Assembly: GCA_900315155.1 (NCBI GenBank)
Contig: OMYB01000002.1
Location: forward strand, 248,001 to 312,000
Direction of reading: 5' to 3'
DNA length: 64,000 nucleotides
Source of the DNA: an uncultured Selenomonadales bacterium
GTDB lineage: Bacteria > Bacillota > Negativicutes > Selenomonadales > Selenomonadaceae
Shown: piece by piece, positions 1-64,000 of the stretch
Layout: each line of letters begins with the position of its first letter
How positions within the stretch are numbered: the first letter of the stretch is position 1
The notes under the pieces: model-generated
The model's database searches: none
What the model was told of the DNA's origin: nothing
What the model saw: only the letters and a program-made list of their open reading frames with translations
Translations under genes and position numbers: made by a program

Positions 1-23
1 TCATTTTTCCGTAAGAATTTCAT
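1..23 (-). CDS. livM: Branched-chain amino-acid ABC permease LivM, first codons only
   Basis: Only the start of this gene is inside the window. The minus strand reads ATG at 23 and continues MKFLRKN out of the left edge. A GAGGTGAG ribosome site lies just upstream and overlaps the end of livH, 10 bases away. LivM is the usual second permease encoded after LivH, so the assignment rests on position rather than on sequence, of which seven codons are visible. Confidence 0.6.
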
Positions 24-33
24 AGCTCTCACC

Positions 34-921
34 TCACACTTTCTCGCGCGTGTTCTTGCCGAAGATACCCGTCGGCTTGAACAGCAGGACCAGAATCAGG
101 ATGGCGAACGCCGCCGCATCGCGGAACGTCGAGGAAATGAAGCCCGAAACGAGCGCTTCGACGACACCGAGGATGAGGCCGCCGACGACAGCGCCAGGCA
201 GGATGCCGATACCGCCGAGCACGGCTGCGACGAAGGCCTTTACGCCCGGCATGATACCCATGAGCGGATCAATGGAGTTATAGTAGATACCGACGAGCAC
301 GCCGGCTGCCGCAGCGAGTGCTGAGCCGATGCCGAACGTGAACGAAATGATGCGGTCTGAGTCGATACCCATGAGCTGGGCCGTCTCGACATCGAACGAT
401 GCCGCACGCATGGCCTTGCCCGTCTTTGTCTTTTGGACGATATAGGTCAGGATAGCCATGAGCAGGATCGTGACCGTAAAGATGGCGACCTGCTGGCCGT
501 TCACGACAAACGGGCCAATATTGAAGGCGACGTTATCGAACATATCCGGGAACGTGCGCGGCGTCGGCGTGACGAAATACATACTCGTGTATTCGAGGAA
601 AAACGACACGCCGATAGCGGTGATGAGCACCGAGATACGCGGTGCGTGACGGAGCGGCTTATAGGCCAGTTTCTCGATGAGCATACCGAGAAGCCCCGTC
701 GTGACCATCGAGATAAGCAGGGACGGAATCAGGCCGAGTCCTGCCTGCGTGATGGCAAAAAAGGCAATATAGGCACCAACCATATAAATATCGCCATGGG
801 CGAAGTTGATGAGCTTGATGATGCCGTAAATCATGGTATAGCCAAGGGCAATCAGTGCATAGATACTTCCCAGGGAGATACCATTGATGAGCTGTTGGAC
901 AAGCTGATGGGTAAAGTCCAT
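34..921 (-). CDS. livH: Branched-chain amino-acid ABC transporter permease LivH
   Basis: This is an integral membrane permease of 295 residues, the normal LivH length, that would import leucine, isoleucine or valine together with LivM and two ATPases. The sequence begins with LINGISLGSIYALIALGYTM, the conserved LivH start, and has about eight hydrophobic segments. The N-terminal region includes the INFAHGD motif at about residues 38-44. A GGGAGG ribosome site precedes the ATG at 921. The gene follows the binding-protein gene, separated by a terminator-like hairpin that probably lowers permease expression relative to the binding protein. The family call is firm; the exact substrate is inferred from the family. 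Confidence 0.93.
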   Translation of the reverse strand: MDFTHQLVQQLINGISLGSIYALIALGYTMIYGIIKLINFAHGDIYMVGAYIAFFAITQAGLGLIPSLLISMVTTGLLGMLIEKLAYKPLRHAPRISVLITAIGVSFFLEYTSMYFVTPTPRTFPDMFDNVAFNIGPFVVNGQQVAIFTVTILLMAILTYIVQKTKTGKAMRAASFDVETAQLMGIDSDRIISFTFGIGSALAAAAGVLVGIYYNSIDPLMGIMPGVKAFVAAVLGGIGILPGAVVGGLILGVVEALVSGFISSTFRDAAAFAILILVLLFKPTGIFGKNTREKV

Positions 922-938
922 CGTAACGCCTCCCTCGT

Positions 939-964
939 AAAAGAAAGAGCCGCATTCCTGCGGC
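939..964 (-). terminator. Attenuator-like hairpin between livJ and livH
   Basis: On the minus strand GCCGCA pairs with TGCGGC across a four-base loop and is followed by TCTTTCTTTT. It lies between the binding-protein stop (991) and the livH start (921). A partial terminator here is common in ABC operons and would keep the binding protein in excess over the permeases. Confidence 0.7.
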
Positions 965-990
965 CCTCCCCTATAACCTAAAAACCGGCA

Positions 991-2163
991 TCAGCCTTGC
1001 GGCTGTACTTTTGCTTTCAGAACCTTCTCACCGTTCTTCATCTCAAGGATGACAGCGCTCTTGATCGGGTTATGCGTAGCAGGATCCATCGTAATCTTGC
1101 CCGTGCCGACCTGCAGGTCCTTCGTCTCCTCCAGGGCCTTCGTGAGTTTCTCCGGATCCGTGCCGCCGGCGCGCTTGATGGCGTCGATCAGCATCTTGCC
1201 GGCATCATAGCCGAGGGCAGCGAAGACGTTCGGTGCATGGCCATATTCCTTCTGGAAGGATTCGATGAAGCCCTGGACCTCCTGGTCTTTCTCGAAATAG
1301 TGCGTGCTGAAATACGTGTTGTTCAGTGCATCGGCACCGGCGATATCGACGACTTTCGGGTCGTCCCAGCCATCCGTGCCGAGCATCGCGCTCTTGATGC
1401 CGAGCTCGCGGGCCTGCTTGACGATCTTGCCGACTTCCTCATAGTAAGCCGGGACAAAGATAACATCGGCGTTTGCCGTCTTGATTTTCGTCAGGGCTGC
1501 TTTGAAATCCTGATCCTTGGCGAGGAATGCTTCCTCCATGACGACCTTGCCGCCGGCGGCCTCAAACTTCTCCTTGAAGACCTTGCCGAGGCTCTTCGAG
1601 TAATCCGAGCTGGAATCGAGGTACAGGACAGCGGTCTTGGCCTTCAGTTCCTTGACGGCGAAGTTTGCCATGACATCGCCCTGCTGCGGGTCGATGAAGC
1701 AGCTGCGGAAGATATACGGCTTAACCTTGCCGTTCTCGACCGTGACATCCGGGTTCGTAGCGCACGGTCCGATGACCGGAACTTTGTTGTCCGTGGCGAC
1801 CTGGGACTCTGCCATGACGTTTGCCGTGACGGCCGGTCCGACGAGAACCTTGACGCCGTCATCCGAGATCAGCTTCGTCGCCGCATTGACGGCCTCCGAG
1901 GCCTCAGACTTCGTGTCGCCCTCCGTCAGGACGATCTTCTTGCCGTCGATACCACCGGCATCGTTGCACTCCTTGATGGCGAGTTTGAGGCCATCGCGCG
2001 CAGCCGTGCCGTAGTTAGCCTGATTACCGGTCAGCTCAAAGTTTGCGCCGACTTTGATCTCGTTCGCGTTGTCGCTGCTGCCGCAGCCGGCAAAGACACT
2101 GCCAACCATGAGTGCACCAACGACGGCACCCATGAATTTCAGGCTTTTTTTACTGAATTTCAT
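991..2163 (-). CDS. livJ: Branched-chain amino-acid ABC transporter substrate-binding lipoprotein
   Basis: This encodes a 390-residue periplasmic-binding-protein-like lipoprotein of the Leu/Ile/Val-binding type I fold. The N-terminus is a lipoprotein signal peptide ending in the lipobox VFAGC at about residues 23-27. The mature chain has the typical IKVGANFELTGNQANYG start and the conserved VLVGPAVTANVMAESQVA ligand-binding region. The ATG at 2163 is chosen because GGAGGAGG lies just upstream; an upstream in-frame start at 2205 would add 14 residues with no signal-peptide logic. The gene has its own near-consensus promoter. It delivers substrate to the LivH/LivM permeases encoded downstream. 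Substrate specificity cannot be read from sequence alone. Confidence 0.93.
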   Translation of the reverse strand: MKFSKKSLKFMGAVVGALMVGSVFAGCGSSDNANEIKVGANFELTGNQANYGTAARDGLKLAIKECNDAGGIDGKKIVLTEGDTKSEASEAVNAATKLISDDGVKVLVGPAVTANVMAESQVATDNKVPVIGPCATNPDVTVENGKVKPYIFRSCFIDPQQGDVMANFAVKELKAKTAVLYLDSSSDYSKSLGKVFKEKFEAAGGKVVMEEAFLAKDQDFKAALTKIKTANADVIFVPAYYEEVGKIVKQARELGIKSAMLGTDGWDDPKVVDIAGADALNNTYFSTHYFEKDQEVQGFIESFQKEYGHAPNVFAALGYDAGKMLIDAIKRAGGTDPEKLTKALEETKDLQVGTGKITMDPATHNPIKSAVILEMKNGEKVLKAKVQPQG

Positions 2164-2220
2164 AAAATCCTCCTCCCGGTACAATCCCCTGTACCAAGTC
2201 TCCAATTTGATGATGTTCCC

Positions 2221-2249
2221 ATTATAGTTTACAAGTTTACACTTGTCAA
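2221..2249 (-). promoter_or_regulatory. Promoter of livJ with an internal dyad
   Basis: The minus strand carries TTGACA (2249-2244) and TATAAT (2226-2221) with a 17-base spacer, a perfect housekeeping match. The spacer side contains the palindrome ACAAGT-N4-ACTTGT at 2231-2246, which overlaps the -35 box and looks like a repressor operator. Confidence 0.85.
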
Positions 2250-2354
2250 TAGACTTTTGTTATTTTTATTTCACCGTATGCGTATACTTGTATTCATAAA
2301 AGGGATAACTCGGACCCATATCGCGATGTATTCTGTTTCATAGGATTTATATGA

Positions 2355-2385
2355 TAAAAAAATACCACCTCCGAAGAGATGGTAT
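2355..2385 (-). terminator. Intrinsic terminator of the 3D-domain gene
   Basis: A 10-bp stem (2362-2371 with 2376-2385) with a UUCG tetraloop on the minus strand is followed by a run of T. It lies 23 bases past the stop codon at 2408. Confidence 0.92.
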
Positions 2386-2407
2386 AAAACTCAAAGGGAC
2401 AAAAGTC

Positions 2408-3001
2408 TTACTCTACGATGTAGACTTCGACATCCTGGCGGCCAAAAGCGATAGCCTCTGCATGGGTATCGAAGGCCAGGTCGATACTGTTCCCCCGGAT
2501 GCCATAGCCGATATCCGCTGCAACAGCCTCGCCATAGCCGGGAACAAAGAGATGCGTGCCGAGCGGGATGACCGATGGATCGACCGCGGCTACGCCCCTG
2601 CGCACAAGCTCCCCTGTTGCCGTATGCTTCGACAGGCCGGGATCCTCTGCGCTGTAGGCCGTGGCAGAAAAATACATGACATGGCCGTGATGCTTTGCCG
2701 CAGGGGGCTGATACTCCTGCCCGCCAGACAGGACGCGATACGTACCGTCACCGCAGATGCCATCAACGGTGAGTCCATGATCCTTTTGGAATGCCTTGAT
2801 TGCCTTGACGGTCGCTTTTCCGCAGATGCCATCAGCGCCTCCCACCGCATACCCCTGCTGCTCGAGCAGGGTCTGGACCTGACGCACAGCCGGCCCCCGC
2901 GAGCCTTCGCGCACGAGGATGCCCGCAAAAGCCGTGGCCGAAAGCCCGATACAGAGGCACAGTACCATGGCAAGCATGAGAATCGGATGTTTCTTTCGCA
3001 A
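2408..3001 (-). CDS. Secreted peptidoglycan-binding / 3D-domain protein
   Basis: The product has an N-terminal signal peptide ending ATAFA, a peptidoglycan-binding type 1 repeat at about residues 30-85 (GPAVRQVQTLLEQQGY) and a C-terminal 3D domain at about 100-195. The 3D name refers to three conserved Asp residues, here in AVDPSVIPLGT, AADIGY and IDLAFDT. Such proteins act on or bind the cell wall, as lytic transglycosylase-like or YocH/YabE-like factors. The start is uncertain: an ATG at 3007 sits only about one base after AGGAGG, whereas the TTG at 3001 has ideal 7-base spacing, so the TTG is preferred. Single-gene unit with its own promoter and terminator. Confidence 0.85.
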   Translation of the reverse strand: MRKKHPILMLAMVLCLCIGLSATAFAGILVREGSRGPAVRQVQTLLEQQGYAVGGADGICGKATVKAIKAFQKDHGLTVDGICGDGTYRVLSGGQEYQPPAAKHHGHVMYFSATAYSAEDPGLSKHTATGELVRRGVAAVDPSVIPLGTHLFVPGYGEAVAADIGYGIRGNSIDLAFDTHAEAIAFGRQDVEVYIVE

Positions 3002-3055
3002 GATCATTCCTCCTGACCGGCACACTTTCCAAAACAAGAACAATTTTCACCCATT

Positions 3056-3085
3056 ATTTTATCATATTCTACCGTTTTTCGTCAA
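3056..3085 (-). promoter_or_regulatory. Candidate promoter of the 3D-domain gene
   Basis: The minus strand has TTGACG (3085-3080) and TAAAAT (3061-3056) with an 18-base spacer, just past the GH84 stop codon. Confidence 0.55.
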
Positions 3086-4527
3086 TTTCCCTCGAAGGAA
3101 AGGACTTCATCCAGGAATGCCATCGCCGTGGACTCGGCAATGCGAGCCTGCTCCTGCGCGGCCTGCAAGGCGTTTCGCTGATAGCGGAGCTGCGCGCGCA
3201 GGACTTTGGCCTGCAGGGCATCGCCCCGCTGCAACGCCAGCAGATAGCGGATGCCGAGCCGGTCAGCCACGCATAGCTTTTGCAGCTGACGGACTTGCGG
3301 CGCGCACTCTTTCCATGCCGCAGGATTCCGGGCGGGCAGTTTCTCCTCGAGCGTCCGGCAGGCCGATTCTGTTGCCGCCAGTTCCGTCTCCAGCACCTTG
3401 CGGTACGATTCCGCCTGTTTTCGCACCTCCTGCGGCACAGGCTCCGGCTCCGATGCCTTTTGCCAGGCCTTCCAGAATTCATCCATGCATTGCCGCATGA
3501 CCGGGCCGTCCGACGGCCCTACCTTTGCCCAGCTGTTCTCCATGTGCTGCGACTGCACGGCAAACCGCTCAAACACCTCAGCCAGATCCCCATACTGGCT
3601 CGCCATCGCTGCGCGCCACGCCGCCTGTGGCTGGTAGGCCGACGGATCTTTTGCATACGCCGCGCCCGTCGCGAGCGCGAGCTTCGAGAGTTCCGGGTAT
3701 TTCATCGGGTTAAAAAACACCGCCTCCACACCCGTCCTGGGCAGATTTTCAACCGGTCCCAAGGCCAGCTTGCTTTCCAGGTAGTCGGAAACCGGGTAGT
3801 TCCACCAGATCCCGAGCGGACGCCCGCAGGCCTGTTCCGCCCGCTTTTGATCCTCCTCCGTCAAAGCCGGCACGACGACGCCGTTTCCCGTATAGAGCAC
3901 GCAGATATCCTCCGAAAGGGTGCGCATGAACGCCTGTGTATAGGGCTTCACCTGGCCATCCGCCGTCACCATATCGGCATAATAATACTCCGTCGGCACC
4001 GTGTAGAATGCCTGCACATCCGGGTGCTTCCGCCGCATGGCGGAGGTCAGCGCATTACAGAATGCCGCCTGGCCGCTGCCGTCCCTGCCCTGGATATCAT
4101 CGAAGAAAATGGCAAATGACCGCACGCCGCAGGCGTACATGGCCTCAAGCTTTGCTTCCGCCGTCTGCCTGTCCGCCTCGCCCTGCGCCCCGGAAAAATG
4201 CACATCGAGCCCCGGCGACAGGGCGTAGACAAATGACACACCCGCTGCATCCGCCGCCTGCACGAGAGAGCGGATCCCCTGCAGCTGCTCCGCAGGATAG
4301 GCCTCCCGCCACTTCGCGCGCGCATAATCATCATCCTTTGGCGAATAAATATAGGCGTTGAACCCCTGCCCGCCCAGAAACGCCATCATATCGAGCCGCT
4401 GCGCCTGCGACCACGGTGTCCCATAGAACCCCTCGACGACGCCGCGGACAGGAATCGGCGCCGCTGAGGCAGACACCGGCAGACACAGCACAGCAAAGAG
4501 CAGCAAGCCCCGAACAAAATTCCTCAT
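3082..4527 (-). CDS. Secreted GH84-family beta-N-acetylglucosaminidase
   Basis: This is a 481-residue exported protein with signal peptide (cleavage near SASA-AP, residue 22). The catalytic domain begins VRGVVEGFYGTPWS, the hallmark of the NAGidase (GH84) barrel. The catalytic aspartate pair is visible at residues 143-144 in FAIFFDDIQG, as expected for substrate-assisted hydrolysis of terminal GlcNAc. The last ~130 residues are helical and Gln/Ala-rich. Likely role: trimming GlcNAc-containing glycans or wall fragments in the envelope; the natural substrate is not evident. It starts only 18 bases after the terminator of tRNA-Arg, so expression may depend on read-through. Ribosome site GGGGGAAGG. 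Confidence 0.85.
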   Translation of the reverse strand: MRNFVRGLLLFAVLCLPVSASAAPIPVRGVVEGFYGTPWSQAQRLDMMAFLGGQGFNAYIYSPKDDDYARAKWREAYPAEQLQGIRSLVQAADAAGVSFVYALSPGLDVHFSGAQGEADRQTAEAKLEAMYACGVRSFAIFFDDIQGRDGSGQAAFCNALTSAMRRKHPDVQAFYTVPTEYYYADMVTADGQVKPYTQAFMRTLSEDICVLYTGNGVVVPALTEEDQKRAEQACGRPLGIWWNYPVSDYLESKLALGPVENLPRTGVEAVFFNPMKYPELSKLALATGAAYAKDPSAYQPQAAWRAAMASQYGDLAEVFERFAVQSQHMENSWAKVGPSDGPVMRQCMDEFWKAWQKASEPEPVPQEVRKQAESYRKVLETELAATESACRTLEEKLPARNPAAWKECAPQVRQLQKLCVADRLGIRYLLALQRGDALQAKVLRAQLRYQRNALQAAQEQARIAESTAMAFLDEVLSFEGN

Positions 4528-4544
4528 GATCCTTCCCCCTAAAA

Positions 4545-4571
4545 GAAAAAAGCCTCCCCCACCGGGAAGGC
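4545..4571 (-). terminator. Terminator after tRNA-Arg(CCT)
   Basis: On the minus strand GCCTTCCC pairs with GGGGAGGC (4571-4564 with 4559-4552) over a four-base loop, followed by TTTTTT. It lies between the tRNA and the GH84 gene. Confidence 0.85.
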
Positions 4572-4584
4572 CTGATCGTCACTC

Positions 4585-4661
4585 TGGTGCGATTGGTGAG
4601 AGTCGAACTCACGACCCTTCGCTTAGGAGGCGAATGCTCTATCCAACTGAGCTACAACCGC
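4585..4661 (-). tRNA. tRNA-Arg (anticodon CCT)
   Basis: A complete 77-base tRNA including encoded CCA. The acceptor stem GCGGTTG pairs with CAATCGC (one G-T pair). The anticodon loop is CTCCTAA, giving CCT, which reads AGG. The T arm has GTTCGAC. Confidence 0.95.
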
Positions 4662-4672
4662 ACATCTTCTTC

Positions 4673-4701
4673 ATTATATCAGATATCCAGTCCACCTGCA
4701 A
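4673..4701 (-). promoter_or_regulatory. Promoter of tRNA-Arg(CCT)
   Basis: TTGCAG (4701-4696) and TATAAT (4678-4673) on the minus strand with a 17-base spacer, ending about a dozen bases upstream of the tRNA. The rest of 4702-4816 shows nothing recognisable. Confidence 0.8.
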
Positions 4702-4816
4702 CAGAATCCATCTGCATCTGCCCGGCACAATATTGCCAGCCAACTCTGGCCATCAGACACCGATTAACGCCATACGGCCGACGCCACAAGATATCGAATA
4801 GAGGAATGCAACATTG

Positions 4817-6049
4817 TTAAACTGCAGTTTCCCGCAGCCGTTTGAGTTTTTGAATGGCATTTTGCACGGTCTGCCGCTCTCGCACTGACAGCCGGTTTTT
4901 AAAACCACTATCAACCTGCGTTTTTAGCAATGCATCCATCTGCTCAAGCATGCGCGGCACAAATTTTTGCAGCATAGCATGTTCTGACGGTGCTAACGCT
5001 TTGTCCAGTTCTGCCAGCAGGGCTCCAGCCTCGCCGATGATTTCCCAGGCCCGCACATTGCATTGGTCGACCTCCGCTGTGGAGATGAGTTCTGCCTTGT
5101 CTGCGGCGTCCACTATCTCCAGTCCGGTCAGGAGCTCCTCCGCCAGAGCCTGTATGCTGATCGTATCCTGTGGCAGCGCGTCCTCCTGTGCACACGCATA
5201 CTGCACCAGCAGATTGCGGCGCACCGCCTGCTCATCCGTCTGGCTGGACAACGAGGCCACCGTATCCACGATATAGCTATCGGTATCTTGTAAAGCCTGC
5301 CCCTTACGTACCATATCGGCACAGGTGAGATAGCCGGCCGTTGCCTGCGGCTCCACGCCCTGCACCAGCCGTTGCCACAAATCCGGATGCGCCGCCAGTT
5401 CCGTGCCCAACCACAGGATGGTCACTCGGCGGTCCAAATCCAGTCCCAGTTTCTCCAGCGCCGAGAACAGCCGCGACAAACCCACGCTGTGACTCCGCCG
5501 CAGTCGGTAAAAATCGTTGACCACACAGACAAGCTGTTCCAGTTCCGACAGCTTGCCATAGCGAATGCCCCGATACTCCTGCTGGCCGATGTCCGCCACC
5601 CAGTCCAGTGCGTCTACACGCTGTTCCAGTTCCCGGTCACGCTGCTTCATATACTCAATCGTGGCCAAAACAGCCTGCTGTAAGCGAAGATTGACCTCAT
5701 CCTGTGCCAGTGCCTGCTTGTTCAGCTTGCGGTTCAGCACCGTTGCCAGTTCCAGGCTCAGGCTGTTTTGCTCGGCCAAGCGGTAGAGACTCTGCTGCAG
5801 CGTATAGATAGCCTTTTCGTGATTCTGGCAGAGCTCCGCCTGCAGGCGCTTGTTGGCGCCGGTCAGGCCGCGCCACAGTCGAGTGAAGAGGCCCTGTTCG
5901 GCCAGTTCCCGGCGCTGGTTCTTGCCCGCCTGCAGTACCGCTGTTCCCTCCAAGACAAACCTGTCCAGTGCTTTACGGTTACGCGCGAGCCTTCCTGCCA
6001 GACGCTCCGCAAAAACATCCATTTCCTGTCTCTCTGTCTGCTCAATCAT
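4817..6049 (-). CDS. Unknown helical protein, last gene of the Hsp70/HerA operon
   Basis: A 410-residue soluble, strongly helical protein that I do not recognise by name. Residues ~45-90 hold the segment GLFTRLWRGLTGANKRLQAE followed by a coiled coil (KAIYTLQQSLYRLAEQNSLS); a Trp/Gly-rich amphipathic start followed by coiled coil suggests membrane or partner contact. The C-terminal half is helical with no catalytic motif. The ATG at 6049 is chosen because GAGGTGAA precedes it and because it lies just past the stop of the upstream gene (6055); the longer open frame to 6220 would overlap that gene by 170 bases. Translational proximity places it in the operon. No terminator is obvious after it. 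Function unknown; structural or regulatory partner of the two ATPases is an inference. Confidence 0.75.
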   Translation of the reverse strand: MIEQTERQEMDVFAERLAGRLARNRKALDRFVLEGTAVLQAGKNQRRELAEQGLFTRLWRGLTGANKRLQAELCQNHEKAIYTLQQSLYRLAEQNSLSLELATVLNRKLNKQALAQDEVNLRLQQAVLATIEYMKQRDRELEQRVDALDWVADIGQQEYRGIRYGKLSELEQLVCVVNDFYRLRRSHSVGLSRLFSALEKLGLDLDRRVTILWLGTELAAHPDLWQRLVQGVEPQATAGYLTCADMVRKGQALQDTDSYIVDTVASLSSQTDEQAVRRNLLVQYACAQEDALPQDTISIQALAEELLTGLEIVDAADKAELISTAEVDQCNVRAWEIIGEAGALLAELDKALAPSEHAMLQKFVPRMLEQMDALLKTQVDSGFKNRLSVRERQTVQNAIQKLKRLRETAV

Positions 6050-6054
6050 CCGTT

Positions 6055-6912
6055 TCACCTCGGTTCTGCCACGGTATCGACCTGGCCCTCGATATTCTTC
6101 TGCAAGATAGCCCGCGCCTGCTCGGCCGTCAGCTGCTTGCCCTTGCTTGCCCTTGTTGGATTCGTCTTGACCTCCGCCGGGTTGACCGCAGATGCAGGCT
6201 TTTTCATCGCCGTTGCACACACCGTCTGCTGGGGCACAAATACCTTCGTAGCGGGGCGCTCGGGAACAGCCACTTTCTGCTCGGCCCTGGTTATTGTCTC
6301 CTGTGGCTTTTCTGCCTTAGCAGCAGGTTGCGCCTTAGGCTGCACAGACGGTTTAGGCGGTACAACAGGCACTGCCTTTTTCTCTTTCTTCAGAGTGCCA
6401 TACACTTTCAGCAGCAACGTACCGCTATTGGTGCTGATGGTCTCCGCCTTCACGGCCTTGATCTGTCTGCCCGCGCCAAAAGGCTGGCCTGCTGTGCTCA
6501 GAAACTCCTGAAAATCCTCATAGCTCCAAGGGACATCGGTATAAGCCTGCCGCTGATCCGCGCACGCTGACCAAAGTTCATCCAGATAGCCCGTCATTTC
6601 CGAAAACGTGGCACGCGTATGGCTGTCTGCGAGCAGGCAAATGCTCCTGCCCGCCAGCGAGGGCAGTTGCCACGGCCGCCCTTGTACCCTGCGCTCAGCC
6701 TGCATCATCAGCCCCATAGCATTTTTCCACTGGTCAAGGTACTCCTCCATATGTCCGGCACATTTAGTGGGATCCTGACTAGGCATACCGCCCAGCGGTT
6801 TCAGCTCGAAATACGGTGGTAACCCGTCGTCAGAGCCCTCACGGACGATATATGCCCAGACCTGATTATCCGCCATGGCAAATAAGTATCTGGTCACGTG
6901 CTGCTCGCTCAT
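6055..6912 (-). CDS. Unknown protein with Pro/Ala-rich linker, Hsp70/HerA operon
   Basis: A 285-residue protein with a compact N-terminal region of about 180 residues (contains QVWAYIVREG and SLAGRSICLLADSHTRATFS) and a Pro/Lys/Ala-rich, probably disordered linker at ~185-255 before a short C-terminal helix. No known catalytic motif is seen. The start codon overlaps the stop of the preceding gene in an ATGA arrangement at 6909-6912, which implies translational coupling. The linker suggests an adaptor that tethers one folded domain to a C-terminal binding helix; this is inference. Nothing in its base composition sets it apart from its neighbours. Confidence 0.72.
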   Translation of the reverse strand: MSEQHVTRYLFAMADNQVWAYIVREGSDDGLPPYFELKPLGGMPSQDPTKCAGHMEEYLDQWKNAMGLMMQAERRVQGRPWQLPSLAGRSICLLADSHTRATFSEMTGYLDELWSACADQRQAYTDVPWSYEDFQEFLSTAGQPFGAGRQIKAVKAETISTNSGTLLLKVYGTLKKEKKAVPVVPPKPSVQPKAQPAAKAEKPQETITRAEQKVAVPERPATKVFVPQQTVCATAMKKPASAVNPAEVKTNPTRASKGKQLTAEQARAILQKNIEGQVDTVAEPR

Positions 6913-7385
6913 TTTGCTTCACCCTCTTTCGCATATTTGCTCTGACGCATGGCTGCCCGCAGGTTGACATACGTGCCCGCTTCGTCCTGCCAGACTTTCG
7001 TCTGCACGTCGTGATACCGCTGCCGCTTTTCCTTGATGGCCGCCCGGTTTTTCTGACAATCCTCGTCCAGCAGCGCCTGCGTTTGGGCCAGCACCTGCAT
7101 GGCATTGGTCGCCGTACTATTCAAGGTCTGTGGTACCGCCTCCTTACGCAAAGGCAATGCCTGCAAATGCTGGTTAAGCGTAACATTTTGGGCGCGCAGT
7201 ACCATCTCTTTTTCCCGTGCCAGTCCATGGAGCACTTGCGTATTCTGCGTCTCCGTGGCCTGGCGTGCCTGGGCGCGGCCGCGCTGACCAGCGACCTCAT
7301 GGGATGGCGTACTGACAGACCTCTTAATCTGTGTGCCTTTGGCGGCAATGTTTTGTCCAATCGCATCCATCTCCGTGTAGCTCAT
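6909..7385 (-). CDS. Small helical protein of unknown function, Hsp70/HerA operon
   Basis: A 158-residue hydrophilic, Gln/Ala/Arg-rich protein predicted by eye to be almost wholly helical, with heptad-like spacing in residues ~55-150. No signal peptide, membrane segment or catalytic motif. A GGGAGGC ribosome site precedes the ATG at 7385, and its stop overlaps the start of the next gene by four bases, so the two products are probably made in a fixed ratio. It resembles a small assembly or secretion-chaperone-type protein in size and composition, but no family was recognised. Confidence 0.7.
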   Translation of the reverse strand: MSYTEMDAIGQNIAAKGTQIKRSVSTPSHEVAGQRGRAQARQATETQNTQVLHGLAREKEMVLRAQNVTLNQHLQALPLRKEAVPQTLNSTATNAMQVLAQTQALLDEDCQKNRAAIKEKRQRYHDVQTKVWQDEAGTYVNLRAAMRQSKYAKEGEAK

Positions 7386-7407
7386 GGCTGTGCCTCCCTA
7401 TCCCCGA

Positions 7408-8316
7408 CTAAATCTGACCGAAGCCGTCCTGTTCCTGTTTATCCTGCTTGATGGACTCCTGACGGATGGCTTCTTTTTGTTCGGGCTCCATCCCATAATC
7501 GTCGAAAATCATCGCCTCGGCACGTTCCAGCTTCTGGCGCTGCTCCAGCACATCCGCCTGATACAGTCTGGCCACCCCTGCATGCGTCTCATCCGTACTG
7601 GCCAGCCGCCAGTCACGCAGTAAATCGCGTAATTCCGTGGGAGTCTTCTCCGGGTACTGTTTTTGCAGGTTGACCAACAGCGCCTCCCGGATGCGCAGGG
7701 ACTCATTCTCCGGCAACATCCCCTGCAAATACTGCTTGATTTCCACGCGGTCATAGCCCAGCTGCTTGAAGGTATCAATGACGACCTCCTGCTGCTCGGG
7801 TTCCATGCGGCACAACGCCGCCTGCTCCGTAAAGGTATCCGTCAAATCGATGCCCTTCTTTTGCGAGATTTCATTCTTCATGGTTGAGACATAAACGCTC
7901 TGATAATTCACCTTCTCGGCCAGGGTCATCTGTGGTACATCAGGCAGTTGCTTTTTCAAATACTGGTAATACGAGTCGAAATCTGGGAAATCTTCCCGTT
8001 TTTTCCAGTCCTCATGTTTCTCGGCCTCTGCCAAACGATAGCCAGCTTCCTCTGGTTTCACATCTTCCTTAATAATCCCCAGCTTCTTCCCCAAGGCCGT
8101 TATCGCCTTGGAAACGAAATGCACCGTCAGCAAACCCACAATGGGGCCGACCACAATGCCTAAAGGGCCGGCGATGATGGCCGCTGCCGCTCCCGCCAGG
8201 ATGCCCGCACCTACTGCCACCACCTTGCTCAGGCCGCTACAGATAGCTTTGCCTACACTCTTAATTCCGCTGCAAATGGCAGAACCAATGCTGCCAAGAA
8301 AACTCAACAATCCCAT
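7408..8316 (-). CDS. Glycine-rich membrane-insertion protein, Hsp70/HerA operon
   Basis: A 302-residue protein whose first ~75 residues are hydrophobic and glycine/alanine-rich, with small-residue spacing (SIGSAICSGIKSVGKAICSG, then GAGILAGAAAAIIAGPLG) typical of glycine-zipper helices that insert into and oligomerise in membranes. The remaining ~225 residues are charged and helical. There is no classical signal peptide. This layout, an inserting N-terminus on a soluble body, is found in pore-forming effectors and in some secreted toxins, and is the reason to suspect an effector role here; no homologous toxin was recognised. Tight packing (22 and 15 bases to neighbours) and a GGGAGGGG ribosome site place it firmly in the operon. 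Confidence 0.72.
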   Translation of the reverse strand: MGLLSFLGSIGSAICSGIKSVGKAICSGLSKVVAVGAGILAGAAAAIIAGPLGIVVGPIVGLLTVHFVSKAITALGKKLGIIKEDVKPEEAGYRLAEAEKHEDWKKREDFPDFDSYYQYLKKQLPDVPQMTLAEKVNYQSVYVSTMKNEISQKKGIDLTDTFTEQAALCRMEPEQQEVVIDTFKQLGYDRVEIKQYLQGMLPENESLRIREALLVNLQKQYPEKTPTELRDLLRDWRLASTDETHAGVARLYQADVLEQRQKLERAEAMIFDDYGMEPEQKEAIRQESIKQDKQEQDGFGQI

Positions 8317-8331
8317 TGTTTGCCCCTCCCA

Positions 8332-11300
8332 TTACTTACGATTTAAAATTTCTTCCTGCAAATCCCGCTTCTCATTATCGTCCAATGTTGTTTCTCCCAG
8401 CCAATGCTTTAACATTTTCACCAAACTTGCTTCTTTGAGCTCACTTTCACTGGTATATGCCTGCCAATAAAGATACTGCACCAGCAGGGGAAACTCCTCC
8501 GGCGTCAATTTGGACATAGTATTGCGCAAGGCATTGCACAACTTCTTTTCCGCTGCCACCAGCTTGGCCGGATCCTTGCCGAATACCGTTTGCTGGTATA
8601 GGCTAGCCAAATCCCTGTCCAGCATCAGTTGCAGGTATTTATTGACTAACGCGGGGGTAATCTCAACCGTCTTCGCCACACGTTCCAAGCCCGGCAAAAC
8701 GCCCAAGCGATAGTTTTTGGGCTGGGCATAGTAAGCCAGCGCTGTACTGCGCACCTGTGCGTCAGCGGCCTCCGGCTGCTCACACGTATCGCGTGAGACC
8801 TTGACCTGCACGGCCTTTGGCCAGTCCTGCGTCAGCACGATGGCATGACCCGTGCGCAGGTTGGACAGGAACGCTTTTTGGTCATTCTCCAACGCCATCG
8901 TATTGCCGATGGCCTCCTTGTCATCCTGTGCGAACAGCTTGTGCACGATTTTTGTGTTCGTGTTCTTGAGCACCTCGGGCGTCATCTTGTCCGGTATCTG
9001 GTCGACGATAATCAGTGACTCGCCATACTTGCGCACCTCGGCCAGCATATTGGCAAAAACCTCCACGCCCTGGCGCTTGCTGGGATTATCGCCCGGCACG
9101 AAACGGCTGAACAAACGATGCGCTTCCTCCACGAGCGTGATGTGCTGGAATTTTTCGCCACGCTCCTTATACGCATAGTACTCTGCCCGCACCGCCTGCA
9201 GCAGATTCGTCATGATGAAGCCCATAATCAGGGACTTCTCCGCGCCGTTGCGGATTTCCTCCAATTCGATGACCACCTGACGATGAATCAGCGTGCGGAA
9301 ATCCACCGAGCGTGGCGTGTTCAGCATGAGTCCTTTCGCCCCGACCATCAAGCCATTGATACGTGCCCGTATCGAGCCCAGATACTCATCCTGCAGGCGC
9401 TCGCCAAAGTTCTGCTCGCGCGTCACCTGCTCCACAGCCACCTTGAAATCAGAGAGCGTAGGGAACGCATAGCTACCCGGGGCAAACGGTTTTCCTTTCT
9501 GGCCATTGACAAACCATTCGTTAGTGTTGACGTTCCAACCTTTGCTCTCATAGGCCCGATAGATACCCGCCTCCAAAATCTGCGGTATCGCAGCCTCCAT
9601 TTCAAAGGCCGCCTCCATCGTCGCCTTAATCATATCTGCTCTGGCCGATATTGGCTCCTTCGGAAATAATTCAAAGGGGTTCAGATAAAACGGTGCTACC
9701 TTCTGATTACCCGCCGTAAAATAAGTCAACTTTGGAAATCGTTGTTTACCGGCTTCATCCTGCTGCCCATATAAAGTGCGATATTCTGTCTTTGCTGGTT
9801 CAATAACGAGGAACGGCAGGCCACACTCACGCAGGATTTTCTGGCAGGTCGTGGTCTTGCCACTGCCAGTCACGCCCGCGATAAAAGTATGTTTATCCAA
9901 CGCACTTTTATTCAAGGCAATGGGTATCTGCGGGCGCACCGTGCCGCATTGTACTAGATGGCCCAGCTCCAGCCTGTCTCCTGACGCCATATCCTGCGGC
10001 GCGTTCAGGCCGAACTCCACCTCCTTGCGCAGGCCGAGGCCGATGACATCCTTCTGCGGCAAGCCTGTCAAAATGCCGAGTTCCTCCGCCGAAAGCCAGC
10101 TGCCACCAAACACCCGGGCGGCCGTCGCCTTTTGTGCCAATGTCGCCCGGCCGAGGTTATCTCCCTGCTCACTTCTGGCGCAGGGAATTTGTAAATTCTG
10201 CAGCGCCCGCAGACAATTACCCTGCTTGTCACTCGCCAGCTCCGTAAAGGACAGAGCGGCACGGTTGCCCTTTGGGCTGCTGTAGAGCGACATAACGGTA
10301 TTCGCCAGCCGATACATGACGGGACGGTCGTCGCTGAACAGGAAGCTGCAGGCCAAAAAGAGGCCTTTGCCCCTGCCCCTGTCCAGCCTTGGCAATAGCA
10401 CTTCATCCAAATACTTGCTCCAGAGCACCGCCGCCTTGTTATCACAGCGTAGCTGCTCCGTCAGATTGGCACTTTGGCTGCCGCTTTGCGTATGGTTGCG
10501 CGTATGATTATGCGCATAGCTGCTGCTATAGTTGTTGTCCTCGCTGCTGCCCGTCTGCGAGCCGCTGCTGCTGGAGTCACTGCTGCCATCGGTGCGGCTG
10601 TAGGCATCGCTGTAGTTATACTGCTCGCTGCTGCTCGTGGAGTAGCCCTCGCGGCCATCGTGCCCCGCGCTGGTCTGCTCGGCCGTACTGTTGGAGGAGC
10701 TCCCGCCCGAATTACTGCGGGACAAACTGTAGGAGTCATGCCGGCCGTAGTCCGCGCTCGTATTGCTACCCGTACCGGCTTGCACCTGATTATTGCGCGT
10801 ATGCCGCACATCATCGGCAATCTGGCTGTGGCTCTCGCTCTCATGCTGGGAGTGTGTCTTGTGGATACCACGCGCCGACTGCCTGCCATGGCTGAAGCCA
10901 TCGCTGCGGTTCCAGCCGTCAGTGCTGTTGTCGGTAAACTGGCGTGAGAGACTCGCAAGCGGCGCGAGCATATCAAACGTCTGCAGCAATTCCTGCTCCA
11001 GCGTGTCCATCTCGGCCTCGGTGTATGGCTGGGCCAACACGACAAATCCGAAACTGCTGCCGCCCATAATGTCAATCAGGCGATCAACGCCTTGGAAGTC
11101 GTCACCTGCCTGGTCGATATCCGCCCCAGGCACGCCCGTCATCAAGCCATAATACTTAGCATTGCGCAAGCGCTCCAGCACCGCCGCCTTTTCCGCACCC
11201 CGGTTCTCGGAGTCGAGCTCCGTCACCTGACTACCCCGGAAATTGCCCTCGATGCTGGGCTTAAGCAGCTTGCCTGCCAAATCCTGCTCATTGAGCACGG

Positions 11301-11631
11301 ACGGCAGGGCATCGGCGGTCAGGTCCCGCCCGACGCCGAAATAGAAATCCACATGCCCCTGTCCATCGCCGAGGATAATGTAGATGAAATTCATGGCATC
11401 GCGGCCACGGAATGTGCCCAAAATATTTTCAAGCGCTTCCCTTCGGGGTGCCTTTTCCTCGAACATGATCTCATCCACATGGCACAGGAAAAACTGATCC
11501 TGCTCCAAGCGCCGCCGTAACGGCAACCACTCCGTCTCCGGTTGCAACAGCGAGTGCTGACTGGCGTTGTTCAGATAGGCCAGCAACGCCTCGGCCGCCT
11601 CACGCTCCTGCTGTATAGCCTCTGCCTCCAT
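8332..11631 (-). CDS. HerA/FtsK-like P-loop ATPase with low-complexity insert
   Basis: A 1099-residue protein carrying a DUF87/HerA-FtsK-type motor domain. Walker A GVTGSGKTTT lies near residue 585 and Walker B ITLVEEAHRLF near residue 830; the block IIVDQIPDKMTPEVLKNTNT matches the sensor region of HerA-like ATPases. Residues 1-240 form a separate folded N-domain. Residues ~244-394 are extremely rich in Ser, Asn, Gly, His, Tyr and Asp, unlike any normal motor domain, and look disordered. The C-terminal ~130 residues are helical. HerA-like motors translocate DNA or protein and recur as the engine of multi-gene defence systems. Spacing to neighbours is 9 and 15 bases; AGGAGG precedes the ATG. 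Exact substrate unknown. Confidence 0.88.
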   Translation of the reverse strand: MEAEAIQQEREAAEALLAYLNNASQHSLLQPETEWLPLRRRLEQDQFFLCHVDEIMFEEKAPRREALENILGTFRGRDAMNFIYIILGDGQGHVDFYFGVGRDLTADALPSVLNEQDLAGKLLKPSIEGNFRGSQVTELDSENRGAEKAAVLERLRNAKYYGLMTGVPGADIDQAGDDFQGVDRLIDIMGGSSFGFVVLAQPYTEAEMDTLEQELLQTFDMLAPLASLSRQFTDNSTDGWNRSDGFSHGRQSARGIHKTHSQHESESHSQIADDVRHTRNNQVQAGTGSNTSADYGRHDSYSLSRSNSGGSSSNSTAEQTSAGHDGREGYSTSSSEQYNYSDAYSRTDGSSDSSSSGSQTGSSEDNNYSSSYAHNHTRNHTQSGSQSANLTEQLRCDNKAAVLWSKYLDEVLLPRLDRGRGKGLFLACSFLFSDDRPVMYRLANTVMSLYSSPKGNRAALSFTELASDKQGNCLRALQNLQIPCARSEQGDNLGRATLAQKATAARVFGGSWLSAEELGILTGLPQKDVIGLGLRKEVEFGLNAPQDMASGDRLELGHLVQCGTVRPQIPIALNKSALDKHTFIAGVTGSGKTTTCQKILRECGLPFLVIEPAKTEYRTLYGQQDEAGKQRFPKLTYFTAGNQKVAPFYLNPFELFPKEPISARADMIKATMEAAFEMEAAIPQILEAGIYRAYESKGWNVNTNEWFVNGQKGKPFAPGSYAFPTLSDFKVAVEQVTREQNFGERLQDEYLGSIRARINGLMVGAKGLMLNTPRSVDFRTLIHRQVVIELEEIRNGAEKSLIMGFIMTNLLQAVRAEYYAYKERGEKFQHITLVEEAHRLFSRFVPGDNPSKRQGVEVFANMLAEVRKYGESLIIVDQIPDKMTPEVLKNTNTKIVHKLFAQDDKEAIGNTMALENDQKAFLSNLRTGHAIVLTQDWPKAVQVKVSRDTCEQPEAADAQVRSTALAYYAQPKNYRLGVLPGLERVAKTVEITPALVNKYLQLMLDRDLASLYQQTVFGKDPAKLVAAEKKLCNALRNTMSKLTPEEFPLLVQYLYWQAYTSESELKEASLVKMLKHWLGETTLDDNEKRDLQEEILNRK

Positions 11632-11640
11632 AAGAGCCTC

Positions 11641-14600
11641 CTATCTAAGCGTCTGCTTATGTACCTTGCACTTGGTCTCGGAACTGGCGAAGTCCTCCGC
11701 CCGGCCAGCCGCGTACTCAATCACGTCCGGTGCCACCTTGCGGATATAGATGGCGGCCTCGTCTGACTCATCCACCTCGTTGGCATCCAGGCGGCAACGC
11801 ACCATCTTCACCGCACTGGCAGGCAATTTGCCCTCAGGTGCCTGCGCATCTGAGGTATAGTAAAGCTCGAAATCCTCCTCATCGGCGTAATCAAAACGCG
11901 CCCAGTCGCCATAGCCGACGCCGAGGCTGATGACGACGTGGAATTTGTTGTCCGTATCCAGATTGCCCAGATACCAGGCGAACGAGGCCTCACCGCTGGC
12001 GTCGACATCCTCATTCACGATGCGTACGTCTTTACCACCTTTACGGCTCCTGAGCAGGCCAAAGACCACGCCGGTCTTGCCCGTCCGAACCTTGTCCCAG
12101 GCCTGTATGGGCTGAGGCTGTGCTGGCGTTTCCTTCTGTTCTTTAGCCTCGGCCTTGGGCGCCGTGCCCGTCTCCATGCCGAGCGGCAAATGCAGCTTGA
12201 AGAGGTTGTCGGCATTCGCCTCTGTGCCATACTGCTCCAAGAGCGTTTTAGCGCCCTCCTGCTCGATCTGATTGATGGCCTCATCAAAGAGTTCCTTCAC
12301 CACAGGGCTCTTGCAGGAGTTACCTGCCAATAGGATGTGGATGGGCAATTGCTCAAGTCGCTCCTTCGCCGTAAACACGCGATTCATTTTCTGGAAGAAA
12401 TTCTGCACGCCATAGCGGATGCGTTCCTTGATGATTTTTTCCAGATTAGCGACATTGACCGTCAGCTTCACGGGCACGAGTTCCTGCTTGCCGTCATTCA
12501 GGCTGTACAGGTTGATATCCGTACTGCCCTGCTCGAACAGCTTCGCATAGCCTTCATGCCGCTCCCAGACGGGGCGCAACAGTTGGGCCAGCAGCTTGCG
12601 GTTCATATAGGCCTGCTGCGAGGCCTTGCCCGGCTCATAGACGAGCCGCTCGGCGCCCGCAAAGCTGTCCGCGAACAGGCCCGAGTCAGTCGGCAACACG
12701 AAGGGAATAGACTTCTCGCGCATCTCCTTGATATTGGCTTTATAGACATCGTAGGCCAGCAAGTTCAGCAGATTTTCGCCGCCCAAGTGGACATCGCCAC
12801 CCTTGCCAAATTGATGCACGACAAAGTTGCGCCGCTTATCAATGGGCTTTTCCTCTGTGCCAAAATCAAAATCCGTAGTGCCGCCACCGAAGTCAAATAC
12901 GGCATAGGACACTTTTTGCCCCGGCTCTTTCGGTTCCAGCTGCAGTTCCTTCAACGCGCAGATAGCATACGCCGCCGGTTCGCTGGCCCCCGCATAGACA
13001 CGAAACAACCGCATGGCCTCCGCATCGTTCAGAATAGCTGGCGGCAACGATTTGCGCAGACCTCGGTCGAAACTGGCCAGCAAATGCTCGCGCACATCCT
13101 TGCTGTAATTCACGGGGAAAGAGAGGATATAGTCGAGATACACGCCGTTGGTCATGTTGTTGATGTAGAGACCCAGATAATACGCATATACCTCAATGGG
13201 GTCAAAATCATCCTTGCCCAGTTCCAGATAAGGCCTGAGCTCCAGTGTATGCCCCTGCCGGTCACGCAGTAGCAGGTGGCGCTGCTTGTCATTGGCCCAC
13301 TGTTTCAACTCGCCGAAGACGGAATAATAGACCGAGCTGTCCACGCCCTTGTCATAAAGCACGTTGCTGGCCTGATGCGACACCGTCAGCTGCTCCCACT
13401 CGGTAAAGGGCCGCCCGCTGCGCGCGGCATAGGCCTCGCGGAACGCGTCGATATCGCGCAGCTCAATCACAGTAGGATTTTCATAATCGGCCAAAGTTGG
13501 GGCTGCAGTATAATTTCCCTTGCCCACACGCAGTAAACGTTCATCAGCGTTTTTACGACGGGCGACAACCGTACTCTTTGTACCGAAATCAATGCCAACG
13601 GTACCACCGCGGACAATATCCATCTGTGGTGGCTTGGCAAAGACTGGTTGCTCCACCTTGACTGTCTCCGCTTGCTCAGTAGGCACCCTGCTCTGCTTGG
13701 CCTGTGTAGTCTTGGCTGCTTGTGTCCCTTTGTTTGTCCATTGCAGTTGTTGCTCAAACAACTCCCAATCGCCCTTGTTCGGATCGCTGAGCTGGTCCTC
13801 GGTATAAGGTGCCATATTGGCGCGGCGTTGGTCGATGGTCAGGAGTTCTTTAAACAATTTCACCGTGGTAATCTTTTGCGACTTGCCTGATAAAATGGTC
13901 TCTAAGTCCCTTTGGTAGTCGAACGTTCTACCGCCGAGACATGGCTTGTACTTACCTGTCAAATAATCATTAATCGCTGCCTCGTGTTCAAAGACACACT
14001 TACTTTCTTGCCAACCAAGGTATGGCAACAAATCCTTTAAATCATTATTTCCTTGATAATATTTAGCCATGAAACCTGTAAAGAGCTTCTTTTGCGACTC
14101 ATCAAGTCCAACAGGTACCAACTCATAAGATAACAGATAATTCATTGTCTCTGGATAGGAAAGTGGCTGCGCATCTTTATCTTTAAACCGATGAATTGCC
14201 ATAAGTGGAGACCGACTGCTACAACTCATCCCATCACAGCCGGTAGTGCAACAACTACTACCATCGCCCTTGAAGGCCAAACGAGGTTTTGTGGAACTGC
14301 AATGCTTGTTTATGTCCGCAGTATCATACCAGTAGTAAGTATATTTATCCCGACCACATTTAAAGATATCCCCCTCCATATACGGGTTGCCATTTCCTGC
14401 CTTAAATGTAGTCAGCCCTTCTGTTTTGGTCACCGGTTCATAAATATATCCCGACTCCTCATCATATGCCTTCACCTCACTACCTCTGTTACAGGCAAAC
14501 GACCTCAATTCCGTCAAATCCCACTGGGGATAGATACCAGCTACGTCACGATCCAGCCAGACCGACTTATTCTCTATCTTCAAAAAACGTTTATTACATA

Positions 14601-14730
14601 GCCCGCTCAATTGCGTCAAAAAATAGTAAAAATCATCAGCTACAGCCTGCAGTTCTGACACCAGCGCGTCATCAATTTTCTGTTTTTCTATCTCTGTCAC
14701 CATCAAGCGTCTATCTGTCGGTATGCTCAT
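11641..14730 (-). CDS. Hsp70/actin-fold ATPase with cysteine-rich N-terminal domain
   Basis: A 1029-residue protein. An actin/Hsp70 nucleotide-binding domain begins near residue 377: phosphate-1 motif GIDFGTKSTVVA, phosphate-2 motif FDFGGGTTDFDFG near 612, and adenosine motif ILLAGNSCKSP near 797. It is therefore an ATPase of the Hsp70 superfamily but lacks a recognisable DnaK peptide-binding domain. The first ~370 residues are a different domain with a cysteine cluster (SSCCTTGCDGMSC) that could bind metal. The last ~180 residues include a beta-rich segment. The ATG at 14730 has GGAGG at ideal spacing; an upstream start would overlap the hairpin region. It is smaller in similarity to SrfB-type Hsp70-like proteins than needed to name it so. 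Likely an ATP-driven assembly or sensor component paired with the adjacent HerA-like motor. Confidence 0.87.
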   Translation of the reverse strand: MSIPTDRRLMVTEIEKQKIDDALVSELQAVADDFYYFLTQLSGLCNKRFLKIENKSVWLDRDVAGIYPQWDLTELRSFACNRGSEVKAYDEESGYIYEPVTKTEGLTTFKAGNGNPYMEGDIFKCGRDKYTYYWYDTADINKHCSSTKPRLAFKGDGSSCCTTGCDGMSCSSRSPLMAIHRFKDKDAQPLSYPETMNYLLSYELVPVGLDESQKKLFTGFMAKYYQGNNDLKDLLPYLGWQESKCVFEHEAAINDYLTGKYKPCLGGRTFDYQRDLETILSGKSQKITTVKLFKELLTIDQRRANMAPYTEDQLSDPNKGDWELFEQQLQWTNKGTQAAKTTQAKQSRVPTEQAETVKVEQPVFAKPPQMDIVRGGTVGIDFGTKSTVVARRKNADERLLRVGKGNYTAAPTLADYENPTVIELRDIDAFREAYAARSGRPFTEWEQLTVSHQASNVLYDKGVDSSVYYSVFGELKQWANDKQRHLLLRDRQGHTLELRPYLELGKDDFDPIEVYAYYLGLYINNMTNGVYLDYILSFPVNYSKDVREHLLASFDRGLRKSLPPAILNDAEAMRLFRVYAGASEPAAYAICALKELQLEPKEPGQKVSYAVFDFGGGTTDFDFGTEEKPIDKRRNFVVHQFGKGGDVHLGGENLLNLLAYDVYKANIKEMREKSIPFVLPTDSGLFADSFAGAERLVYEPGKASQQAYMNRKLLAQLLRPVWERHEGYAKLFEQGSTDINLYSLNDGKQELVPVKLTVNVANLEKIIKERIRYGVQNFFQKMNRVFTAKERLEQLPIHILLAGNSCKSPVVKELFDEAINQIEQEGAKTLLEQYGTEANADNLFKLHLPLGMETGTAPKAEAKEQKETPAQPQPIQAWDKVRTGKTGVVFGLLRSRKGGKDVRIVNEDVDASGEASFAWYLGNLDTDNKFHVVISLGVGYGDWARFDYADEEDFELYYTSDAQAPEGKLPASAVKMVRCRLDANEVDESDEAAIYIRKVAPDVIEYAAGRAEDFASSETKCKVHKQTLR

Positions 14731-14768
14731 TCCTATCCCTCCAGTTCTAGGCTTAGACTTCAACGGTT

Positions 14769-14812
14769 GTCATACTGCGGGCCAGCAAACGTCTGCTGGC
14801 CCGCAGTATGAC
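14769..14812. repeat. Perfect 19-bp inverted repeat between operon genes
   Basis: The 19 bases at 14769-14787 are exactly reverse-complementary to 14794-14812, with a 6-base loop. It sits in the only sizeable gap (91 bases) inside the block, just upstream of the Hsp70-like gene, and has no U-tract in the minus direction. Candidate for an mRNA processing or stability element or attenuator. Confidence 0.9.
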
Positions 14813-14821
14813 ATTTACGAC

Positions 14822-15829
14822 TCACGCCACGTGCACGATGCTTTTCCTGACCATGCTCACATGATGGTAGCTGTCCATTTTTTCCTTGTAGAGGTTCCGA
14901 TAGCCGAGCAGGAGCACCTGCGTCACCTGCCCCTGTGCCCGGCTGCTGGCGTCCGGCGTATGGCAGTCCATATCGTACGGCTGCCCCGCCGCATCCTCAG
15001 CCAGGGCATAGACGGGCTCGGTCTTGCTCGCGTTCACGAGCTGCAGCGCATAGCGGAACAACTTCTGCAAATAGGTCAGGTCGTCACTCGCGCCATCCTG
15101 CAGGCATTGGCTCATCTCATCCCAGAGCCGGCCCAACGCCTCATCCTGAGCTGCGCCGCAGATAAAGGACATAAACCCCGTCTGCGGGTAGACGCTGGCC
15201 AAACGATGCTGGCTGGCTGGGCGCAATTCACCCCAACGCCGGTAAAGTTCCCAGCCCGTGGCAAAGCGCTGTCCAAGCTGCTCCTCCAGTGCATCGTTCT
15301 CCTGTTGCAATTTATCCATATCGGCATTGAAACGCTGGCGTAATTGTGTCTCGCGCTGCGCGGCCTCCTGACTGGCCTGCTCCGCACGCGCTTGCGCCTG
15401 CCGCAAGTCTCTGCGCGCCGCGTCCGTCTCCCGCTGCGCCGCCTGCACCTGCTGCTGGCACGTCTGGTGCTCACTCGCCAGCGCCTGCTGTGCCTGTGCC
15501 AGTTCACTGCGGCAAGCCGTCAGCTGCGCCTCCACCTGTTTCAACCGCGCCTGCGTCTCATACTGCCCCGTCCGCGCAGCCTCCAGTTCTTGTTTGGCCT
15601 GCGCAAGCTGCGCCTGATATTGGCTGGCCAGGGCGTTTGGCCGCTCTGCAGCATCCTCCTGTGGCCTGCCCACACGTAGCTCTGTCTCCGCACTGCTGTA
15701 CCGCCTCGCCGCTGGCTGTACCTGCAGCACCCGCCGCAGCTTATGCTGCACATGCGGGTCGTCCAGCATCGCCAATAGCCACTCCCGGCTGCCCAGACCT
15801 TTCTTGTCCCTGCGCTCAAATAAATCCAT
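14822..15829 (-). CDS. Coiled-coil protein, Hsp70/HerA operon
   Basis: A 335-residue protein with a long Gln/Ala/Glu-rich coiled coil at residues ~65-190 followed by a globular C-terminal domain of about 140 residues (QRFATGWELYRRWGELRPAS to the end). A long coiled coil encoded immediately before an Hsp70-like ATPase recalls the GrpE nucleotide-exchange arrangement, but no GrpE signature was found, so this is only an analogy. The ATG at 15829 is preferred over the adjacent GTG because AGGAGG is seven bases upstream. No catalytic residues are evident. Confidence 0.75.
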   Translation of the reverse strand: MDLFERRDKKGLGSREWLLAMLDDPHVQHKLRRVLQVQPAARRYSSAETELRVGRPQEDAAERPNALASQYQAQLAQAKQELEAARTGQYETQARLKQVEAQLTACRSELAQAQQALASEHQTCQQQVQAAQRETDAARRDLRQAQARAEQASQEAAQRETQLRQRFNADMDKLQQENDALEEQLGQRFATGWELYRRWGELRPASQHRLASVYPQTGFMSFICGAAQDEALGRLWDEMSQCLQDGASDDLTYLQKLFRYALQLVNASKTEPVYALAEDAAGQPYDMDCHTPDASSRAQGQVTQVLLLGYRNLYKEKMDSYHHVSMVRKSIVHVA

Positions 15830-15840
15830 CACGCCACCTC

Positions 15841-17553
15841 CTATTGCAGTTCCTCTTTTATCCGCTGGAAATTGCGCTCTATTTCCTCCGTCTGTTGTCT
15901 ATGCTGCTGTTGGTAGCCGATCTCCTCCCGCCCGAGGCGTTCCGCCAGATGGATATTGCGCCTGCCCAGGTGGTCCTGTTTGGCCAACTGCCTGTACACC
16001 TTCGTAATCTGGAAATCCTGCAGGCCATATTCTGCTTTCAAGATGCGTTTCTGCTCAGCAGTAAAGCCCTGCTTCCTGTCCTTGGCAGCAAAGGTAGAGA
16101 ACGCTGACATATCGGTCAATGCGCCCTGCATGGCCGCCTGCCATTCCTGCTCATCCCATAGAGCGATGACATCCCGCTCCTCCAACACCTCCCGCACGCG
16201 CTCGCGCACGAAGCGGTTGGCCCATTGCTGCGGGTTGCCACTGCTATACATATCCTGCAGTGCCTCAGCTGACAAATCCGCCTCGATTTCGCCGAACAAC
16301 TCTTCCGTTTCGTTCTCAGTCAGGAAATTATCCCGCAAAGCTTCGTCTAAAGCTTGATCCAAAATGGCCAGCATGGCAGCAGCATCGTCCTGAATGGTTT
16401 TGTCCAGCACTGCGCCCGCCACCTTGGCACTGGCCACCGTACCGGCTATCGAGCCGGTTAGGGCCACCAGCCCCGTGATAATCGTCCCCGCGCCGGGCAA
16501 AAAGACATTCAGGGCAACGGTACCGGCTAGCCAGCCCGCCGTACCGCCCGCCACGGTAGAGGCCGTGAACAACACATTTTTCAACAGCTGGCCTTTGGAG
16601 ATGCGCCCGTTGAACAGGCGCACCACATCCCCGGCAGACAGCAGCGCGACCGTCACCACGCTGGTCAGGACATTCTGCCGTAGCAGCTGCGCGGCATTGC
16701 GGAAGGCGGCTCCCTCTTGCATGAGATTCGTGCCCGTTGTGAGACCTTTCCCCGCCTGTGCCGTCGCTTCGCGTCCGATTTGGCGCGTCACCATATCGGC
16801 ACCCTTGACCAGCAGTTCATTTTTGCCGAAACGCGCCATCTGGCTGCTGATGACCGTCGTGGCCATGGTCAGGCCGCCGACGCGTACGCTGACCAGCGCT
16901 GCCTTTTTGAGGGCGGTGGTTTTGCTGTCACCATTCCAGATAGCCAGGGCAAACGTCAGAACCGCCGAGATTCCCATCGCGCTGCGGGCAATGACCATGC
17001 CGTTTTTCGCATCGAACACGAGCGACTCAATCGTACCCGGCCGCGCTGCGGCCACAGCCTGTTCATAGGTATAGGTACCGCGCCGGATAATCTGCTGTGC
17101 GGCCGCCGGATTGCGCACGCCCTTGACGTCGCCGGCCGCGATACGTTTCTCCAGCGCCCGGACGGCACTCTCGTACATATCCTGCGGCACCTCAATCTGC
17201 ATGGGCTTGCCGTCGCTGGCATAGTAACGGAAACCGTGCTCATCGAAACAGGCATCGACGCAGGCCTGACCACTGCGGCAGTATTTGGTCTGTATCAGCT
17301 GCCCATTCACGACCCGGTCTGCACCGTTCTTCGCGTTGTCGCTGCCGACAATTTTGGCATCGCGCCCCGCGAGGTAATCCTCCTGCGTCTCCATTTGCTC
17401 CGCCGCAAAGCCGTGCCCCTGCCGCCCGTGGAACTTCTCGACCTGATAGGATGCCTCCCCAGCCGCCTGTTTCGAGAACTGCCACCCCGCGTCCTCGCCC
17501 AGACGATCTGAATGACGCTGCGTTTTATCCTGCGTATCGAACGTATTGCTCAT
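15841..17553 (-). CDS. Membrane protein with nuclease-like N-terminal motif
   Basis: A 570-residue protein with three visible parts. Residues ~60-130 contain GADRVVNGQLIQTKYC, whose G-x-D ... Q-x-K pattern resembles the core of PD-(D/E)XK nuclease-fold domains, followed by a conserved-looking ACFDEHGFRYY segment. Residues ~190-390 are hydrophobic and Gly/Ala-rich, with several likely membrane-spanning or inserting helices (for example GTAGWLAGTVALNVFLPGAG). The C-terminal ~180 residues are acidic and helical. This arrangement suits a membrane-associated effector; the nuclease reading is inferred from one motif only. Start at 17553 follows TGGAG; an overlapping TTG at 17598 is less likely. Confidence 0.72.
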   Translation of the reverse strand: MSNTFDTQDKTQRHSDRLGEDAGWQFSKQAAGEASYQVEKFHGRQGHGFAAEQMETQEDYLAGRDAKIVGSDNAKNGADRVVNGQLIQTKYCRSGQACVDACFDEHGFRYYASDGKPMQIEVPQDMYESAVRALEKRIAAGDVKGVRNPAAAQQIIRRGTYTYEQAVAAARPGTIESLVFDAKNGMVIARSAMGISAVLTFALAIWNGDSKTTALKKAALVSVRVGGLTMATTVISSQMARFGKNELLVKGADMVTRQIGREATAQAGKGLTTGTNLMQEGAAFRNAAQLLRQNVLTSVVTVALLSAGDVVRLFNGRISKGQLLKNVLFTASTVAGGTAGWLAGTVALNVFLPGAGTIITGLVALTGSIAGTVASAKVAGAVLDKTIQDDAAAMLAILDQALDEALRDNFLTENETEELFGEIEADLSAEALQDMYSSGNPQQWANRFVRERVREVLEERDVIALWDEQEWQAAMQGALTDMSAFSTFAAKDRKQGFTAEQKRILKAEYGLQDFQITKVYRQLAKQDHLGRRNIHLAERLGREEIGYQQQHRQQTEEIERNFQRIKEELQ

Positions 17554-17590
17554 GTCAGTTACTCCACAACTCCTGCACCAGCTCGCATCA

Positions 17591-18811
17591 TCAGACAATA
17601 TCCTTAGCCTGCTCTACGAACAGCTTCAGCGCGATAGCATCCACACTGAAGTAAGTATAGTTATGGCCATCGCCATCCTCGTCCTCATCATCCTCATCCG
17701 TAGTATCCGCTGTGGAGAAAGAATCATTTGCCGTATGGATAGCAAATATTCTGTCGTATGCATCATCTTCGTCCGGTGTGTAATCCACTTCGGTAATATC
17801 GTTATACTTGAATACGTAATTCCCCTGATTGGTTGCCAGGCACAAACTGTCTTTCGTCAACGCCCAACCATATCGGAAATCATTGCTGACTTTCAGATGC
17901 ACAATCTCATCCATCGTATACAGATTTTGGCAAACTTTGCGCAAGGCCGTTTTCTTCTGATGCTGGTTCATTGCACATGCCTCTTGCCAGATGCCATCCG
18001 TCATCTCCCAAGCATTATCCTGATGGCTAGTTCCCTCTTGCTCAGACTTGTATTTCATGAGTAATTTATGGGCAGCCACCAGCCCCCGTGGTTTTGTGGC
18101 TGGATTATCCACAAAAACCTCTTTATAGAGTTCGCGCAGTTCCTCCATGACATTCTCATCGCTGCCAGATGACGCACTTGCCACTACCTGCGTGGGTTCC
18201 ACCGGCTGCGGCGCTGCGTTGCCCCACGGCAGGATCACCTGCGCAAAGGTGATGTTTTTCGCGGCGCACTCCTCCGGTTTCTGCGCATCGATTTTCACGG
18301 TGGGCTCGCCCAGTTCCTCCACGAGCGCGCCCACATAGTGCGTATCGCTCACGCGCAGTGAAATCTCAAACTCCCGGCCGCCCAGCAGATAAATTGTCGG
18401 CAGTTGCATATCCCAAAGGTCGTACAGATCGTCCTGCGTGATGGCCGTCTGCAGCGCATGGCCGATGACCTGATTGTCGTCCGTGAGGTCGCGCAGAATG
18501 TTCTTCTTGACCTCCAGCCGCTGCTTCTGCTCGGGGTCCAGCGTGGTCTCGTCAAAATCTGCGCTCTGGTCTGCCGTGTAGACTACGCCCAGCGCCGCGC
18601 ACAGCTGCTGGCGCATATCCGGCGCATCGGCAGGGATGGCCTTCACCGCCTCGATTTTGTCGTAGTAGCGGGCGTCCAGCCACTCCACGAGCTGACCGTT
18701 CTGAAAATACTGCACCACTGCACCGAGGTCGAAATTCTGCCGCAACTCATTGATGTTGTTGACCTTGACGCCGTTGCCCATTTCCAGCGGGAATCTATTC
18801 TTTCTTGCCAT
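17591..18811 (-). CDS. Unknown protein, first structural gene after the WYL regulator
   Basis: A 406-residue soluble protein of unknown function. Residues 1-60 form a distinctive N-terminal module (RFPLEMGNGVKVNNINELRQ, then LGAVVQYFQNGQLVEWLDAR). I believe similar N-termini occur in other Firmicute proteins but cannot name the family. A Lys/Gln-rich middle is followed by a C-terminal region (YGWALTKDSLCLATNQGNYV) that reads like a small beta-barrel of the bacterial PH-like kind, with an acidic loop DEDDEDEDGDG. A perfect AGGAGGT ribosome site precedes the ATG, 36 bases after the regulator stop, so it is almost certainly co-transcribed with the WYL gene. Confidence 0.75.
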   Translation of the reverse strand: MARKNRFPLEMGNGVKVNNINELRQNFDLGAVVQYFQNGQLVEWLDARYYDKIEAVKAIPADAPDMRQQLCAALGVVYTADQSADFDETTLDPEQKQRLEVKKNILRDLTDDNQVIGHALQTAITQDDLYDLWDMQLPTIYLLGGREFEISLRVSDTHYVGALVEELGEPTVKIDAQKPEECAAKNITFAQVILPWGNAAPQPVEPTQVVASASSGSDENVMEELRELYKEVFVDNPATKPRGLVAAHKLLMKYKSEQEGTSHQDNAWEMTDGIWQEACAMNQHQKKTALRKVCQNLYTMDEIVHLKVSNDFRYGWALTKDSLCLATNQGNYVFKYNDITEVDYTPDEDDAYDRIFAIHTANDSFSTADTTDEDDEDEDGDGHNYTYFSVDAIALKLFVEQAKDIV

Positions 18812-18847
18812 GATGGTTACCTCCTGTAAAATTTACTGTTACTACAC

Positions 18848-19864
18848 TCATATTACCTTGCCCGTCTGGGCCATTTTACGTATTTCTTCCTGCCAAGCCT
18901 GACGCAGTGCCGCCGGTGCCAGCACCTCGATTTTACTACCCTGACTAAGCAGCCACATCAGAATGCCTTTACCAAAAACGTCGGCCTCAACTATAAAACC
19001 ATCTCCACTACGGCTGGCTTTGGCTGTGGGCAGTCTGTCCAGCAACGCCTCCAACGACGGCCCACGATATTGGAACCGAATGCTCTGCGCGTGGCCACCA
19101 TACATGTACTGAATCCGGTTTTTGTACGGCCCTGGCTGGAAGCGGTCTTTATACGGTATGGACTTCTGCTCGTCCAGCACCGCCAGCGCATGAATCCTGT
19201 CGAAACGGTAAATGCGTGGGTCTTGCTCCGGCTGTGCCCCTTGCTCGGGCACCACCTCGCCCAACAGGTAGAAGTAAAACTCGGAAAACAGAATGCCTAC
19301 GGGCACCAACCGCCGATGAAAGGGCTCGGCCTCCTTGAGGCTCGTATAGGTAATGTCTATCACGCGGCATTGCTGCACGGCCTGCGCCACCTGCCAGAGC
19401 CACGCCACAGGGAACGGTGGATGCGCCAGCGTGACGTAGTGGAACACCTCGTTGCGGATGTACTGCTGAATGACCGCCGCATCATCCACGCTGGCCACAA
19501 TGTGCAGCAGGCGCTGCAACAGTGACTCCATATGCGCCTTGGGGAACGCCCGGCTCGCCAGCAAAATCTTGCAAAGTGCCAGCATCTCGCCTTCGGTCAG
19601 ATGCGTCTGCTGCGCCGTGACCAGTTTGTAGGCCTTATCGGCGTGATCGTAGACGATGCTGCTCTGCACGCCCTGTTGCTGATTTTGCTCAGCGAGAAAA
19701 TTGCGCACCGCGTCGATGTCACGCTGGATGGAGCGCAAATCCACACCGTATCGTTCAGCGGCCTGTTGCTTGTTGACCGCCCGTCCCGAGAGGAACTCCT
19801 GATAAAGCTCCAGCACGCGGCTACTTTTAGCCAATTTGCCACCCGCGCCAGTGCCTTTGCGCAT
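18848..19864 (-). CDS. WYL-domain transcriptional regulator
   Basis: A 338-residue DNA-binding protein. Residues ~18-65 are a helix-turn-helix of the DeoR/HTH_11 kind (KQQAAERYGVDLRSIQRDI), and residues ~135-310 match a WYL domain with its C-terminal extension (conserved IDITYTSLKEAEPFHRRLVPVG region). WYL proteins of this layout repress or activate operons in response to nucleic-acid or nucleotide ligands and control many defence loci. The ATG at 19864 has GGAGGTGA upstream; a perfect 9-bp inverted repeat lies 25 bases before it. It heads the 15-kb minus-strand operon, which suggests autoregulation of the whole set. Confidence 0.9.
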   Translation of the reverse strand: MRKGTGAGGKLAKSSRVLELYQEFLSGRAVNKQQAAERYGVDLRSIQRDIDAVRNFLAEQNQQQGVQSSIVYDHADKAYKLVTAQQTHLTEGEMLALCKILLASRAFPKAHMESLLQRLLHIVASVDDAAVIQQYIRNEVFHYVTLAHPPFPVAWLWQVAQAVQQCRVIDITYTSLKEAEPFHRRLVPVGILFSEFYFYLLGEVVPEQGAQPEQDPRIYRFDRIHALAVLDEQKSIPYKDRFQPGPYKNRIQYMYGGHAQSIRFQYRGPSLEALLDRLPTAKASRSGDGFIVEADVFGKGILMWLLSQGSKIEVLAPAALRQAWQEEIRKMAQTGKVI

Positions 19865-19888
19865 GCTGCTCACCTCCGACATAATTGC

Positions 19889-19911
19889 ATACACATAAGG
19901 TATATGTGTAT
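19889..19911. promoter_or_regulatory. Operator-like inverted repeat upstream of the WYL gene
   Basis: ATACACATA (19889-19897) and TATGTGTAT (19903-19911) are exact reverse complements separated by five bases. Centre-to-centre geometry fits a dimeric regulator binding one face of the helix. It lies between the likely promoter region and the WYL start codon. Confidence 0.82.
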
Positions 19912-19979
19912 TGTTTCTGCGTAACGTAAATCAAATCCTGCTTTCATTTCGCTTTTACTAGATTTATTTTCAAAATTAA

Positions 19980-20534
19980 CTAATATTTTTCACATATAAG
20001 CCAACGCCACAAATCTGTCAGCGCATCTGCGCCGCTGACGCCCGTCTTGCACCACATAGCGAAATGCTCGCTGGTCGGATAATACACATCCCTGTGCCAG
20101 AGTTCCGCCTCGGCTCGCGCCACGGTCTGCTCAGGTGTGTAGAGGTGGTATTGTCGCCGTTTGAGGAAATAATCAAAGATATCCCACTGCGGGCGGTCAT
20201 CCCACGGCGGGATGCGTGGCAAAAAAGCCGAGGCCTGCCGTCGACGCGGCGAGCCATAGTTGCGTGGGAAATCATAGAGATACAACGTCTTGCCCTTCTG
20301 AAACTCATCCAACGAGCAACAATACACCCCCTCCTCACCGTCTGGCCTCTCGCCATACAAGATGACGTCCCTGCCAGTCCAAATGCCAAAATGCTGGGTA
20401 CGGAACAAGCTCTCCCTGTCCAAGATATCCGCCCGCACGCTGACGACATCCCCCGCGCACAACTTTCGCTTACCCTTTGTCTCCTCTCCCAGCCACCAGC
20501 GCAGCACATCGCTCCATCCTGCATACCTATCCAT
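19980..20534 (-). CDS. LRAT-like permuted-papain-fold protein with Ser in place of catalytic Cys
   Basis: A 184-residue protein resembling the lecithin-retinol-acyltransferase/NlpC-P60 superfamily. The N-terminal motif GDVVSVRADIL ... QHFGIWTG supplies the usual first His. The C-terminal block ARAEAEL ... TSEHFAMWCKTG aligns with the family's ARAESRLG ... NCEHFxxWCKTG. In this protein the catalytic Cys of NCEHF is Ser (TSEHF), and the second His (usually HL/HY) is Tyr (ILYG). It may be inactive, serine-dependent or a binding protein. The ATG at 20534 follows AAGGAG; the longer frame starts with TTG and lacks a site. It is on the same strand as the WYL operon, 115 bases upstream, without a visible terminator between. 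Confidence 0.75.
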   Translation of the reverse strand: MDRYAGWSDVLRWWLGEETKGKRKLCAGDVVSVRADILDRESLFRTQHFGIWTGRDVILYGERPDGEEGVYCCSLDEFQKGKTLYLYDFPRNYGSPRRRQASAFLPRIPPWDDRPQWDIFDYFLKRRQYHLYTPEQTVARAEAELWHRDVYYPTSEHFAMWCKTGVSGADALTDLWRWLICEKY

Positions 20535-20644
20535 ATGCCAAGACTCCTTCCTGCTTATCTGGATCCTTTGTTTTCTATAGTTCAATTATAGCAACTCAGA
20601 TAGACACCTTTTGTCATCCTACGATTCTTACAAAAATTTTCGAC

Positions 20645-20674
20645 ATAAAAAAATCAGGCCATAACAGCCTGATT
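20645..20674 (-). terminator. Terminator of the toxin-antitoxin operon
   Basis: Minus-strand AATCAGGC pairs with GCCTGATT over a 7-base loop, followed by at least six T. The stem touches the stop codon of the toxin gene. Confidence 0.92.
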
Positions 20675-21024
20675 CAAACATCTTCGTCCATTTCCTTTAC
20701 AAGCTCAACATTTCCCAGTTGCCGCTCTATATCCCGTCCACCGTATAATATACGCACAATGTAGGCACATGCCGTATCCGTGTCCGTTTTATAAAACACT
20801 AGATAATTTTCGACCGGCGCAAAGCGCAATTCCTGATTGTGCCATTTCCTATGCTTGTACAGCGGAAAGCGCTGCGGCATGGTATCCAGCGAGCGTATCG
20901 TGCCAATAATCTCATGATAGAGATCCTGGGCCGCTGCCGGCGCCTCCAGGGTAAAGGCAATATACTCGTAAATCGCCTGCAAATCCTGATTGGCCTGATG
21001 CGTATAGGCTATTTGCCATTTCAT
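20674..21024 (-). CDS. RelE/ParE-family toxin
   Basis: A 116-residue protein of the RelE/ParE fold. It starts WQIAYTHQANQDLQAIYEYI and has the typical family core MPQRFPLYKHRKWHNQELRF ... YLVFYKTD ... IVRILYGGRDIERQL. RelE members cleave mRNA at the ribosome, while ParE members poison gyrase; the sequence does not decide between these, although RILYGGRD is common to both. The ATG overlaps the antitoxin stop by four bases (ATGA), so translation is coupled to the antitoxin, as is normal for such pairs. Expected to be neutralised by the upstream gene product. Confidence 0.9.
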   Translation of the reverse strand: MKWQIAYTHQANQDLQAIYEYIAFTLEAPAAAQDLYHEIIGTIRSLDTMPQRFPLYKHRKWHNQELRFAPVENYLVFYKTDTDTACAYIVRILYGGRDIERQLGNVELVKEMDEDV

Positions 21025-21338
21025 ATGCCGTACAGCCTCCGCATTTCCTGCTCAACTTCATCGGCAGATTTAACCCGCCCCGCTGCGATATCGTCCATAC
21101 CTTTCTGGATTTCTGCATCGAACTGTGCAGGCGTCAAGTCGTGTATGGCTACAGGTTTACGCGTGGGCAGTTTCATATCAAACGGTATGCCGCGCTGCAA
21201 TACGACCTGCTTGAGAAACATATCCACTGCATTTGACATAGGAATCCCCAGTTGCCTCAGAACGGCTTCGGCCTGCGCCTTCGTCTCAGGAGCAACACGC
21301 GTATAAATCGTGGCTGTCCTGCCAGTTGTCTTTAGCAT
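21021..21338 (-). CDS. relB: RelB/DinJ-family antitoxin
   Basis: A 105-residue ribbon-helix-helix antitoxin. The N-terminal segment TATIYTRVAPETKAQAEAVL followed by LGIPMSNAVDMFLKQVVL is the RelB/DinJ signature, with a C-terminal toxin-binding tail. It should bind both its operator and the downstream toxin. The ATG at 21338 is chosen because AGGAGGTG lies upstream. An extended -10 (TGCTATAAT) is placed about 40 bases ahead, giving a two-gene autoregulated operon closed by a strong terminator. Confidence 0.9.
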   Translation of the reverse strand: MLKTTGRTATIYTRVAPETKAQAEAVLRQLGIPMSNAVDMFLKQVVLQRGIPFDMKLPTRKPVAIHDLTPAQFDAEIQKGMDDIAAGRVKSADEVEQEMRRLYGI

Positions 21339-21376
21339 AATCAGCACCTCCTGCACATCACTAAATCCTTTCATCT

Positions 21377-21385
21377 ATTATAGCA
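21377..21385 (-). promoter_or_regulatory. Extended -10 promoter element of the toxin-antitoxin operon
   Basis: TGC-TATAAT on the minus strand about 40 bases before the antitoxin start. No good -35 is visible. The flanking GCTAGC palindrome could serve in autoregulation. Confidence 0.6.
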
Positions 21386-21470
21386 TTTTGACTGGCTAAT
21401 AGCTAGCAGATTGCCTGCACATCCTTTCCCGCGCACGGCGCAATCGATCCGGAAAGACGGATAATTTGCG

Positions 21471-21507
21471 AGAAAACAGCCTCTCCGTCACCACACGGAG
21501 AGGCTGT
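21471..21507 (-). terminator. Terminator of cstA
   Basis: A 13-bp perfect stem (21476-21488 with 21495-21507), followed on the minus strand by TTTTCTC, 53 bases past the cstA stop. Confidence 0.88.
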
Positions 21508-21559
21508 CTGCTATGCTGGGGAATGGGATTTTACGCGATTTCACGGGGGTAAGGCAGGA

Positions 21560-23245
21560 TTACTCGACCGCAGCGCTTCCGCTCTCTGCCTTGCCCGTCA
21601 GGAGCTCTTTGCCGCAATGCTTGACCACGAGAGCCGCAAGCGTCATAAGGGCAAGGGCCAGGATGAGCTGCAGGCCGTCGATCATGAAGACGAAGGAACC
21701 AGCCTGAAGTTTGCTGACGATGCCGACCACGCTCATGACGAGAGCCGTCATGGTGACGAGGAACATGAAGCACATCGGCACGTAGAGCATCCAGCCCTGG
21801 CGGCCCGTCGTGCGGAGGAAGACTGCCAGCGAGATGAGGACCAGGGATGCGAGCAGCTGGTTCGCGGCACCGAACAACGGCCAGATGGCCATATAACCAG
21901 CCTGGCAGAGCGCAAAGCCCAGTGCCAGCGTAAGTACCGTAGAAGGAACGATGCCGGAGAGGAACTTCGAAGCAGCACCCTGCTTCTCTCCTTCCGTCGG
22001 AGCCAGCAGCTCCTGCAGGCTCATGCGGCCGATACGCGCTACGGAGTCGATCGTCGTCATCGCGAGGGCCGAGATGCACATCGTGATGACGCAGGCGGAA
22101 ACGGCCGCCGGGAAACCGAACATCTGGAAGAAACCGCCGATCGCACCGGCGAAAATCTGGAACGGCGTGCCAGCGGCAACCGTGCCATCCGGGCTGGCGG
22201 CTGCGCAGGCGATGACGAGGGCGACGACGCCGAGCATGGACTCGACGAGCATCGCGCCGTAGCCGACCGGCAGCATATCTTTTTCATTCGCGATAGCTTT
22301 CGAGGAAGTACCGGAGGAAACGAGGCTGTGGAAACCGGAGACCGCGCCGCAGGCGATCGTGATGAAGAGGATCGGGAACAGGCTCTGGCCCTTGACCTCG
22401 AAGCCGACGAAAGCCGGCATGTTGAGGACCGGGTTGGCGACGACGACGCCGACGACGCCGCCGAAGACCATGCCGAGCAGCAGGAAGGAGCTCAGATAGT
22501 CACGTGGCTCCATGAGCAGCCACATCGGCAGGACCGAAGCGATGAAGCAGTAAGCGAACGTCACGACGCGCCAGGTCTGCGGGTCGAGATACAGCGGGAA
22601 CTGCATGCCCACAGCGAACATGGCAAACACAAGAGCGATAGCGACGAAGAACTTCACGACACCGCTCGGCTGGAACTTCTTGATGAATACGCCGAAGCCC
22701 ATGGCGACGACGATATAAAGCATGGAGATCGTGGCGGCCTGTGCGCCTGGTACATTCAGGGCACCGTCTTTCGTGAAGCCGTTGAACGTATTCGCGATGA
22801 TATCGGCGAACGCGGCGAGCACGAGCAGCGTGAACAGCCAGCAGAAAAGCAGGAACAGGCGGCGGCCCGTCTTGCCGACGTATTTCTCGATGAGCATGCC
22901 CATCGATTTGCCTTCATTCTTGACCGAGGCATACAGTGCCGTGAAATCCTGCACCGCGCCGAAGAAAACGCCGCCGACAAGGAGCCACAACAGGGCAGGC
23001 GCCCAGCCGAACATGGCCGCGATAATCGGTCCGGTCACCGGTCCTGCGCCTGTAATCGATGAAAACTGATGAGCAAATACGGTGAATCGCGAAGCCGGAG
23101 CGAAGTCCTGGCCGTCTTCGTATTTGACTGCTGGGGTTTTTGCCTGCGGGTCGATGCCCCACGTCTTCACCAGCCAGCGCCCATATCCGAGGTACGCACA
23201 GGCAAAGACGACGAAGGCCAGGCCCACTACCATTAATCCTGTCAT
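21560..23245 (-). CDS. cstA: Carbon starvation protein CstA family transporter
   Basis: A polytopic membrane protein of 561 residues with about 16 hydrophobic segments. The conserved CstA features YEDGQDFAPASRFTVFAHQF and SSITGAGPVTGPIIAAMFGW are present near the N-terminus. Family members import pyruvate or peptides during nutrient shortage. The length is typical of the shorter Firmicute/Negativicute forms rather than the ~700-residue E. coli protein. The start at 23245 has AGGAG at 8-base spacing; ATGs at 23251 and upstream lie too close to the ribosome site. Transcribed alone from a consensus promoter and closed by its own terminator. Confidence 0.9.
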   Translation of the reverse strand: MTGLMVVGLAFVVFACAYLGYGRWLVKTWGIDPQAKTPAVKYEDGQDFAPASRFTVFAHQFSSITGAGPVTGPIIAAMFGWAPALLWLLVGGVFFGAVQDFTALYASVKNEGKSMGMLIEKYVGKTGRRLFLLFCWLFTLLVLAAFADIIANTFNGFTKDGALNVPGAQAATISMLYIVVAMGFGVFIKKFQPSGVVKFFVAIALVFAMFAVGMQFPLYLDPQTWRVVTFAYCFIASVLPMWLLMEPRDYLSSFLLLGMVFGGVVGVVVANPVLNMPAFVGFEVKGQSLFPILFITIACGAVSGFHSLVSSGTSSKAIANEKDMLPVGYGAMLVESMLGVVALVIACAAASPDGTVAAGTPFQIFAGAIGGFFQMFGFPAAVSACVITMCISALAMTTIDSVARIGRMSLQELLAPTEGEKQGAASKFLSGIVPSTVLTLALGFALCQAGYMAIWPLFGAANQLLASLVLISLAVFLRTTGRQGWMLYVPMCFMFLVTMTALVMSVVGIVSKLQAGSFVFMIDGLQLILALALMTLAALVVKHCGKELLTGKAESGSAAVE

Positions 23246-23366
23246 GTTCATGACTCCTTTCTTTGCACCCTGCACCCAATGCAAATCTTGATAATTTCAA
23301 CCGTCTTCTTGCAAAAGACATATTGTACAGTTTACACGATATAAACGATGATTTCGTGTGCTTTGT

Positions 23367-23395
23367 ATCATAACACTGTATACATCCGCTGTCAA
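23367..23395 (-). promoter_or_regulatory. Promoter of cstA
   Basis: TTGACA (23395-23390) and TATGAT (23372-23367) with a 17-base spacer on the minus strand. About 120 bases of A/T-rich leader separate it from the start codon. Confidence 0.83.
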
Positions 23396-23436
23396 TATAC
23401 ATTTATAAAGAAGTAATATTCTGAAACATTGTATAC

Positions 23437-23485
23437 ATAAAAAGACCGAAACCGCACCTGTAATGTACAGGTACAGTTTCAGTCT
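23437..23485 (-). terminator. Terminator of the Old Yellow Enzyme gene
   Basis: A 20-bp stem with a few G-U pairs (23443-23462 with 23466-23485) and a 3-base loop, followed by TTTTTAT on the minus strand. Confidence 0.85.
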
Positions 23486-23499
23486 GTGGACTTTGTTCC

Positions 23500-24606
23500 T
23501 TATTTCGTACTACCTTCTGCTTTTTTTCGCTTCTGTGCCGCACGAATCGCCTTCCATGCCCATATACAGCGGACACCCTCATGCATATGTGGCAGCACAA
23601 AGCAGCGGCAGCAGGAAACGCAGATGGACGGCTTGCCGCCAGCGATCTGCTTCGTCACGAAATCCGGCTCTGCGATGAGCGCGCGGGAAAGTGATACGGC
23701 ATCGATGCCGCTCGCAAGGACCTGCTCCATCTCCTCAGCGGAGCGGATGCCGCCGACGAGGCTCATGGGCATTTCCGGTACGGCTTCCTTGTACCGTTTC
23801 GCGATAGGCAGATAGTAAAGACGGCTGTCTTTCGGCACGTTGATGAAATCCGCGCCGGAAAGCTCCACGAGCTCGACACCGAGCTCCACGCAACGGTGCA
23901 GGATCCAGATGACATCCTGCTCGTAGCTTTCTTCATCCTCGGCTTTCGTATCGCTGTTGATCTTGATAAGGACTGGGAATGCCTCTCCGCAGGCTTCCTT
24001 GATGCCGCGGATGATGTTCTCCGTCATACGGAAGCGGTTCTCGGCGCTTCCGCCGTACGCATCCGTCCTCGTGTTGAAATACGGATCGATAAAGCGCGAC
24101 AGCAGGTAGGAATGTGCCGCGTGAAGCTGCACACCGTCGACACCGGCCTTCTGCAGGCGTACGGCGGCAGCGATAAAGTTCTGCTCAATCTGATGGATCT
24201 CATCGACCGTGAGCATGCGCGCGTGGTGGTTCTTCTTCAGCGGCCGGTCCGTGACGTCCGCCAGGTCATCGTTATCGACAGCACGCGGACCGGCATGGGA
24301 AATCTCCGGGATGAATTTTGCGTCGTATTTATGGCAGATTTCCACAGCACGCTCGAACTGCGGACCGAATTCGTCGCGGTAGATGTTCGCCTGCTCGGGG
24401 TTCGCACGGCCGAGCGGATCGACACAGCAATGGCCCGTAAGGATCGTACCGACATCATGCGCGGCAAGTTCCTCATACATGGCATACTCTGCCTCAGTCA
24501 GATAGCCGTCTGCATCCGGCAGGAAACTGTGCGTGGCCGACCGGATGACCCGGTTCTTGAGCTGGATATGTTTCAGCTGGAGTGGTTGCTCGAATTGAAA
24601 CGCCAT
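23500..24606 (-). CDS. NADH:flavin oxidoreductase, Old Yellow Enzyme family
   Basis: A 368-residue FMN-dependent TIM-barrel oxidoreductase. It begins with LQLKHIQLKNRVIRSATHS, the OYE N-terminus, and has the active-site block VQLHAAHSYLLSRFIDPYFN and the YGGSAENRFR phosphate-binding motif. The C-terminus has a compact Cys cluster SCCRC plus HEGVRC, reminiscent of the iron-sulfur site of dienoyl-CoA-reductase-like members, but the protein stops before any NAD-binding domain. Probable role: reduction of an electron-poor C=C bond; substrate unknown. GGAG precedes the ATG. It follows the murA terminator and has no separate promoter that I can see. Confidence 0.88.
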   Translation of the reverse strand: MAFQFEQPLQLKHIQLKNRVIRSATHSFLPDADGYLTEAEYAMYEELAAHDVGTILTGHCCVDPLGRANPEQANIYRDEFGPQFERAVEICHKYDAKFIPEISHAGPRAVDNDDLADVTDRPLKKNHHARMLTVDEIHQIEQNFIAAAVRLQKAGVDGVQLHAAHSYLLSRFIDPYFNTRTDAYGGSAENRFRMTENIIRGIKEACGEAFPVLIKINSDTKAEDEESYEQDVIWILHRCVELGVELVELSGADFINVPKDSRLYYLPIAKRYKEAVPEMPMSLVGGIRSAEEMEQVLASGIDAVSLSRALIAEPDFVTKQIAGGKPSICVSCCRCFVLPHMHEGVRCIWAWKAIRAAQKRKKAEGSTK

Positions 24607-24640
24607 GATTTTCTCCTTTACCTTTTTACTTTTTTACGGA

Positions 24641-24670
24641 AAAGGAAGGACTCACGGCTGAGTCCTTCCT
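24641..24670 (-). terminator. Terminator of murA
   Basis: Minus-strand AGGAAGGACTCA pairs with TGAGTCCTTCCT around a four-base loop, followed by TTTCC and then TTTTTT. Confidence 0.83.
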
Positions 24671-24685
24671 GAAAATTCCAGATGA

Positions 24686-25963
24686 TCAAAAACTGACGCG
24701 CTTGATATCCGCGCCAAGACCGACGAGCTTGCCGACGAGGTTGTCGTACCCGCGGTCGATATGGTGGATATAGCCCACCTGCGTCTCGCCTTCTGCTACG
24801 AGTCCCGCGAGGACCATGGCTGCGCCGGCGCGCAGGTCCGTTGCCTTGACCTGGCAGCCCGTGAGGCGCTCTACGCCCTCGACGACAGATGTGCGGCCAT
24901 CGATGCGGATATTCGCACCCATGCGCTTGAGCTCATCAACGTGCATGAAGCGGTTCTCGAAGACGGTCTCCGTTACGAGGCCCGTGCCCTCAGAAATCGC
25001 AAGCATGGCCATGAACTGTGCCTGCATGTCCGTCGGAAAGCCCGGATACGGCATCGTCTTGATGTCGACCGCCTTCGTGCGGTGGTCGCAGGTCACACGG
25101 ATGCCGTCGACATCCTCCTCGATCGTCACGCCAGCCTCTTTCAGCTTGGCGATGACCGGCTTCAGATGCTCGCTGATCGCATTCTCGATATAGACATCGC
25201 CCTGCGTCATCGCCGCAGCCACCATGTACGTGCCTGCCTCGATGCGGTCCGGGATGATCGTATAGTCGCGGCCCGTGAGCTTCGGCATACCCTCAATCTT
25301 GATGACATTCGTGCCCGCGCCGCGGATCTTCGCCCCCATGACATTGAGGTAGTTCGCAAGGTCGACGATCTCCGGCTCCTGTGCCGGATTCTCGAGGATG
25401 GTCTGCCCCTCCGCCATCGAAGCTGCCATAATGATGTTCTCGGTTGCGCCGACGCTCGGGAAATCGAGGTAAATCTTCGCGCCTTTCAGGCCCTCAGGTG
25501 CTGCGGCCTCGATATAGCCATGGCCGATGTGAATGTCTGCGCCCAAAGCCTCAAAGCCTTTGAGATGCAAATCGATCGGACGCGTACCAATCGCGCAGCC
25601 ACCCGGCAGGGAAATCTTCGCCTGTCCGCAGCGTGCCAGCAGCGGCCCCATGATGAGGAACGACGCGCGCATCTTGCGCACGAGGTCATATGGTGCCTCG
25701 CAGCTGCCGATGACCGTGCTGTCCACATGAAGCTGATGTTTCTCCTCATCAAAGTCAGCCTTGACGCCAAGCATGTTCAAGACCTCGGTGATGGTATGCA
25801 CATCCTCCAGTGCCGGCACCTCATCCAGCAGGCTGGGACGGTCCTGTCCCAAAAGGGTTGCCGCAATAATCGGCAGGACAGCATTCTTTGCCCCACTGAT
25901 CTTGACGCGGCCCTGTAGGCGGTGCCCACCATTTATAATCAACTTTTCCATTCTAAGTCCCAT
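24686..25963 (-). CDS. murA: UDP-N-acetylglucosamine 1-carboxyvinyltransferase
   Basis: Catalyses the first committed step of peptidoglycan synthesis, transfer of enolpyruvate from PEP to UDP-GlcNAc in the cytoplasm. The 425-residue chain has the conserved start [20 protein letters not shown] (KNA follows) and the catalytic Cys in [11 protein letters not shown] (about residue 123), the residue attacked by fosfomycin. Two equal alpha/beta domains, as expected. Start choice is open: ATG 25963 lies only two bases after AGGAGG, while ATG 25951 gives the conserved MEKLIING start but is 14 bases from it. Located alone between a promoter at ~26,000 and its terminator. Confidence 0.95.
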
Positions 25964-25994
25964 TTCCTCCTAGCTCAAAAAAGCATCAATAAAC

Positions 25995-26023
25995 AGTCTA
26001 CCATCATCCTTGAAAACTGGCAA
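25995..26023 (-). promoter_or_regulatory. Promoter of murA
   Basis: TTGCCA (26023-26018) and TAGACT (26000-25995) with a 17-base spacer on the minus strand, about 30 bases upstream of the first start codon. Confidence 0.65.
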
Positions 26024-26039
26024 GAGGGTCCATCGCGGA

Positions 26040-28031
26040 TTACTTCTTTTTTTCGATTTTCAGCGTCGTATGCACGACGTTATCGATGATGTATTTCGTG
26101 GCGAATTTCGTCTCTCCAGTCTGCGGATCCTTTTTCTTCACGCCGAGCAGGTTAACCTGATGGCCATGCTTCTTATTTGCCGCCATGGCTGCATCCGCAG
26201 CCTTCTGTGCCTCGCGCAGGGCTTCCTTTTTCTGCCTATCCGTCATCTCCCCAACCGGCAAAGAGCCCGGGCCGATGACGATATCGTTGTTGCGCCCGCC
26301 ATTCTGGAAATTCTTGAGCTTTTCCTCGGTCGTCTGCTTCTTGTCCGGTTCCGTGGCCACATCAACGCCTGACTGCTGCAGGAGCATGAGGCTCGTGACC
26401 GGCACGAGGCCGCCGCCGCGCACATCGAGGTTCAGCACGCCCTCGCGCTGATTTTCGGGAACCGTGTACGGGATGAGCAGCGTCTCCTTATCGCGGCGGT
26501 ACGGCTTGATGGTCACCGTGAACTTTACGGTCTCACCGGGAGCCACCTTCATGCGGTCCGGCGTGGCGGAGAGGATAGAAGCCGTCTTGCGCTCGCTGTC
26601 CATCGTGATATCTGCCTGGATATCGAGGATATCGGATTCCTTATCCGTATTGCTGCAGATGAGGTTCATGCCCTGCATGATTTCGGCGACGGCAATCTGG
26701 CCGACATCGGCTGTGTTGTAAAACATGTTGCTGCGCTCGACCTTTCCGCTCTTCACCGCATTCGTGCGGATCGTGAACTTGACATTAGCCGTGCTGGCGC
26801 CGAGGTTATCCGAAACCTTGCTCATAGCCGCATAGGCGATGCCACCCGAAATCTGCGGCAGGAAGTCCTCATCATAGGCGATGCGCGCCGCAAAATCCTG
26901 CGTGCGGTTCAGGCTCTTGTCCGTAACCTTTACCTTGATGGGCACGACCGATGGGAAATCGCCGAGCTTGCCAGCGATGCCCGTGTCGCGGTCCTGGTTG
27001 ATGCGGCCGATGATATCGCCGATATTCGCGAGTTTCATGCCATTGCTCTGGCCGCTGATCGTGCCGACAATGGACGCCTTCGTCATGAAGTAGTTGACAT
27101 TTCCCTTATGCAGGAACGGATGCCCGAAAGCGAGGATACGCTTGCCATCCGTTGCCGTTACCGTACCCGTAGCACCGACGGCAAAATCGCCATAGACGAT
27201 GGCAACGCCGACCGGGGAACCTGGCTTCAGCGTTGCATGGTAATCGGTTTTCTTCTCGCCTGCCACCATCGGCATCCCCATCGGCATGAGCTGGAACGCG
27301 CTGCCGATCGGGAGCTTGTCCTGCAGGAAACGGATGCTGTTCGCATCGAAGCCGGAAAGATACAGGACGTCTGCCGGCTCAGCTTTCTTGTCCCCGTTCT
27401 TCGCTGCGATACCGGATTCCTCTTTGGCCTTGATCTTGGCCAGTTCCTGATCGAGGAAATCCTGAACTTCCTGATTGCTCTTAGCCGAGGCGTCGCCGTC
27501 TTTCTGTTTCTCCTTAGCCTTCTTCTCGGCTTCTTCCTTCGCTTTCTTCTGGTCGGCAGCGAACTTCTTCAGGTCAACCGTGCGGATATGCGTCTTGTTC
27601 TTCGTATCCGGCATCTCCCAAAGTGGCGTCATATTCTCAATCGGCGTGATGAAGAACGTATACGGCGTCATGTCCTTCAGGCCGGCTGCGACGGCGCCGA
27701 CGAGCTTACCATCGACATAGACCGGACTGCCGCTCATGCCCTGCAGGATACCGCCGACCTGACGGATCAGCGGACCATTCGCGCGCGCCATGATCATCGG
27801 ATTCGAGCCTTTGCCGTTCGAGAGCACACCGACGATATCCACGTCGAAGGAGCGGATGGCCGAGGAACTGTCGATAACGGTATAGGCCTTGCCCGACATC
27901 CCCTCGCGGACATCCGACGTCGCCATGATCGGATCCATCGCACTGGCTCCCTGCGGCGTTCCTGCTACCAGCAGCATCGCAGTGATGCCTGCTGCCATCA
28001 TTTTCCTGACGAATTTCTGCAAAACATTCAC
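26040..28031 (-). CDS. Exported SpoIVB-type (S55) serine peptidase domain protein
   Basis: A 663-residue exported protein. A signal peptide (ends GASA, about residue 31) leads into an S55/SpoIVB-like peptidase domain containing GGILQGMSGSPVYVDGKLVG, where the Ser of GMSGSP is the expected nucleophile. Later blocks include GKRILAFGHPF, which is a second hallmark of the family. A Lys/Glu-rich segment (KKAKEEAEKKAKEKQK) at ~165-210 is inserted in the domain, and the C-terminal third has an Ig-like/beta region and a charged helix. In sporulating relatives SpoIVB signals across membranes; here, beside envelope genes and without other sporulation genes, it probably acts in envelope stress or processing. 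That role is inferred. Confidence 0.83.
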   Translation of the reverse strand: MNVLQKFVRKMMAAGITAMLLVAGTPQGASAMDPIMATSDVREGMSGKAYTVIDSSSAIRSFDVDIVGVLSNGKGSNPMIMARANGPLIRQVGGILQGMSGSPVYVDGKLVGAVAAGLKDMTPYTFFITPIENMTPLWEMPDTKNKTHIRTVDLKKFAADQKKAKEEAEKKAKEKQKDGDASAKSNQEVQDFLDQELAKIKAKEESGIAAKNGDKKAEPADVLYLSGFDANSIRFLQDKLPIGSAFQLMPMGMPMVAGEKKTDYHATLKPGSPVGVAIVYGDFAVGATGTVTATDGKRILAFGHPFLHKGNVNYFMTKASIVGTISGQSNGMKLANIGDIIGRINQDRDTGIAGKLGDFPSVVPIKVKVTDKSLNRTQDFAARIAYDEDFLPQISGGIAYAAMSKVSDNLGASTANVKFTIRTNAVKSGKVERSNMFYNTADVGQIAVAEIMQGMNLICSNTDKESDILDIQADITMDSERKTASILSATPDRMKVAPGETVKFTVTIKPYRRDKETLLIPYTVPENQREGVLNLDVRGGGLVPVTSLMLLQQSGVDVATEPDKKQTTEEKLKNFQNGGRNNDIVIGPGSLPVGEMTDRQKKEALREAQKAADAAMAANKKHGHQVNLLGVKKKDPQTGETKFATKYIIDNVVHTTLKIEKKK

Positions 28032-28082
28032 CTCATCTGACGAATAGCGCTCCCTGCGCCAATTCTGATCGCTTTATCGTCA

Positions 28083-28091
28083 ATTATAGCA
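28083..28091 (-). promoter_or_regulatory. Extended -10 promoter of the S55 peptidase gene
   Basis: TGC-TATAAT on the minus strand about 50 bases ahead of the start codon; the -35 is weak. Confidence 0.55.
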
Positions 28092-28131
28092 TACTCGGCA
28101 GGGAATCGCACCTGCCCCTACCCGATTTCCT

Positions 28132-29598
28132 TCATTTCTTTACAAGAATAAGAGCGCTGCCCACCGGACGCTCGCTGCCATCCGATGGGGCGTTCACGAT
28201 CTGCCCTCCGACGACGAGTTCTGAGGAGCCTCCGCCATCGAAATTGATAGCATCGACCGCGCCGAATTTCTGCAAAAGCTGCGCCCAGGCCGTCAGCGTG
28301 AGACCGTGACTCGATTTCTGCCGCCCATCGACAACGCCGATCAGATAGTTGCCATTCGCCATGACACCCACGGCACTGCGCGGCGCATCCCCGTAGCGGA
28401 TATCCCCGGGGAACTGCTCCTCCGCCGCCGTCACATGGACGCGGCCATTTTCGAGGAGGCGCGGGCCGACGCCGAGGATCTGTACGGCCTCATTCCACGG
28501 CGAGCCGAGATTCTGCTCAATGGATACGGCATCGCCGACCTTCACGCCTGCAAAGGCATCCATGGTGGCGCCGTGCGTCGAGACCACCCAGCCATCGGCA
28601 GGAATCGCCGAATTGCCCACGCCGATCGCTGTAACCCGTCCATTCCGCACGATATATTCGCGCCCATACTCGTTCGTACGCGTCGTCTTTCCATAATAGC
28701 GGTTATACAGCGTCAGGCTGTCGGCTCCACGCTCGCAGTCAACGCCGCCGACCGGCTTCGTCACGCCCCCCATCGTCACGGTACCGCTGTAGCTCACCTT
28801 GCCAAACACGGAACGCCCATCCGGCAGGATACCGAAAGCACTGCGCGTGATATAGGTCGTGCCGACGATGTTTCCGTCGATTTTCGTGACGCCCAGCAGA
28901 TCGCCGTTCCAGTTAAAATACGAGGCATTCACCGCAGCGACGGCCTGGTATCGGTCCGAAATCCCGCTCACGGTCTCCCGGCCGGGGATTTGGCCTCCGC
29001 CGAGCGCCGGACGGACCGTATAGAGGTTCTTATCCGCCTCGACGAAATACGCCGTCACCTTGCCGGCATCATCCCAATAAACGTAGGTTTTCTTCGTGAG
29101 CCCCGGAGCCAGTTCTTCCTCGTAGGCATCCTTCGGGTCCGGCGTACCGGTTTTCTTTCCTGCCTGCGCAGATGGCTGGCTGGACGGTTTCGCTGCGGAG
29201 CTATTGGATGGTTTCGGCAGTACGTCGATGAACACACGGGCCGGCTTATGCAGATTTGCTACCTTGTAGGTAAGGCCGGATTTCAGCTTCATCGTCACGA
29301 GGAAGTGATCCTGTTTCAGCGCATAGCTCACCGACTCGATGCGGGAGCTGTGGAACGGCACTTTCCGGAAGTGGCGCGTCGCGACATCCGTGAAATCGAT
29401 CGTAATCGTCTGCCCATCGTCCGATGTACGGACATCATAGAGCGGCGTCTCCGAAAGATCGAACACAATGCGGTCATGCTCACTGCCGCTGTGGCAGCGC
29501 ACGCCCTGCAGGTTCGCTGCCGCCAAAGCCGCCGTCTGCAGCGCAAAGACCATCGCAACCGTACCGATACTGATTTTCTTCCAAATACCCAGTTTCAA
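28132..29598 (-). CDS. Exported AMIN-domain / phosphodiester glycosidase (NAGPA) protein
   Basis: A 488-residue exported protein. After a signal peptide (KLGIWKKISIG ... ALAA) an AMIN domain at ~30-125 should bind peptidoglycan or target the envelope. A Ser/Pro/Lys linker leads to a C-terminal NAGPA domain at ~185-488, with the conserved VNASYFNWNG, RSAVGVMANG and DAINFDGGGSSELVV blocks. The family removes sugars from phosphodiester-linked glycans, probably of wall polymers. The start is a TTG at 29598: GGAGG lies nine bases upstream, and any earlier Met would fall inside the upstream terminator. First gene after the flagellar operon. Confidence 0.85.
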   Translation of the reverse strand: MKLGIWKKISIGTVAMVFALQTAALAAANLQGVRCHSGSEHDRIVFDLSETPLYDVRTSDDGQTITIDFTDVATRHFRKVPFHSSRIESVSYALKQDHFLVTMKLKSGLTYKVANLHKPARVFIDVLPKPSNSSAAKPSSQPSAQAGKKTGTPDPKDAYEEELAPGLTKKTYVYWDDAGKVTAYFVEADKNLYTVRPALGGGQIPGRETVSGISDRYQAVAAVNASYFNWNGDLLGVTKIDGNIVGTTYITRSAFGILPDGRSVFGKVSYSGTVTMGGVTKPVGGVDCERGADSLTLYNRYYGKTTRTNEYGREYIVRNGRVTAIGVGNSAIPADGWVVSTHGATMDAFAGVKVGDAVSIEQNLGSPWNEAVQILGVGPRLLENGRVHVTAAEEQFPGDIRYGDAPRSAVGVMANGNYLIGVVDGRQKSSHGLTLTAWAQLLQKFGAVDAINFDGGGSSELVVGGQIVNAPSDGSERPVGSALILVKK

Positions 29599-29614
29599 AA
29601 ATAGAGACCTCCAA

Positions 29615-29650
29615 ACAAAAAAGCTGATGCACGGCTTGCCTTGCATCAGC
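29615..29650 (-). terminator. Terminator of the flagellar operon
   Basis: GCTGATGCA pairs with TGCATCAGC on the minus strand, followed by TTTTTTG. It lies just past the flgJ stop and ahead of the NAGPA gene. Confidence 0.85.
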
Positions 29651-29660
29651 CTCATTTCTA

Positions 29661-30104
29661 TCACTTTACCGTATGCGTAACGTTTTTCTCGTTCAGGACC
29701 GAAGGCGCGAGCTGCTTGTAAAGCATATCGGCCAGGCCGATTCCACCGCTGTCCGCCACATTCTGCATCAGCTGCGTATCGCGCATATCCTTGAAGATAC
29801 TCTCCGCATTCGACTCACCGAACAGCGGATCTTTCGGGACTGTCTTACGCATTTCGCGGTACATGATGTTCAGGAACATGGCCTCAAAGCCCTTGCAGGC
29901 ATCCCTGAGCTCCTGCTCCTTCTTCGTCTGCGCCGACGTCGTCACGCTGTCGCTCTTCTGTGCCGCATCGACCTTGTTCTTCGCCTGCTGCAGGATATTC
30001 TGGAAGGACTCTGCTCCGGCGGTTTCCATCGCAGAATCGAGCGATGCATTGCGCTGGATCCCCTGCGCAGCCAGTCCTTCCGTCAAAGGATTCATGGTAA
30101 TCAT
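29661..30104 (-). CDS. flgJ: Flagellar rod-binding protein FlgJ (N-terminal domain type)
   Basis: A 147-residue protein equivalent to the rod-capping half of FlgJ. The conserved core ELRDACKGFEAMFLNIMYREM ... IFKDMRDTQLMQNVADSGGIGLADMLYKQL is complete (shown in parts), while the muramidase domain found in enterobacterial FlgJ is absent, as in many Firmicutes. It would guide assembly of the rod in the periplasm. The start at 30104 follows GGAGG; the longer frame to 30158 overlaps flgI. A separate glucosaminidase gene at 41.6-42.9 kb could supply the missing wall-lytic function, though nothing ties them together. Confidence 0.88.
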   Translation of the reverse strand: MITMNPLTEGLAAQGIQRNASLDSAMETAGAESFQNILQQAKNKVDAAQKSDSVTTSAQTKKEQELRDACKGFEAMFLNIMYREMRKTVPKDPLFGESNAESIFKDMRDTQLMQNVADSGGIGLADMLYKQLAPSVLNEKNVTHTVK

Positions 30105-30126
30105 AGCAATTCCTCCCCGTTCTGCA

Positions 30127-31242
30127 TCAGATAATCTGCAGGTCGGCATGCAGCGCACCGGCCGCCTTCATCGCCTGCAGGATGGAAATCGTATCACGCG
30201 GCGTCGCACCGACGGCATTAAGCGCGCCGACGATATCGCTGACGTTCGTCGTGGCCGGCAGGACGATGCTGCTCGACTTATCTTCCTTCGCATTGGCCTT
30301 CGTGTTGCGCGCCGTGACCGTCGTGCCATAACTGAACGGATCCGGCTGGCTCGTCGTGTTGTTCTTCTGAACATGGATCGTGAGACCGCCCTGCGTGATG
30401 GCACACTCGTCGACTGAAACATTGCCGCCCATGACGATGGTGCCCGTGCGCTCGTTGACAACGACCTTGGCGATGTTATCCGGCATAATCGGCAGATCCT
30501 CAACGCCGGCGACGAAACCGACGATGTTGTTCTTATAGTACGCCGGAATGCTGATATCGATCCTTCCCGGGTTCACAGCCCTTGCCACGCTGCCGTACTG
30601 CGCATTGATGGCGCCCGCGATACGCGATGCTGTCGTGAAGTCCGGCTGGGCAAGGGAAAGGGAGATATTGCCATTCTGGCCGATATCGTCCTCTACCGTG
30701 CGCTCGACGATTGCTGCGTTCGGCGACGTGCCGACCGTCGGGAAGTTCTTCTGCACATTGGAACCGCCATTGCCGGCCATGAAGCCGCCCGTCGAAACCG
30801 CGCCCTGGGCAACCGCATAAACGTTTCCATTCGCCGCCTTCAGCGGGGTCTGCAGCAGCGTACCGCCCTGGACGCTCTTCGCATCGCCGACGGACGAGAC
30901 CGTGATATCGATCGTATCACCCTCGCGCACGAACGGCGGCAGCGTCGCCGTAACGACGACCGCCGCGACATTCTTTGCCTTGATCTGGTTGGAGCTGACC
31001 GTAATGCCATAGGCGCGCAGCATGTTCACGACTGACTGCGACGTCTGCAGGGAACTCGTCGAGTCACCATTGCCGTTGAGGCCGACGACGAGGCCGTAGC
31101 CCATGAGCTGGTTGCTCCGCACGCCCTGTACCTTAGCGATATCCTTGATGCGCGTCACCGCTGCATCGGCCGACACGGTCGAGGGCAGGAGCCCGGCAAA
31201 GCAGACCAGCGCCAGTAAAAGACATAGGATTTTCTTCATCAT
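30127..31242 (-). CDS. flgI: Flagellar P-ring protein FlgI
   Basis: A 371-residue exported protein with signal peptide (ends VSADA) and the conserved P-ring start ITRIKDIAKVQGVRSNQLMG-like region, GYGLVVGLNGNGDST and SVGDAKSVQGGTLLQTPLKA. It forms the ring around the rod in the peptidoglycan layer, which occurs only in diderm bacteria. ATG 31242 or the adjacent ATG 31239 could be used; the latter has better spacing to GGAGG. Lies between flgH and flgJ in the usual order. Confidence 0.95.
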   Translation of the reverse strand: MMKKILCLLLALVCFAGLLPSTVSADAAVTRIKDIAKVQGVRSNQLMGYGLVVGLNGNGDSTSSLQTSQSVVNMLRAYGITVSSNQIKAKNVAAVVVTATLPPFVREGDTIDITVSSVGDAKSVQGGTLLQTPLKAANGNVYAVAQGAVSTGGFMAGNGGSNVQKNFPTVGTSPNAAIVERTVEDDIGQNGNISLSLAQPDFTTASRIAGAINAQYGSVARAVNPGRIDISIPAYYKNNIVGFVAGVEDLPIMPDNIAKVVVNERTGTIVMGGNVSVDECAITQGGLTIHVQKNNTTSQPDPFSYGTTVTARNTKANAKEDKSSSIVLPATTNVSDIVGALNAVGATPRDTISILQAMKAAGALHADLQII

Positions 31243-31266
31243 ATACCTCCGCGATCCGATCCTGCA

Positions 31267-31869
31267 TCAGAACAGGATGTTGAAGATCTGCGTCAGGATA
31301 CCCTGCCGCTGCTTCGCGTTCAATGGACCCTTGCCATCGAACTTCACCGTAGCATCTGCAATCTTCGTACTGGGAATTGTATTATTGAAGGAAACATCAT
31401 CCTGACGGCATACGCCGCGGAACGTGATGCGATGCTCCTCCTTGTTCTGCCAGATGGACTGCGTCCCCTCGACGGTCATATTGCCATTCGGCTGCACATC
31501 GACGACCGTCACCGTGACGTTGCCCTGCACCGTGTCCGTTGCCGACGTAGCGCCCTGCGACTTCTGCGAATCCGAGCCGCCAGCCGAAGCGGCCTTGAGG
31601 AAGTCAAAGATGCCGACACCGGCGCTCAGGCTCACATTGCCCGATTTGCTGTTCGAGTGCGCCCGCGTGGCCGATGTCGTCGTAGACTCCGAAATGACGA
31701 TCGTCAGGATGTCGCCCACATCATGCGCTTTGTGATCCGCCCAGATACCATAACTGCCGCGGTCAGACCAGAGAGACTGGGCCGAGGCCGGGACCATCGG
31801 GGCGAACACCGCCGAGGCACAGAATGCCGCAGCCAGCGCCAGCGAGAGTTTCTTGTCGATAACGTTCAT
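31267..31869 (-). CDS. flgH: Flagellar L-ring protein FlgH
   Basis: A 200-residue exported protein with signal peptide and the FlgH core (SLWSDRGSYGIWADHKAHDV, VGDILTIVISESTTTSA, NGNMTVEGTQ). It builds the outer-membrane ring of the flagellar basal body, direct support for a diderm envelope. Unlike enterobacterial FlgH, no lipobox Cys is visible near the cleavage site (FAPMVPASAQS), so this copy is probably not a lipoprotein. Lies in the flgF-G-A-H-I-J order. Confidence 0.92.
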   Translation of the reverse strand: MNVIDKKLSLALAAAFCASAVFAPMVPASAQSLWSDRGSYGIWADHKAHDVGDILTIVISESTTTSATRAHSNSKSGNVSLSAGVGIFDFLKAASAGGSDSQKSQGATSATDTVQGNVTVTVVDVQPNGNMTVEGTQSIWQNKEEHRITFRGVCRQDDVSFNNTIPSTKIADATVKFDGKGPLNAKQRQGILTQIFNILF

Positions 31870-31895
31870 GTTTCACACCTCTATCCAAAGGCTTC

Positions 31896-32648
31896 TCAGC
31901 CTTCGATTTCCACCGTATTCGCATCGATGACTTTGCCGCGCAGCATCTTGCCGGACTTGGCATTGCGTACGCGGATCCTCGCGCCGATGCGTCCCTTCTG
32001 CATCGCAAAGCCATCGGTCTTGACCTCGATGGCACCGGTACGCATGATGAGCGTGATGGGAGAACCGGACTGCATGACGGCTGGCGTCGTGAGCATCGCG
32101 GGCGTCAGCACCGTGCCGCCGTGGATCGCGCGTGCGGGCACATGTCCCTCGAGCTGCTTCAGGTCCGTCAGATAGACCGCGCCCGCATCCTCGATGCACC
32201 GTTCCTGTATCGTGCCATCTGATGGTCCCAAAGCCTGTTCCAGCCGCAAATCATGCGCAGCAACGACGACGTTTCCATAGATGCGCACGCGGTAATACAG
32301 GATTGCGCGCCGGTAAAACACACCATTGACATAGGCCTCGACATAGACTGGGGTCTGTCCCGTATAGCTGATGCCGCTCGGCAGATGCACCTCGCAGATC
32401 AGCTGACCAGCCGGCACACGCATATCGCGCGGCTTGCGCACGAGCTGGATGTCCTGCCGCCGCGTTTCCTGCTTGTCCTGCAGCTCCTGCACGACTTTCG
32501 CATGAGCGATATCGGCCATGTAGTCGCCGGATATGGTCTGCGGATAGCGGTCCGTCAAGCTCACCGCTTCCGAAGAAGCGGGAAATAGAAAGAAACAGCC
32601 ACCCCATAGCAAGCATAGAATGGCCGTCAAGATTCTTTTCAATTGCAT
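31896..32648 (-). CDS. flgA: Flagellar P-ring assembly chaperone FlgA
   Basis: A 250-residue exported protein. It has a signal peptide and a C-terminal SAF-type domain (VPARAIHGGTVLTPAMLTTP, VKTDGFAMQKGRIGARIRVR, NAKSGKMLRGKVIDANTVEI) typical of FlgA, which promotes P-ring polymerisation in the periplasm. The N-terminal half is more divergent. Its ATG overlaps the flgG stop by one base, so it is translationally coupled. Placement between flgG and flgH supports the call. Confidence 0.88.
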   Translation of the reverse strand: MQLKRILTAILCLLWGGCFFLFPASSEAVSLTDRYPQTISGDYMADIAHAKVVQELQDKQETRRQDIQLVRKPRDMRVPAGQLICEVHLPSGISYTGQTPVYVEAYVNGVFYRRAILYYRVRIYGNVVVAAHDLRLEQALGPSDGTIQERCIEDAGAVYLTDLKQLEGHVPARAIHGGTVLTPAMLTTPAVMQSGSPITLIMRTGAIEVKTDGFAMQKGRIGARIRVRNAKSGKMLRGKVIDANTVEIEG

Positions 32649-33442
32649 CAGCGTTTCAGCCCGTTGGCAATCTCGAGCATGGAGTCCGAGGTTTGGACGG
32701 CCTTGGAATTCGATTCATACGCGCGCTGGGAGACGATCATATTGACCATTTCCTCGACGATCTGGACGTTCGACATCTCGAGCGTGCTCTGCACAAGCGT
32801 ACCGGCACCTTCCTCGCCCGGATTACCCTCGATGGCCTCACCGGAGGCACCGGAAACCACATAGAGGTTCTTGCCGATTGCCGTGAGTCCGGACGGATTC
32901 ACGAAACGCGCCAGCGTGATCTGGCCGATCTGCTCCGGCTCATTGGCACCAGCCGGCGTATCCGAGACCGTACCATCACCGGCGATGACGATGGAATCGC
33001 TCGGGGCATTGTCGGCAAACTGGATGTTATCCGCGAGAGGATAGCCATCCGACGTCACGAGGCGGCGCTGGTCGTCCAGCTTGAACGAGCCATCGCGCGT
33101 GTAAGCCGTCGTGCCATCCGGCAGCGTAATGCGGAAGAAGCCCTCGCCTTCGATGGCGACATCCGTCGGATGATCCGTCGTCTGCAGCGAGCCCTGCGTA
33201 AAGATGCGGTTCGTCGCTGCAACGCGCGTGCCGAGGCCGACCTGCAGACCCGTCGGATAGACGCTGTCCGCACCGCTCTGGGCACCGGCATCGCGCAGGC
33301 GCTGATACATGAGGTCCTGGAACTCCGCGCGGACCTTCTTGCCGCCGTGCGTGTTGACGTTTGCGATGTTATGCGAAATGACATCCATATTCGTCTGCTG
33401 TCCGATCATGCCGGAAGCTGCAGACCAAAGTGCTCTCATCAT
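32648..33442 (-). CDS. flgG: Flagellar distal rod protein FlgG
   Basis: A 264-residue rod protein, the standard FlgG length. It starts [21 protein letters not shown] and continues [20 protein letters not shown], the rod-family N-terminus, and ends with the matching amphipathic helix ([20 protein letters not shown]). It polymerises into the distal rod. AGGAGG precedes the ATG pair at 33442. The ~100-base gap to flgF shows nothing I can name. Confidence 0.93.
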
Positions 33443-33544
33443 AATGAGATGCCTCCTATCTTACTGATTCCTGTCTACTCATAGTATCGGCATCCATGCA
33501 AATTTTCTTAAGTCATCGGCAGAAATTTGTCTCTTCCACCTTTA

Positions 33545-34351
33545 TCAGGATACCCTGCCGACGTCATTGACGGACTTGTCGAGCATCGTATCCTGCGTCG
33601 TGACCGCTTTCGAATTCGCCTCGTACATACGATGGTTGTTGATGAGTTCGACCATTTCCTGAACCACACTCGAGTTGGATTTCTCGAGCATGCCCTGCTG
33701 GATCGACCCCGTCGCCGGTGCCGGCTGCGCGCCCTGCTGTGGATACCAGAGGTTGTTGCCCTGTTTCAAGAGTGCGCGGCGGTCGTTGCCAAACTGCACG
33801 AACTGCAGCTGGCCGACAGCCTGTCCATCCGCGAGGATCTGCCCCTGCTCCCCGACGGAGATATACGCCGCATTCGCCGGAATCTGAATCGTACGCCCCT
33901 GCGTATCCAGCACCGGCAGTCCCTGCACGGTCTGGAGCACGCCGTTATTTCCACGGTAGAAGTTGCCATCGCGCGTATAGCGCACGCCCTGCGGCGTCTG
34001 CACGGCAAAGTAGCCGTTTCCGGCAATCGCGAGATCGAGCGGGTTGCCCGTCGTCTCGAAGACACCCTGCGACTGGTCGACCGCGATCTCGTCGATATAG
34101 GAGCCCAGTCCGAGCGTGCCGACGACCGGCGCCTGCAGGCCCAGATGGAATCCCTTGAACGACGTCACATCGCTCTGATCTGCCTTCGTATCGTTGATCC
34201 GGCGGATCAGCATCGGCTCGAACTCCGCACTGATCGCCTCATCGCGCTTGAAGCCGTTCGTGCTTACGTTTGCCAGGTTGTTGGCAATCGTATCCGTGCG
34301 CTTCGTTTCCGTAATCATACCCGATGCTGCTGTATAAAGGCCACGCCACAT
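33545..34351 (-). CDS. flgF: Flagellar proximal rod protein FlgF / FlhO-like
   Basis: A 268-residue paralogue of FlgG with the same ends: N-terminal ASGMITETKRTDTIANNLAN and a C-terminal EMVELINNHRMYEANSKAV helix. As the first flagellar gene after mbl it matches the position of FlhO in Bacillus and FlgF in Gram-negatives. GAGGTGAAG precedes the ATG. FlgF and FlgG/FlhP are hard to tell apart by sequence, so the name rests partly on order. Confidence 0.87.
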   Translation of the reverse strand: MWRGLYTAASGMITETKRTDTIANNLANVSTNGFKRDEAISAEFEPMLIRRINDTKADQSDVTSFKGFHLGLQAPVVGTLGLGSYIDEIAVDQSQGVFETTGNPLDLAIAGNGYFAVQTPQGVRYTRDGNFYRGNNGVLQTVQGLPVLDTQGRTIQIPANAAYISVGEQGQILADGQAVGQLQFVQFGNDRRALLKQGNNLWYPQQGAQPAPATGSIQQGMLEKSNSSVVQEMVELINNHRMYEANSKAVTTQDTMLDKSVNDVGRVS

Positions 34352-34429
34352 AGTTCTTCACCTCTACGCAAAACATTCCACTCTATCTGTATTCCTTCTA
34401 CGGAAATGCAGGAAATCCTCCCTGCGCGA

Positions 34430-35449
34430 TTATTTTTTCGTGTTCAGCGCCGCTTTTCCGTCAAATTTCCCGAACGTGTCGAGTGCCTTGCCGCAGCCAA
34501 GCGCCACGCAGGAGAGCGGGTCATCGGCGAGAACCGTCGGAATCTCCGTCTCGCGGCGGATGAGCTCATCGAGTCCGTAGAGCATCGAGCCGCCGCCCGT
34601 CATGATGATGCCGCGGTCCATGATATCTGCCGACAGCTCCGGCGGCGTCTCCTCGAGGACTTTCTTGACGCAATCGACGATACGGGAGACAGACTGCTCC
34701 AGTGCCTCTGCTGCCTGTGCCGTCGTGATTGTCACCGTCTTCGGCAGGCCGGAAAGCAGGTCGCGGCCGCGGACATCGAGCGTTTCATTGCGCGCATCCG
34801 GGAACGCGGCGCCCACCTGCATCTTGACTTCTTCCGCCGTACGCTCACCGATCATCATATTGAATTCACGCTTGATATACGCGATGATATCTTCATCAAA
34901 CTTATCGCCGGCAATGCGCAGGCTGTCGCTGTTGACGATGCCGCCAAGCGAGATGACCGCAATATCCGTCGTGCCGCCACCGATATCGATGACCATCGAG
35001 CCGCACGGCTCGACGATATCGAGGCCGGCGCCCATAGCCGCTGCGAGCGGTTCCTCGATGAGCTGCGTATGGCGTGCACCAGCCTGCTCGGCAGCCTCCT
35101 GCACCGCACGCTGCTCGACCATCGTCGCACCGGACGGGATGCAGATGATGATGCGCGGACGGAACACGAAGCTGTGGCCGACAATCTTCTCGATGAAATG
35201 GCGCAGCATCGTCTCCGTGATATCGTAGTTCGCGATGACACCGTCGCGCAGTGGACGGATTGCCTGGATATTTCCCGGGGTACGGCCGATCATGCGCTTT
35301 GCCTCTTCGCCGACAGCCAGGACCCGATTCGTATCCTTATCCACAGCGACGACAGACGGCTCGCGCAGCACGATGCCCTTGCCCTTGACATAGGCCAGTA
35401 CATTGGCCGTGCCGAGGTCAATACCGATATCCATTGACATTCCAAACAT
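34430..35449 (-). CDS. mbl: MreB-family actin homologue, probably Mbl
   Basis: A 339-residue bacterial actin that organises side-wall peptidoglycan synthesis at the inner membrane face. Phosphate-1 GIDLGTANVLAYVKGKGIV, phosphate-2 GSMVIDIGGGTTDIAVISLG and adenosine MTGGGSMLYGLDE motifs are all intact. The choice of Mbl over MreB follows synteny: mbl precedes flhO-flhP (here flgF-flgG) in other Firmicutes. The ATG at 35449 gives the usual short N-terminus; the ribosome site is an unusual AAGGGGAAAG. A structured leader with two possible terminators lies upstream and may regulate the gene. Confidence 0.93.
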   Translation of the reverse strand: MFGMSMDIGIDLGTANVLAYVKGKGIVLREPSVVAVDKDTNRVLAVGEEAKRMIGRTPGNIQAIRPLRDGVIANYDITETMLRHFIEKIVGHSFVFRPRIIICIPSGATMVEQRAVQEAAEQAGARHTQLIEEPLAAAMGAGLDIVEPCGSMVIDIGGGTTDIAVISLGGIVNSDSLRIAGDKFDEDIIAYIKREFNMMIGERTAEEVKMQVGAAFPDARNETLDVRGRDLLSGLPKTVTITTAQAAEALEQSVSRIVDCVKKVLEETPPELSADIMDRGIIMTGGGSMLYGLDELIRRETEIPTVLADDPLSCVALGCGKALDTFGKFDGKAALNTKK

Positions 35450-35470
35450 GACGTTTCTTTCCCCTTCCAA

Positions 35471-35583
35471 ATATAAAAGGAACCGCAGGTTCCCGTTATC
35501 AGCAAACCCAAAAACATGAACTCATCCTAACAATCCTCACTAAAAATCAGCGGGAATCAGGGGGGCTCCCCTCGCGAGTTCAT
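35471..35583 (-). promoter_or_regulatory. Structured 5' leader of mbl
   Basis: On the minus strand GGATGAACTC near the predicted transcript start can pair with GAGTTCAT (35524-35517), which is followed by GTTTTTGGG. An inner stem AGGGG/CCCCT is present. Further on, GGAACC-TGC-GGTTCC (35493-35479) is followed by TTTTATATTT. Two hairpins each ending in a U-run, upstream of the start codon, suggest regulated termination. No known riboswitch class was recognised. Confidence 0.55.
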
Positions 35584-35588
35584 CCTAT

Positions 35589-35617
35589 AATATATAATAA
35601 TTTTCCCTGCAATACAA
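35589..35617 (-). promoter_or_regulatory. Promoter of mbl
   Basis: TTGTAT (35617-35612) and TATATT (35594-35589), 17-base spacer, minus strand. An overlapping pair TTGCAG/TATAGG, also with 17 bases, is shifted by five. The rest of the 420-base gap between mbl and the plus-strand gene holds the structured leader and the opposite promoter. Confidence 0.6.
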
Positions 35618-35731
35618 GTAGTCCCGACGACAATCTTGCAAGGAAAATCACCGCCGTGCAAACGTACGAAACCGATAGAATTGCACGAAAAATATCGCTT
35701 TTATTTCTTCTTATGTATACAACTATACGGA

Positions 35732-35760
35732 TTGACATAGAAACACGATAATGATACGAT
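35732..35760 (+). promoter_or_regulatory. Promoter of the lactate/2-hydroxyacid dehydrogenase gene
   Basis: TTGACA (35732-35737) and TACGAT (35755-35760) with a 17-base spacer, followed by a ~100-base leader. Confidence 0.82.
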
Positions 35761-35868
35761 AAAAGAGACTTAGGGATATTTTTCACATAGCGCTGCATCA
35801 CCACATGTCTCTGGATATCGCAGCGGTATGTACGCCAGGTTCATTGTTTCATGGGGGGTAAATAAATC

Positions 35869-36825
35869 ATGAACAACAGAAGAAAGATTGTCGTCATTGG
35901 TGCCAGCAACGTCGGTTCCGCCGTTGCGAACAAGATTGCAGACTTCCAGCTCGCTTCGGAAGTCGCTCTCATCGATCTGAACGTTGACAAGGCTGCCGGC
36001 GAAGCTCTCGATTCCAGCCATGCTACGTCCTGCGTTTACAGCACGAACATCAAATTCCACCTCGGCGATTACAGCGACTGCGATGACGCGAACATCATCG
36101 TCATCACGGCCGGCCCGTCCATCAAACCGGGTGAGACGCCGGATCGCCTGCGCCTCGCTGGCACGAATGCAAAGATCATGCGCTCCGTCTTCGGCGAGAT
36201 CGTCAAGCACACGAAAGAGGCTGTGATCATCATGATCACGAACCCGCTCGATGTCGCTACGTATGTCGTTGCTTCTGAGTTCGATTATCCGCGTAACCTC
36301 ATCATCGGCACGGGCACGATGCTCGAGACGTATCGTTTCCGCCGCATCCTCGCCGATAAGTACCAGATGGATCCGAAGAACATCAACGGTTATGTTCTCG
36401 GCGAGCATGGCAACTCCGCATTCGTTGCCTGGTCCACGGTCAACTGCGGCGGCCTCGGCCTCGAGCACATGGACGAGTACTTCCACAAGACGGAGCCGCT
36501 CGATCGCAAGGCTGTCGAGAATGAGCTCGTGCAGGTCGCTTACGACATTATCAACAAGAAGGGCTTCACGAACACGGGTGTTGCTATGGCAGCATGCCGC
36601 TTCATCAAAGCTGTTCTCTATGATGAGCACTCCATCCTCCCGTGCTCCTCGATCCTCGATGGAGAGTACGGCATCCACGATGTCGCCCTCTCCCTGCCGC
36701 GCATGATCTGCGCAGAAGGTATCATGCGTTCCTTCGAGGTTCACCTGACGGATGAGGAGATCGAGGAAATGCACAAGGCTGCCAAGAGCGTTCGCGCTGC
36801 TCTTGACGGTGCTGGCGTCAAATAA
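35869..36825 (+). CDS. Lactate/malate-superfamily dehydrogenase, L-2-hydroxyisocaproate-DH-like
   Basis: A 318-residue NAD-dependent 2-hydroxyacid dehydrogenase. The nucleotide-binding GASNVGSAVANKI and the catalytic His in GEHGNSAFVAWSTV are clear. That last motif is closer to L-2-hydroxyisocaproate dehydrogenase than to the GEHGDS of lactate dehydrogenase. The mobile substrate loop reads SIKPGETPDRL, where LDH has NQKPGETR and MDH has an Arg; the specificity residue is thus Ile rather than Gln or Arg. A bulkier or unusual 2-oxoacid is therefore possible, although a housekeeping lactate role is also possible. Strong promoter, GGGGGG ribosome site and a strong terminator make this a well-expressed single-gene unit. 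Confidence 0.85.
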   Translation: MNNRRKIVVIGASNVGSAVANKIADFQLASEVALIDLNVDKAAGEALDSSHATSCVYSTNIKFHLGDYSDCDDANIIVITAGPSIKPGETPDRLRLAGTNAKIMRSVFGEIVKHTKEAVIIMITNPLDVATYVVASEFDYPRNLIIGTGTMLETYRFRRILADKYQMDPKNINGYVLGEHGNSAFVAWSTVNCGGLGLEHMDEYFHKTEPLDRKAVENELVQVAYDIINKKGFTNTGVAMAACRFIKAVLYDEHSILPCSSILDGEYGIHDVALSLPRMICAEGIMRSFEVHLTDEEIEEMHKAAKSVRAALDGAGVK

Positions 36826-36857
36826 GAATATCCTACCTGTTCGGATTCCAGATAACG

Positions 36858-36887
36858 AAAAGGCGGTGCTTCGGCACCGCCTTTTTG
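36858..36887. terminator. Bidirectional terminator
   Basis: GGCGGTGC-TTCG-GCACCGCC flanked by AAAA and TTTTT. It serves the plus-strand dehydrogenase and the minus-strand sucCD operon, which converge here. Confidence 0.95.
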
Positions 36888-36905
36888 TATGCTCTGTTTC
36901 AAAAT

Positions 36906-37808
36906 TTAACAGGTGTGGCAGGCATCATAGATACCCGCACGTTTCAGCGTATCGACGACCGTATCGCCGATCTGCGCGACCGTATCCGCGACTTCGATGC
37001 CGACGGCGTTGAGTGCGCGGATCTTGTCCGCTGCCGTGCCCTTGCCGCCCGCGATGATGGCGCCTGCATGCCCCATGCGCTTGCCCGGAGGTGCCTGGCG
37101 CCCGGCAATAAAGGCTGCCACAGGCTTCTTCATGTTCGCATGGATCCATTTCGCTGCGTCTTCCTCGGCCGTGCCGCCGATCTCGCCGATCATGAGAATC
37201 GCATAGGTATCCTCATCTTCATTGAAAAGTTTCAGCGCATCGATGAAATCCGTCCCCTTGATGGGGTCGCCACCGATGCCGATGGCCGTAGTCTGCCCGA
37301 TGCCAGCCTCGGTGAGCTGATACGTGGCCTCATACGTCAGCGTGCCCGAGCGGGAAATGACGCCGACGTGCCCCTTGCGATGGATGTAGCCCGGGATGAT
37401 GCCGAGCTTACATCCATCCACGGTCAGGAGTCCTGGGCAGTTCGGCCCGACGAGGCGGGTCTTCTTCCCCTCCATATAGCGGCGCACCTTCACCATGTCC
37501 TGCACGGGGATATGCTCCGTAATGCAGACGACGAGATCCAGTCCGGCATCCACGGCCTCCAGAATCGCATCTGCCGCATAGGGAGCCGGTACATAGATGA
37601 CGGATGCCGTGGCACCCGTCGCATCGACGGCATCGCGGACGGTGTTGTAGACCGGCACGCCCTCGACGGTTTGTCCCGCCTTGCCCGGCGTGACACCGGC
37701 GACGATCTTCGTCCCGTACTCGAGCATGGCTTTCGTATGGAACGAAGCTGCCTTGCCCGTAATGCCCTGAACAATAACCTTTGTATCTTTATCTGCTAAT
37801 ATACCCAT
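36906..37808 (-). CDS. sucD: Succinate-CoA ligase (ADP-forming) alpha subunit
   Basis: A 300-residue alpha subunit that joins CoA binding to the phospho-histidine. The CoA-binding [20 protein letters not shown] and the phosphorylated His in KRMGHAGAI (His 247) are intact. It interconverts succinyl-CoA and succinate with ATP, a step in the succinate/propionate fermentation typical of this group. Fifteen bases downstream of sucC. Confidence 0.95.
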
Positions 37809-37823
37809 TCATGGTTCTCCCTT

Positions 37824-39020
37824 TCAAGCGGCTGCCTCGGACTCCTTGACCATACGGACGATGGACTCGGCACCGCTCTCCATGCTCTCGGCCAGGATGA
37901 CATTCTCGATATCCGACTCGCGCAGGATCTGGCGGCCAAGCTCCACGTTCGTGCCCTCGAGCCGGACGACGACCGGAACCGGCAGGGATTTGCCATCATT
38001 GGATACCATGCGTGCTGCCTCGACGATACCCCTTGCGACGAAATCGCAGCGGTTGATGCCGCCAAAGATATTGACGAAGATGCCGCGTGCCTGATTGCCC
38101 TCCAGCATAATGCGGAATGCCGTCGCAATCTTCTCCGGCGTGGAATCACCGCCGACATCGAGGAAATTTGCCGGATCGCCGCCGAAGTATTTGATGATAT
38201 CGACCGTAGCCATCGCGAGGCCTGCGCCGTTGACCATGCAGGCAACATCGCCGCCAAGGTCGACATAGTTGAGCCCAGCCTTGGCAGCCTCGCGCTCCTT
38301 CTTGTTTTCCTCGTTGGGGTCGCGGAGCATATCGATTTCCGGATGGCGGAACAGCGCGTTATCATCGAAGTTCATCTTCGCATCGAGAGCAACGACATCG
38401 TCTTCCGTCGTCACGACGAACGGGTTCGTCTCAACGAGCGTGCAATCCTTATCGGTAAAGGCTGCATAAAGCCCCTGCATGAAACGCTCCGCCTTGCGGA
38501 TGGCCGGCTTCGGGAGATGCAGGCCGTAGGCCATGCGGCTGCACTGATACGGCATGAGGCCGACAGCCGGGTCGATGACCTCTTTGAGGATTTTCTCCGG
38601 CATCGTGGCGGCGACTTTCTCGATCTCCATACCGCCCTCCTCGGAGCCCATCATGACTGCGCGGCCCGTGCTGCGGTCGAGCACGATGGACAGGTAATAC
38701 TCTTTCTTGATGCTCGCGCCGGCTTCGATGAGGAGGCGGTGCACCACTTTGCCCTGCGGACCCGTCTGTTTCGTTACCAGCGTCTTGCCGAGGAGCTCAT
38801 CCGCATGAACGGCCACCTCGCGCAGGGAGTGGGCGATCTTGACGCCGCCGGCCTTGCCGCGGCCTCCTGCATGGATCTGTGCCTTGACGACCACGGTATC
38901 GGAACCAAGACGCTCTGCTGCTGCCACTGCCTCGCTGACGCTGAAGGCCGGAATCCCCTCCGGAACCACAACACCATACTGGCTCAGGATCTGCTTGCTC
39001 TGATATTCATGGATGTTCAT
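37824..39020 (-). CDS. sucC: Succinate-CoA ligase (ADP-forming) beta subunit
   Basis: A 398-residue ATP-grasp beta subunit. It begins [20 protein letters not shown] and carries the ATP-grasp glycine loop [16 protein letters not shown] and the C-terminal [10 protein letters not shown] block of the flavodoxin-like half. Forms the alpha2beta2 enzyme with SucD. GGGGAGGA precedes the ATG. The ~300 bases upstream (39021-39324) hold the galM terminator and a weak TATAGT-type promoter region, nothing else. Confidence 0.95.
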
Positions 39021-39228
39021 GACGATTTCCTCCCCACCATATATCGAAACAATCGTCTTTTACGTAAAGACCTATTGTCTGACAGCCTTACACTATATGA
39101 CCAATATGCTCAGGATTGAAAATTTACTATTCCTGATTGGCATACTTCATACTACCATTTCTTTATAGCTTTGTCTATAGCAAAATGGCAGGTTTACGGT
39201 TAAAATTTCACTCATTATCCATGTATAC

Positions 39229-39259
39229 AAGAAAACACGCACTTTTTTCGCGTGCGTGT
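39229..39259 (-). terminator. Terminator of galM
   Basis: ACACGCAC pairs with GTGCGTGT over nine bases on the minus strand, followed by TTTTC. It lies about 66 bases beyond the galM stop. Confidence 0.75.
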
Positions 39260-39324
39260 TAAAAAATATAATATTAATGTCCTTTATAGAAAGTCTGCCA
39301 CATTACAGTATTGGCATAAACGGC

Positions 39325-40452
39325 TTATTTCTCACCCAGCACGTAAACGGTCTGTGCTTTCCAGGTCTCGCCCTTCTTCAGGATCGGCTGGGGGAAGTTC
39401 GGATGTGCCAGGGCGTTCGGGAAATACTGCGTCTCGAGCGCAAAGCCGGAACGGCGTGGGAACGTCGCCCCCTTCTTGCCCGGGAAACTGCCATCCAGGA
39501 AGTTGCCCGTGTAGAACTGGATGCCCGGCTGCGTCGTATAGCAGGTCAGCGTGATGCCCGTCTTATCCGATGCGGCGTAGGCTGCCTTCTTGAGGCCGCC
39601 CTTGAGGTAGTCGATCGGGCAGGTCGGGTCAAAGCCGAACTGGCCCGGTTTCATCTCGACCACGGCCGGCTCGTCGCGGATCACCCAGTTGTGGTCATAA
39701 CCGCAGCCCATCTTCAGCTCATCGAAGTCATCGTCGATATGCTCACCAATGCGCACCGGCTGGCGCAGGTCCATCGGCGTACCCTCGACCGGCAGGATGC
39801 GGCCATCCGGCAGGGACTCGGCATCTGCCCAGGTATACTCGTCCGCAAAGATCTGGATATTCTGGTCGAGGATCGAGCCGCTGTCAAAGCCGTCGAGGTT
39901 GAAATACGTATGGTTCGTGAGATTGCAGATCGTATCCTGATCGCTGACCGCCTCATACTGGATGGAGAGCTCATTATCATTGGAAAGGGAGTACAGCACG
40001 GTCACATCCATATTGCCCGGATAGCCGCCCTCACCGTCCGGGCTGTGATACGTGAGCTTCAGTCCCGTATAAACCGGCTCCGCCTTCCAAAGCTTCATAT
40101 GGAAACCGTAGAATCCTCCATGGATATGATTCTGCTGATGGCTGCCCGTATTGAGCTCCAGCTGATACTCCTTGCCGCCGATGACAGCCTTGCCGCCCTC
40201 GATGCGGTTCGCATGGCGTCCGACGATACCGCCCATAGCCGTATCATTATCCTGCTCGTACGTTGCGCCATCTGCGTAGCCGAGCACGACATCGACAAAT
40301 TTCGCCTCGGGGCCCATCACGCGCCAGCCGACGATGCGGGCGCCGAACGTCGTGATCTTGACCTCCGTGCCCTTCGTATTGCGCAGCGTATACAGGTCGA
40401 TATCGCGGCCATCGCTCGTTTTGCCAAATGCTTCTTTTCTGATTTCTGCCAT
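39325..40452 (-). CDS. galM: Aldose 1-epimerase (mutarotase)
   Basis: A 375-residue mutarotase that converts beta- to alpha-galactose so that GalK can act. The family blocks GGIVGRHANRIEGGKAVIGG, the catalytic His in NHIHGGFYGFHMK, and TNHTYFNLDG are present, as is the base-containing PGIQFYTGNFLDG region near the C-terminus. The ATG at 40452 has GGGAGG eight bases upstream. It is transcribed alone from a consensus promoter with LacI-type operator motifs, apart from the galKET cluster 3 kb upstream but presumably under the same repressor. Confidence 0.95.
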   Translation of the reverse strand: MAEIRKEAFGKTSDGRDIDLYTLRNTKGTEVKITTFGARIVGWRVMGPEAKFVDVVLGYADGATYEQDNDTAMGGIVGRHANRIEGGKAVIGGKEYQLELNTGSHQQNHIHGGFYGFHMKLWKAEPVYTGLKLTYHSPDGEGGYPGNMDVTVLYSLSNDNELSIQYEAVSDQDTICNLTNHTYFNLDGFDSGSILDQNIQIFADEYTWADAESLPDGRILPVEGTPMDLRQPVRIGEHIDDDFDELKMGCGYDHNWVIRDEPAVVEMKPGQFGFDPTCPIDYLKGGLKKAAYAASDKTGITLTCYTTQPGIQFYTGNFLDGSFPGKKGATFPRRSGFALETQYFPNALAHPNFPQPILKKGETWKAQTVYVLGEK

Positions 40453-40517
40453 GGAAAAAACCTCCCAAATGTTATATGACATTTCGTACGATTCGATACA
40501 ATTGTACTTCCTCTATC

Positions 40518-40546
40518 ACTTTACTCTGTTATTTGGACAATGTCAA
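40518..40546 (-). promoter_or_regulatory. Promoter of galM
   Basis: TTGACA (40546-40541) and TAAAGT (40523-40518), 17-base spacer, minus strand. AATCGTTTAC (40583-40574) lies upstream, and AAAACGGTT abuts the -35 box; both look like LacI-family half sites. Confidence 0.8.
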
Positions 40547-40573
40547 CCGTTTTCCGCGACAAAATAAGAAAAA

Positions 40574-40583
40574 TGTAAACGAT
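40574..40583 (-). promoter_or_regulatory. LacI/GalR-type operator motif upstream of galM
   Basis: AATCGTTTAC on the minus strand, identical over ten bases to the site upstream of galK at 48144-48153 or so. Likely bound by the repressor encoded at 43-44 kb. Confidence 0.55.
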
Positions 40584-40598
40584 TGCTGCAAATGCCAA

Positions 40599-40631
40599 GA
40601 AAAAAAGCTCTCCTCCATCGCGGAGAAGAGC
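40599..40631 (-). terminator. Terminator of the flagellin gene
   Basis: GCTCTTCTCC pairs with GGAGGAGAGC (one mismatch/G-U) around a 5-base loop, followed by TTTTTTT on the minus strand. Confidence 0.88.
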
Positions 40632-40643
40632 GGAATTTCCTTA

Positions 40644-41453
40644 TCAGGAAAGCAGGGACAGCACACTGGAACGATTCTGCATCTGCATCTTCGTTGCAAA
40701 AAGTGCCATCTGCTCGAGCGTACGGGACGAGCTGAGTTTCGTGACCTCTTTGGCGATATCCGTGCTGTCCATCACCGAAGCCTGGCCGAGCAGGCCTTCC
40801 TCGACAGCCGTCTGGTTGGCCGATTTGTACTCGAGCCCCTGCTGCGCAGCGCCGATGGTCGTTGCCTGATCGAGAGCCTTATTCAGGGCACTGTCCACCG
40901 TATCGAGGGCGGACGAAATCGAATCCGGGTTCGTCAGGTCGATCGTGGAATTCCCCTGGTCGTCCGTGAGGCCGAGGCCTTTCGCTGTGAGGTTGCCGAG
41001 CGGCACGTTCGTGTAACCGTCCGTATCCGCAACAGCAACACTGCCCTGCGAGCCATCCAGCAGCGTCTTGCCGTTGAACGTAGCGGTATAGGCATTGTCA
41101 TCGATGGCCCCGATCGTCGCATTGACCGACTTCTGCAGCGTGGCGAGATCTGAGCTGCCATTCGTGCCATTGGCTGCCTGCAGGATCTGCGAGCGCAGGG
41201 AAGACAGCATCTCAATGGTGTTGCCAGCTGCGCCGCTTGCCGTTGCCAGGATGGAATTGGCATTCTGTGTATTGTTATTGGCCTGTGCAGCCGCACCAAT
41301 GCCGCTGTAGGTGCGCTGGATAATCGCATAATCGGATGGCCCGAACGCCGCACCGGGGAATTTCGACCCCGTCGCAAGCTTGCGCATGCTCACCGAAGAG
41401 GCCTGATGGGCGCGGTTGAGGGAGCTGAGCGTATTCACACTGTTGATGCTCAT
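40644..41453 (-). CDS. Short flagellin-like protein
   Basis: A 269-residue flagellin with the conserved ends (N-terminal SINSVNTLSSLNRAHQASSV; C-terminal LGQASVMDSTDIAKEVTKLS) and a very short variable centre. The N-terminal start departs from the usual MIINTN and lacks the classical long central domain. It may be a minor filament or adaptor flagellin. It sits far from any visible chemotaxis or export genes in this window. A sigma-A-like promoter rather than a clear sigma-28 one lies upstream, which is unusual for flagellin. Confidence 0.88.
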   Translation of the reverse strand: MSINSVNTLSSLNRAHQASSVSMRKLATGSKFPGAAFGPSDYAIIQRTYSGIGAAAQANNNTQNANSILATASGAAGNTIEMLSSLRSQILQAANGTNGSSDLATLQKSVNATIGAIDDNAYTATFNGKTLLDGSQGSVAVADTDGYTNVPLGNLTAKGLGLTDDQGNSTIDLTNPDSISSALDTVDSALNKALDQATTIGAAQQGLEYKSANQTAVEEGLLGQASVMDSTDIAKEVTKLSSSRTLEQMALFATKMQMQNRSSVLSLLS

Positions 41454-41523
41454 AGCGCATCTTCCTTTCTATATCGACACAAAAGAACACTCAAACAAAA
41501 GAAGGAATTCTCCTCCTACTATC

Positions 41524-41552
41524 AGTATAGATGCAACGTCCTGCGTTTTCAA
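41524..41552 (-). promoter_or_regulatory. Promoter of the flagellin gene
   Basis: TTGAAA (41552-41547) and TATACT (41529-41524), 17-base spacer, minus strand. No convincing sigma-28 (TAAA-N15-GCCGATAA) site is present. Confidence 0.65.
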
Positions 41553-41578
41553 GGAAATGCGGATTAAAAATCTGCCTC

Positions 41579-42883
41579 TCAATGTTTATCTGTTTCTTTG
41601 ATGCACGAGGCAAAGATGAACTGATTGCCGAGCACGTCCATATTCGCCGAGTTGCGTGCTGCAGCATCGCGGAAATCCTGCCAGGCCTCTGCATACTTCT
41701 TCTCGCGGATGTGCGCTACGCCGATGCCGTTCGCCGCTGCCGCAGACTCCGGATTCATGCCAAGTACCTGCGTGAAATCGCGCAAGGCTTCCTTGTTCTT
41801 CTTCATCGAGAGGTTCAGAAGAGCGCGGTTATACCAGGCCGCCATGAAGTCCGGGGTCTTTTTGAGGAGCTCATCGTAGATTTTCAGGGCATCCTTCTGC
41901 TTTCCCTGCTTCTCCCGCACGAGCGCGAGGTCATAGCGTGCCTCGGCACTCGCATCATCCAGCTGGACGGCCTTCCCGAAATCCTTTGCCGCCTCCGCAT
42001 CATCGCCGCGGAAGCCCTGGACGATGCCACGATAGATATAGGCATCTGCCGACCCCGGATTTGCCTCGACGCGTGCCTGTGCTGCAGCCAGCGACGTATC
42101 CGAGCCGTCCGGCGCCTGAGCCTGCTGCCAGAGCTTCAGGATATCCTGTCCATACGTCCTGCCCGGCACAGCCCAGACGCCATTCAGCCCCGTCCATACG
42201 CGGATCTGGCCGTGGATCTCCGGATGATAGCGGACGATGAGGCTGTAACGCGGATCCACGATGGCCGCCTTGGGCTCATCCTTGCCCGCATAAGCCAGCA
42301 GGTGCTGGATATGCGCACGTGCGCCGAGCTGCGGCGTCGCAAAGCTCGCGCCCGGCTCGTGGTTCCCCGTCGCACCGAGGCCGCAGAAGTTATTCTGTTT
42401 CGGCGACACGTCACCGCCATAGGCAAAGAACCCCGTCTCCTTCAATGCCTGGCAGAGTGCAACATCCGGGCGGATTCCTTCGCGGCCGGCTTCCTCATAG
42501 TAAAATCGGACAATATCCTCCACCGTGCACTGCAATTTCGGCTCCGGATTGCGGCGCAGGATGAACCGCACCATCTGCTCCTGCGTCGCCGTGGCCGGTC
42601 CCATGACCGTGACGGTCTGCGGCGCGGCTGCCGGTGCCGTATAGGGCTCGCTGTATGCCTTCCCCAGCCGCCAGTTCACCTCGCGGATTGCCTTTTCATT
42701 CACCTTGCCCGGCAGGGTTTCCGCAAAATCCGGACGCCCCGGCAGCGTGCGTTGCTCCACCGCCGTCTGGCGAACCGTATCCGACACGACAGACATATCC
42801 TTCGCCGCAGCCAGGCCGGATACCGGTACGGAAACAATCAGTCCGGCCAGCAGGACCGCTGCCAGCTTCTCCCCCTTGTTCAC
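41579..42883 (-). CDS. Exported glucosaminidase-domain protein with TPR repeats
   Basis: A 434-residue exported protein. After a signal peptide (ends GLAAA) and a linker, residues ~100-235 form a mannosyl-glycoprotein endo-beta-N-acetylglucosaminidase-type domain: REGIRPDVALCQALKETGFF carries the expected Glu, and NNFCGLGATGNHEPG the aromatic/Gly block. The C-terminal ~190 residues are TPR repeats (for example SADAYIYRGIVQGFRGDDAE). It should cleave peptidoglycan at GlcNAc sites while the TPRs dock partners. The start is a GTG at 42883 behind GGAGGAG; earlier in-frame Met codons lie in tRNA-Gly and its terminator. Confidence 0.85.
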   Translation of the reverse strand: MNKGEKLAAVLLAGLIVSVPVSGLAAAKDMSVVSDTVRQTAVEQRTLPGRPDFAETLPGKVNEKAIREVNWRLGKAYSEPYTAPAAAPQTVTVMGPATATQEQMVRFILRRNPEPKLQCTVEDIVRFYYEEAGREGIRPDVALCQALKETGFFAYGGDVSPKQNNFCGLGATGNHEPGASFATPQLGARAHIQHLLAYAGKDEPKAAIVDPRYSLIVRYHPEIHGQIRVWTGLNGVWAVPGRTYGQDILKLWQQAQAPDGSDTSLAAAQARVEANPGSADAYIYRGIVQGFRGDDAEAAKDFGKAVQLDDASAEARYDLALVREKQGKQKDALKIYDELLKKTPDFMAAWYNRALLNLSMKKNKEALRDFTQVLGMNPESAAAANGIGVAHIREKKYAEAWQDFRDAAARNSANMDVLGNQFIFASCIKETDKH

Positions 42884-42908
42884 GTGAACTCCTCCCTTAT
42901 CGACAGAG

Positions 42909-42940
42909 AAAAGAAAAGACGCTGTATCGCTACAGCGTCT
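42909..42940 (-). terminator. Terminator after tRNA-Gly(CCC)
   Basis: AGACGCTGTA pairs exactly with TACAGCGTCT across a four-base loop, followed by TTTCTTTTC on the minus strand. Confidence 0.88.
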
Positions 42941-42950
42941 GCATTTCCAA

Positions 42951-43024
42951 TGGAGCGGACGGGGGGAATCGAACCCCTCTCTCAAGCTTGGGAAGCTCGC
43001 ATTCTACCGATGAACTACGTCCGC
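42951..43024 (-). tRNA. tRNA-Gly (anticodon CCC)
   Basis: A complete 74-base tRNA with encoded CCA. Acceptor GCGGACG pairs with CGTCCGC. The anticodon loop TTCCCAA gives CCC. The T loop is GTTCGAT. Confidence 0.95.
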
Positions 43025-43057
43025 AAAGCTCTGTACGTCTTGCCACGTACAAAGGAT

Positions 43058-43086
43058 ATTATACACTTTTTTGCGTAGCTTGGCAA
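43058..43086 (-). promoter_or_regulatory. Promoter of tRNA-Gly(CCC)
   Basis: TTGCCA (43086-43081) and TATAAT (43063-43058) with a 17-base spacer on the minus strand, in the gap after the repressor gene. Confidence 0.8.
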
Positions 43087-43097
43087 GGCTTTTCCTC

Positions 43098-44126
43098 TTA
43101 TTCCTTGCACGGCCCCGTCGAGTCACGCTCGATGATCTCATTTTGCAGTGTAATGTGCCTGCTGGAAGCGCCCTTGATGCAATCGATGAGGACGGTCACG
43201 GCATCGGTGCCGAGCTGAAGCATATTCTGGTCGACCGTCGTGAGTTTCGGCTCAACGAAACGGGAAAGCGCAATGTTATCGTAACCCATGATGGAAACAT
43301 CCTCCGGCACGCGCAGGCCGAGCTTCTTGCAGGCATTGAGCGCACCGACGGCCATGAGGTCGTTGCAGCAGCTGATCGCCGTCGGATTTTTCTTACGGAT
43401 GACCGGGATCAGCGTTTCCGTCGTCTTGTCGACCGTGCTGATGCTGTTGCCCTCACCGATATTGACGATGAGTTCCTCATCCAGCAGCCCCTTCTCGCTC
43501 ATGATATGGCGATAAGATTCCTCCTTTACCGTATAGGAATCGGAGTGCCCGCCACGCACGAACAGGATGTGCCGATGCCCCAGCCCCATGAGATACTGAA
43601 GTGCCTCCGCCGAGCCTCTGCGCTCATCATTATTGACATAGGAGGCATTCGGCAGCTGCTGCCAGCCCGTATTGATGAACACGATAGGTGCGTGGGAGAT
43701 AACATCCGTATAGAACGACGCATGGATATGCGCCGTATTCGGGCTGACAACGATGATGCCCGACACATTGCGCGCGACGAGTGCACGAACGCAGTCCATC
43801 TCCTGCTGCGGATCATTCTTTGCGCAGTTGATGAGCAGCGAGTAATTGTAGTTGCGCACCGTCTCCTCGATGCCATCGATGACCTCGGCAAAGAACATAT
43901 TGTAAAAGCTCGGTACGACGACACCGATGGTCGTCGAATGGCGCATGTTCAGCTCGCGGGCCTGGACATTGGGAACATAGTGCAGGGTGTCGATGGCCGC
44001 CTGCACACGGTCCCTGGTATCCTGCCGGACGGGATAGTTCCCATTTACGACACGGGATACCGTTGCTACCGATACACGCGCCATCTTCGCGACGTCAATG
44101 ATGGTCGCTTTCTTCTGCTTCAGCAA
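43098..44126 (-). CDS. LacI/GalR-family transcriptional repressor
   Basis: A 342-residue regulator with a LacI-type helix-turn-helix at residues 7-28 (TIIDVAKMARVSVATVSRVV), hinge helix and a periplasmic-binding-protein-like sugar domain. It is the last gene of the galE-galT-repressor operon and most likely controls the galactose genes in response to galactose or a derivative. The start is a TTG at 44126, with GGAGG inside the end of galT nine bases upstream; the two frames are almost contiguous. Recurrent palindromes of the TAAACG type in front of galK, galE and galM fit the operator class of this family. Confidence 0.9.
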   Translation of the reverse strand: MLKQKKATIIDVAKMARVSVATVSRVVNGNYPVRQDTRDRVQAAIDTLHYVPNVQARELNMRHSTTIGVVVPSFYNMFFAEVIDGIEETVRNYNYSLLINCAKNDPQQEMDCVRALVARNVSGIIVVSPNTAHIHASFYTDVISHAPIVFINTGWQQLPNASYVNNDERRGSAEALQYLMGLGHRHILFVRGGHSDSYTVKEESYRHIMSEKGLLDEELIVNIGEGNSISTVDKTTETLIPVIRKKNPTAISCCNDLMAVGALNACKKLGLRVPEDVSIMGYDNIALSRFVEPKLTTVDQNMLQLGTDAVTVLIDCIKGASSRHITLQNEIIERDSTGPCKE

Positions 44127-44130
44127 GTTG

Positions 44131-45654
44131 TCAAGCCTCCTGTACCGCTGCTACGAAGCGATCGAAGGCTTCCATGCCCTGTGCATTGCGTTTATAGACA
44201 CCGGCATGCGTAAGGACCTGCAGGAATACCTGCCCGATCTCCTCTTGCAGCACTTTATTGACATTTTCTTTCGTGAGGCCCGGATATTTCTTCTGGACCG
44301 TCTGATACCACGCCGCATGCTTGGCGATCTCAGGGATACCGGAAATATCTTCCGTCCCCTTGACGAGTTCCTCAGCCACCTGTGCCATCTCCGACTTCAG
44401 TCGTGCCGGCAGTACGGCGAGACCCATGACCTCGATGAGGCCGATGTTTTCCTTCTTGATGTGATGAACCTCTGCATGCGGATGGAAGATGCCGAGCGGA
44501 TACTCCGGCGTCGTGCGGTTGTTGCGCAGCACGAGGTCGAGCTCGTAGCCCTCGCCCTTGCGGCGGGCAATCGGCGTAATCGTGTTATGCGGCGTACCAT
44601 CCGTCTCCGCCAGGATACCAGCGGATTCATCGGAGTATCCGCGCCACTTCTTGAGGATCTTGTCGGCGAGATCCGTGAGTTCATCGCGATCCTCGCCCGT
44701 GAGGCGCAGCGTCGACATCGGCCATTTCACGCGGCCAACCTTGACGTTCGGGAAATCCTTGAACGCATAGGTCTTCTCGACCGGAGCTTTCGCCATCGCA
44801 AACGTATAGCGGCCGCCCTGATAGTGGTCGTGCGTGAGGATGGAGCCGCCGACGATCGGCAGGTCGGCATTCGAGCCGAGGAAATAATGCGGCAGGATCG
44901 TCACGAAATCGAGCAGGTTCTCAAAGCTGCGCTTCGACACCTTCATGGGGACATGCTTACGGTTCAGCACGATGCAGTGCTCGTTGTAGTATGTATACGG
45001 GCTGTACTGCATGAACCAGCGATGACCGGACAGGCGCAGCGGGATCAGGCGGTGCGTCTTGCGCGCCGGATGACCGATGCGGCCGACATAGCCCTCGTTC
45101 TCGCGGCAGAGCAGGCATTTCGGATAGCTCGTCTGTGCCTGCTGCTTAGCCGCAGCGATATCGCGCGGATCCTTCTCCGGTTTCGACAGGTTGATCGTAA
45201 CGTCGAGGTCGCCATACGGCGTTGCCGTCTGCCATACGATATTCTTGTCGATGCGGTCCTTGCGGATGTAGTTCGACGCAATAGAAAACTTGTAGAACTC
45301 ATCCGTCGCCGCTTTCGGGCTGCGGGCATAATCGCTGTTCCAGCGGCGGATAACCTCCGACGGGCGCGGCATGACACAGTCCATGATGCGCGTATCGAAG
45401 ATATCGCGCTGCTCATTCGTGTTCTCGATCAGGCCTTTGCTGCTGGCATACTCCAGCATATTCCGGAGAATCGGGGCTGCCGTCGGCAGGTCCTCCTCCA
45501 TCTCCATGAGGTCATCCTCAGGAACGTACTCATCCACCTGCAGGACATCGAGCAGGCAGTTGGCCGCATAGTAGCGGTCCTCGCGCGTGATCATGCCATG
45601 CTGCTTTGCGAAATGCAGCAGACGGTTGATTTCATGATTGATGTCGATAGCCAT
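44131..45654 (-). CDS. galT: UDP-glucose--hexose-1-phosphate uridylyltransferase, Firmicute type
   Basis: A 507-residue enzyme of the GalT type-2 (PF01087/PF02744-unlike long) group found in Firmicutes, distinct from the ~350-residue E. coli GalT. It exchanges UMP between UDP-glucose and galactose-1-phosphate. The conserved block IFHPHAEVHHIKKENIG and the MCR-type RENEGYVGRIGHPARKTHR are clear. It follows galE by 31 bases and precedes the repressor gene. Confidence 0.93.
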   Translation of the reverse strand: MAIDINHEINRLLHFAKQHGMITREDRYYAANCLLDVLQVDEYVPEDDLMEMEEDLPTAAPILRNMLEYASSKGLIENTNEQRDIFDTRIMDCVMPRPSEVIRRWNSDYARSPKAATDEFYKFSIASNYIRKDRIDKNIVWQTATPYGDLDVTINLSKPEKDPRDIAAAKQQAQTSYPKCLLCRENEGYVGRIGHPARKTHRLIPLRLSGHRWFMQYSPYTYYNEHCIVLNRKHVPMKVSKRSFENLLDFVTILPHYFLGSNADLPIVGGSILTHDHYQGGRYTFAMAKAPVEKTYAFKDFPNVKVGRVKWPMSTLRLTGEDRDELTDLADKILKKWRGYSDESAGILAETDGTPHNTITPIARRKGEGYELDLVLRNNRTTPEYPLGIFHPHAEVHHIKKENIGLIEVMGLAVLPARLKSEMAQVAEELVKGTEDISGIPEIAKHAAWYQTVQKKYPGLTKENVNKVLQEEIGQVFLQVLTHAGVYKRNAQGMEAFDRFVAAVQEA

Positions 45655-45685
45655 GATTATCTGACGCTCCCTTTATATCTCTCGA

Positions 45686-46675
45686 TTATTTCTCGTATCC
45701 ATCCGGATGTTTCTGATGCCACGTCCAGGCCGTACCGATGACGCGCTCGACATCCGTGTACTGCGGGTTCCAGCCGAGCACCTTGCGGGCCTTGGCACTG
45801 GATGCGATCAGCTGGGCCGGGTCGCCGGCGCGGCGTTTGCCCATCTCCACCTTGATATCCCTGCCCGTGACCTTCTTGGCAGCCTCGATCATCTCCTTAA
45901 CGGAGAAGCCTTTGCCGTTGCCGAGGTTGAAGATATTGCTCTCGCCGCCCTTGCGCAGATACTCGAGAGCGAGCACATGGGCATCGGCGAGGTCGATGAC
46001 GTGGATATAGTCACGCAGGCACGTGCCATCCGGCGTTGCATAATCATCACCGAAAATCGTGATATGGTCGCGCTTGCCGAGCGGAACCTGCAGGATGAGC
46101 GGAATCAGATGCGTCTCCGGATGATGATCCTCGCCGATGGAACCATCGTCGAGAGCACCGGCTGCGTTGAAATAACGCAGGGAGACATAGCGGATGCCGT
46201 CTGCACGGCTGACCCACTTCATCATCTTCTCCATCGTGCGTTTCGTCTCACCATACGTGTTAGTCGGATTCGTCTCGTCGTCCTCCATGATAGGCACGCG
46301 CTTCGGCTCGCCGTAGACAGCAGCCGTCGAGGAGAACACGATCTTGTCGACGTGATGGCGGACCATCGCCTCGAGCAGGACCTGCATGCCATAGACGTTG
46401 TTATTGAAGTATTTCAGCGGCTTCTCCATGCTCTCGCCAACGAGGGAATTCGCTGCGAAATGGATGACTGCCTCGATGTCGTTCTCCGTGAAGATCTTGT
46501 CGAGCACCGATGCATCGCGGATATCACCCTCGTAGAATTTCGCCTTCGGATTCAGTGCATCGCGATGACCCGTCTGCAGGTTATCGACGATAACGACGTC
46601 CTCCCCCTTCTCCACGAGCTGATGAACCGCATGAGAACCGATATAACCGGCGCCGCCGCAAACTAAGATTGACAT
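45686..46675 (-). CDS. galE: UDP-glucose 4-epimerase
   Basis: A 329-residue short-chain dehydrogenase-type epimerase. It has the NAD motif GGAGYIGSH at the N-terminus, the catalytic FSSTAAVYG and the YGETK pair, and the C-terminal GDPAQLIAS substrate loop. It interconverts UDP-galactose and UDP-glucose. The ATG at 46675 gives the conserved [11 protein letters not shown] start. It has its own promoter behind galK, with a LacI-type palindrome upstream. Confidence 0.96.
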
Positions 46676-46738
46676 GTTGAAAACCCCTTTTCCTGACATG
46701 ACACATAAAGAAGCGGAATACTGCGTGCTGCCTCTTTC

Positions 46739-46787
46739 ATCATAGCAGATTCCGCCATAAAATTAAAGATGAAAATGGAAACCGTTT
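46739..46787 (-). promoter_or_regulatory. Promoter and operator-like palindrome of galE
   Basis: The minus strand has an extended -10 TGC-TATGAT (46747-46739) with a weak TTTAAT -35 at 17 bases, and the odd-centred palindrome AAACGGTTT (46787-46779) 4 bases past the galK stop. Confidence 0.55.
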
Positions 46788-46790
46788 ATC

Positions 46791-47963
46791 TCAGTCGATG
46801 CGATGCGTACCATCGGAGATGCTCGCTACGACGAAACTCGGTGCATAACCAATCTTTGCCGTGTATTTCTCAGCGACCGTTTTCTTGAACGTATCGATAG
46901 CGTCATTCTTCACGATGCTGACCGTGCTGCCGCCGAAGCCGGCACCCGTCATGCGGGAACCGATAACGCCCGGAACGGACCAGGCGGTCTCAGCGAGCGT
47001 ATCGAGCTCGACGCCCGTGACATCGTAGTCATCGCGCAGGGAGAAATGCGACTCATTCATGAGCTTGCCGAACTTCTCGATGTCGTTATCCTCGAGGGCC
47101 TGTACCGCCTCGAGCGCGCGGTTGTTCTCATAGACGGCATGGCGGGCACGCTGACGCTCGAGCTGCTCGGAGATATGGCCTGCGAGCTTGTTGAACTCCT
47201 CATTGGAGAGCTCGCCGAGGGCACCCAGTTCCGGCTTGACTTCCTTGAGCTCGTTGAGCGCATGCTCGCACTGGGCGCGGCGCACGTTGTAGGCAGACGA
47301 AGCGAGGCTGTGCGGCTTGTTCGTGTTCGTGATGACGATGCTCGCATCCTTCAGCGCAATCTTGCTGTAACGGTAGTCGAGCGTGTTGCAGTCGAGCAGG
47401 ATCGCGCAATCCTTCTTGCCCATGCCGACGGCGAACTGATCCATGATGCCGCAGTTGACACCGACGAACTGGTTCTCAGCCTTCTGCGAGAGCTTGACCA
47501 TCTCGACCATGTCGAGGCCAAAGCCAAAAGCATCTTCGAGAATCACGGACATGAGCACTTCGAGCGATGCGGAGGAGGAAAGGCCTGCGCCAGCCGGCAG
47601 CGTACCGTAGAACACGATATCAAAGCCGTGAGCTGCCTTATGGCCGGCCTTCTCGAAGACATCGACAACGCCCATCGGGTAGTTGGCCCAATCTTTCGCC
47701 TTATCGTACTGCAGGCCGCTCATCGGGAACTCGACGACGCCCTTATCCTCAAGGTTCATCGAATAGACGCGGGACTTATCATCGGTACGGTCTGCGACCA
47801 CGGCATACGTGCCGAGCGAAATCGCGCACGGGAAAACGTGGCCGCCATTGTAATCCGTATGCTCGCCGATCAGGTTCACGCGGCCCGGAGAGAAGAAGCT
47901 GCGTTTTGCCGGATGACCGAATTTTTCCTCGAATACTTTCTTCATGTTGTCCAGGATTTCCAT
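46791..47963 (-). CDS. galK: Galactokinase
   Basis: A 390-residue GHMP kinase. It has the N-terminal galactokinase signature GRVNLIGEHTDYNGGHVFPC and the ATP loop PAGAGLSSSASLE, with the C-terminal MTGAGFGGSTVSIV motif. It phosphorylates galactose at C1. The ATG at 47963 follows GGAGGT; the longer frame to 48014 lacks a ribosome site. Long leader with a hairpin and two operator-like sites. Confidence 0.96.
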   Translation of the reverse strand: MEILDNMKKVFEEKFGHPAKRSFFSPGRVNLIGEHTDYNGGHVFPCAISLGTYAVVADRTDDKSRVYSMNLEDKGVVEFPMSGLQYDKAKDWANYPMGVVDVFEKAGHKAAHGFDIVFYGTLPAGAGLSSSASLEVLMSVILEDAFGFGLDMVEMVKLSQKAENQFVGVNCGIMDQFAVGMGKKDCAILLDCNTLDYRYSKIALKDASIVITNTNKPHSLASSAYNVRRAQCEHALNELKEVKPELGALGELSNEEFNKLAGHISEQLERQRARHAVYENNRALEAVQALEDNDIEKFGKLMNESHFSLRDDYDVTGVELDTLAETAWSVPGVIGSRMTGAGFGGSTVSIVKNDAIDTFKKTVAEKYTAKIGYAPSFVVASISDGTHRID

Positions 47964-48023
47964 TGAAAATACCTCCATTACTCTGCTCTGCCCGATTTGC
48001 GTTATCTTTCGCACAATTAAATC

Positions 48024-48037
48024 GGTAAGCGTTTACC
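48024..48037. promoter_or_regulatory. LacI/GalR-type operator upstream of galK
   Basis: GGTAAGCGTTTACC is a near-perfect palindrome of the LacI-family consensus (centre CG). It lies about 60 bases ahead of the galK start. Confidence 0.75.
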
Positions 48038-48050
48038 AATTTCTCCGGGG

Positions 48051-48092
48051 AAAAGGCACAGCGGAGGACCTGCCCCTCTCTGTGCCTTTTTT
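48051..48092. terminator. Hairpin terminator in the galK leader
   Basis: AAAAGGCACAG (48051-48061) pairs with CTGTGCCTTTT (48080-48090), 18-base loop, with T-runs on both sides. It could end transcripts from the upstream galactanase genes or attenuate transcripts that begin at the promoter at 48,108-48,136. Confidence 0.75.
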
Positions 48093-48107
48093 CCTCTTGT
48101 TGTTTCT

Positions 48108-48152
48108 AGTTTACCGCTTTTGCCTACTTCTGTCAAGTACTTTCGTAAACGA
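48108..48152 (-). promoter_or_regulatory. Promoter and second operator motif upstream of galK
   Basis: TTGACA (48136-48131) and TAAACT (48113-48108), 17-base spacer, minus strand. TCGTTTACGA (48152-48143) lies a few bases upstream of the -35 box and shares AATCGTTTAC with the galM promoter. Confidence 0.7.
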
Positions 48153-48189
48153 TTTCCCATCTATCTTGTCAGGCATGATAACGGTTGTC

Positions 48190-48711
48190 TTATTCTTTCG
48201 TGAGCGTGAAGTTATCGAACGAGCCCCAGTTGCCCGCATTGCCGTCTACCATAACGCCGATCGTGAGCTTGCCGCCCTTGACCTCGACGCCGGAGACCGT
48301 CCAGGTCTGCCACTTGTTCCAGCCTGTGTTCTTGATATCGGCCGTCTTTTTCTGGCCGTTGCACTCTGCGAACAGCTGCATGGCTTTCTCGCCGCCGCCG
48401 CCCTGCGTCATGACCGTAACCGTGTACGTGCCGTCCGGTACATCCTCGACGACCTGGCTGGCCGTGAACTTGAAATCCTTGTCCTTCCAGAAATGCATAG
48501 CGCCTTTGCCCTGCATGTCGCCCTGCTTCGTCGCGATATCGACGCAGCGGTCACCGGCGATATCCCAGCCGACCGTCTTGCCTTCCTCGAAATCCGGGTT
48601 CAGGATGAGATCCGTCTCGTCCGTTGCCGCTTCCGAAACAGACGGAGCAGCAAAAACCGAACCAGCGAGCAGAGCAGCACAGACAGCCGCCGTCATACGA
48701 TACATTTTCAT
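48190..48711 (-). CDS. Secreted carbohydrate-binding protein, CBM61-like
   Basis: A 173-residue exported protein: signal peptide (ends SEAA) plus one beta-sandwich of about 140 residues. It closely parallels the last ~150 residues of the GH53 galactanase encoded just upstream: LxNPDFEEGKTVGW/IxGD, KGAMHFW, TVTVMTQGGGG and NAGNWGSFDNF recur as NPGFEDVTLNGW, KGSMHYW, TVRVSTQGGGG and APGNWGTLDNF. In GH53 enzymes this module binds beta-1,4-galactan. The protein has no catalytic domain, so it is probably a free binding protein that captures galactan or its oligomers. Ribosome site AGGAGGA; 57 bases after the galactanase gene with no terminator. Confidence 0.85.
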   Translation of the reverse strand: MKMYRMTAAVCAALLAGSVFAAPSVSEAATDETDLILNPDFEEGKTVGWDIAGDRCVDIATKQGDMQGKGAMHFWKDKDFKFTASQVVEDVPDGTYTVTVMTQGGGGEKAMQLFAECNGQKKTADIKNTGWNKWQTWTVSGVEVKGGKLTIGVMVDGNAGNWGSFDNFTLTKE

Positions 48712-48767
48712 GATAAATTCCTCCTATATAGATACAATTTTTTATTTAAGAAAAGTATGGTTTTCTT

Positions 48768-50624
48768 TCATTCCTGCAGGAAAAACTCGAAGTTATCGAG
48801 CGTGCCCCAGTTGCCCGGTGCACCATCCATGATGACGCCGGCCTCTGCCGTGCCATCCTTGATCTCGACATCCGTGATCTCGAACGTGTTCCATTTGTTC
48901 CACGCCGTATCCTTGATGTCCGCCGTCTTCATCTGGCCGCCCGTCGTGAGGAAGAGCTTGTAGCTCGTCTGGCCGCCACCGCCCTGCGTGGAGACGCGGA
49001 CCGTATACTTGCCCGGCTTCAGCCCCGTGAACTTCTGGTAAGCCTTGAAGTGGAACGCTTTGTCCGCCCAGTAATGCATCGAGCCTTTGCCCTGCGAATC
49101 GCCGGCCTTGCTGATCGGATTGACGGCACTCGCATCGCCCTCGATGGTCCAGCCGTTCAGCGTGACATCTTCAAAACCCGGATTCTTGAACAGGTTGACC
49201 TTCTTGATCACCTTGACCTTGGCCTCGACCGGCTGTTTCAGCTCGTTGATCGTGCCCTTGACCGTATAGGTGCCGAGTTTGCTGTAGACCGGTGCCGCCT
49301 CTTTCCACGTCACGGCGAGCTCTTTCGTATGATCGTCCGTATACGTTACGAGCACGGTCTTCGGCATCTTCGTCGGCACACCGATGTTGCCGATGACCGT
49401 CGGCACCTCGGCCTCTTTGAACGTCGGCGTTACCGCCTTGGCCGTCTTATCGGAGACATCCTTCCAGACGTCCATGGATTCGAGCGCGCGGCCGTTGTTA
49501 TCGAACATCGCGAGGTTATCCCACTCGTTGCCCTCGCCGGTCTTCCAGCCGACATTCGGCACGGCGTACCAATCCGGTGCCCAGTAGAACATGCCGATGC
49601 CGCGGTTATTCGGGACCTGAGACACGCGCTCCATGACCGCACGCAGCCCCGAGGCCTGCCCCTGCGGCGTCGAGCGGAAGCCGCCGATGCGCTCCTCGGC
49701 CGGGCCGTAGGCATTGGCCATCTTATCGAAGTTCTGGTTCGTGTAGCCGAACGCCGTCTCGACGACGACCACATCCTTATTGTAACGCTTCGAGATATCG
49801 TTGATGTTGTTCGAAAGGTCGTCGAGCGTGCCATGCCAGAACGGATAGTAGCTAAGACCGATGACATCAAAATCGTTGACCTTGTTCTCGTTGATCAGCG
49901 CGTTGAAGAAATTCTGGTAAATCCAGTTGTTACCACCGTCCGCGAGGTGGATCATCGTCTTGATCTCGTGTTTCGGGTCGTTGTCATGGATAGCCTGCAG
50001 GCCGGCCTGCACGAGGCGCGCGAGCTCCTTGCCGTTATCGTCGCCGGGGAACTTGCCCTCCGGCCACATCATGCCGTTCATGATCTCGTTGCCGACCTGA
50101 ATCATATCCGGCTGCGTGCCCTGCGCCTGGAAATCTTTCAGCACCTTTGCCGTGTAATCGTAGACATCCTTGACGAGCTGATCCTTGCTGTGCCCCTCCC
50201 AGGCATGCGGCTTGGCCTGCTTGCCCGGATCCGCCCAGAAATCGCTGTAATGGAAATCGATGAGCACTTTGAGGCCGAGCGCCTTCGCGCGCTTCGTCAT
50301 CTCGAGCGCCTTGGCCTCATCCGTATCACCGCCGCCGCCCGGGCCGGCTTTCGGATCATTCCAGATGCGGAAGCGCACCCAATTCACGCCGTGCTCCTTG
50401 AAAATCTGCAGCACATCCTTCGGCGTGCCATCGACATCTTTGAACACCGCACCATTCGCCTCGAGAGCCGGAACCATGGAAAGATCGGCACCCTTCATGA
50501 AGTTATCCGAAAGGTTCGGGATCGGGTCCACCTGCACAGCCGCGTCCGCCTGTGGCTGGAACGCCATCAAAGACCCGGCCACGAGAGCCGACAGGACGAG
50601 CCGCTGCAACCTATTTTTCTTCAT
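48768..50624 (-). CDS. ganB: Arabinogalactan endo-beta-1,4-galactanase (GH53) with CBM61-like module
   Basis: A 618-residue secreted enzyme that cuts beta-1,4-galactan side chains of pectin. After a signal peptide (ends QADAA), residues ~40-400 are the GH53 barrel: FMKGADLSMV start, acid/base Glu in MIQVGNEIMNGMMWPEG and nucleophile Glu in VVVETAFGYT. Residues ~405-470 are an Ig-like linker (VTYTDDHTKELAVTWKEAAP). Residues ~475-618 are a CBM61-like galactan-binding sandwich. It is co-transcribed with the small binding protein and lies upstream of the Leloir genes, forming a substrate-to-sugar-phosphate path. The gene name follows the family. Confidence 0.92.
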   Translation of the reverse strand: MKKNRLQRLVLSALVAGSLMAFQPQADAAVQVDPIPNLSDNFMKGADLSMVPALEANGAVFKDVDGTPKDVLQIFKEHGVNWVRFRIWNDPKAGPGGGGDTDEAKALEMTKRAKALGLKVLIDFHYSDFWADPGKQAKPHAWEGHSKDQLVKDVYDYTAKVLKDFQAQGTQPDMIQVGNEIMNGMMWPEGKFPGDDNGKELARLVQAGLQAIHDNDPKHEIKTMIHLADGGNNWIYQNFFNALINENKVNDFDVIGLSYYPFWHGTLDDLSNNINDISKRYNKDVVVVETAFGYTNQNFDKMANAYGPAEERIGGFRSTPQGQASGLRAVMERVSQVPNNRGIGMFYWAPDWYAVPNVGWKTGEGNEWDNLAMFDNNGRALESMDVWKDVSDKTAKAVTPTFKEAEVPTVIGNIGVPTKMPKTVLVTYTDDHTKELAVTWKEAAPVYSKLGTYTVKGTINELKQPVEAKVKVIKKVNLFKNPGFEDVTLNGWTIEGDASAVNPISKAGDSQGKGSMHYWADKAFHFKAYQKFTGLKPGKYTVRVSTQGGGGQTSYKLFLTTGGQMKTADIKDTAWNKWNTFEITDVEIKDGTAEAGVIMDGAPGNWGTLDNFEFFLQE

Positions 50625-50683
50625 TACCTTTCACCTCATACCCTTTATCGACAAAATCGACAACCATTTCAAGTTTCCCATTC

Positions 50684-50735
50684 ATTATAGATGAACCGTC
50701 TTTCCATCGGTTTTCCAAACCTGAAAAAGTTTTCA
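50684..50735 (-). promoter_or_regulatory. Promoter region of the galactanase gene with cre-like site
   Basis: TATAAT (50689-50684) on the minus strand about 60 bases before the GH53 start. At 50722-50735 TGAAAAAGTTTTCA is a near palindrome like a catabolite-response element but with AG in place of the central CG. AACCG/CGGTT repeats lie between them. Confidence 0.5.
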
Positions 50736-50810
50736 TGCAGGATCGCAAATCCTGCGGGGCAGGAGAACGCGCCAGGTAAGCCGAATATCACAGTATGCAA
50801 AAGAATTGTC

Positions 50811-50819
50811 TGCTATACT
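50811..50819 (+). promoter_or_regulatory. Extended -10 promoter of the flavodoxin-moaC pair
   Basis: TGC-TATACT about 45 bases upstream of the flavodoxin-like gene; the -35 is weak. Confidence 0.5.
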
Positions 50820-50863
50820 AGTAGTATGAAAATGCAATAAACTTCGTTGAAAGGATCGATATT

Positions 50864-51460
50864 ATGGGAAAATGGGCTTTTATCTATTCATCCGTAACGG
50901 GAAACACGAAGAAGGTCGCCGCGGCGATGGCTGAGGCTGCCGGGGACGCAGACCTCTTCCGCGTGCAGGATGCACCAGAGGATCTCTCCGGCTATGAGGT
51001 CGTGTGCGTCGGCTACTGGCTCCGCCTCGGCGGCCCCGATCCGTTGACGCTGAAACTCCTGCCGCAGATTCATGATGCAAAAGTGTGCTTTTTCCAGACG
51101 CATGGCACCGACCCGACGAGTGAGCACGCCATCACGTCCTTCGCCCGTGCCGGATATGCGCTCGGCCCGGGCTGCGAGATCCTCGGCACATTCGGCTGCC
51201 AGGGAGCCATCAACCCGGCTCTCCTCGAAAAACGCAAAAAGGAAGCCCCGAATGGTCCGCACCACGGGCCGCACAGCCTGGAGCGCTGGGCAAAAGCCGC
51301 GAATCACCCCGATGATGCCGACCTGCAGGCTGCACAGGATTTCGTCAAAGCCATGCAGCACAAACTCGTCGTCCGCGAGCAGTACCGCAAGAAAAAAGCG
51401 GCGAAAATCGCCGCGCTGAAGAAAAACAAGGAGCAGGCACAGGAGGAAAACCATGGATAA
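50864..51460 (+). CDS. Flavodoxin-like protein
   Basis: A 198-residue protein with a flavodoxin fold. The FMN phosphate loop [13 protein letters not shown] is at residues 7-19, and [14 protein letters not shown] and [11 protein letters not shown] mark the isoalloxazine loops. It has a Lys-rich C-terminal tail beyond the fold ([20 protein letters not shown]). The [13 protein letters not shown] loop resembles BilS-type flavodoxins, which supply electrons to partner reductases; this name is tentative. It overlaps moaC by eight bases, so the two are co-translated. The neighbourhood suggests a redox role linked to molybdoenzymes. Confidence 0.82.
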
Positions 51461-51935
51461 TGCTACAGGTCTGACACATTTCGATGCCCAGGGACAGGCC
51501 ATCATGGTCGATGTAAGCGGCAAGAAGGAGACCTGCCGCGTAGCCGTCGCGAGCGGCGTCATCGCCGTAAACCAGGCCGTCTACGATGCCATTGAGCAGG
51601 GAACGGCGAAAAAAGGCGACGTACTCGGCGTAGCCCGCATCGCCGGCATCATGGGCATCAAGGCCACGAGCTCCGTCATCCCCCTCTGCCACCCGCTCCC
51701 CATCGCGAAATGCAGCATCGACTTTGAGATGCTGCCCGACGAATGCGCCGTAAAGGCCATCGCCACCGTAAAGGTAACCGGCAAAACCGGCGTCGAGATG
51801 GAAGCCCTGCACGGCGTCTCCGTCGCGCTCCTCACCATCTACGACATGTGCAAAGCCATCGACAAGCGCATGGAAATCCGCTACATCCACCTCGACAGCA
51901 AAAGCGGCGGCAAAAGCGGCGACTTCGTCCGCTGA
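51453..51935 (+). CDS. moaC: Cyclic pyranopterin monophosphate synthase
   Basis: A 160-residue enzyme that converts the MoaA product to cPMP in molybdenum cofactor synthesis. The family motifs [26 protein letters not shown] and [20 protein letters not shown] are complete. It begins eight bases before the end of the flavodoxin-like gene. It converges on narI, and would serve the cofactor needs of the nitrate reductase encoded next to it, although that enzyme is broken here. Confidence 0.95.
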
Positions 51936-51966
51936 TACGATCTTCCAAAAATCATTATGACACGCA

Positions 51967-52011
51967 AAGAAGGCTGCTGCATGGGTACAATCCTCATGCA
52001 GCAGCCTTCTT
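51967..52011. terminator. Bidirectional terminator between moaC and narI
   Basis: A perfect 17-bp stem (51967-51983 with 51995-52011) with an 11-base loop, between convergent genes. Confidence 0.85.
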
Positions 52012-52036
52012 ATTGCTATTGACCTATTGGTTTTTG

Positions 52037-52702
52037 TTATTTCCGGCGATAGATGATGTCGTTGCGGAACATGTACTCGAACGGGAGGCTCAGGCAGTGG
52101 ACGAGGCGCGTAAACGGGAAGACAATCGCGACGAGCATCCAGCTGAGCATGTGCACGCGGAAGATCGTCGGGATGTTTTCCATGAGGCTCACGTCCGGCT
52201 GCAGCATGAGCACGGAGCGGAACCACGGGGAGATGGCCTCGCGGTAGTCGAACGCGCCAGAGATGTTGCTGAGCGTGCCCGCGCAGCCCGTGATAATCGC
52301 GAGTGCGAGGAACAGGTAGAGCACGCGGTCCATGTTGCTCGTGTTGGCCTTCATGCGCGGCGAGCCGGCGAAACGGCGTTTCATGAGCAGCAGGAAGCCG
52401 CCAAGGAACAGGATGCCCGCGGGGATACCGCCCGCCAGGGCAATCATGTGGTAGGTGGCTTCATCGGTGCCGGCCATCTTCGTGACGAATTTCGGCACGA
52501 GGACGCCGATGATATGGCCGCCCAGCGCCATGACCAGGCCGAGATGGAACATCGGGCCTGCCCATTTCAGGCTTTTCTTATCGAGGAACTCGCTGGACTT
52601 CGTCGTCCATGTGCGCTCCCCGCGCGTATAGCGCATGACCGTACCGACGACGAGGATCGTCAGCGCGATGTATGGCAGGACGCCATAGAGAAAGGTATTC
52701 AT
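52037..52702 (-). CDS. narI: Respiratory nitrate reductase gamma subunit (cytochrome b)
   Basis: A 221-residue membrane subunit with about five hydrophobic helices that oxidises quinol. His residues expected to bind two hemes occur in MFHLGLVMALGGHIIG, ATYHMIALAGG, FRVHMLSWM and RLVHCLSLPF. Start overlaps the narJ stop by four bases (ATGA). Without an intact NarG it has no catalytic partner in this strain. Confidence 0.93.
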   Translation of the reverse strand: MNTFLYGVLPYIALTILVVGTVMRYTRGERTWTTKSSEFLDKKSLKWAGPMFHLGLVMALGGHIIGVLVPKFVTKMAGTDEATYHMIALAGGIPAGILFLGGFLLLMKRRFAGSPRMKANTSNMDRVLYLFLALAIITGCAGTLSNISGAFDYREAISPWFRSVLMLQPDVSLMENIPTIFRVHMLSWMLVAIVFPFTRLVHCLSLPFEYMFRNDIIYRRK

Positions 52703-53247
52703 ACGTGTTCCGCCTCCAATCCTTCTGTAGTCATGAGCGCGACATCGATGAGGAGCGTCTGCGGCAGCTTCGCCTCGACGAGGCGGCTGCGCAGGAGTTT
52801 CAGCTTATCCGATGCCTTCTCAAGGACGGATTTCGCATGATCCGCAGGGATTGCCGCCGCGAGCTCGAGCAGGGCGGGCAGATAGTCTGGCAGATCCTTA
52901 TTCACATCGAAGCCATTCTCGAGGAACAGTTCTTTGTACGCGTGCATTTCCTGCGACTGCTTGCCGAAATCCGTGCGGTCGTGGTTCGTGAGGTACAGAT
53001 TCGTGTTCTGTGAGAAATCGAAGCTGCGCACGTACTGTGCCTCAAACTCCTCCGGGCTGGTCTCATCGACATAGTCGCAGAACTGCGTCAGGAGGTCGCG
53101 TGCCTGCGGCATCTCCACCTCGCGGACGACAGTACGCCATTCCGGGAATTCCTCCCACCAGTCGGCATCCGGATAGGAAAGCAGGAATGCGGTGCTCGCG
53201 AGAGCCTTCGTATAGTCTGCCGGCTGTTTTGCGTTTTCCTCACTCAT
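52699..53247 (-). CDS. narJ: Nitrate reductase assembly chaperone
   Basis: A 182-residue TorD/NarJ-family chaperone, all-helical, that inserts the molybdenum cofactor into NarG. Conserved segments AFLLSYPDADWWEEFPEWR and YVRSFDFSQNTNLYLTNHDR fit NarJ. The ATG at 53247 overlaps the narH stop by four bases. Confidence 0.9.
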   Translation of the reverse strand: MSEENAKQPADYTKALASTAFLLSYPDADWWEEFPEWRTVVREVEMPQARDLLTQFCDYVDETSPEEFEAQYVRSFDFSQNTNLYLTNHDRTDFGKQSQEMHAYKELFLENGFDVNKDLPDYLPALLELAAAIPADHAKSVLEKASDKLKLLRSRLVEAKLPQTLLIDVALMTTEGLEAEHV

Positions 53248-54668
53248 TCGTTGCACCCCCCTGGGCAGGTATAGCAGCCGCCACCCTGCAGTTCCCGCAT
53301 CTTTGCTTTGGACGCACCCTGCATGCCAGCCGGGATGTTGAAGCGTTCCTTGTACTTCGCGATGGCGAGGAGACGATACATCTTTTCATACGTCTCCGTC
53401 GGGTATTCGAGGCGGGTCGGCAGATCCATCCCCGTTTCCTTGGCACGCATGACGAGACGCATGTCGAGCAGGCGCTGGAGCACGTTCGTCACGATGCCCT
53501 GGTTGCCTGCACCGAAGAGCTCGGCGAGATAGGCGAGCGGAATGCGCATCTCCTCGACATCCGGCAGGTAGACATCGGCCTCGACGCGGCGCGCGATCGG
53601 CGAAAGGGGCGGTACATACCAGACCATCGGGAGCGTGCGGTACTCGGCGTGCAGCGGCAGCGCGAGGCGCCACTCCTTGATGAGCTTGTAGACGGGCGAG
53701 TTCTGTGCGGCCTGCAGCCAGGTTTCCGGCACACCTTCTTTGCGAGCGGCCTCGATGACCTCCGGGTCGCTCGGATCCTGGATGACATCGAGCATGTTGT
53801 GGGCGATGTTGCCCGGCTCCAGCGTCGAGGCTACGGCCTCGACCTTATCCATATCGTAGAGCAGCACGCCCATGTAGCGCAGGCGGCCGACACAGGTATC
53901 CGCGCAGACCGTTGGCAGGCCGTTCTCGAGGCGCGGGAAGCAGAAAATGCACTTCTCGGCCTTGTTCGTCTTCCAATTGAAATAGACTTTCTTGTACGGA
54001 CAGGACGGGACGCAGTGACGCCAGCCACGGCAGGCATCCTGCGAGACGAGCACGACGCCGTCCTCCTCGCGCTTGTAGATGGCACCGGACGGGCAGGCTG
54101 CGACGCAGGCCGGATTCAGGCAGTGGTTGCAGACGCGCGGCAGGTATTTCATGAAGAGATCGTGGAACTCCATCTTGATCTCTTCGCCCATCTTCTCGAG
54201 GTTGACGTCCTGACGGGCTGTCTCGCCGTTCGCGAGGTCATCCTCCCAGTTCGGCCCCCACTTGATTTCCATGCGCTCCTCGGTGATGAGCGAACGCGGA
54301 CGGGCCACGGGCTGGTGGTTCTTGCGGCGCGAATCGATGAGCGTACTGTAGTCGTACGTCCACGGCTCATAGTAATCGTCGATCTCCGGCTGCTGCGGAT
54401 GGTAGAACAGCTCGGCGAGGCGCAGCGGCTTCGGGCCCGTGCGGAGCTCGAGCTTGCCGTTTTTCAGCGTCCAGCCGCCCTTCCACTTGTCCTGGTCTTC
54501 CCAGCGTTTCGGATAGCCGATGCCCGGCTTCGTCTCCACGTTGTTGAAATACATATATTCCGCACCGGGGCGGTTGGTCCAGACGTTCTTGCAGGTGATG
54601 GAGCACGTATGGCAGCCGATGCACTTGTCAAGATTCATGACCATCGAAATTTGTGCTTTAATCTTCAA
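53244..54668 (-). CDS. narH: Respiratory nitrate reductase beta subunit
   Basis: A 474-residue iron-sulfur subunit that carries electrons from NarI to NarG. Four Cys clusters are visible: CIGCHTCSITCKNVW, CNHCLNPACVAACPSGAIY, CRGWRHCVPSCPYKK and CIFCFPRLENGLPTVCADTC; the Trp in CRGWRHC marks the [3Fe-4S] cluster as in E. coli NarH. The reading frame is complete and begins 11 bases inside the narG end. Confidence 0.96.
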   Translation of the reverse strand: MKIKAQISMVMNLDKCIGCHTCSITCKNVWTNRPGAEYMYFNNVETKPGIGYPKRWEDQDKWKGGWTLKNGKLELRTGPKPLRLAELFYHPQQPEIDDYYEPWTYDYSTLIDSRRKNHQPVARPRSLITEERMEIKWGPNWEDDLANGETARQDVNLEKMGEEIKMEFHDLFMKYLPRVCNHCLNPACVAACPSGAIYKREEDGVVLVSQDACRGWRHCVPSCPYKKVYFNWKTNKAEKCIFCFPRLENGLPTVCADTCVGRLRYMGVLLYDMDKVEAVASTLEPGNIAHNMLDVIQDPSDPEVIEAARKEGVPETWLQAAQNSPVYKLIKEWRLALPLHAEYRTLPMVWYVPPLSPIARRVEADVYLPDVEEMRIPLAYLAELFGAGNQGIVTNVLQRLLDMRLVMRAKETGMDLPTRLEYPTETYEKMYRLLAIAKYKERFNIPAGMQGASKAKMRELQGGGCYTCPGGCNE

Positions 54669-56970
54669 GCCAATCTACCTCCTCCAGCTTGCGGCAGACC
54701 ACGTACATATCGCGCTGGTTGCCGGTCGGACCGTAGTAATTGAACCCGTAGCTCAGCTGGCCATAGCCGCCGATCATGTGGGTCGGTTTCATGTGGATGC
54801 GCGTCGGCGTGTTGTGCGAGCCGCTGCGCGTATGCGTGATGGAGTTGCCCGGCACGTTGATGTGGCGGTCCTGCGCATGGTGCATGTATACGACACCCTG
54901 CGGTAGGCGCGGCGTCACGGCCACGCGGGACGACACGACACCGTTGTGGTTGTAGAGCTCGATCCAGTCGTTGTCCTTCACGCCGATCTCTGCGGCATCC
55001 TTTTCGTTGATCCAGACAGTCTGGCCTCCACGGAACAGCGTGAGCATCTGCTGGCTGTCGAAATACATGGAGTGCGTGCTCCACTTGTTGTGCGGCGTGA
55101 GGTATTTCAGCGTGATCTCCTTCGCGCCACCGAGGCGGTGCTCGATGGGCTTGTAGTCGAGGATGGGCTTATACGTCGCCATGGCCTCGCCGTACTCACG
55201 CATCATCTCATGGTCGAGATAGAAGGACTGCCGGCCCGTGACCGTGCGGAATGGGACGAGCTCCTCGATATTCGTCGTAAATGGCGTATACCGGCGGTTC
55301 TGGTTGCTGCCCGTGAACGTCGGGGACGTGATCGTCTCCTTGGGCTGGGCTGCGATCTCATCGAACGTGAAACGCTCACTTTCGCGGTCAGCGGCGAGGC
55401 GGGCGAGGTTATCGACACCAGACTTCTTTTCCAGGGCATGCCATGCCTTGACGGCGACCTTGCCGTTCGTCGTCGTGGAAAGTCCCATGACGGCCTCGGC
55501 AGCCTGACGCGCCGTATATATGGACGGGCAGCCATAGGAGACGTAGTCCTTATTCTCGATGACACCGTTGCGGCGCTTGATTTCCTCGTACTCGTCACTG
55601 CTGTCCCAAGTGAAGTTGAGCGAGCCCATCTTCTTCGAGACGTTTGGTCCGAGCGCGATCCACTTTTCGTACGTCTTCGTGTAGTCGCGTACGACCGGCA
55701 CGAGACCCGGCATCGTCTTGCCCGGGACCGGCTCACACTCGCCTTTGCTCCAATCGAGGATGCAGCCCTCCGGCTGGGCGAGCTCGCCCTCGCTGTCGTG
55801 CTGCACCGGCATGGCGACAACATCGTGATACGGCTTCAGATCCGCTTCCTTCGCGACGTCCGAGACGGCTTTCGCGAGCGTGCGGTAGATATCCCAGTCG
55901 GATTTTGCCTCCCAGAGCGGGGCAACGGCCTCCTGGAACGGATGCACGAACGGGTGCATATCCGTCGAGGAGAGGTCGTCCTTCTCATACCACGTCGCCG
56001 TCGGCAGGACAACATCGGAGTACAGCGCCGTGCCGGCCATGCGGAAGTCGATGTCGATGAGCAGGTCGAGCTTGCCCTCAGCGGCACCGCCCGGTTTCTC
56101 GAGCTCCGCTTTGCCGCGCCATTTGATCTCCGTTGGACGCGCGGCAGCCTCCTCCTCGGCAAACAGCGTATTCTCCGTGCCGAGCAGGTACTTCATGAAA
56201 TAATCGTTGCCCTTCGCAGACGAGCCGAGCAGGTTCGCCGTCCAGACAAAGAGGTTGCGCGGGAAATTCTCCGGTGCATCCGGATCCTGCACGGAAAACT
56301 CGAGGCTGCGGTCCTTCAGGGAATCGACGATGTACTTCTTGACATCCTTGCCCGCCTTTTCCGCCTCATCGTGCAGCTGCTGGCCGCCCTTGTTGAACGT
56401 CGGATAGGACGGCAGCCAGCCCATGCGGGCCGCGAGCACGTTGTAGTCACCGGCGTTGCGGTAGCGTGGCTTCTCCAGCGGCGAAGTGAGGTCGCCGAGA
56501 TCGACTTCATCGCTGCGCCACTGATCCGTAGCGAAATAATAGAAGCTCGTGCTGTTCTGCAGGCGGGGCGGTTTCTGCCAGTCCAGCGCCGTCATGATGC
56601 GCTGCCAGCCCTCTGCCGGGCGGAGCTTCTCCTGGCCGACATAGTGTGCCCAGCCGCCGCCGTTGCGGCCCTCGCTGCCCGTGAACAGCAGCAGGTTGAG
56701 GATCGTGCGGTAGACGACGTCGGCGTGGAACCAGTGATTGATACCGCCGCCCATGATGACCATCGTCTTGCCCTTGGTCTGGATCGCATTGTCTGCGAAC
56801 TCGCGGGCCGTATGGATGCAGGTCTCCGCAGGTACGCCCGTGTATTTTTCCTGCCATTTCGGCGTGTACGGCACATCTTCATCGTACGAGGAGGCGCACT
56901 CGCCGCCGATGCCGCGGTCGATCGCGTAGTTCGCGAGCGTCAGGTCGTAGACCGTCGTGACGAGGACTTC
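54658..56970 (-). pseudogene. narG: narG truncated at its 5' end by an integrated element
   Basis: About 768 codons encode the C-terminal part of the nitrate reductase alpha subunit, from LVTTVYDLTLANYAIDRGIG to the true C-terminus GGYGQLSYGFNYYG ... WLED. Full NarG proteins have about 1220-1250 residues, so roughly 480 N-terminal residues are missing, including the [4Fe-4S] (FS0) and the molybdenum-ligand regions. The open frame runs on past 56970, but there it reads through the 3' end of a tRNA gene and element sequence with no NarG similarity. Remaining codons show no further stop or frameshift, so the break is recent or reversible. Downstream narH, narJ and narI are intact but have lost their promoter unless the element supplies one. 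Confidence 0.9.
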
Positions 56971-57011
56971 TAAGCCGTGGGTCGAGGGTTCGAATCCCCC
57001 CTGACGCACCA
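56964..57011 (+). other. Attachment site: 3' half of tRNA-Arg(TCT) at the element-narG junction
   Basis: The plus strand reads from the anticodon loop (CTTCTAA, anticodon TCT) through GTTCGAATC to CTGACGC-A-CCA, that is a complete tRNA 3' half. The sequence to the left is narG, not a tRNA 5' half: the anticodon stem would fail to pair. GGACTTC at 56964-56970 can also be read as narG codons (GAA-GTC-C) and is the likely crossover core shared by attP and the target. Confidence 0.85.
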
Positions 57012-57023
57012 GGAATATCAAGG

Positions 57024-57051
57024 CCTCCGAGGTTTTCTCGGAGGTCTTTTT
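57024..57051 (+). terminator. Terminator after the tRNA-Arg fragment
   Basis: CCTCCGAG pairs with CTCGGAGG over a 5-base loop, followed by TCTTTTT. Elements that target tRNA 3' ends often carry such a replacement terminator. Confidence 0.85.
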
Positions 57052-57058
57052 CACGCTT

Positions 57059-57079
57059 GTGGGGCAATAAGTGGGGCAA
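57059..57079 (+). repeat. Direct repeats next to the attachment site
   Basis: GTGGGGCAA occurs at 57059-57067 and 57071-57079, a 12-base period. Position and form suit integrase arm-type binding sites. Confidence 0.65.
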
Positions 57080-57156
57080 CGCAAAAAAATTCTGCTTTCA
57101 TAGGGCTGCTGAAAAAATTTTGCAAGAAAAAATAGGATGGAGAGAAGCTGGACTTG

Positions 57157-57426
57157 ATGGACAGAGAGACAAAAATTTCGGATAATCTGCTGATCCTGCC
57201 AGGAGAAACGATCGCAGATGTTTTGAAAGATCGAAAGATGACAGAAAAAGATCTTGCCGCACAAACAGGCTGCTCGGAAGATGTCATCCATCGTGTCATC
57301 TGTGGAGAACTGCCGATTGCGGAAGATTTCGCGAATCGAATGGAATCGGTGCTGGATGTGCCAGCTACCTTTTGGCTTCGCTTGCAAGCAAACTATGATG
57401 AGGAACGTCTTCGTGATAAAAAATAG
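57157..57426 (+). CDS. HigA-like XRE-family DNA-binding protein
   Basis: An 89-residue protein with an XRE helix-turn-helix in the HigA antitoxin layout: LPGETIADVLKDRKMTEKDL, CSEDVIHRVICGELPI, and the family's C-terminal FWLRLQANYDEERLR. HigA proteins normally neutralise and co-regulate a HigB toxin encoded just upstream, but none is found within 150 bases on either side. It could be an orphan antitoxin, an anti-addiction gene or an element regulator. The start is ambiguous: ATG 57157, or TTG 57154; neither has an ideally spaced ribosome site. Confidence 0.78.
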   Translation: MDRETKISDNLLILPGETIADVLKDRKMTEKDLAAQTGCSEDVIHRVICGELPIAEDFANRMESVLDVPATFWLRLQANYDEERLRDKK

Positions 57427-57500
57427 GCCTCCCAAGGCGGGAGACCTGACTTTAGAGGATGGAGATGCTCAGGCATTTTCTTGGTCCGGCCAGTACGCTG

Positions 57501-58712
57501 TTACGATATCGAAGACGCCATAGCAGCGTACCCTTCTCGGAAAATCTTATTGAGAGCATCAATCGCAGGACGCTGCATATCGGGCAAGACATGACTGTAC
57601 GTGTCCATCGTCACCTTGATGGAGCTATGGCCGAGACGTTCCTGCACGACCTTGGGGTTGACGCCTTGTTGCAGGAGCAGGGTTGCATGCGTATGACGCA
57701 GCCCATGGAAGGTGAATCCCTCACGGATGTTGCATTTCTTCAACAAGGGCTGAAAATATCGGCGGGTGAAGTTCGTTGGACTGAGAGGTTCGCCGAACGG
57801 ACTGGTGAAGATGAGATTGTGCCAATGGAACATATTGCCGAGGCTTTCGGCGTATTCTTTCTGCCATACTTGGTAGGAACGCAGTTGTTCTACGTCCTTG
57901 GGCATCAGTGCAACGTTGCGGCGGCTTTTCATCGTCTTCGGCGCTTGGAAGACCGCACCCTTGCCGACCACATGGGCGAGAGAACGGCGGACGTGCAGGG
58001 CAGCTTGATCGAGGTCGATGTCTTCCCACTTGAGGCCGAAAACCTCTCCCTGCCGCAGCCCTGTGTGTGCCGTCAGGGCAATCAGCTCCGACATCATCCG
58101 CCCCATGTAGGGATGGTCGATTTCGAGAGCGGCGTCGATGAGCCGGTCAACCTCGGTGTTCGTCAGTACGACGATTTCTTTTTTCACCAGTTTTGGCGGG
58201 CGTGTCCTCTTGACTGGATTGCTCTCTAGCTTGCCAGCTCGTACGGCTTCGTCCAAGCACATCGAGAAATAGCGACGGGCGGCTCTGACCGTTGAGGATG
58301 AGATGCCTGTCCCTTTGAGCCCGCCATGCGAGAGAAGCCTGTTGAAGTGGCGTTGCAGGGCAGTAGCATCAAGCTCGTTGAGTGCTGTTTTCCCGAAAGC
58401 CGGAAGGACATAGTTCTTGAGGCTGCTGACGTACTTCTCGTAGGTGCGCGCACGGATGCGCGGCTTCACCATCGTTGTCATGCACTCGTGCAGCCAGTCT
58501 GCGACCGTAAGGACTTCTTGGACAGGTTCTTTTGATTTCTCGAGTTGTTCTTTGAAGGTTTCCCACTTGTCGCGAGCGATGCGGCGTGTCTTGCCAGTGA
58601 ATTTTTGACGGCGGCGGTGGTTTTCTGCATCGTAATACATGATTTGGAAAATCCACAGGTTGCGCTTGTCGTCATGATAGAAGGTTCCTTCTCCAGAACT
58701 GCGTTTGCTCAT
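57501..58712 (-). CDS. int: Tyrosine recombinase (integrase) of the integrated element
   Basis: A 403-residue phage/ICE-type integrase. An AP2-like arm-binding region (residues ~1-55) and core-binding SAM-like domain (~65-165) precede the catalytic domain. Catalytic residues are Arg220 (HTGLRQGE), His336-x-x-Arg339 (FHGLRHTH), His362 (LGHSS) and Tyr372 (DTYSHV). It catalyses insertion and excision at the tRNA-derived site 490 bases away; its 3' end faces the attachment site, as usual. Good evidence that the element could still excise. Confidence 0.95.
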   Translation of the reverse strand: MSKRSSGEGTFYHDDKRNLWIFQIMYYDAENHRRRQKFTGKTRRIARDKWETFKEQLEKSKEPVQEVLTVADWLHECMTTMVKPRIRARTYEKYVSSLKNYVLPAFGKTALNELDATALQRHFNRLLSHGGLKGTGISSSTVRAARRYFSMCLDEAVRAGKLESNPVKRTRPPKLVKKEIVVLTNTEVDRLIDAALEIDHPYMGRMMSELIALTAHTGLRQGEVFGLKWEDIDLDQAALHVRRSLAHVVGKGAVFQAPKTMKSRRNVALMPKDVEQLRSYQVWQKEYAESLGNMFHWHNLIFTSPFGEPLSPTNFTRRYFQPLLKKCNIREGFTFHGLRHTHATLLLQQGVNPKVVQERLGHSSIKVTMDTYSHVLPDMQRPAIDALNKIFREGYAAMASSIS

Positions 58713-58730
58713 AATGTTGTTCTCCCTTCA

Positions 58731-58778
58731 ATAAAATCGCGGCTGAAGACAGCACCTTCGGCACTGTCTTCAGCCGCG
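58731..58778 (-). terminator. Long hairpin between excisionase and integrase genes
   Basis: A perfect 15-bp stem (58738-58752 with 58764-58778) extended by a further weak pairing round TTCG, followed by ATTTTAT on the minus strand. It would limit read-through from the element's early genes into int. Confidence 0.85.
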
Positions 58779-58791
58779 CTGCGCCTCGATC

Positions 58792-58956
58792 TCAGGCGGC
58801 AATCAGTTTTTGCAGCGATTCCTCGGGGACAAGGATGCGCGTGCCGATGCGGATGACATCGAGCTTCTTCTTGTAGACCATATCATACAGCAAGGATTTG
58901 CTGACGCCGAGCATGGTCGCGATTTCCTTGATGGCGTAATACTTTTTTTCCTCCAT
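58792..58956 (-). CDS. xis: Excisionase / helix-turn-helix type 17 protein
   Basis: A 54-residue MerR-like winged helix-turn-helix protein: YYAIKEIATMLGVSKSLLYD followed by KKKLDVIRIGTRILVPEESL. Such small proteins act as excisionases, bending DNA at the attachment site to favour excision. The ATG at 58956 follows GGAGGTG. Adjacent to int in the usual order. Confidence 0.88.
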   Translation of the reverse strand: MEEKKYYAIKEIATMLGVSKSLLYDMVYKKKLDVIRIGTRILVPEESLQKLIAA

Positions 58957-59005
58957 CTGGATGCACCTCCATTGGTATAGTACATTTGCTGAGGCGAGAA
59001 CTTTA

Positions 59006-59362
59006 TCACATGAGGAGGGGCGGAAACTTCTTGTTGCCCTCACGTTCTGCATAGCGCGGATCGATGAATGTCGTGTTTTCGGCCATATTCACGGGGAGCA
59101 CGGGTGACGTGTCGTTACCATTCCGCAAGATGTAACGGAAAGTGTAACGAGCGTAGGCCCATGCTTTTGCCCATTCGATGGTCGGGAATTGGTAGATTTC
59201 AATCCAGAGAAGACGCTGTGCTGCATCGCTGAGGAGGGATGCTTTGTTGTAGATGCCGATTCCGTTTCTGCCGACAGCAGCATACCATGGAAGGTTCATG
59301 CCGTTGTAGTTGTAGTCGTTGTTGGTGTTGGTGTTGTTGAGGGTCATGAGATTTTGCATCAT
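59006..59362 (-). CDS. Small element protein with RNase H1 N-domain-like fold
   Basis: A 118-residue protein. Residues 25-75 (PWYAAVGRNGIGIYNKASLL, then YQFPTIEWAKAWAYARYTFR) resemble the N-terminal RNA/DNA-hybrid-binding domain of RNase H1 (viroplasmin-like: WYAVxxGRxxGIY ... F.t...A..). The catalytic RNase H domain is absent. The first 20 residues are Asn/Thr-rich. It ends 12 bases before the helicase-like gene's stop region in transcription order (helicase first, then this gene). A nucleic-acid-binding helper of element replication is plausible. Ribosome site AAAGGAGA. Confidence 0.68.
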   Translation of the reverse strand: MMQNLMTLNNTNTNNDYNYNGMNLPWYAAVGRNGIGIYNKASLLSDAAQRLLWIEIYQFPTIEWAKAWAYARYTFRYILRNGNDTSPVLPVNMAENTTFIDPRYAEREGNKKFPPLLM

Positions 59363-59373
59363 CGTAGTCTCCT

Positions 59374-61485
59374 TTATTTTTGGTTGATAATGGATTCGCA
59401 GGCGGCGATTTTCAAGACGACCATTCGAGGTCTGCCAGGGATTTTGGAGGACGCTTTCATCAGGGTAGAGCCCTGATTGCAGAGAGTCAAATCGTGCTCC
59501 TTGAGCTGACGGAGAATTTCTTTTGGCGACAAGGGAAGGTTTTCTCCCCGATCAATGCAGGCGTTTCGGATGCACTTGAACAGCTCATCAGATTTTAACC
59601 AGTAGACCCCTTTTTCACGTTCCTCATAGCCAAGGTAACTCCCGAGATTCCCGACGTATATCTCAAGGTTTCTTGCGATTGCAACCTTGCCCGTCCCAAT
59701 CAGATTCCAGAACTCTTTGATATAGCGGACGTAGGGATCTTCCTTCTGTGCCTCGGCGCATTGATGATGAACGAGTTCCGCGAATTGCTGTGCGGCAAGT
59801 ATCGTCCATTTCGACTGGTCTTCTGACCGGATGACGCCCGCTTGGGAGAGGAATCCCATGAGCGTTTCCCATGCGAGGACCAAGTGAGCGTAATCATCAC
59901 GGAGGCGAGGTTCTTTAACAGATGCGAGCAGTCCTCGTTTCGACGGGAAGCTGTCTTTGAAGTACTGAACTAGGTTACGATAGTTTCGTTCGAGGTAGTA
60001 GATATACTCAGACCAGAAATGCTTCATGATCTCGGGGGTATCCTGAAAGACCTGAAGGCGATCGCCTTTTAGCCGTTCGGTAAAGATGACGCGGAGATAA
60101 CGTAGCTCGCTGGACTTGATTTGGCCGGTCACTTCCGTCTCACCCGTAATCACGAGACCGCCCCGGATAGCATAGCTCGTGACCTGATGATTGCCGGCGT
60201 ATTTTTCGCGTGGCGTTTTATCGGAATAGGCGCGGATGAGCGCTTGGAAGTTCTTGGTCTTTTCCTTCACTTCTTGTTGGCTGCCCTCTAAGTTGAAGTC
60301 GTCAACGACCAAAACGTCATCAAAAGCTTCTTGGTGCAGGACTGTCATTGCAGCGGCCGTGCCACGAATCGAATGAATCTGTTTTTTCCGTTCTTCAAAT
60401 ACGTTGTAGAGGACACGGCAGAAGGCTGTCTTCATGAAGCCTGTTTCACCCATCGCCATCAAGGCGAAGTCGAGCGGATAATCAGCATCGCCGAAAATCG
60501 CGTCGAGGTAGGCGCAAGCACCATAGGTGAGCATGGGGATCGTGATGGATGCGTCTCCAACATCCAGTACGGACCATGCTTTGGACAGCCAGACGGTTTT
60601 TCCTTCTGGCGGCAGTTGTTCGAGAAGCGTCTTCTTGCAGGAGCAATCGGGCAATCCTCCGTGATAGAAGAGCCGGTTTTTGCTGGAATCTTCGATTCCC
60701 CATCCCCAATCGGCAGACCCGATGAGAATTGGGAAGTTGCTCGTTTCAAGAAGGAGACCTGTTAGGCGTTTGAACAATTCACTTGCCTTGAACGTGGCGT
60801 CTTTGCAGATACTCCATGCCGGATAGAGCTTCTTGATCTTGTCTTCGAGCGAATCCCACTTCTCCATCGGAATTTCGAGCGTGGCTTGTTTTGCGCCGAC
60901 GCCGAAGATGCGGATGCGATAAATCGTGGATGTCGAACCTTCGTGGAGATGGAGTTGGTGGATTTCGGCGAGGATTTCAAGACGGAACGTCGTGAAACGG
61001 ATGAGCTTCTTGCTCTGGGTATAGTGGTAGTACCCGTTACATCCTTCGAGGTAGCCTTCGCCGATTGGTCGAAACCATTGCGGTGTGGTGTACGTCTGGT
61101 AAGGATATGGATTTGATTCGACGGGGAACATCATCCCGTATGCTGCGGTTGCGCGAAGCAAGGGCGCGAACTGGCACATGGGCTTCATTTCCACGTCCTC
61201 TGGATGGACTACCTTGCAGCGCTCTACGTCGCTTGCCGGTTCGTTCTCGTCGGCGGTGAGAGCGACCGTGTGTTTGTTCATTTCCTCGCTGTAACACACG
61301 GTTGGAACTTCTGTGAGCTGCATTTCCTTCGGGACGTTCTTGCAACGTCTTGGATCGAACTTGACGACAGCTACCTTTTTCTGGGGCTCTTGTTGATGGG
61401 ACTTGCGGGGGATTGGGTCGAACCGGACAACGGTCACCTTTCTCTCCTTGTTGGATGACGTGTTTTGATTCTGCTGCGTATCCAA
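59374..61485 (-). CDS. P-loop primase/helicase-like protein of the element (DUF927-like)
   Basis: A 703-residue protein. A P-loop lies near residue 350 (AMGETGFMKTAFCRVL, Lys-Thr retained) and a Walker B-like VLVVDDFN near 390. The overall layout, a divergent N-domain, an NTPase with GETG-x-x-KT and a winged-helix-like C-terminus, recalls DUF927/phage primase-helicase proteins of integrative elements; the assignment is by pattern. The first 40 residues contain two copies of a VxVVxFDP motif (VTVVRFDP, VAVVKFDP). The start is a TTG at 61485 with AGGAGG seven bases upstream; the open frame continues 76 codons further without a ribosome site. Confidence 0.75.
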   Translation of the reverse strand: MDTQQNQNTSSNKERKVTVVRFDPIPRKSHQQEPQKKVAVVKFDPRRCKNVPKEMQLTEVPTVCYSEEMNKHTVALTADENEPASDVERCKVVHPEDVEMKPMCQFAPLLRATAAYGMMFPVESNPYPYQTYTTPQWFRPIGEGYLEGCNGYYHYTQSKKLIRFTTFRLEILAEIHQLHLHEGSTSTIYRIRIFGVGAKQATLEIPMEKWDSLEDKIKKLYPAWSICKDATFKASELFKRLTGLLLETSNFPILIGSADWGWGIEDSSKNRLFYHGGLPDCSCKKTLLEQLPPEGKTVWLSKAWSVLDVGDASITIPMLTYGACAYLDAIFGDADYPLDFALMAMGETGFMKTAFCRVLYNVFEERKKQIHSIRGTAAAMTVLHQEAFDDVLVVDDFNLEGSQQEVKEKTKNFQALIRAYSDKTPREKYAGNHQVTSYAIRGGLVITGETEVTGQIKSSELRYLRVIFTERLKGDRLQVFQDTPEIMKHFWSEYIYYLERNYRNLVQYFKDSFPSKRGLLASVKEPRLRDDYAHLVLAWETLMGFLSQAGVIRSEDQSKWTILAAQQFAELVHHQCAEAQKEDPYVRYIKEFWNLIGTGKVAIARNLEIYVGNLGSYLGYEEREKGVYWLKSDELFKCIRNACIDRGENLPLSPKEILRQLKEHDLTLCNQGSTLMKASSKIPGRPRMVVLKIAACESIINQK

Positions 61486-61941
61486 AAGAATACCTCCTTT
61501 GAGGGAGGACGTTTTGCCCTCCGTGTCGAATAGAAAACTCATGTAGCAAAGCCGTGTAGCTGTTGAGTCGTTCATTTGTGATCCGCGAACACCGCACGAA
61601 CTTGTCGTTGGCAGGTGCGAGGCACGTTGACCAGATTGCTCCCTTGCAATTCGCGGAGATTCATGAACTTTGACGCTTGCTGCTTTGCTCGCTGCTTGTG
61701 CAGCTGATTTCATTATACAAAAGATGCGGAGGGGTGGTTATTCCCCAGTTTTTTGAGAATTTTGAAGAGAGGGACAAACCTTTTCGATGACTGATTTCTG
61801 CTGCTGTTTTGTCGCTTGCAACTCGGTAGAATGTAAAAATGAGACCCCTCCCTTGAAATTTGAGAATTTTGAGAAGAAAAAGGGCATCGTTTTAGGGGTG
61901 ATTATTGCGGCCGGTGAATAGCGGAGTTAGGATGAGGCGAG
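61486..61941. promoter_or_regulatory. Divergent intergenic region of the element
   Basis: 456 bases between divergent genes. TTTGAGAATTTTGA occurs twice, at 61752-61765 and 61859-61872. A GGAGGGC/GTCCTCC hairpin lies just ahead of the helicase ribosome site. No further gene is supported. Probably holds promoters for both sides and perhaps replication or regulatory sites. Confidence 0.55.
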
Positions 61942-63891
61942 ATGGAAAAGAAAACAGGATTTGACGTATCGACCATACGAAGATGCCTGCATGATGTCGT
62001 GAGAAAAATTTTGCTGACGTCATATCCAGAGACGAAGGCTGAGAATAAGCAAAATTGTTCAGATATGCCAATCGGCTATCCGCAGAAATTATATGTTAAG
62101 GGGAATGGCAGTCCTTGCTTGCTAGACTTGCCGAAGGTGTATCTTGTGATGCATTCCGACTGGGAGAAGAATGTTGAGGAGTGCATAAACGACGAGAGCG
62201 ATGACACCGTCCGAGAGAAAATGAAACGCGGCAGGGATAACGTTGTGCCTTATGTTTTGGCGTATTATGAGATGAAAGTTCGATACGAAACGCAATCCTT
62301 TCTAGAGGATACGATCGATACGCTCTATGAGCAATTTATAGAGTTGCGGAACGAATTTCGGGATGTACGAAAGATAGAAGCGGTAAGTGAAAAACAGAAA
62401 ACACTAGTCTGGATGGTAAAGTCATTGATTATGCAGATGGGAATACTACGAGGTAAAGTGTATTCCTTCATTTTGGAAAATTGGCAGTGGATGGAAGGAC
62501 TGCCGATGATCAGGGAGGATTGGTTGATTAGATGCGAATCTGATGAGGAAAAGAAAATCGCCATTTTTGAAAATTTCAAGTCGAGATGGATTCGTGAACT
62601 CAAAAACATCATTGATACGAAACAGTTGCAGGAGATATCCGGGCAGACGGATGCTGATGCCCAGCGGAGCAAGAAAATAAAAGAGATTTTGGAATTACAT
62701 AAGCAAATTTTTTACGGAACGCAGAAAATTTACTTTTCCAATTTGATTAGAGAATATCATGAAGAGGATTGGCTTGAGCTTCCGTATGCTCAGAACGTTT
62801 TATTATCGATGAAGTACGGTGCTAGCTCTTGCTTCAACTTGGAGGCAGTCTTATGTTTTTTGTTTTGTCATCAGGTGACGCTTCCTAAGGTTCTTGGCCA
62901 CCTGATAGAAAGGCAAGAAGCTTTCTTTGATGATATCTATGAGGTGATGGTTCATAAGAGTGGTAGGATACGCGAGCTGTTTGAATATGATGGGATTGAT
63001 TTAGAAGTAGCAGCAGATAATCAAGGATGGGAACTGTTAGCTGGACCGGAGGCAAAAGCGATTAAAACCTATAAACATAGTCTGATAAGTCTCAAGGAGC
63101 TGTTGATACTGCATGAGATTATCGGATCTGAAAATAGGTGTAAATCTGTAAACCTCTTACTCTCATATTATCTAAAGATATTAGGTGAGACGAAGGTACC
63201 GTATTTCTCGTATGATCAACGGCAATGTATCCTCAGCGAATTTTTGCAGAAAACGGGAATGAAGAAAGAGGATTTTGCGAAATTGTTCAACATATCGCCC
63301 GCATCCGTTTATCGGAAATGCAACGATGGAACGTTGTATACGGAGCCGCTGTTTTCCGTCTACTGGATGGCGGTCACAGGATTTACGTACGATTACCTTC
63401 GCGGCGATACGACGCTCAAAAGTTATGGACAAGACCCAACTGGGCAGCGTAAAAATCATTATCTATGGGCAGCGATGCTTCAGAAGGGAGCTTCCGAGGG
63501 CATCCTCAAAGTGGCAAAAGATTTCATAGCATTCAAGTATGATTTAACGAAAAAGGATTCTCCGTATCTTGCCTATCGACATCCGTTATGGTCAAAAATT
63601 GATCAAGAGATAGATGGCCGAATCAATAAAATCGTAGACTTATTGGCACAAAGGAGAAAAGCAGCAGGGCATAGCATTAACAACAAAAACAATGCAATCA
63701 TCTATGGACAGCTTCAGTCGAACCGTGGAGAGAAGGAAAAACAAGAGCCTGTGGGAGACCCGTTGCAAGCCGAACAATATCAATCCTTCTTGACCTGCTT
63801 GGACACGGTCGTAGATTTGTTGGAGAAAGAGACGAAGAAGACGTTCCCTGACGTTGCAAAAAAGGAGCCGTCGGATGAGGCTCCCAAATGA
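61942..63891 (+). CDS. Unknown 649-residue cargo protein
   Basis: A large soluble, mostly helical protein that I do not recognise. Residues ~105-260 are rich in charged helices. A helix-turn-helix-like segment lies near residues 430-460 (FLQKTGMKKEDFAKLFNISP, ASVYRKCNDG). The C-terminus is Lys/Glu-rich and likely disordered. It is on the opposite strand to the element core, is visibly more A/T-rich than the chromosomal genes in this window, and stands at the far side of the divergent promoter, which is where cargo or regulatory genes of such elements sit. No catalytic motif is evident. Candidate roles are element regulator or defence cargo. Ribosome site GAGGCGAG. Confidence 0.75.
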   Translation: MEKKTGFDVSTIRRCLHDVVRKILLTSYPETKAENKQNCSDMPIGYPQKLYVKGNGSPCLLDLPKVYLVMHSDWEKNVEECINDESDDTVREKMKRGRDNVVPYVLAYYEMKVRYETQSFLEDTIDTLYEQFIELRNEFRDVRKIEAVSEKQKTLVWMVKSLIMQMGILRGKVYSFILENWQWMEGLPMIREDWLIRCESDEEKKIAIFENFKSRWIRELKNIIDTKQLQEISGQTDADAQRSKKIKEILELHKQIFYGTQKIYFSNLIREYHEEDWLELPYAQNVLLSMKYGASSCFNLEAVLCFLFCHQVTLPKVLGHLIERQEAFFDDIYEVMVHKSGRIRELFEYDGIDLEVAADNQGWELLAGPEAKAIKTYKHSLISLKELLILHEIIGSENRCKSVNLLLSYYLKILGETKVPYFSYDQRQCILSEFLQKTGMKKEDFAKLFNISPASVYRKCNDGTLYTEPLFSVYWMAVTGFTYDYLRGDTTLKSYGQDPTGQRKNHYLWAAMLQKGASEGILKVAKDFIAFKYDLTKKDSPYLAYRHPLWSKIDQEIDGRINKIVDLLAQRRKAAGHSINNKNNAIIYGQLQSNRGEKEKQEPVGDPLQAEQYQSFLTCLDTVVDLLEKETKKTFPDVAKKEPSDEAPK

Positions 63892-64000
63892 TGGTGTCCC
63901 CGTTGTCCGTCCCGTCCGCGTGATAGAAAATCGTGTGAGCCTAGGAATATCAAGGCTTGATAACAGGCGGACAGGAAGGACAGGAGGACAAAGAGGATAG
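63892..64000. repeat. Repeats at the right window edge
   Basis: AGGAATATCAAGGC at 63943-63956 repeats exactly the 14 bases that follow the tRNA fragment at 57011-57024, and here forms the palindrome TATCAAGGCTTGATA. GGACAGGA-type iterations follow at about 63970-63995, and TGTCCGTCCCGTCCGC at ~63906-63921 is nearly their reverse complement. Confidence 0.6.

What the first reader, a model, noticed from the sequence alone, without database searches (positions are those of the whole stretch)
4817..19864. WYL-controlled Hsp70 + HerA multi-gene operon: candidate undescribed conflict system
Seen: nine minus-strand genes with gaps of 4-overlap to 91 bases behind a WYL regulator, encoding an Hsp70-superfamily ATPase, a HerA/FtsK-like ATPase, two coiled-coil or helical proteins, two glycine-rich membrane proteins and three unknowns. 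Known: WYL regulators and HerA-like motors recur in bacterial defence loci, and membrane effectors are common outputs. Inference: the two ATPases form a sensing or assembly machine that deploys a membrane and/or nuclease effector. The set does not match any defence system I can name.
Basis: partly seen in the sequence, partly recalled or inferred. Interest (0 to 1): 0.92.

Follow-up and report, generated by a model that had tools for sequence, protein, structure and literature searches.

The report
Hsp70-fed VirB4-like motor conflict operon
A ten-gene operon on a variable island, in a bacterium that appears to belong to the Negativicutes, pairs a chaperone (Hsp70) with a motor that resembles those of conjugation machines; distant relatives of the motor sit beside toxin and antidote genes, which suggests an undescribed machine for deploying weapons at or across a membrane rather than an ordinary DNA-cutting defence.

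Summary
In detail: nine tightly packed minus-strand genes behind a WYL regulator. They lie on a ~17 kb island that one same-genus genome lacks at the same tRNA-Arg site. The nine genes are not one unit. A core (coiled coil P0007, Hsp70 P0006, motor P0005, Gly-rich membrane protein P0004; P0003/P0002 less firmly) recurs in Negativicutes, other Bacillota, Bacteroidota, Campylobacterota and Proteobacteria, in more than one gene order. P0008 and P0001 belong to a separate two-gene module. The 'HerA' resembles HerA by sequence, but its model also aligns with VirB4 through the N-terminal domain; it carries a Ser-rich insert. The Hsp70 keeps its ATPase motifs and a beta substrate domain; no lid is seen. 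Motor plus P0004 probably match an ATPase and small helical protein printed as an add-on of type III-A CoCoNuTs; I found no description of the stand-alone Hsp70 set. In a distant branch of the motor family toxin and immunity genes lie directly downstream; the same Hsp70/coiled-coil pair also adjoins VgrG- or DUF4280-type genes, and once a WXG100/FtsK set. Best reading: a chaperone-fed, membrane-linked motor that deploys effectors (0.45). Intracellular anti-phage action is the main rival (0.3).

The parts
18848..19894 (-). P0010, WYL/WCX transcription regulator, first gene of the operon
   Evidence: PF13280 1.7e-9, PF25583 8.3e-8; relatives of this regulator upstream of Hsp70 or motor genes in L021, L029, L040, L144 (as two fragments), L163, L168, L171, L175, L176, and near them in L022 (opposite strand) and L174 (downstream)
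17591..18811 (-). P0009, unknown; relatives at some Hsp70 loci and some motor-toxin loci
   Evidence: no convincing family; relatives in L023, L028 and L162, L164, L166
15841..17598 (-). P0008, 585 aa, four hydrophobic stretches; part of an independent two-gene module with P0001
   Evidence: relatives in 13 of 200 genomes, own included; next to P0001 relatives in L106, L107, L108; hydrophobicity
14822..15832 (-). P0007, coiled coil with a conserved C-terminal domain; core
   Evidence: next to Hsp70 in motor-type and VgrG-type loci; present in 11 of 16 close motor loci
11641..14763 (-). P0006, 1040 aa: ~380 aa N-terminal region, Hsp70 nucleotide-binding domain, beta substrate domain with no lid seen; core
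   Evidence: invariant phosphate motifs in the family alignments; model pLDDT 79, Hsp70 matches Z about 20-22
11644..13611 (-). Hsp70 part of P0006 (residues 385-1040)
8332..11631 (-). P0005, 1099 aa HerA/VirB4-like ATPase with Ser-rich insert; core motor
   Evidence: DUF87; sequence profile finds HerA structures, no VirB4; model: DndH C-domain Z 22.6, VirB4 ATPase Z 22.1, TrwK/VirB4 Z 18.0, VirB4 N-terminal part Z 16.7; Walker A at residue 586
10447..10911 (-). Ser-rich insert of P0005 (residues 241-395, 26% Ser)
   Evidence: mostly low confidence in the model
7408..8316 (-). P0004, 302 aa, Gly/Ala/Ser-rich hydrophobic N-terminal part; core partner of the motor
   Evidence: adjacent to the motor in 16 of 16 close loci, window included; hydrophobicity
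6909..7385 (-). P0003, small protein; a gene of similar size follows P0004 in several relatives
   Evidence: no convincing family; by position in L009, L020, L040 and L141, no sequence match shown
6055..6912 (-). P0002; fast-evolving protein at a conserved position
   Evidence: alignment A5; profile matches in L140-L145 (L140 and L143 hold sequences of the alignment itself); no PDB relative
4817..6220 (-). P0001 (probable start at 6049); partner of P0008
19980..20585 (-). P0012, LRAT-like protein upstream of the WYL gene, inside the island
   Evidence: PF04970 0.016, below cut-off; an LRAT protein (2.8e-20) also lies in the relative L020
4585..4661 (-). tRNA-Arg (CCT) that borders the island

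Best explanation
The operon encodes an inducible effector-deployment machine. The WYL protein controls it in response to a signal. The coiled-coil protein P0007 and the Hsp70 P0006 bind and hand over client proteins. The VirB4-like ATPase P0005 assembles at the inner face of the membrane on or with P0004, and ATP hydrolysis drives an effector into or across a membrane. In this genome the candidate effectors are P0004 itself (Gly-rich, pore-like N-terminus) and the captured P0008/P0001 pair. Shown: gene content, linkage of the core, island insertion, an Hsp70 fold, a motor model that aligns with VirB4, toxin and immunity families beside a distant sister branch of the motor. Inferred: induction, client hand-over, membrane docking, direction of transport, identity of the effector.
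For: Motor model aligns with TrwK/VirB4 (7o42 Z 18.0, rmsd 14.8, 528 aligned) and with the VirB4 N-terminal part (8rtd_h Z 16.7, rmsd 3.9, 270 aligned). P0004 adjacent to the motor in 16 of 16 close loci and Hsp70 at the locus in 14 of 16, window included. Core content shared across phyla. Sister branch (20 loci): 33 of 47 collected downstream proteins were scanned; members per family: Colicin-DNase 4, WHH 4, Endonuclea_NS_2 3, LHH 3, GH-E 2, Gln_amidase 1 (13 proteins if the four Colicin-DNase and the four WHH are the same; the call gives only counts), SMI1_KNR4 6, SUFU 2. L175 has WYL, an Hsp70-dynamin fusion, a dynamin, the motor and a WHH/Colicin-DNase gene in a row. Same Hsp70/coiled-coil pair near VgrG-like genes (L021, L022, L026), DUF4280 (L021, L036), AHH (L028 above, L021 and L026 just below cut-off), Imm11 (L021, L026), and near WXG100 (below cut-off), WHH, SMI1_KNR4 and FtsK in L030. 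Hsp70 phosphate motifs invariant.
Against: By sequence profile the solved relatives of P0005 are HerA proteins and no VirB4; the listed Foldseek rows are DndH, HerA and TrwB-type, again no VirB4; the VirB4 link rests and a moderate model (pLDDT 67, pTM 0.44). NCBIfam's best hit is CedD, named a DNA-translocating ATPase (89.5 of 600 bits). No toxin or immunity family in the window operon. No VirB10 (PF03743) or VirD4 (PF02534) in the genome, controls positive, so no complete type IV channel. The toxin-linked motors are the distant branch (373-499 bits against 1224 or more) and lack P0004 by profile in 20 of 20 loci. Relatives occur with CoCoNuT-like (L146), type I RM (L073) and kinase/VWA/PP2C genes (L062).
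Confidence: 0.45

Rival explanations
1. Intracellular anti-phage or anti-plasmid system: the motor captures or moves invader DNA, the Hsp70/coiled coil senses or assembles, and a membrane protein or unknown effector kills or arrests the cell.
For: Sequence profile and Foldseek rank HerA/DndH first; DndH C-domain (Z 22.6) ties with VirB4 (22.1), SIR2-HerA and DUF4297-HerA at about 11-16; CedD best in NCBIfam; PADLOC mad8 3.4e-22 and HerA models match P0005; L146 joins the same motor and P0004 to DUF2357 (above cut-off) and a coiled-coil AAA_5 protein (just below); PADLOC scan of 106 neighbours hits mad2 (3 members), mad3 (2), type I RM models, Hhe, PDC-S37, RTasNERD-Hel and mad5 (1 each); kinase/VWA/PP2C beside L062, HEPN beside L029 (below cut-off); WYL regulator.
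Against: No nuclease domain recognised in the operon; the N-terminal half aligns with VirB4; no match in phage records; by eye many loci are not in defence islands; toxin-immunity neighbours in a sister branch.
Confidence: 0.3
2. Envelope or membrane stress system: Hsp70 and the motor insert or remodel membrane proteins, with dynamins in relatives, and have no conflict role.
For: Dynamin-like GTPases at 4 of 16 close loci, 9 of 11 of the next group, 5 of 20 of the distant group and 2 of 11 other core loci (a P-loop filter makes these minima); hydrophobic Gly-rich proteins; some loci by eye alone among housekeeping genes.
Against: Patchy presence (44 of 350 genomes), island insertion, toxin-immunity neighbours in the sister branch.
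Confidence: 0.13
3. Remnant of a conjugative element: a VirB4-type gene and neighbours left from a degraded transfer system.
For: VirB4 alignment of the model; island beside a tRNA.
Against: The core content recurs across phyla; no VirB10 or VirD4 in the genome; Hsp70 at 14 of 16 close loci. Selection on the genes was not measured; the motor of L057 is broken into short ORFs.
Confidence: 0.05

Closest known systems
CoCoNuT type III-A extension, EccE3-HerA/VirB4-like ATPase plus small helical protein (PMC11090510; passages and section 10 read)
   Same: [quoted passage not shown] L146 shows the window's motor family and two P0004-like genes beside DUF2357 and a coiled-coil AAA_5 protein. I had no sequences from the paper.
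   Different: The window operon has no McrB, DUF2357 or VWA match; it has a separate Hsp70 with intact phosphate motifs, P0007, P0002 and a WYL gene. The paper describes the CoCoNuT Hsp70-like CnuD with degenerate Walker A-like motifs.
VirB4 ATPase of type IV secretion systems (TrwK of R388)
   Same: Model alignment through the N-terminal domain and the ATPase domain
   Different: No VirB4 in the sequence-profile list; Ser-rich insert; VirB10 and VirD4 absent from the genome
NF033849 serine-rich protein family
   Same: ATPase plus Ser-rich layout, 6.1e-25
   Different: Far below its cut-off (87 of 650 bits); I equate my distant group with this family by layout only; that group carries toxin/immunity genes and no P0004 by profile
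DndH, SIR2-HerA and DUF4297-HerA anti-phage complexes
   Same: Motor ATPase domain by sequence and fold
   Different: No SIR2, DUF4297, NurA or Dnd partner matched among the operon proteins apart from coiled-coil matches of P0007 to DndD
DO-GTPase/HSP70 conflict systems (PMC7159879; passages read)
   Same: HSP70 combined with GTPases in conflict operons; some relatives here carry dynamin-like GTPases
   Different: No GTPase or tubulin match in the window operon; a HerA/VirB4-like motor is present; GAP1 was not searched for
Mobile T7SS versions with WXG proteins and a 3-domain FtsK/HerA ATPase (PMC3482391; passages read)
   Same: L030 joins WXG100, a toxin, SMI1_KNR4 and FtsK to the same Hsp70/coiled-coil pair
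   Different: No WXG100 match in the window operon and a different motor

Membership tests
CoCoNuT type III-A | McrB-like GTPase, DUF2357 (CnuC) and VWA genes in the operon | tested here: not met
   none of the ten operon proteins matches these families up to E 1 in Pfam; the genome search for DUF2357 was empty, but so were its controls
CoCoNuT type III-A | Motor plus small helical protein of the third extension | tested here: inconclusive
   same motor/P0004 family beside DUF2357 in L146; no sequences from the paper were compared
Type IV secretion system | VirB4 fold through N-terminal and ATPase domains | tested here: met
   fold level only: Z 16.7 for the N-terminal part, 22.1 for the ATPase, on a moderate model
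Type IV secretion system | Sequence-profile match to a solved VirB4 | tested here: not met
   23 sequences matched up to E 1; the significant ones are HerA-type
Type IV secretion system | VirB10 and VirD4 components | tested here: not met
   PF03743 and PF02534 absent from G000 (draft, 99.83% complete), controls positive
HerA anti-phage systems | HerA ATPase of the curated equivalog families | tested here: not met
   NF042943 40 of 800 bits, NF042944 23 of 850 bits
HerA anti-phage systems | HAS-barrel N-terminal domain | tested here: inconclusive
   the N-terminal half aligns with VirB4 in rows, which barely tests that part; absence of HerA rows there proves nothing
Hsp70 | Actin-fold nucleotide-binding domain with intact phosphate motifs | tested here: met
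   invariant DFGT and FDFGGGT motifs; Hsp70 matches Z about 20-22
Hsp70 | Substrate-binding domain with helical lid | tested here: inconclusive
   the model aligns to DnaK up to about residue 503 and the chain ends there
WYL regulators | WYL domain above Pfam cut-off | tested here: met
   PF13280 38 of 21.8 bits
Polymorphic toxin delivery | Toxin gene with adjacent immunity gene in the window operon | tested here: not met
   no such family in P0001-P0010; seen only in a related branch

The most novel reading that the evidence does not exclude
An Hsp70 without a lid, with a coiled-coil partner, is a general loading module that evolution has plugged into at least three unrelated delivery devices: a VirB4-like motor with a Gly-rich membrane protein (this window), a VgrG/DUF4280 spike system, and a WXG100/FtsK system. 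In its VirB4 form it is a minimal secretion or membrane-attack machine that works without the rest of a type IV system.
Probability: 0.3. Interest if true: 0.88.

Novelty: new variant of a known kind. Interest (0 to 1): 0.7.

Why it matters
If right, a chaperone of the Hsp70 family is the common front end of several bacterial weapon systems, and VirB4-type motors can deploy effectors without the rest of a type IV apparatus. It would give function to a widespread set of unnamed genes and make the role of the VirB4-like ATPase in CoCoNuT loci testable. Even if the system proves to be intracellular immunity, the stand-alone Hsp70-motor core is a candidate defence system for which PADLOC-DB 2.0.0 gave no full match.

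Tried and rejected
Phage origin: no match of P0006 in 50,697 phage records, none for the Acinetobacter version; one IMG/VR scan gave no relative and a second one match of 49 query residues. Plasmid carriage: the same 2 of 72,556 records for each query. Profiles of P0004, P0002 and P0008 gave no convincing PDB relative. P0007 gave coiled-coil matches, 60 of 665 shown. The 724-aa protein of the VgrG-type loci gave no sheath match, so I do not call those loci contractile beyond their VgrG-like and DUF4280 proteins. A nuclease domain among the window genes: none recognised. HAS barrel: not seen in the listed rows, which proves nothing. No paper on the PADLOC 'mad' models was found. Searches for earlier print. 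Four papers were opened: the CoCoNuT paper (passages and section 10), the DO-GTPase, polymorphic-toxin and BREX/HerA papers (passages). Dynamin counts are minima: the P-loop filter dropped even a Pfam-confirmed dynamin of L175. Names by eye or recalled, from no call: NagJ-like, cstA-like, RelE/RelB, PAAR-like for DUF4280, TerY-P.
Full report
What is there. Ten minus-strand ORFs fill window 4817-19894 with short gaps or small overlaps: WYL regulator P0010, P0009, P0008, coiled coil P0007, Hsp70-like P0006, motor P0005, P0004, P0003, P0002, P0001. Upstream lie an LRAT-like gene (P0012; PF04970 E 0.016, below its cut-off) and two short ORFs that read by eye as a RelE/RelB pair. Downstream lies tRNA-Arg(CCT). 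In the same-genus genome G001 the order is a relative of P0011 (NagJ-like by eye), the same tRNA-Arg, then a relative of P0013 (cstA-like by eye, 93% identical), with no ORF of 80 aa or more between tRNA and the latter. So window ~4.7-21.5 kb is a variable island. Another same-genus genome, G002, does carry a 96% identical P0006 fragment on a short contig. I recognised no integrase, but P0013-P0015 were not scanned.

Host. The P0006 fragment of L031, an uncultured Veillonellaceae bacterium, is 96% identical over residues 434-1040, and most of the nearest named matches are Negativicutes; that the window is from this class is an inference (class checked).

Is it one unit? No. P0008 has relatives in 13 of 200 genomes, the window's own included. 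In L106, L107 and L108 a P0001 relative lies directly next to it, and none of the four larger stretches L106-L109 holds a P0006 relative. A phosphopantetheine carrier domain is fused to it in L109. So P0008 and P0001 form a separate two-gene module that flanks the core here. The core is P0007, P0006, P0005, P0004, with P0003- and P0002-like genes at similar positions but weak sequence similarity.

Distribution of Hsp70. P0006 matched 34 of 200 genomes, own included. Of 79 loci analysed (L009-L086 plus the window) 22 carry the motor; two pairs are the same contig met twice (L012/L068, L019/L035). In 18 of those 22 (second copies, the short contig L031 and the window left out) coiled coil, Hsp70 and motor are together in 18 (the motor of L057 is in short ORFs), and P0004 in 17; L037 ends at the motor. 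They come from Negativicutes, a Clostridium MAG, Heliorestis, Bacteroidaceae, Campylobacteraceae, Acinetobacter (plasmid), Ignatzschineria, Chromatium, Azonexus, Allopseudospirillum and Pseudomonas. Two main gene orders occur: coiled coil-Hsp70-motor-P0004 and motor-P0004-coiled coil-Hsp70; L058 differs from both. These loci were chosen because they hold both ATPases, so this is a description, not an enrichment test.

Distribution of the motor. A profile of P0005 matched at E <= 1e-50 in 44 of 350 Negativicutes genomes. Group 1 (16 places at 1224 bits or more, window included): P0004 adjacent in 16 of 16; Hsp70 at the locus in 14 of 16, one a fragment at a contig end; the two without are L146 and L148; coiled coil P0007 by profile in 11 of 16. 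Group 2 (11 fetched loci, best segments 788-991 bits; places in G002 and G355 were not fetched): P0004 in 11 of 11, Hsp70 in 0 of 11, a dynamin-like GTPase in 9 of 11. Group 3 (20 loci, 373-499 bits): P0004 by profile in 0 of 20, WYL relatives in 6 of 20 (L163, L168, L171, L174, L175, L176).

Toxin link. Downstream same-strand genes of the group 3 motors gave 47 proteins (none for L160, L169 and L173 by my rule). I scanned 33 of them, from 16 loci; left out were twelve third genes (three of them P0009-like) and two genes of L167 (one dynamin-like). Members per family: Colicin-DNase 4, WHH 4, Endonuclea_NS_2 3, LHH 3, GH-E 2, Gln_amidase 1; immunity families SMI1_KNR4 6, SUKH_6 5, SUKH_5 4, SUFU 2; others Big_2, Apolipoprotein, DUF6985 1 each. 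The call gives counts, not pairs; that they lie as toxin-immunity pairs is read. L175 reads WYL, Hsp70 (1.6e-35) fused to dynamin, dynamin, small genes, motor, WHH/Colicin-DNase. The link is to a distant branch, so its transfer to the window is an inference.

Other settings of the same Hsp70/coiled coil. VgrG-like proteins (Phage_base_V, above cut-off) lie downstream in L021, L022, L026; AHH matches in L028 (above cut-off) and L021, L026 (just below); Imm11 in L021, L026; DUF4280 in L021, L036. In the Helicobacter plasmid L030 a WXG100 match (below cut-off), WHH/Colicin-DNase, SMI1_KNR4 and FtsK follow. L023 has two dynamin-like genes.

Structure. P0006 (pLDDT 79, pTM 0.73) matches Hsp70s from residue ~385 to 1040 at Z about 20-22, into the beta substrate domain; no lid follows. 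The N-terminal ~380 residues were barely tested; in the Acinetobacter relative this region matches Lcl_C (1.8e-6, below cut-off). P0005 (pLDDT 67, pTM 0.44): the sequence profile finds HerA structures and no VirB4; Foldseek lists DndH, HerA and TrwB-type rows; VIA-align, a second look at Foldseek's candidates, ties DndH (Z 22.6) with the VirB4 ATPase (Z 22.1), aligns TrwK/VirB4 over 37-933 (Z 18.0, rmsd 14.8, so the domain arrangement differs) and the VirB4 N-terminal part at Z 16.7, rmsd 3.9. So the VirB4 link is a fold-level inference from one moderate model. P0005 has no hydrophobic segment by my threshold; P0004 and P0008 do.

Mechanism. The anatomy fits a membrane-linked motor fed by a chaperone. 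Against a plain type IV system: no VirB10 or VirD4 in the genome. Against plain restriction: no nuclease domain recognised in the operon. For a DNA role: CedD as best NCBIfam hit and the HerA results. I commit to effector deployment at or across a membrane (0.45); intracellular immunity is the main rival (0.3), supported by CoCoNuT-like (L146), type I RM (L073, by eye) and kinase/VWA/PP2C (L062) neighbours.

Known or new. The CoCoNuT paper describes, as a third extension of type III-A, an ATPase with EccE3-like and VirB4-like parts, a beta insertion and a small helical partner; L146 shows the window's motor family and P0004 in a similar setting. Among the papers listed by my eight searches, the four I opened do not, in the parts read, describe the stand-alone Hsp70 set. 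The library lacks most subscription journals, so absence there is weak.

Noticed in passing
window 20674-21374: Two short ORFs reading by eye as a RelE/RelB-type toxin-antitoxin pair inside the same island.
   Followed up: partly
L175:2753-4618: Hsp70 domain fused to a dynamin-type GTPase in one protein, between a WYL gene and a second dynamin.
   Followed up: partly
L152:7345-9492: Cys/Gly-rich 260-aa protein followed by a radical SAM protein, downstream of motor, P0004 and a dynamin; may be a modified-peptide pathway.
   Followed up: partly
L109:3232-4947: Phosphopantetheine carrier domain fused to a P0008 relative; an ACP-like protein also lies in the Bacteroidaceae locus L058.
   Followed up: partly
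L014-L018, L033, L034, L055: Selenomonas/Centipeda-type genomes carry a lone Hsp70 of this family with no motor or coiled coil tagged in the stretch.
   Followed up: no
L023, L024: A large cluster with several Hsp70s, coiled coils, dynamin-like GTPases and a radical SAM protein.
   Followed up: partly
window 62001-64000: GC falls to 0.43 (0.51-0.60 in the rest of the window), with GC skew rising to 0.20; possibly another foreign segment.
   Followed up: no

Follow-up and report, generated by a model that had tools for sequence, protein, structure and literature searches.

An integrative element related to tRNA-Arg-associated elements splits the narG gene of a Selenomonadaceae genome

Off-target integration by elements that normally enter tRNA genes is already known. 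ICEBs1 of Bacillus subtilis has its home site in a tRNA gene, where its 17-bp attB consists of a 7-bp spacer between 5-bp inverted repeats, and it also integrates at secondary sites with mismatched spacers, leaving an attL and an attR that differ from each other (PMC3715440). The secondary sites of mycobacteriophage Fionnbharth share only CTT with the core (PMC10865867). Here, we describe a locus in a Selenomonadaceae genome where narG consists of two parts on the same contig and strand, with an integrative element between them. The corresponding home site is the anticodon stem-loop of tRNA-Arg, ACGGC-CTTCTAA-GCCGT. We conclude, with high confidence, that a tyrosine-integrase element directed to the anticodon loop of tRNA-Arg(UCU) inserted a single time, and apparently recently, into a secondary site within the host's only narG. 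A literature search returned no paper on this narG insertion, which is a natural example of off-target integration with both of its ends mapped.

The split narG gene and the ends of the element

We analyzed a window of 64,000 nt (C17:248001-312000) of genome G000, which comprises 2.49 Mb in 29 contigs and is 99.8% complete. The two parts of narG and the downstream genes of its operon are located as follows.

54658..56970, minus strand: narG 3′ part, codons 458-1227 plus stop (TIGR01580 model positions 465-1235)
C17:321191-322561, beyond the window end, same strand as the 3′ part: narG 5′ part, codons 1-457 (TIGR01580 model positions 2-468)
53244..54668, minus strand: narH, intact (TIGR01660)
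52699..53256, minus strand: narJ, intact (TIGR00684)
52037..52702, minus strand: narI, intact (TIGR00351)

The 5′ part is located 16.2 kb further along the contig than the 3′ part, and beyond it a narK-type transporter and nrfHA are encoded. A first-pass annotation of the window had stated that the narG codons end exactly where the 3′ half of a tRNA-Arg(TCT) begins, with narH, narJ and narI intact; the two sequences do abut directly, narG extending to 56970 and the tRNA from 56971, and all three genes match their profiles. The N-terminal residues that it described as missing are absent from the window, although about 457 residues are displaced rather than the proposed ~480, and the 5′ part that it suggested seeking at the other end of the element is present there on the same strand. 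An intact narG elsewhere, which had been named beforehand as one observation that would count against this account, was sought with TIGR01580 across the genome; there is no other match in the 99.8%-complete sequence, and narG is consequently single copy.

Neither narG part contains an internal stop. Joining the flanks at a 4-bp core, CTTC, produces an uninterrupted frame of 1,227 codons that has the same length at the joint as the narG of relatives, with no extra residues, and whose product is 88.5% identical to a congener's over the 1,116 columns compared. The two parts combined span the full-length TIGR01580 model (2-468 and 465-1235). The features at the ends of the element are listed below.

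C17:304971-321190 (window 56971..64000, then past the window end): integrative element, 16,220 bp, GC content 49.6% compared to 58.4% in the flanks
56967..56970: attL core CTTC, spacer CTTCTAA
C17:321187-321190: attR core CTTC, spacer CTTCCTT
56971..57011, plus strand: 3′ part of tRNA-Arg(UCU), brought by the element (TAAGCCGT...CACCA), forming its left end; ARAGORN calls no complete tRNA here
57024..57051, plus strand: terminator-like hairpin with a T run, following the tRNA half; the tRNA-Arg genes of relatives are followed by one too
57059..57079: paired putative arm-type repeats GTGGGGCAA, 12 bp apart; analogous pairs adjoin the integrases of relatives
C17:321053-321073: identical putative arm-repeat pair near the right end

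The narG site (CTTCCTTGCCGTCGGTCG) and the tRNA-Arg site (CTTCTAAGCCGTGGGTCG) are identical at 14 of 18 bases. The direct repeat at the two element ends is accordingly exact over CTTC and matches at 14/18 positions over CTTC...GGTCG; only 4 bp of core are shared exactly, and the spacers of the two sites differ at three of their seven positions. We chose the pattern CTTCNNNGCCGTNGGTCG post hoc; the genome contains it only at the two ends of the element and a reversed control has zero matches, and therefore chance is not a good account of the similarity. The cores are flanked by pairs of 9-bp repeats, with 12 bp between the members of a pair, that probably act as arm-type sites, like those of lambda-like integrases.

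As deduced from the flanks and from relatives, the empty narG site would read GAGGA-CTTCCTT-GCCGT-CGGTCG and would code for DGKEVLVTT, a peptide that, under the CTTC model, agrees with the aligned narG proteins of relatives. The site has one perfect core arm (GCCGT) followed by GGTCG, and the narG genes of relatives differ over the corresponding stretch. In G024, GGGTAAGC-CTTCTAAGCCGTGGGTCG aligns with the element's own right end, GGGTAAGC-CTTCCTTGCCGTCGGTCG. Together with displaced tRNA halves in relatives that begin CTTCTAAGCC, this alignment sets the core as CTTC and the element's length as 16,220 bp. The longer core GGACTTC proposed at first pass does not hold, as only CTTC is shared; GGA belongs to narG alone and the other end reads AAGCCTTC. 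We also rejected a 6-bp core, TAAGCC, with an element of 16,211 bp, because it adds the residues GLE to narG, which are absent from all relatives, and because it conflicts with the right ends of their elements. An argument that narG matches the overlap while the host tRNA (TAAACC) does not was lost along with it.

According to this account, the integrase would have recombined two spacers, CTTCTAA in its own site (followed by GCCGTGGGTCG) and the look-alike CTTCCTT in narG (followed by GCCGTCGGTCG), with strand exchange taking place within the shared CTTC. Such an event would leave a useless tRNA 3′ half beside the narG 3′ part and narG split after codon 457.

Gene content and the home site of related elements

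The element carries about 20 genes, of which those within the window are as follows.

57154..57426, plus strand: small Cro/C1-type HTH protein (PF13443)
57501..58712, minus strand: tyrosine integrase, 403 aa (PF00589), with R220, H336, R339, H362 and Y372 conserved
58792..59052, minus strand: HTH_17 excisionase-like protein (phrog_66)
59006..59362, minus strand: 118-aa element protein with a relative in the G020 element
59374..61713, minus strand: 779-aa element protein without a family match; a 37% identical relative lies in the G020 element at tRNA-Arg
61942..63891, plus strand: 649-aa element protein of no confident family, with a weak relative in the G020 element

The integrase gene adjoins one end of the element and its five listed residues are invariant in the alignment. 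The remaining genes encode an Erf-like annealing protein, a phage-exonuclease relative, a RadC-like protein, an AAA ATPase, several regulators and proteins of no known family. A Pfam search of the 20 element proteins found no relaxase or conjugation gene, and the element does not qualify as an ICE/IME. As regards a prophage or phage satellite, the Erf-like protein and the exonuclease relative are present and no phage structural gene was recognized among the element's proteins, several of which have no family. At the right end, a MazE/AbrB-like antitoxin and a PIN-domain protein (L006 17330-18049) likely form a toxin-antitoxin pair that stabilizes the element. The AAA ATPase (L006 14135-15076) resembles the anti-phage ATPases IetA/IteA and is possible defence cargo, although we rejected its assignment as a defence gene, as it scores 113 bits against a curated cut-off of 510.

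In relatives, the gene for such an integrase is found immediately downstream of an intact tRNA-Arg(TCT), which itself follows tRNA-Pro(TGG). The integrases found at tRNA-Arg(TCT) are listed below.

G001 (congener): 84% identical
G215: 57% identical, with one stop
G020: 55% identical
G024: 79% identical over the C-terminal part, at a contig end
G071 and G217: 69-72% identical, frames broken
G030: integrase remnant

Identity in other genera thus ranges from 55 to 79%, with some genes broken. Displaced tRNA 3′ halves mark the far ends of elements in G001, G020 and G024, and also in G095, whose integrase is distant; in the first three, the displaced half and the integrase are on different contigs, and we infer the pairing of the ends. 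The G020 element shares neighbor genes with the narG element, namely those for the excisionase-like protein and the 118-aa, 779-aa, 649-aa and 302-aa proteins. Like an element of this group, the narG copy carries the 3′ part of its target tRNA at its attachment site (56971-57011). Its relatives sit in a tRNA gene that is rebuilt upon insertion, whereas the narG copy does not, and it is therefore a secondary-site insertion of a tRNA-targeting element rather than a canonical one. The 5′ half was recovered, attL and attR match, and related integrases are found at tRNA-Arg(UCU); these observations support the earlier proposal that narG, which is not a tRNA gene, was entered by the element at a short sequence similar to the anticodon region of the tRNA.

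Further cases concern the range of sites. In G109 (L015), a 50% identical integrase adjoins tRNA-Gly(CCC), with loop and stem CTTCCCAAGCCGTGGGTCG, and from this example, integrases of the group seem to switch among tRNA genes whose anticodon regions are alike. In G095 (L128/L135), a second tRNA-Arg(UCU) 3′ half occurs 54 kb beyond the intact gene, which a 30% identical integrase adjoins, a large element at the same anticodon-loop site in another family. The integrases of genus g13 (57-61% identical; L143-L149) have no tRNA within the flank searched. An integrase in G131 next to a tRNA half without a 5′ part was considered as a second off-target case and turned out to be the far end of an element.

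Recurrence, the host tRNA-Arg gene and other explanations

Across 189 genomes of the family, with the species itself represented by one strain, 68 have a narG match, and in this genome alone an element divides the gene within a single contig. About 60 of the family's narG genes are full-length and none of those is split by an element; the other fragmentary cases are mostly on separate contigs or have a frame break. A narG break in G192 (L161/L162), no more than about 20 codons from the position of the insertion, was set aside, as the contig ends overlap by exactly 55 bases and the break is probably one in the assembly graph. The narG of the congener G002 has an in-frame TAG (L070/L046; L070 about 1588-1590), and single stops are also found in G136, G147 and G199; these stops may reflect relaxed selection on narG in some genomes, or may be sequencing errors.

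Besides the element's half, a search by anticodon loop and T-loop found one intact copy of tRNA-Arg(UCU) in the host, on C24. Its anticodon stem is TCGGT/ACCGA, whereas most of the family, including two congeners, have ACGGC/GCCGT. Among matched relatives, the host's stem (L008 2308-2384) is common only to G009, G012 and G037. The element's tRNA half has the GCCGT stem, and its acceptor strand, CTGACGC, is complementary to GCGTCAG, the sequence in the tRNA 5′ halves of G071, G215 and G217 (genus g16), and only partly to the host's GCGTCTG. Because the half fits the g16 5′ halves and not fully the host's, the element likely originated in another genus. In a rebuilt hybrid of host 5′ and element 3′ halves, positions 6:67 and 27:43 would both be U-U, and the T stem would contain an A-C that may have arisen after integration; ARAGORN still calls this hybrid a tRNA.

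For why the host's tRNA site was not used, we offer a tentative account, one that could well be wrong. The rebuilt tRNA would be mispaired and is probably essential, so that only cells with the element elsewhere would have survived, moving the cost of insertion to narG; the altered anticodon stem of the host's tRNA-Arg would then have helped to deflect the element. In favor of deflection, phage mutants unable to provide a working tRNA were obtained solely with insertions at secondary sites, within non-essential genes (PMC10865867). Against deflection by the tRNA allele, the spacer of the host's tRNA-Arg, CTTCTAA, is unchanged, and its site is the closer one to the home site, with 4/17 mismatched base pairs compared to 6/17 in narG. 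We also compared the variant stem with the absence of such integrases (0/7 variant genomes versus about 5/40) and dropped the comparison, as the numbers are too small. With the present case, the idea that tRNA sequence drift diverts integrative elements can be put to the test; if it holds, variation in tRNA stems would protect tRNA sites and make tRNA-specific elements mutagens of core genes.

The insertion could also have merely survived, with no special deflection needed, if narG was already dispensable; this would add to secondary-site insertion rather than replace it, and we consider it possible, though doubtful. The TAG in the narG of G002, the lack of any narG found in the congener G003 (82% complete) and a NapA-like enzyme encoded by the host would all fit a dispensable gene, whereas both narG parts are otherwise undamaged and narHJI, the narK-type transporter and nrfHA have been kept.

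A second explanation is that the element is a switch regulating gene integrity, excised on cue to rebuild narG, like the skin element for sigK. The frame of narG is precisely restorable, the integrase and excisionase-like genes are intact, and so still are narHJI. However, the element is absent from all other narG-bearing genomes of the family, and a single occurrence among 68 makes a programmed switch unlikely; related elements use tRNA-Arg, and the spacers at the two ends mismatch, a condition that in ICEBs1 yields fewer circles, excision from secondary sites being reduced or absent (PMC3715440). We regard this explanation as very improbable. It is just as hard to credit that narG is the regular, primary site of the element's lineage: the perfect core arm GCCGT and GGTCG in narG would suit it, but the element retains a tRNA 3′ half that is useless in narG, the insertion occurs once in 68 narG-bearing genomes, and the base pattern of the site depends on this species' codon choice and is absent from the narG of relatives. 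Finally, a misassembly joining unrelated sequences at a tRNA-like repeat can be dismissed almost outright, since two junctions have a common core and paired arm repeats at both ends, both narG parts are in the right strand and order on one 337-kb contig, the tRNA-Arg gene is separately intact on C24, and misassembly would not yield reciprocal attL and attR sites.

Functional consequences and comparison with known systems

The preferred explanation, a secondary-site insertion, would have consequences for nitrate metabolism. The 5′ part of narG could encode 457 NarG residues followed by a tail derived from the element, and the N-terminal third is missing from the 3′ part; on its own, neither part is expected to function. 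Judging from the gene structure, Nar activity and nitrate respiration have likely been lost. A NapA-like protein of 757 aa is encoded on C7, scoring best against NapA models and below their cut-offs (769/904 and 737/931 bits), and nitrate reduction may therefore not be wholly lost. If it is lost, one misplaced insertion has altered nitrate metabolism in a species where narHJI, a narK-type transporter and nrfHA are retained.

Excision could in principle restore narG, as the integrase and excisionase-like genes are intact and the joined frame is kept whichever spacer excision would retain. The 7-bp spacers of attL and attR differ (CTTCTAA and CTTCCTT), and excision is consequently predicted to be inefficient. 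In ICEBs1, mismatched spacers lead to less circle, and excision from secondary sites is 4-15% of normal or below detection (PMC3715440).

At this locus, a tRNA-specific element has landed naturally in a core respiratory gene, and the case is resolved to the base. The tRNA of the likely donor type, the home site occupied in relatives and the host site that was avoided can all be read. Compared to ICEBs1, the narG element has no recognized conjugation genes; the host tRNA site is present here and deleted there, and the event is natural here and was selected in the laboratory there. The tRNA mutants of Fionnbharth are similar in that their secondary sites share little beyond the CTT of the core, and when integration leaves the host without a working tRNA, survivors carry the element in non-essential protein genes (PMC10865867). 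The Fionnbharth system differs in its integrase, in its tRNA-Lys target and in that the phage carries a complete tRNA, whereas the narG element brings only a 3′ half. The primary site of SGI1 is trmE/thdF, not a tRNA gene, and elements of regulated gene integrity include the sigK skin element and SpyCI. SGI1 is a comparable case of a mobilizable island reported outside its primary site (PMC2297512). Regulated-gene-integrity elements likewise interrupt a protein gene whose frame is restorable by excision (PMC10111431); they are recurrent or conserved at their site, whereas the narG insertion is a single occurrence.
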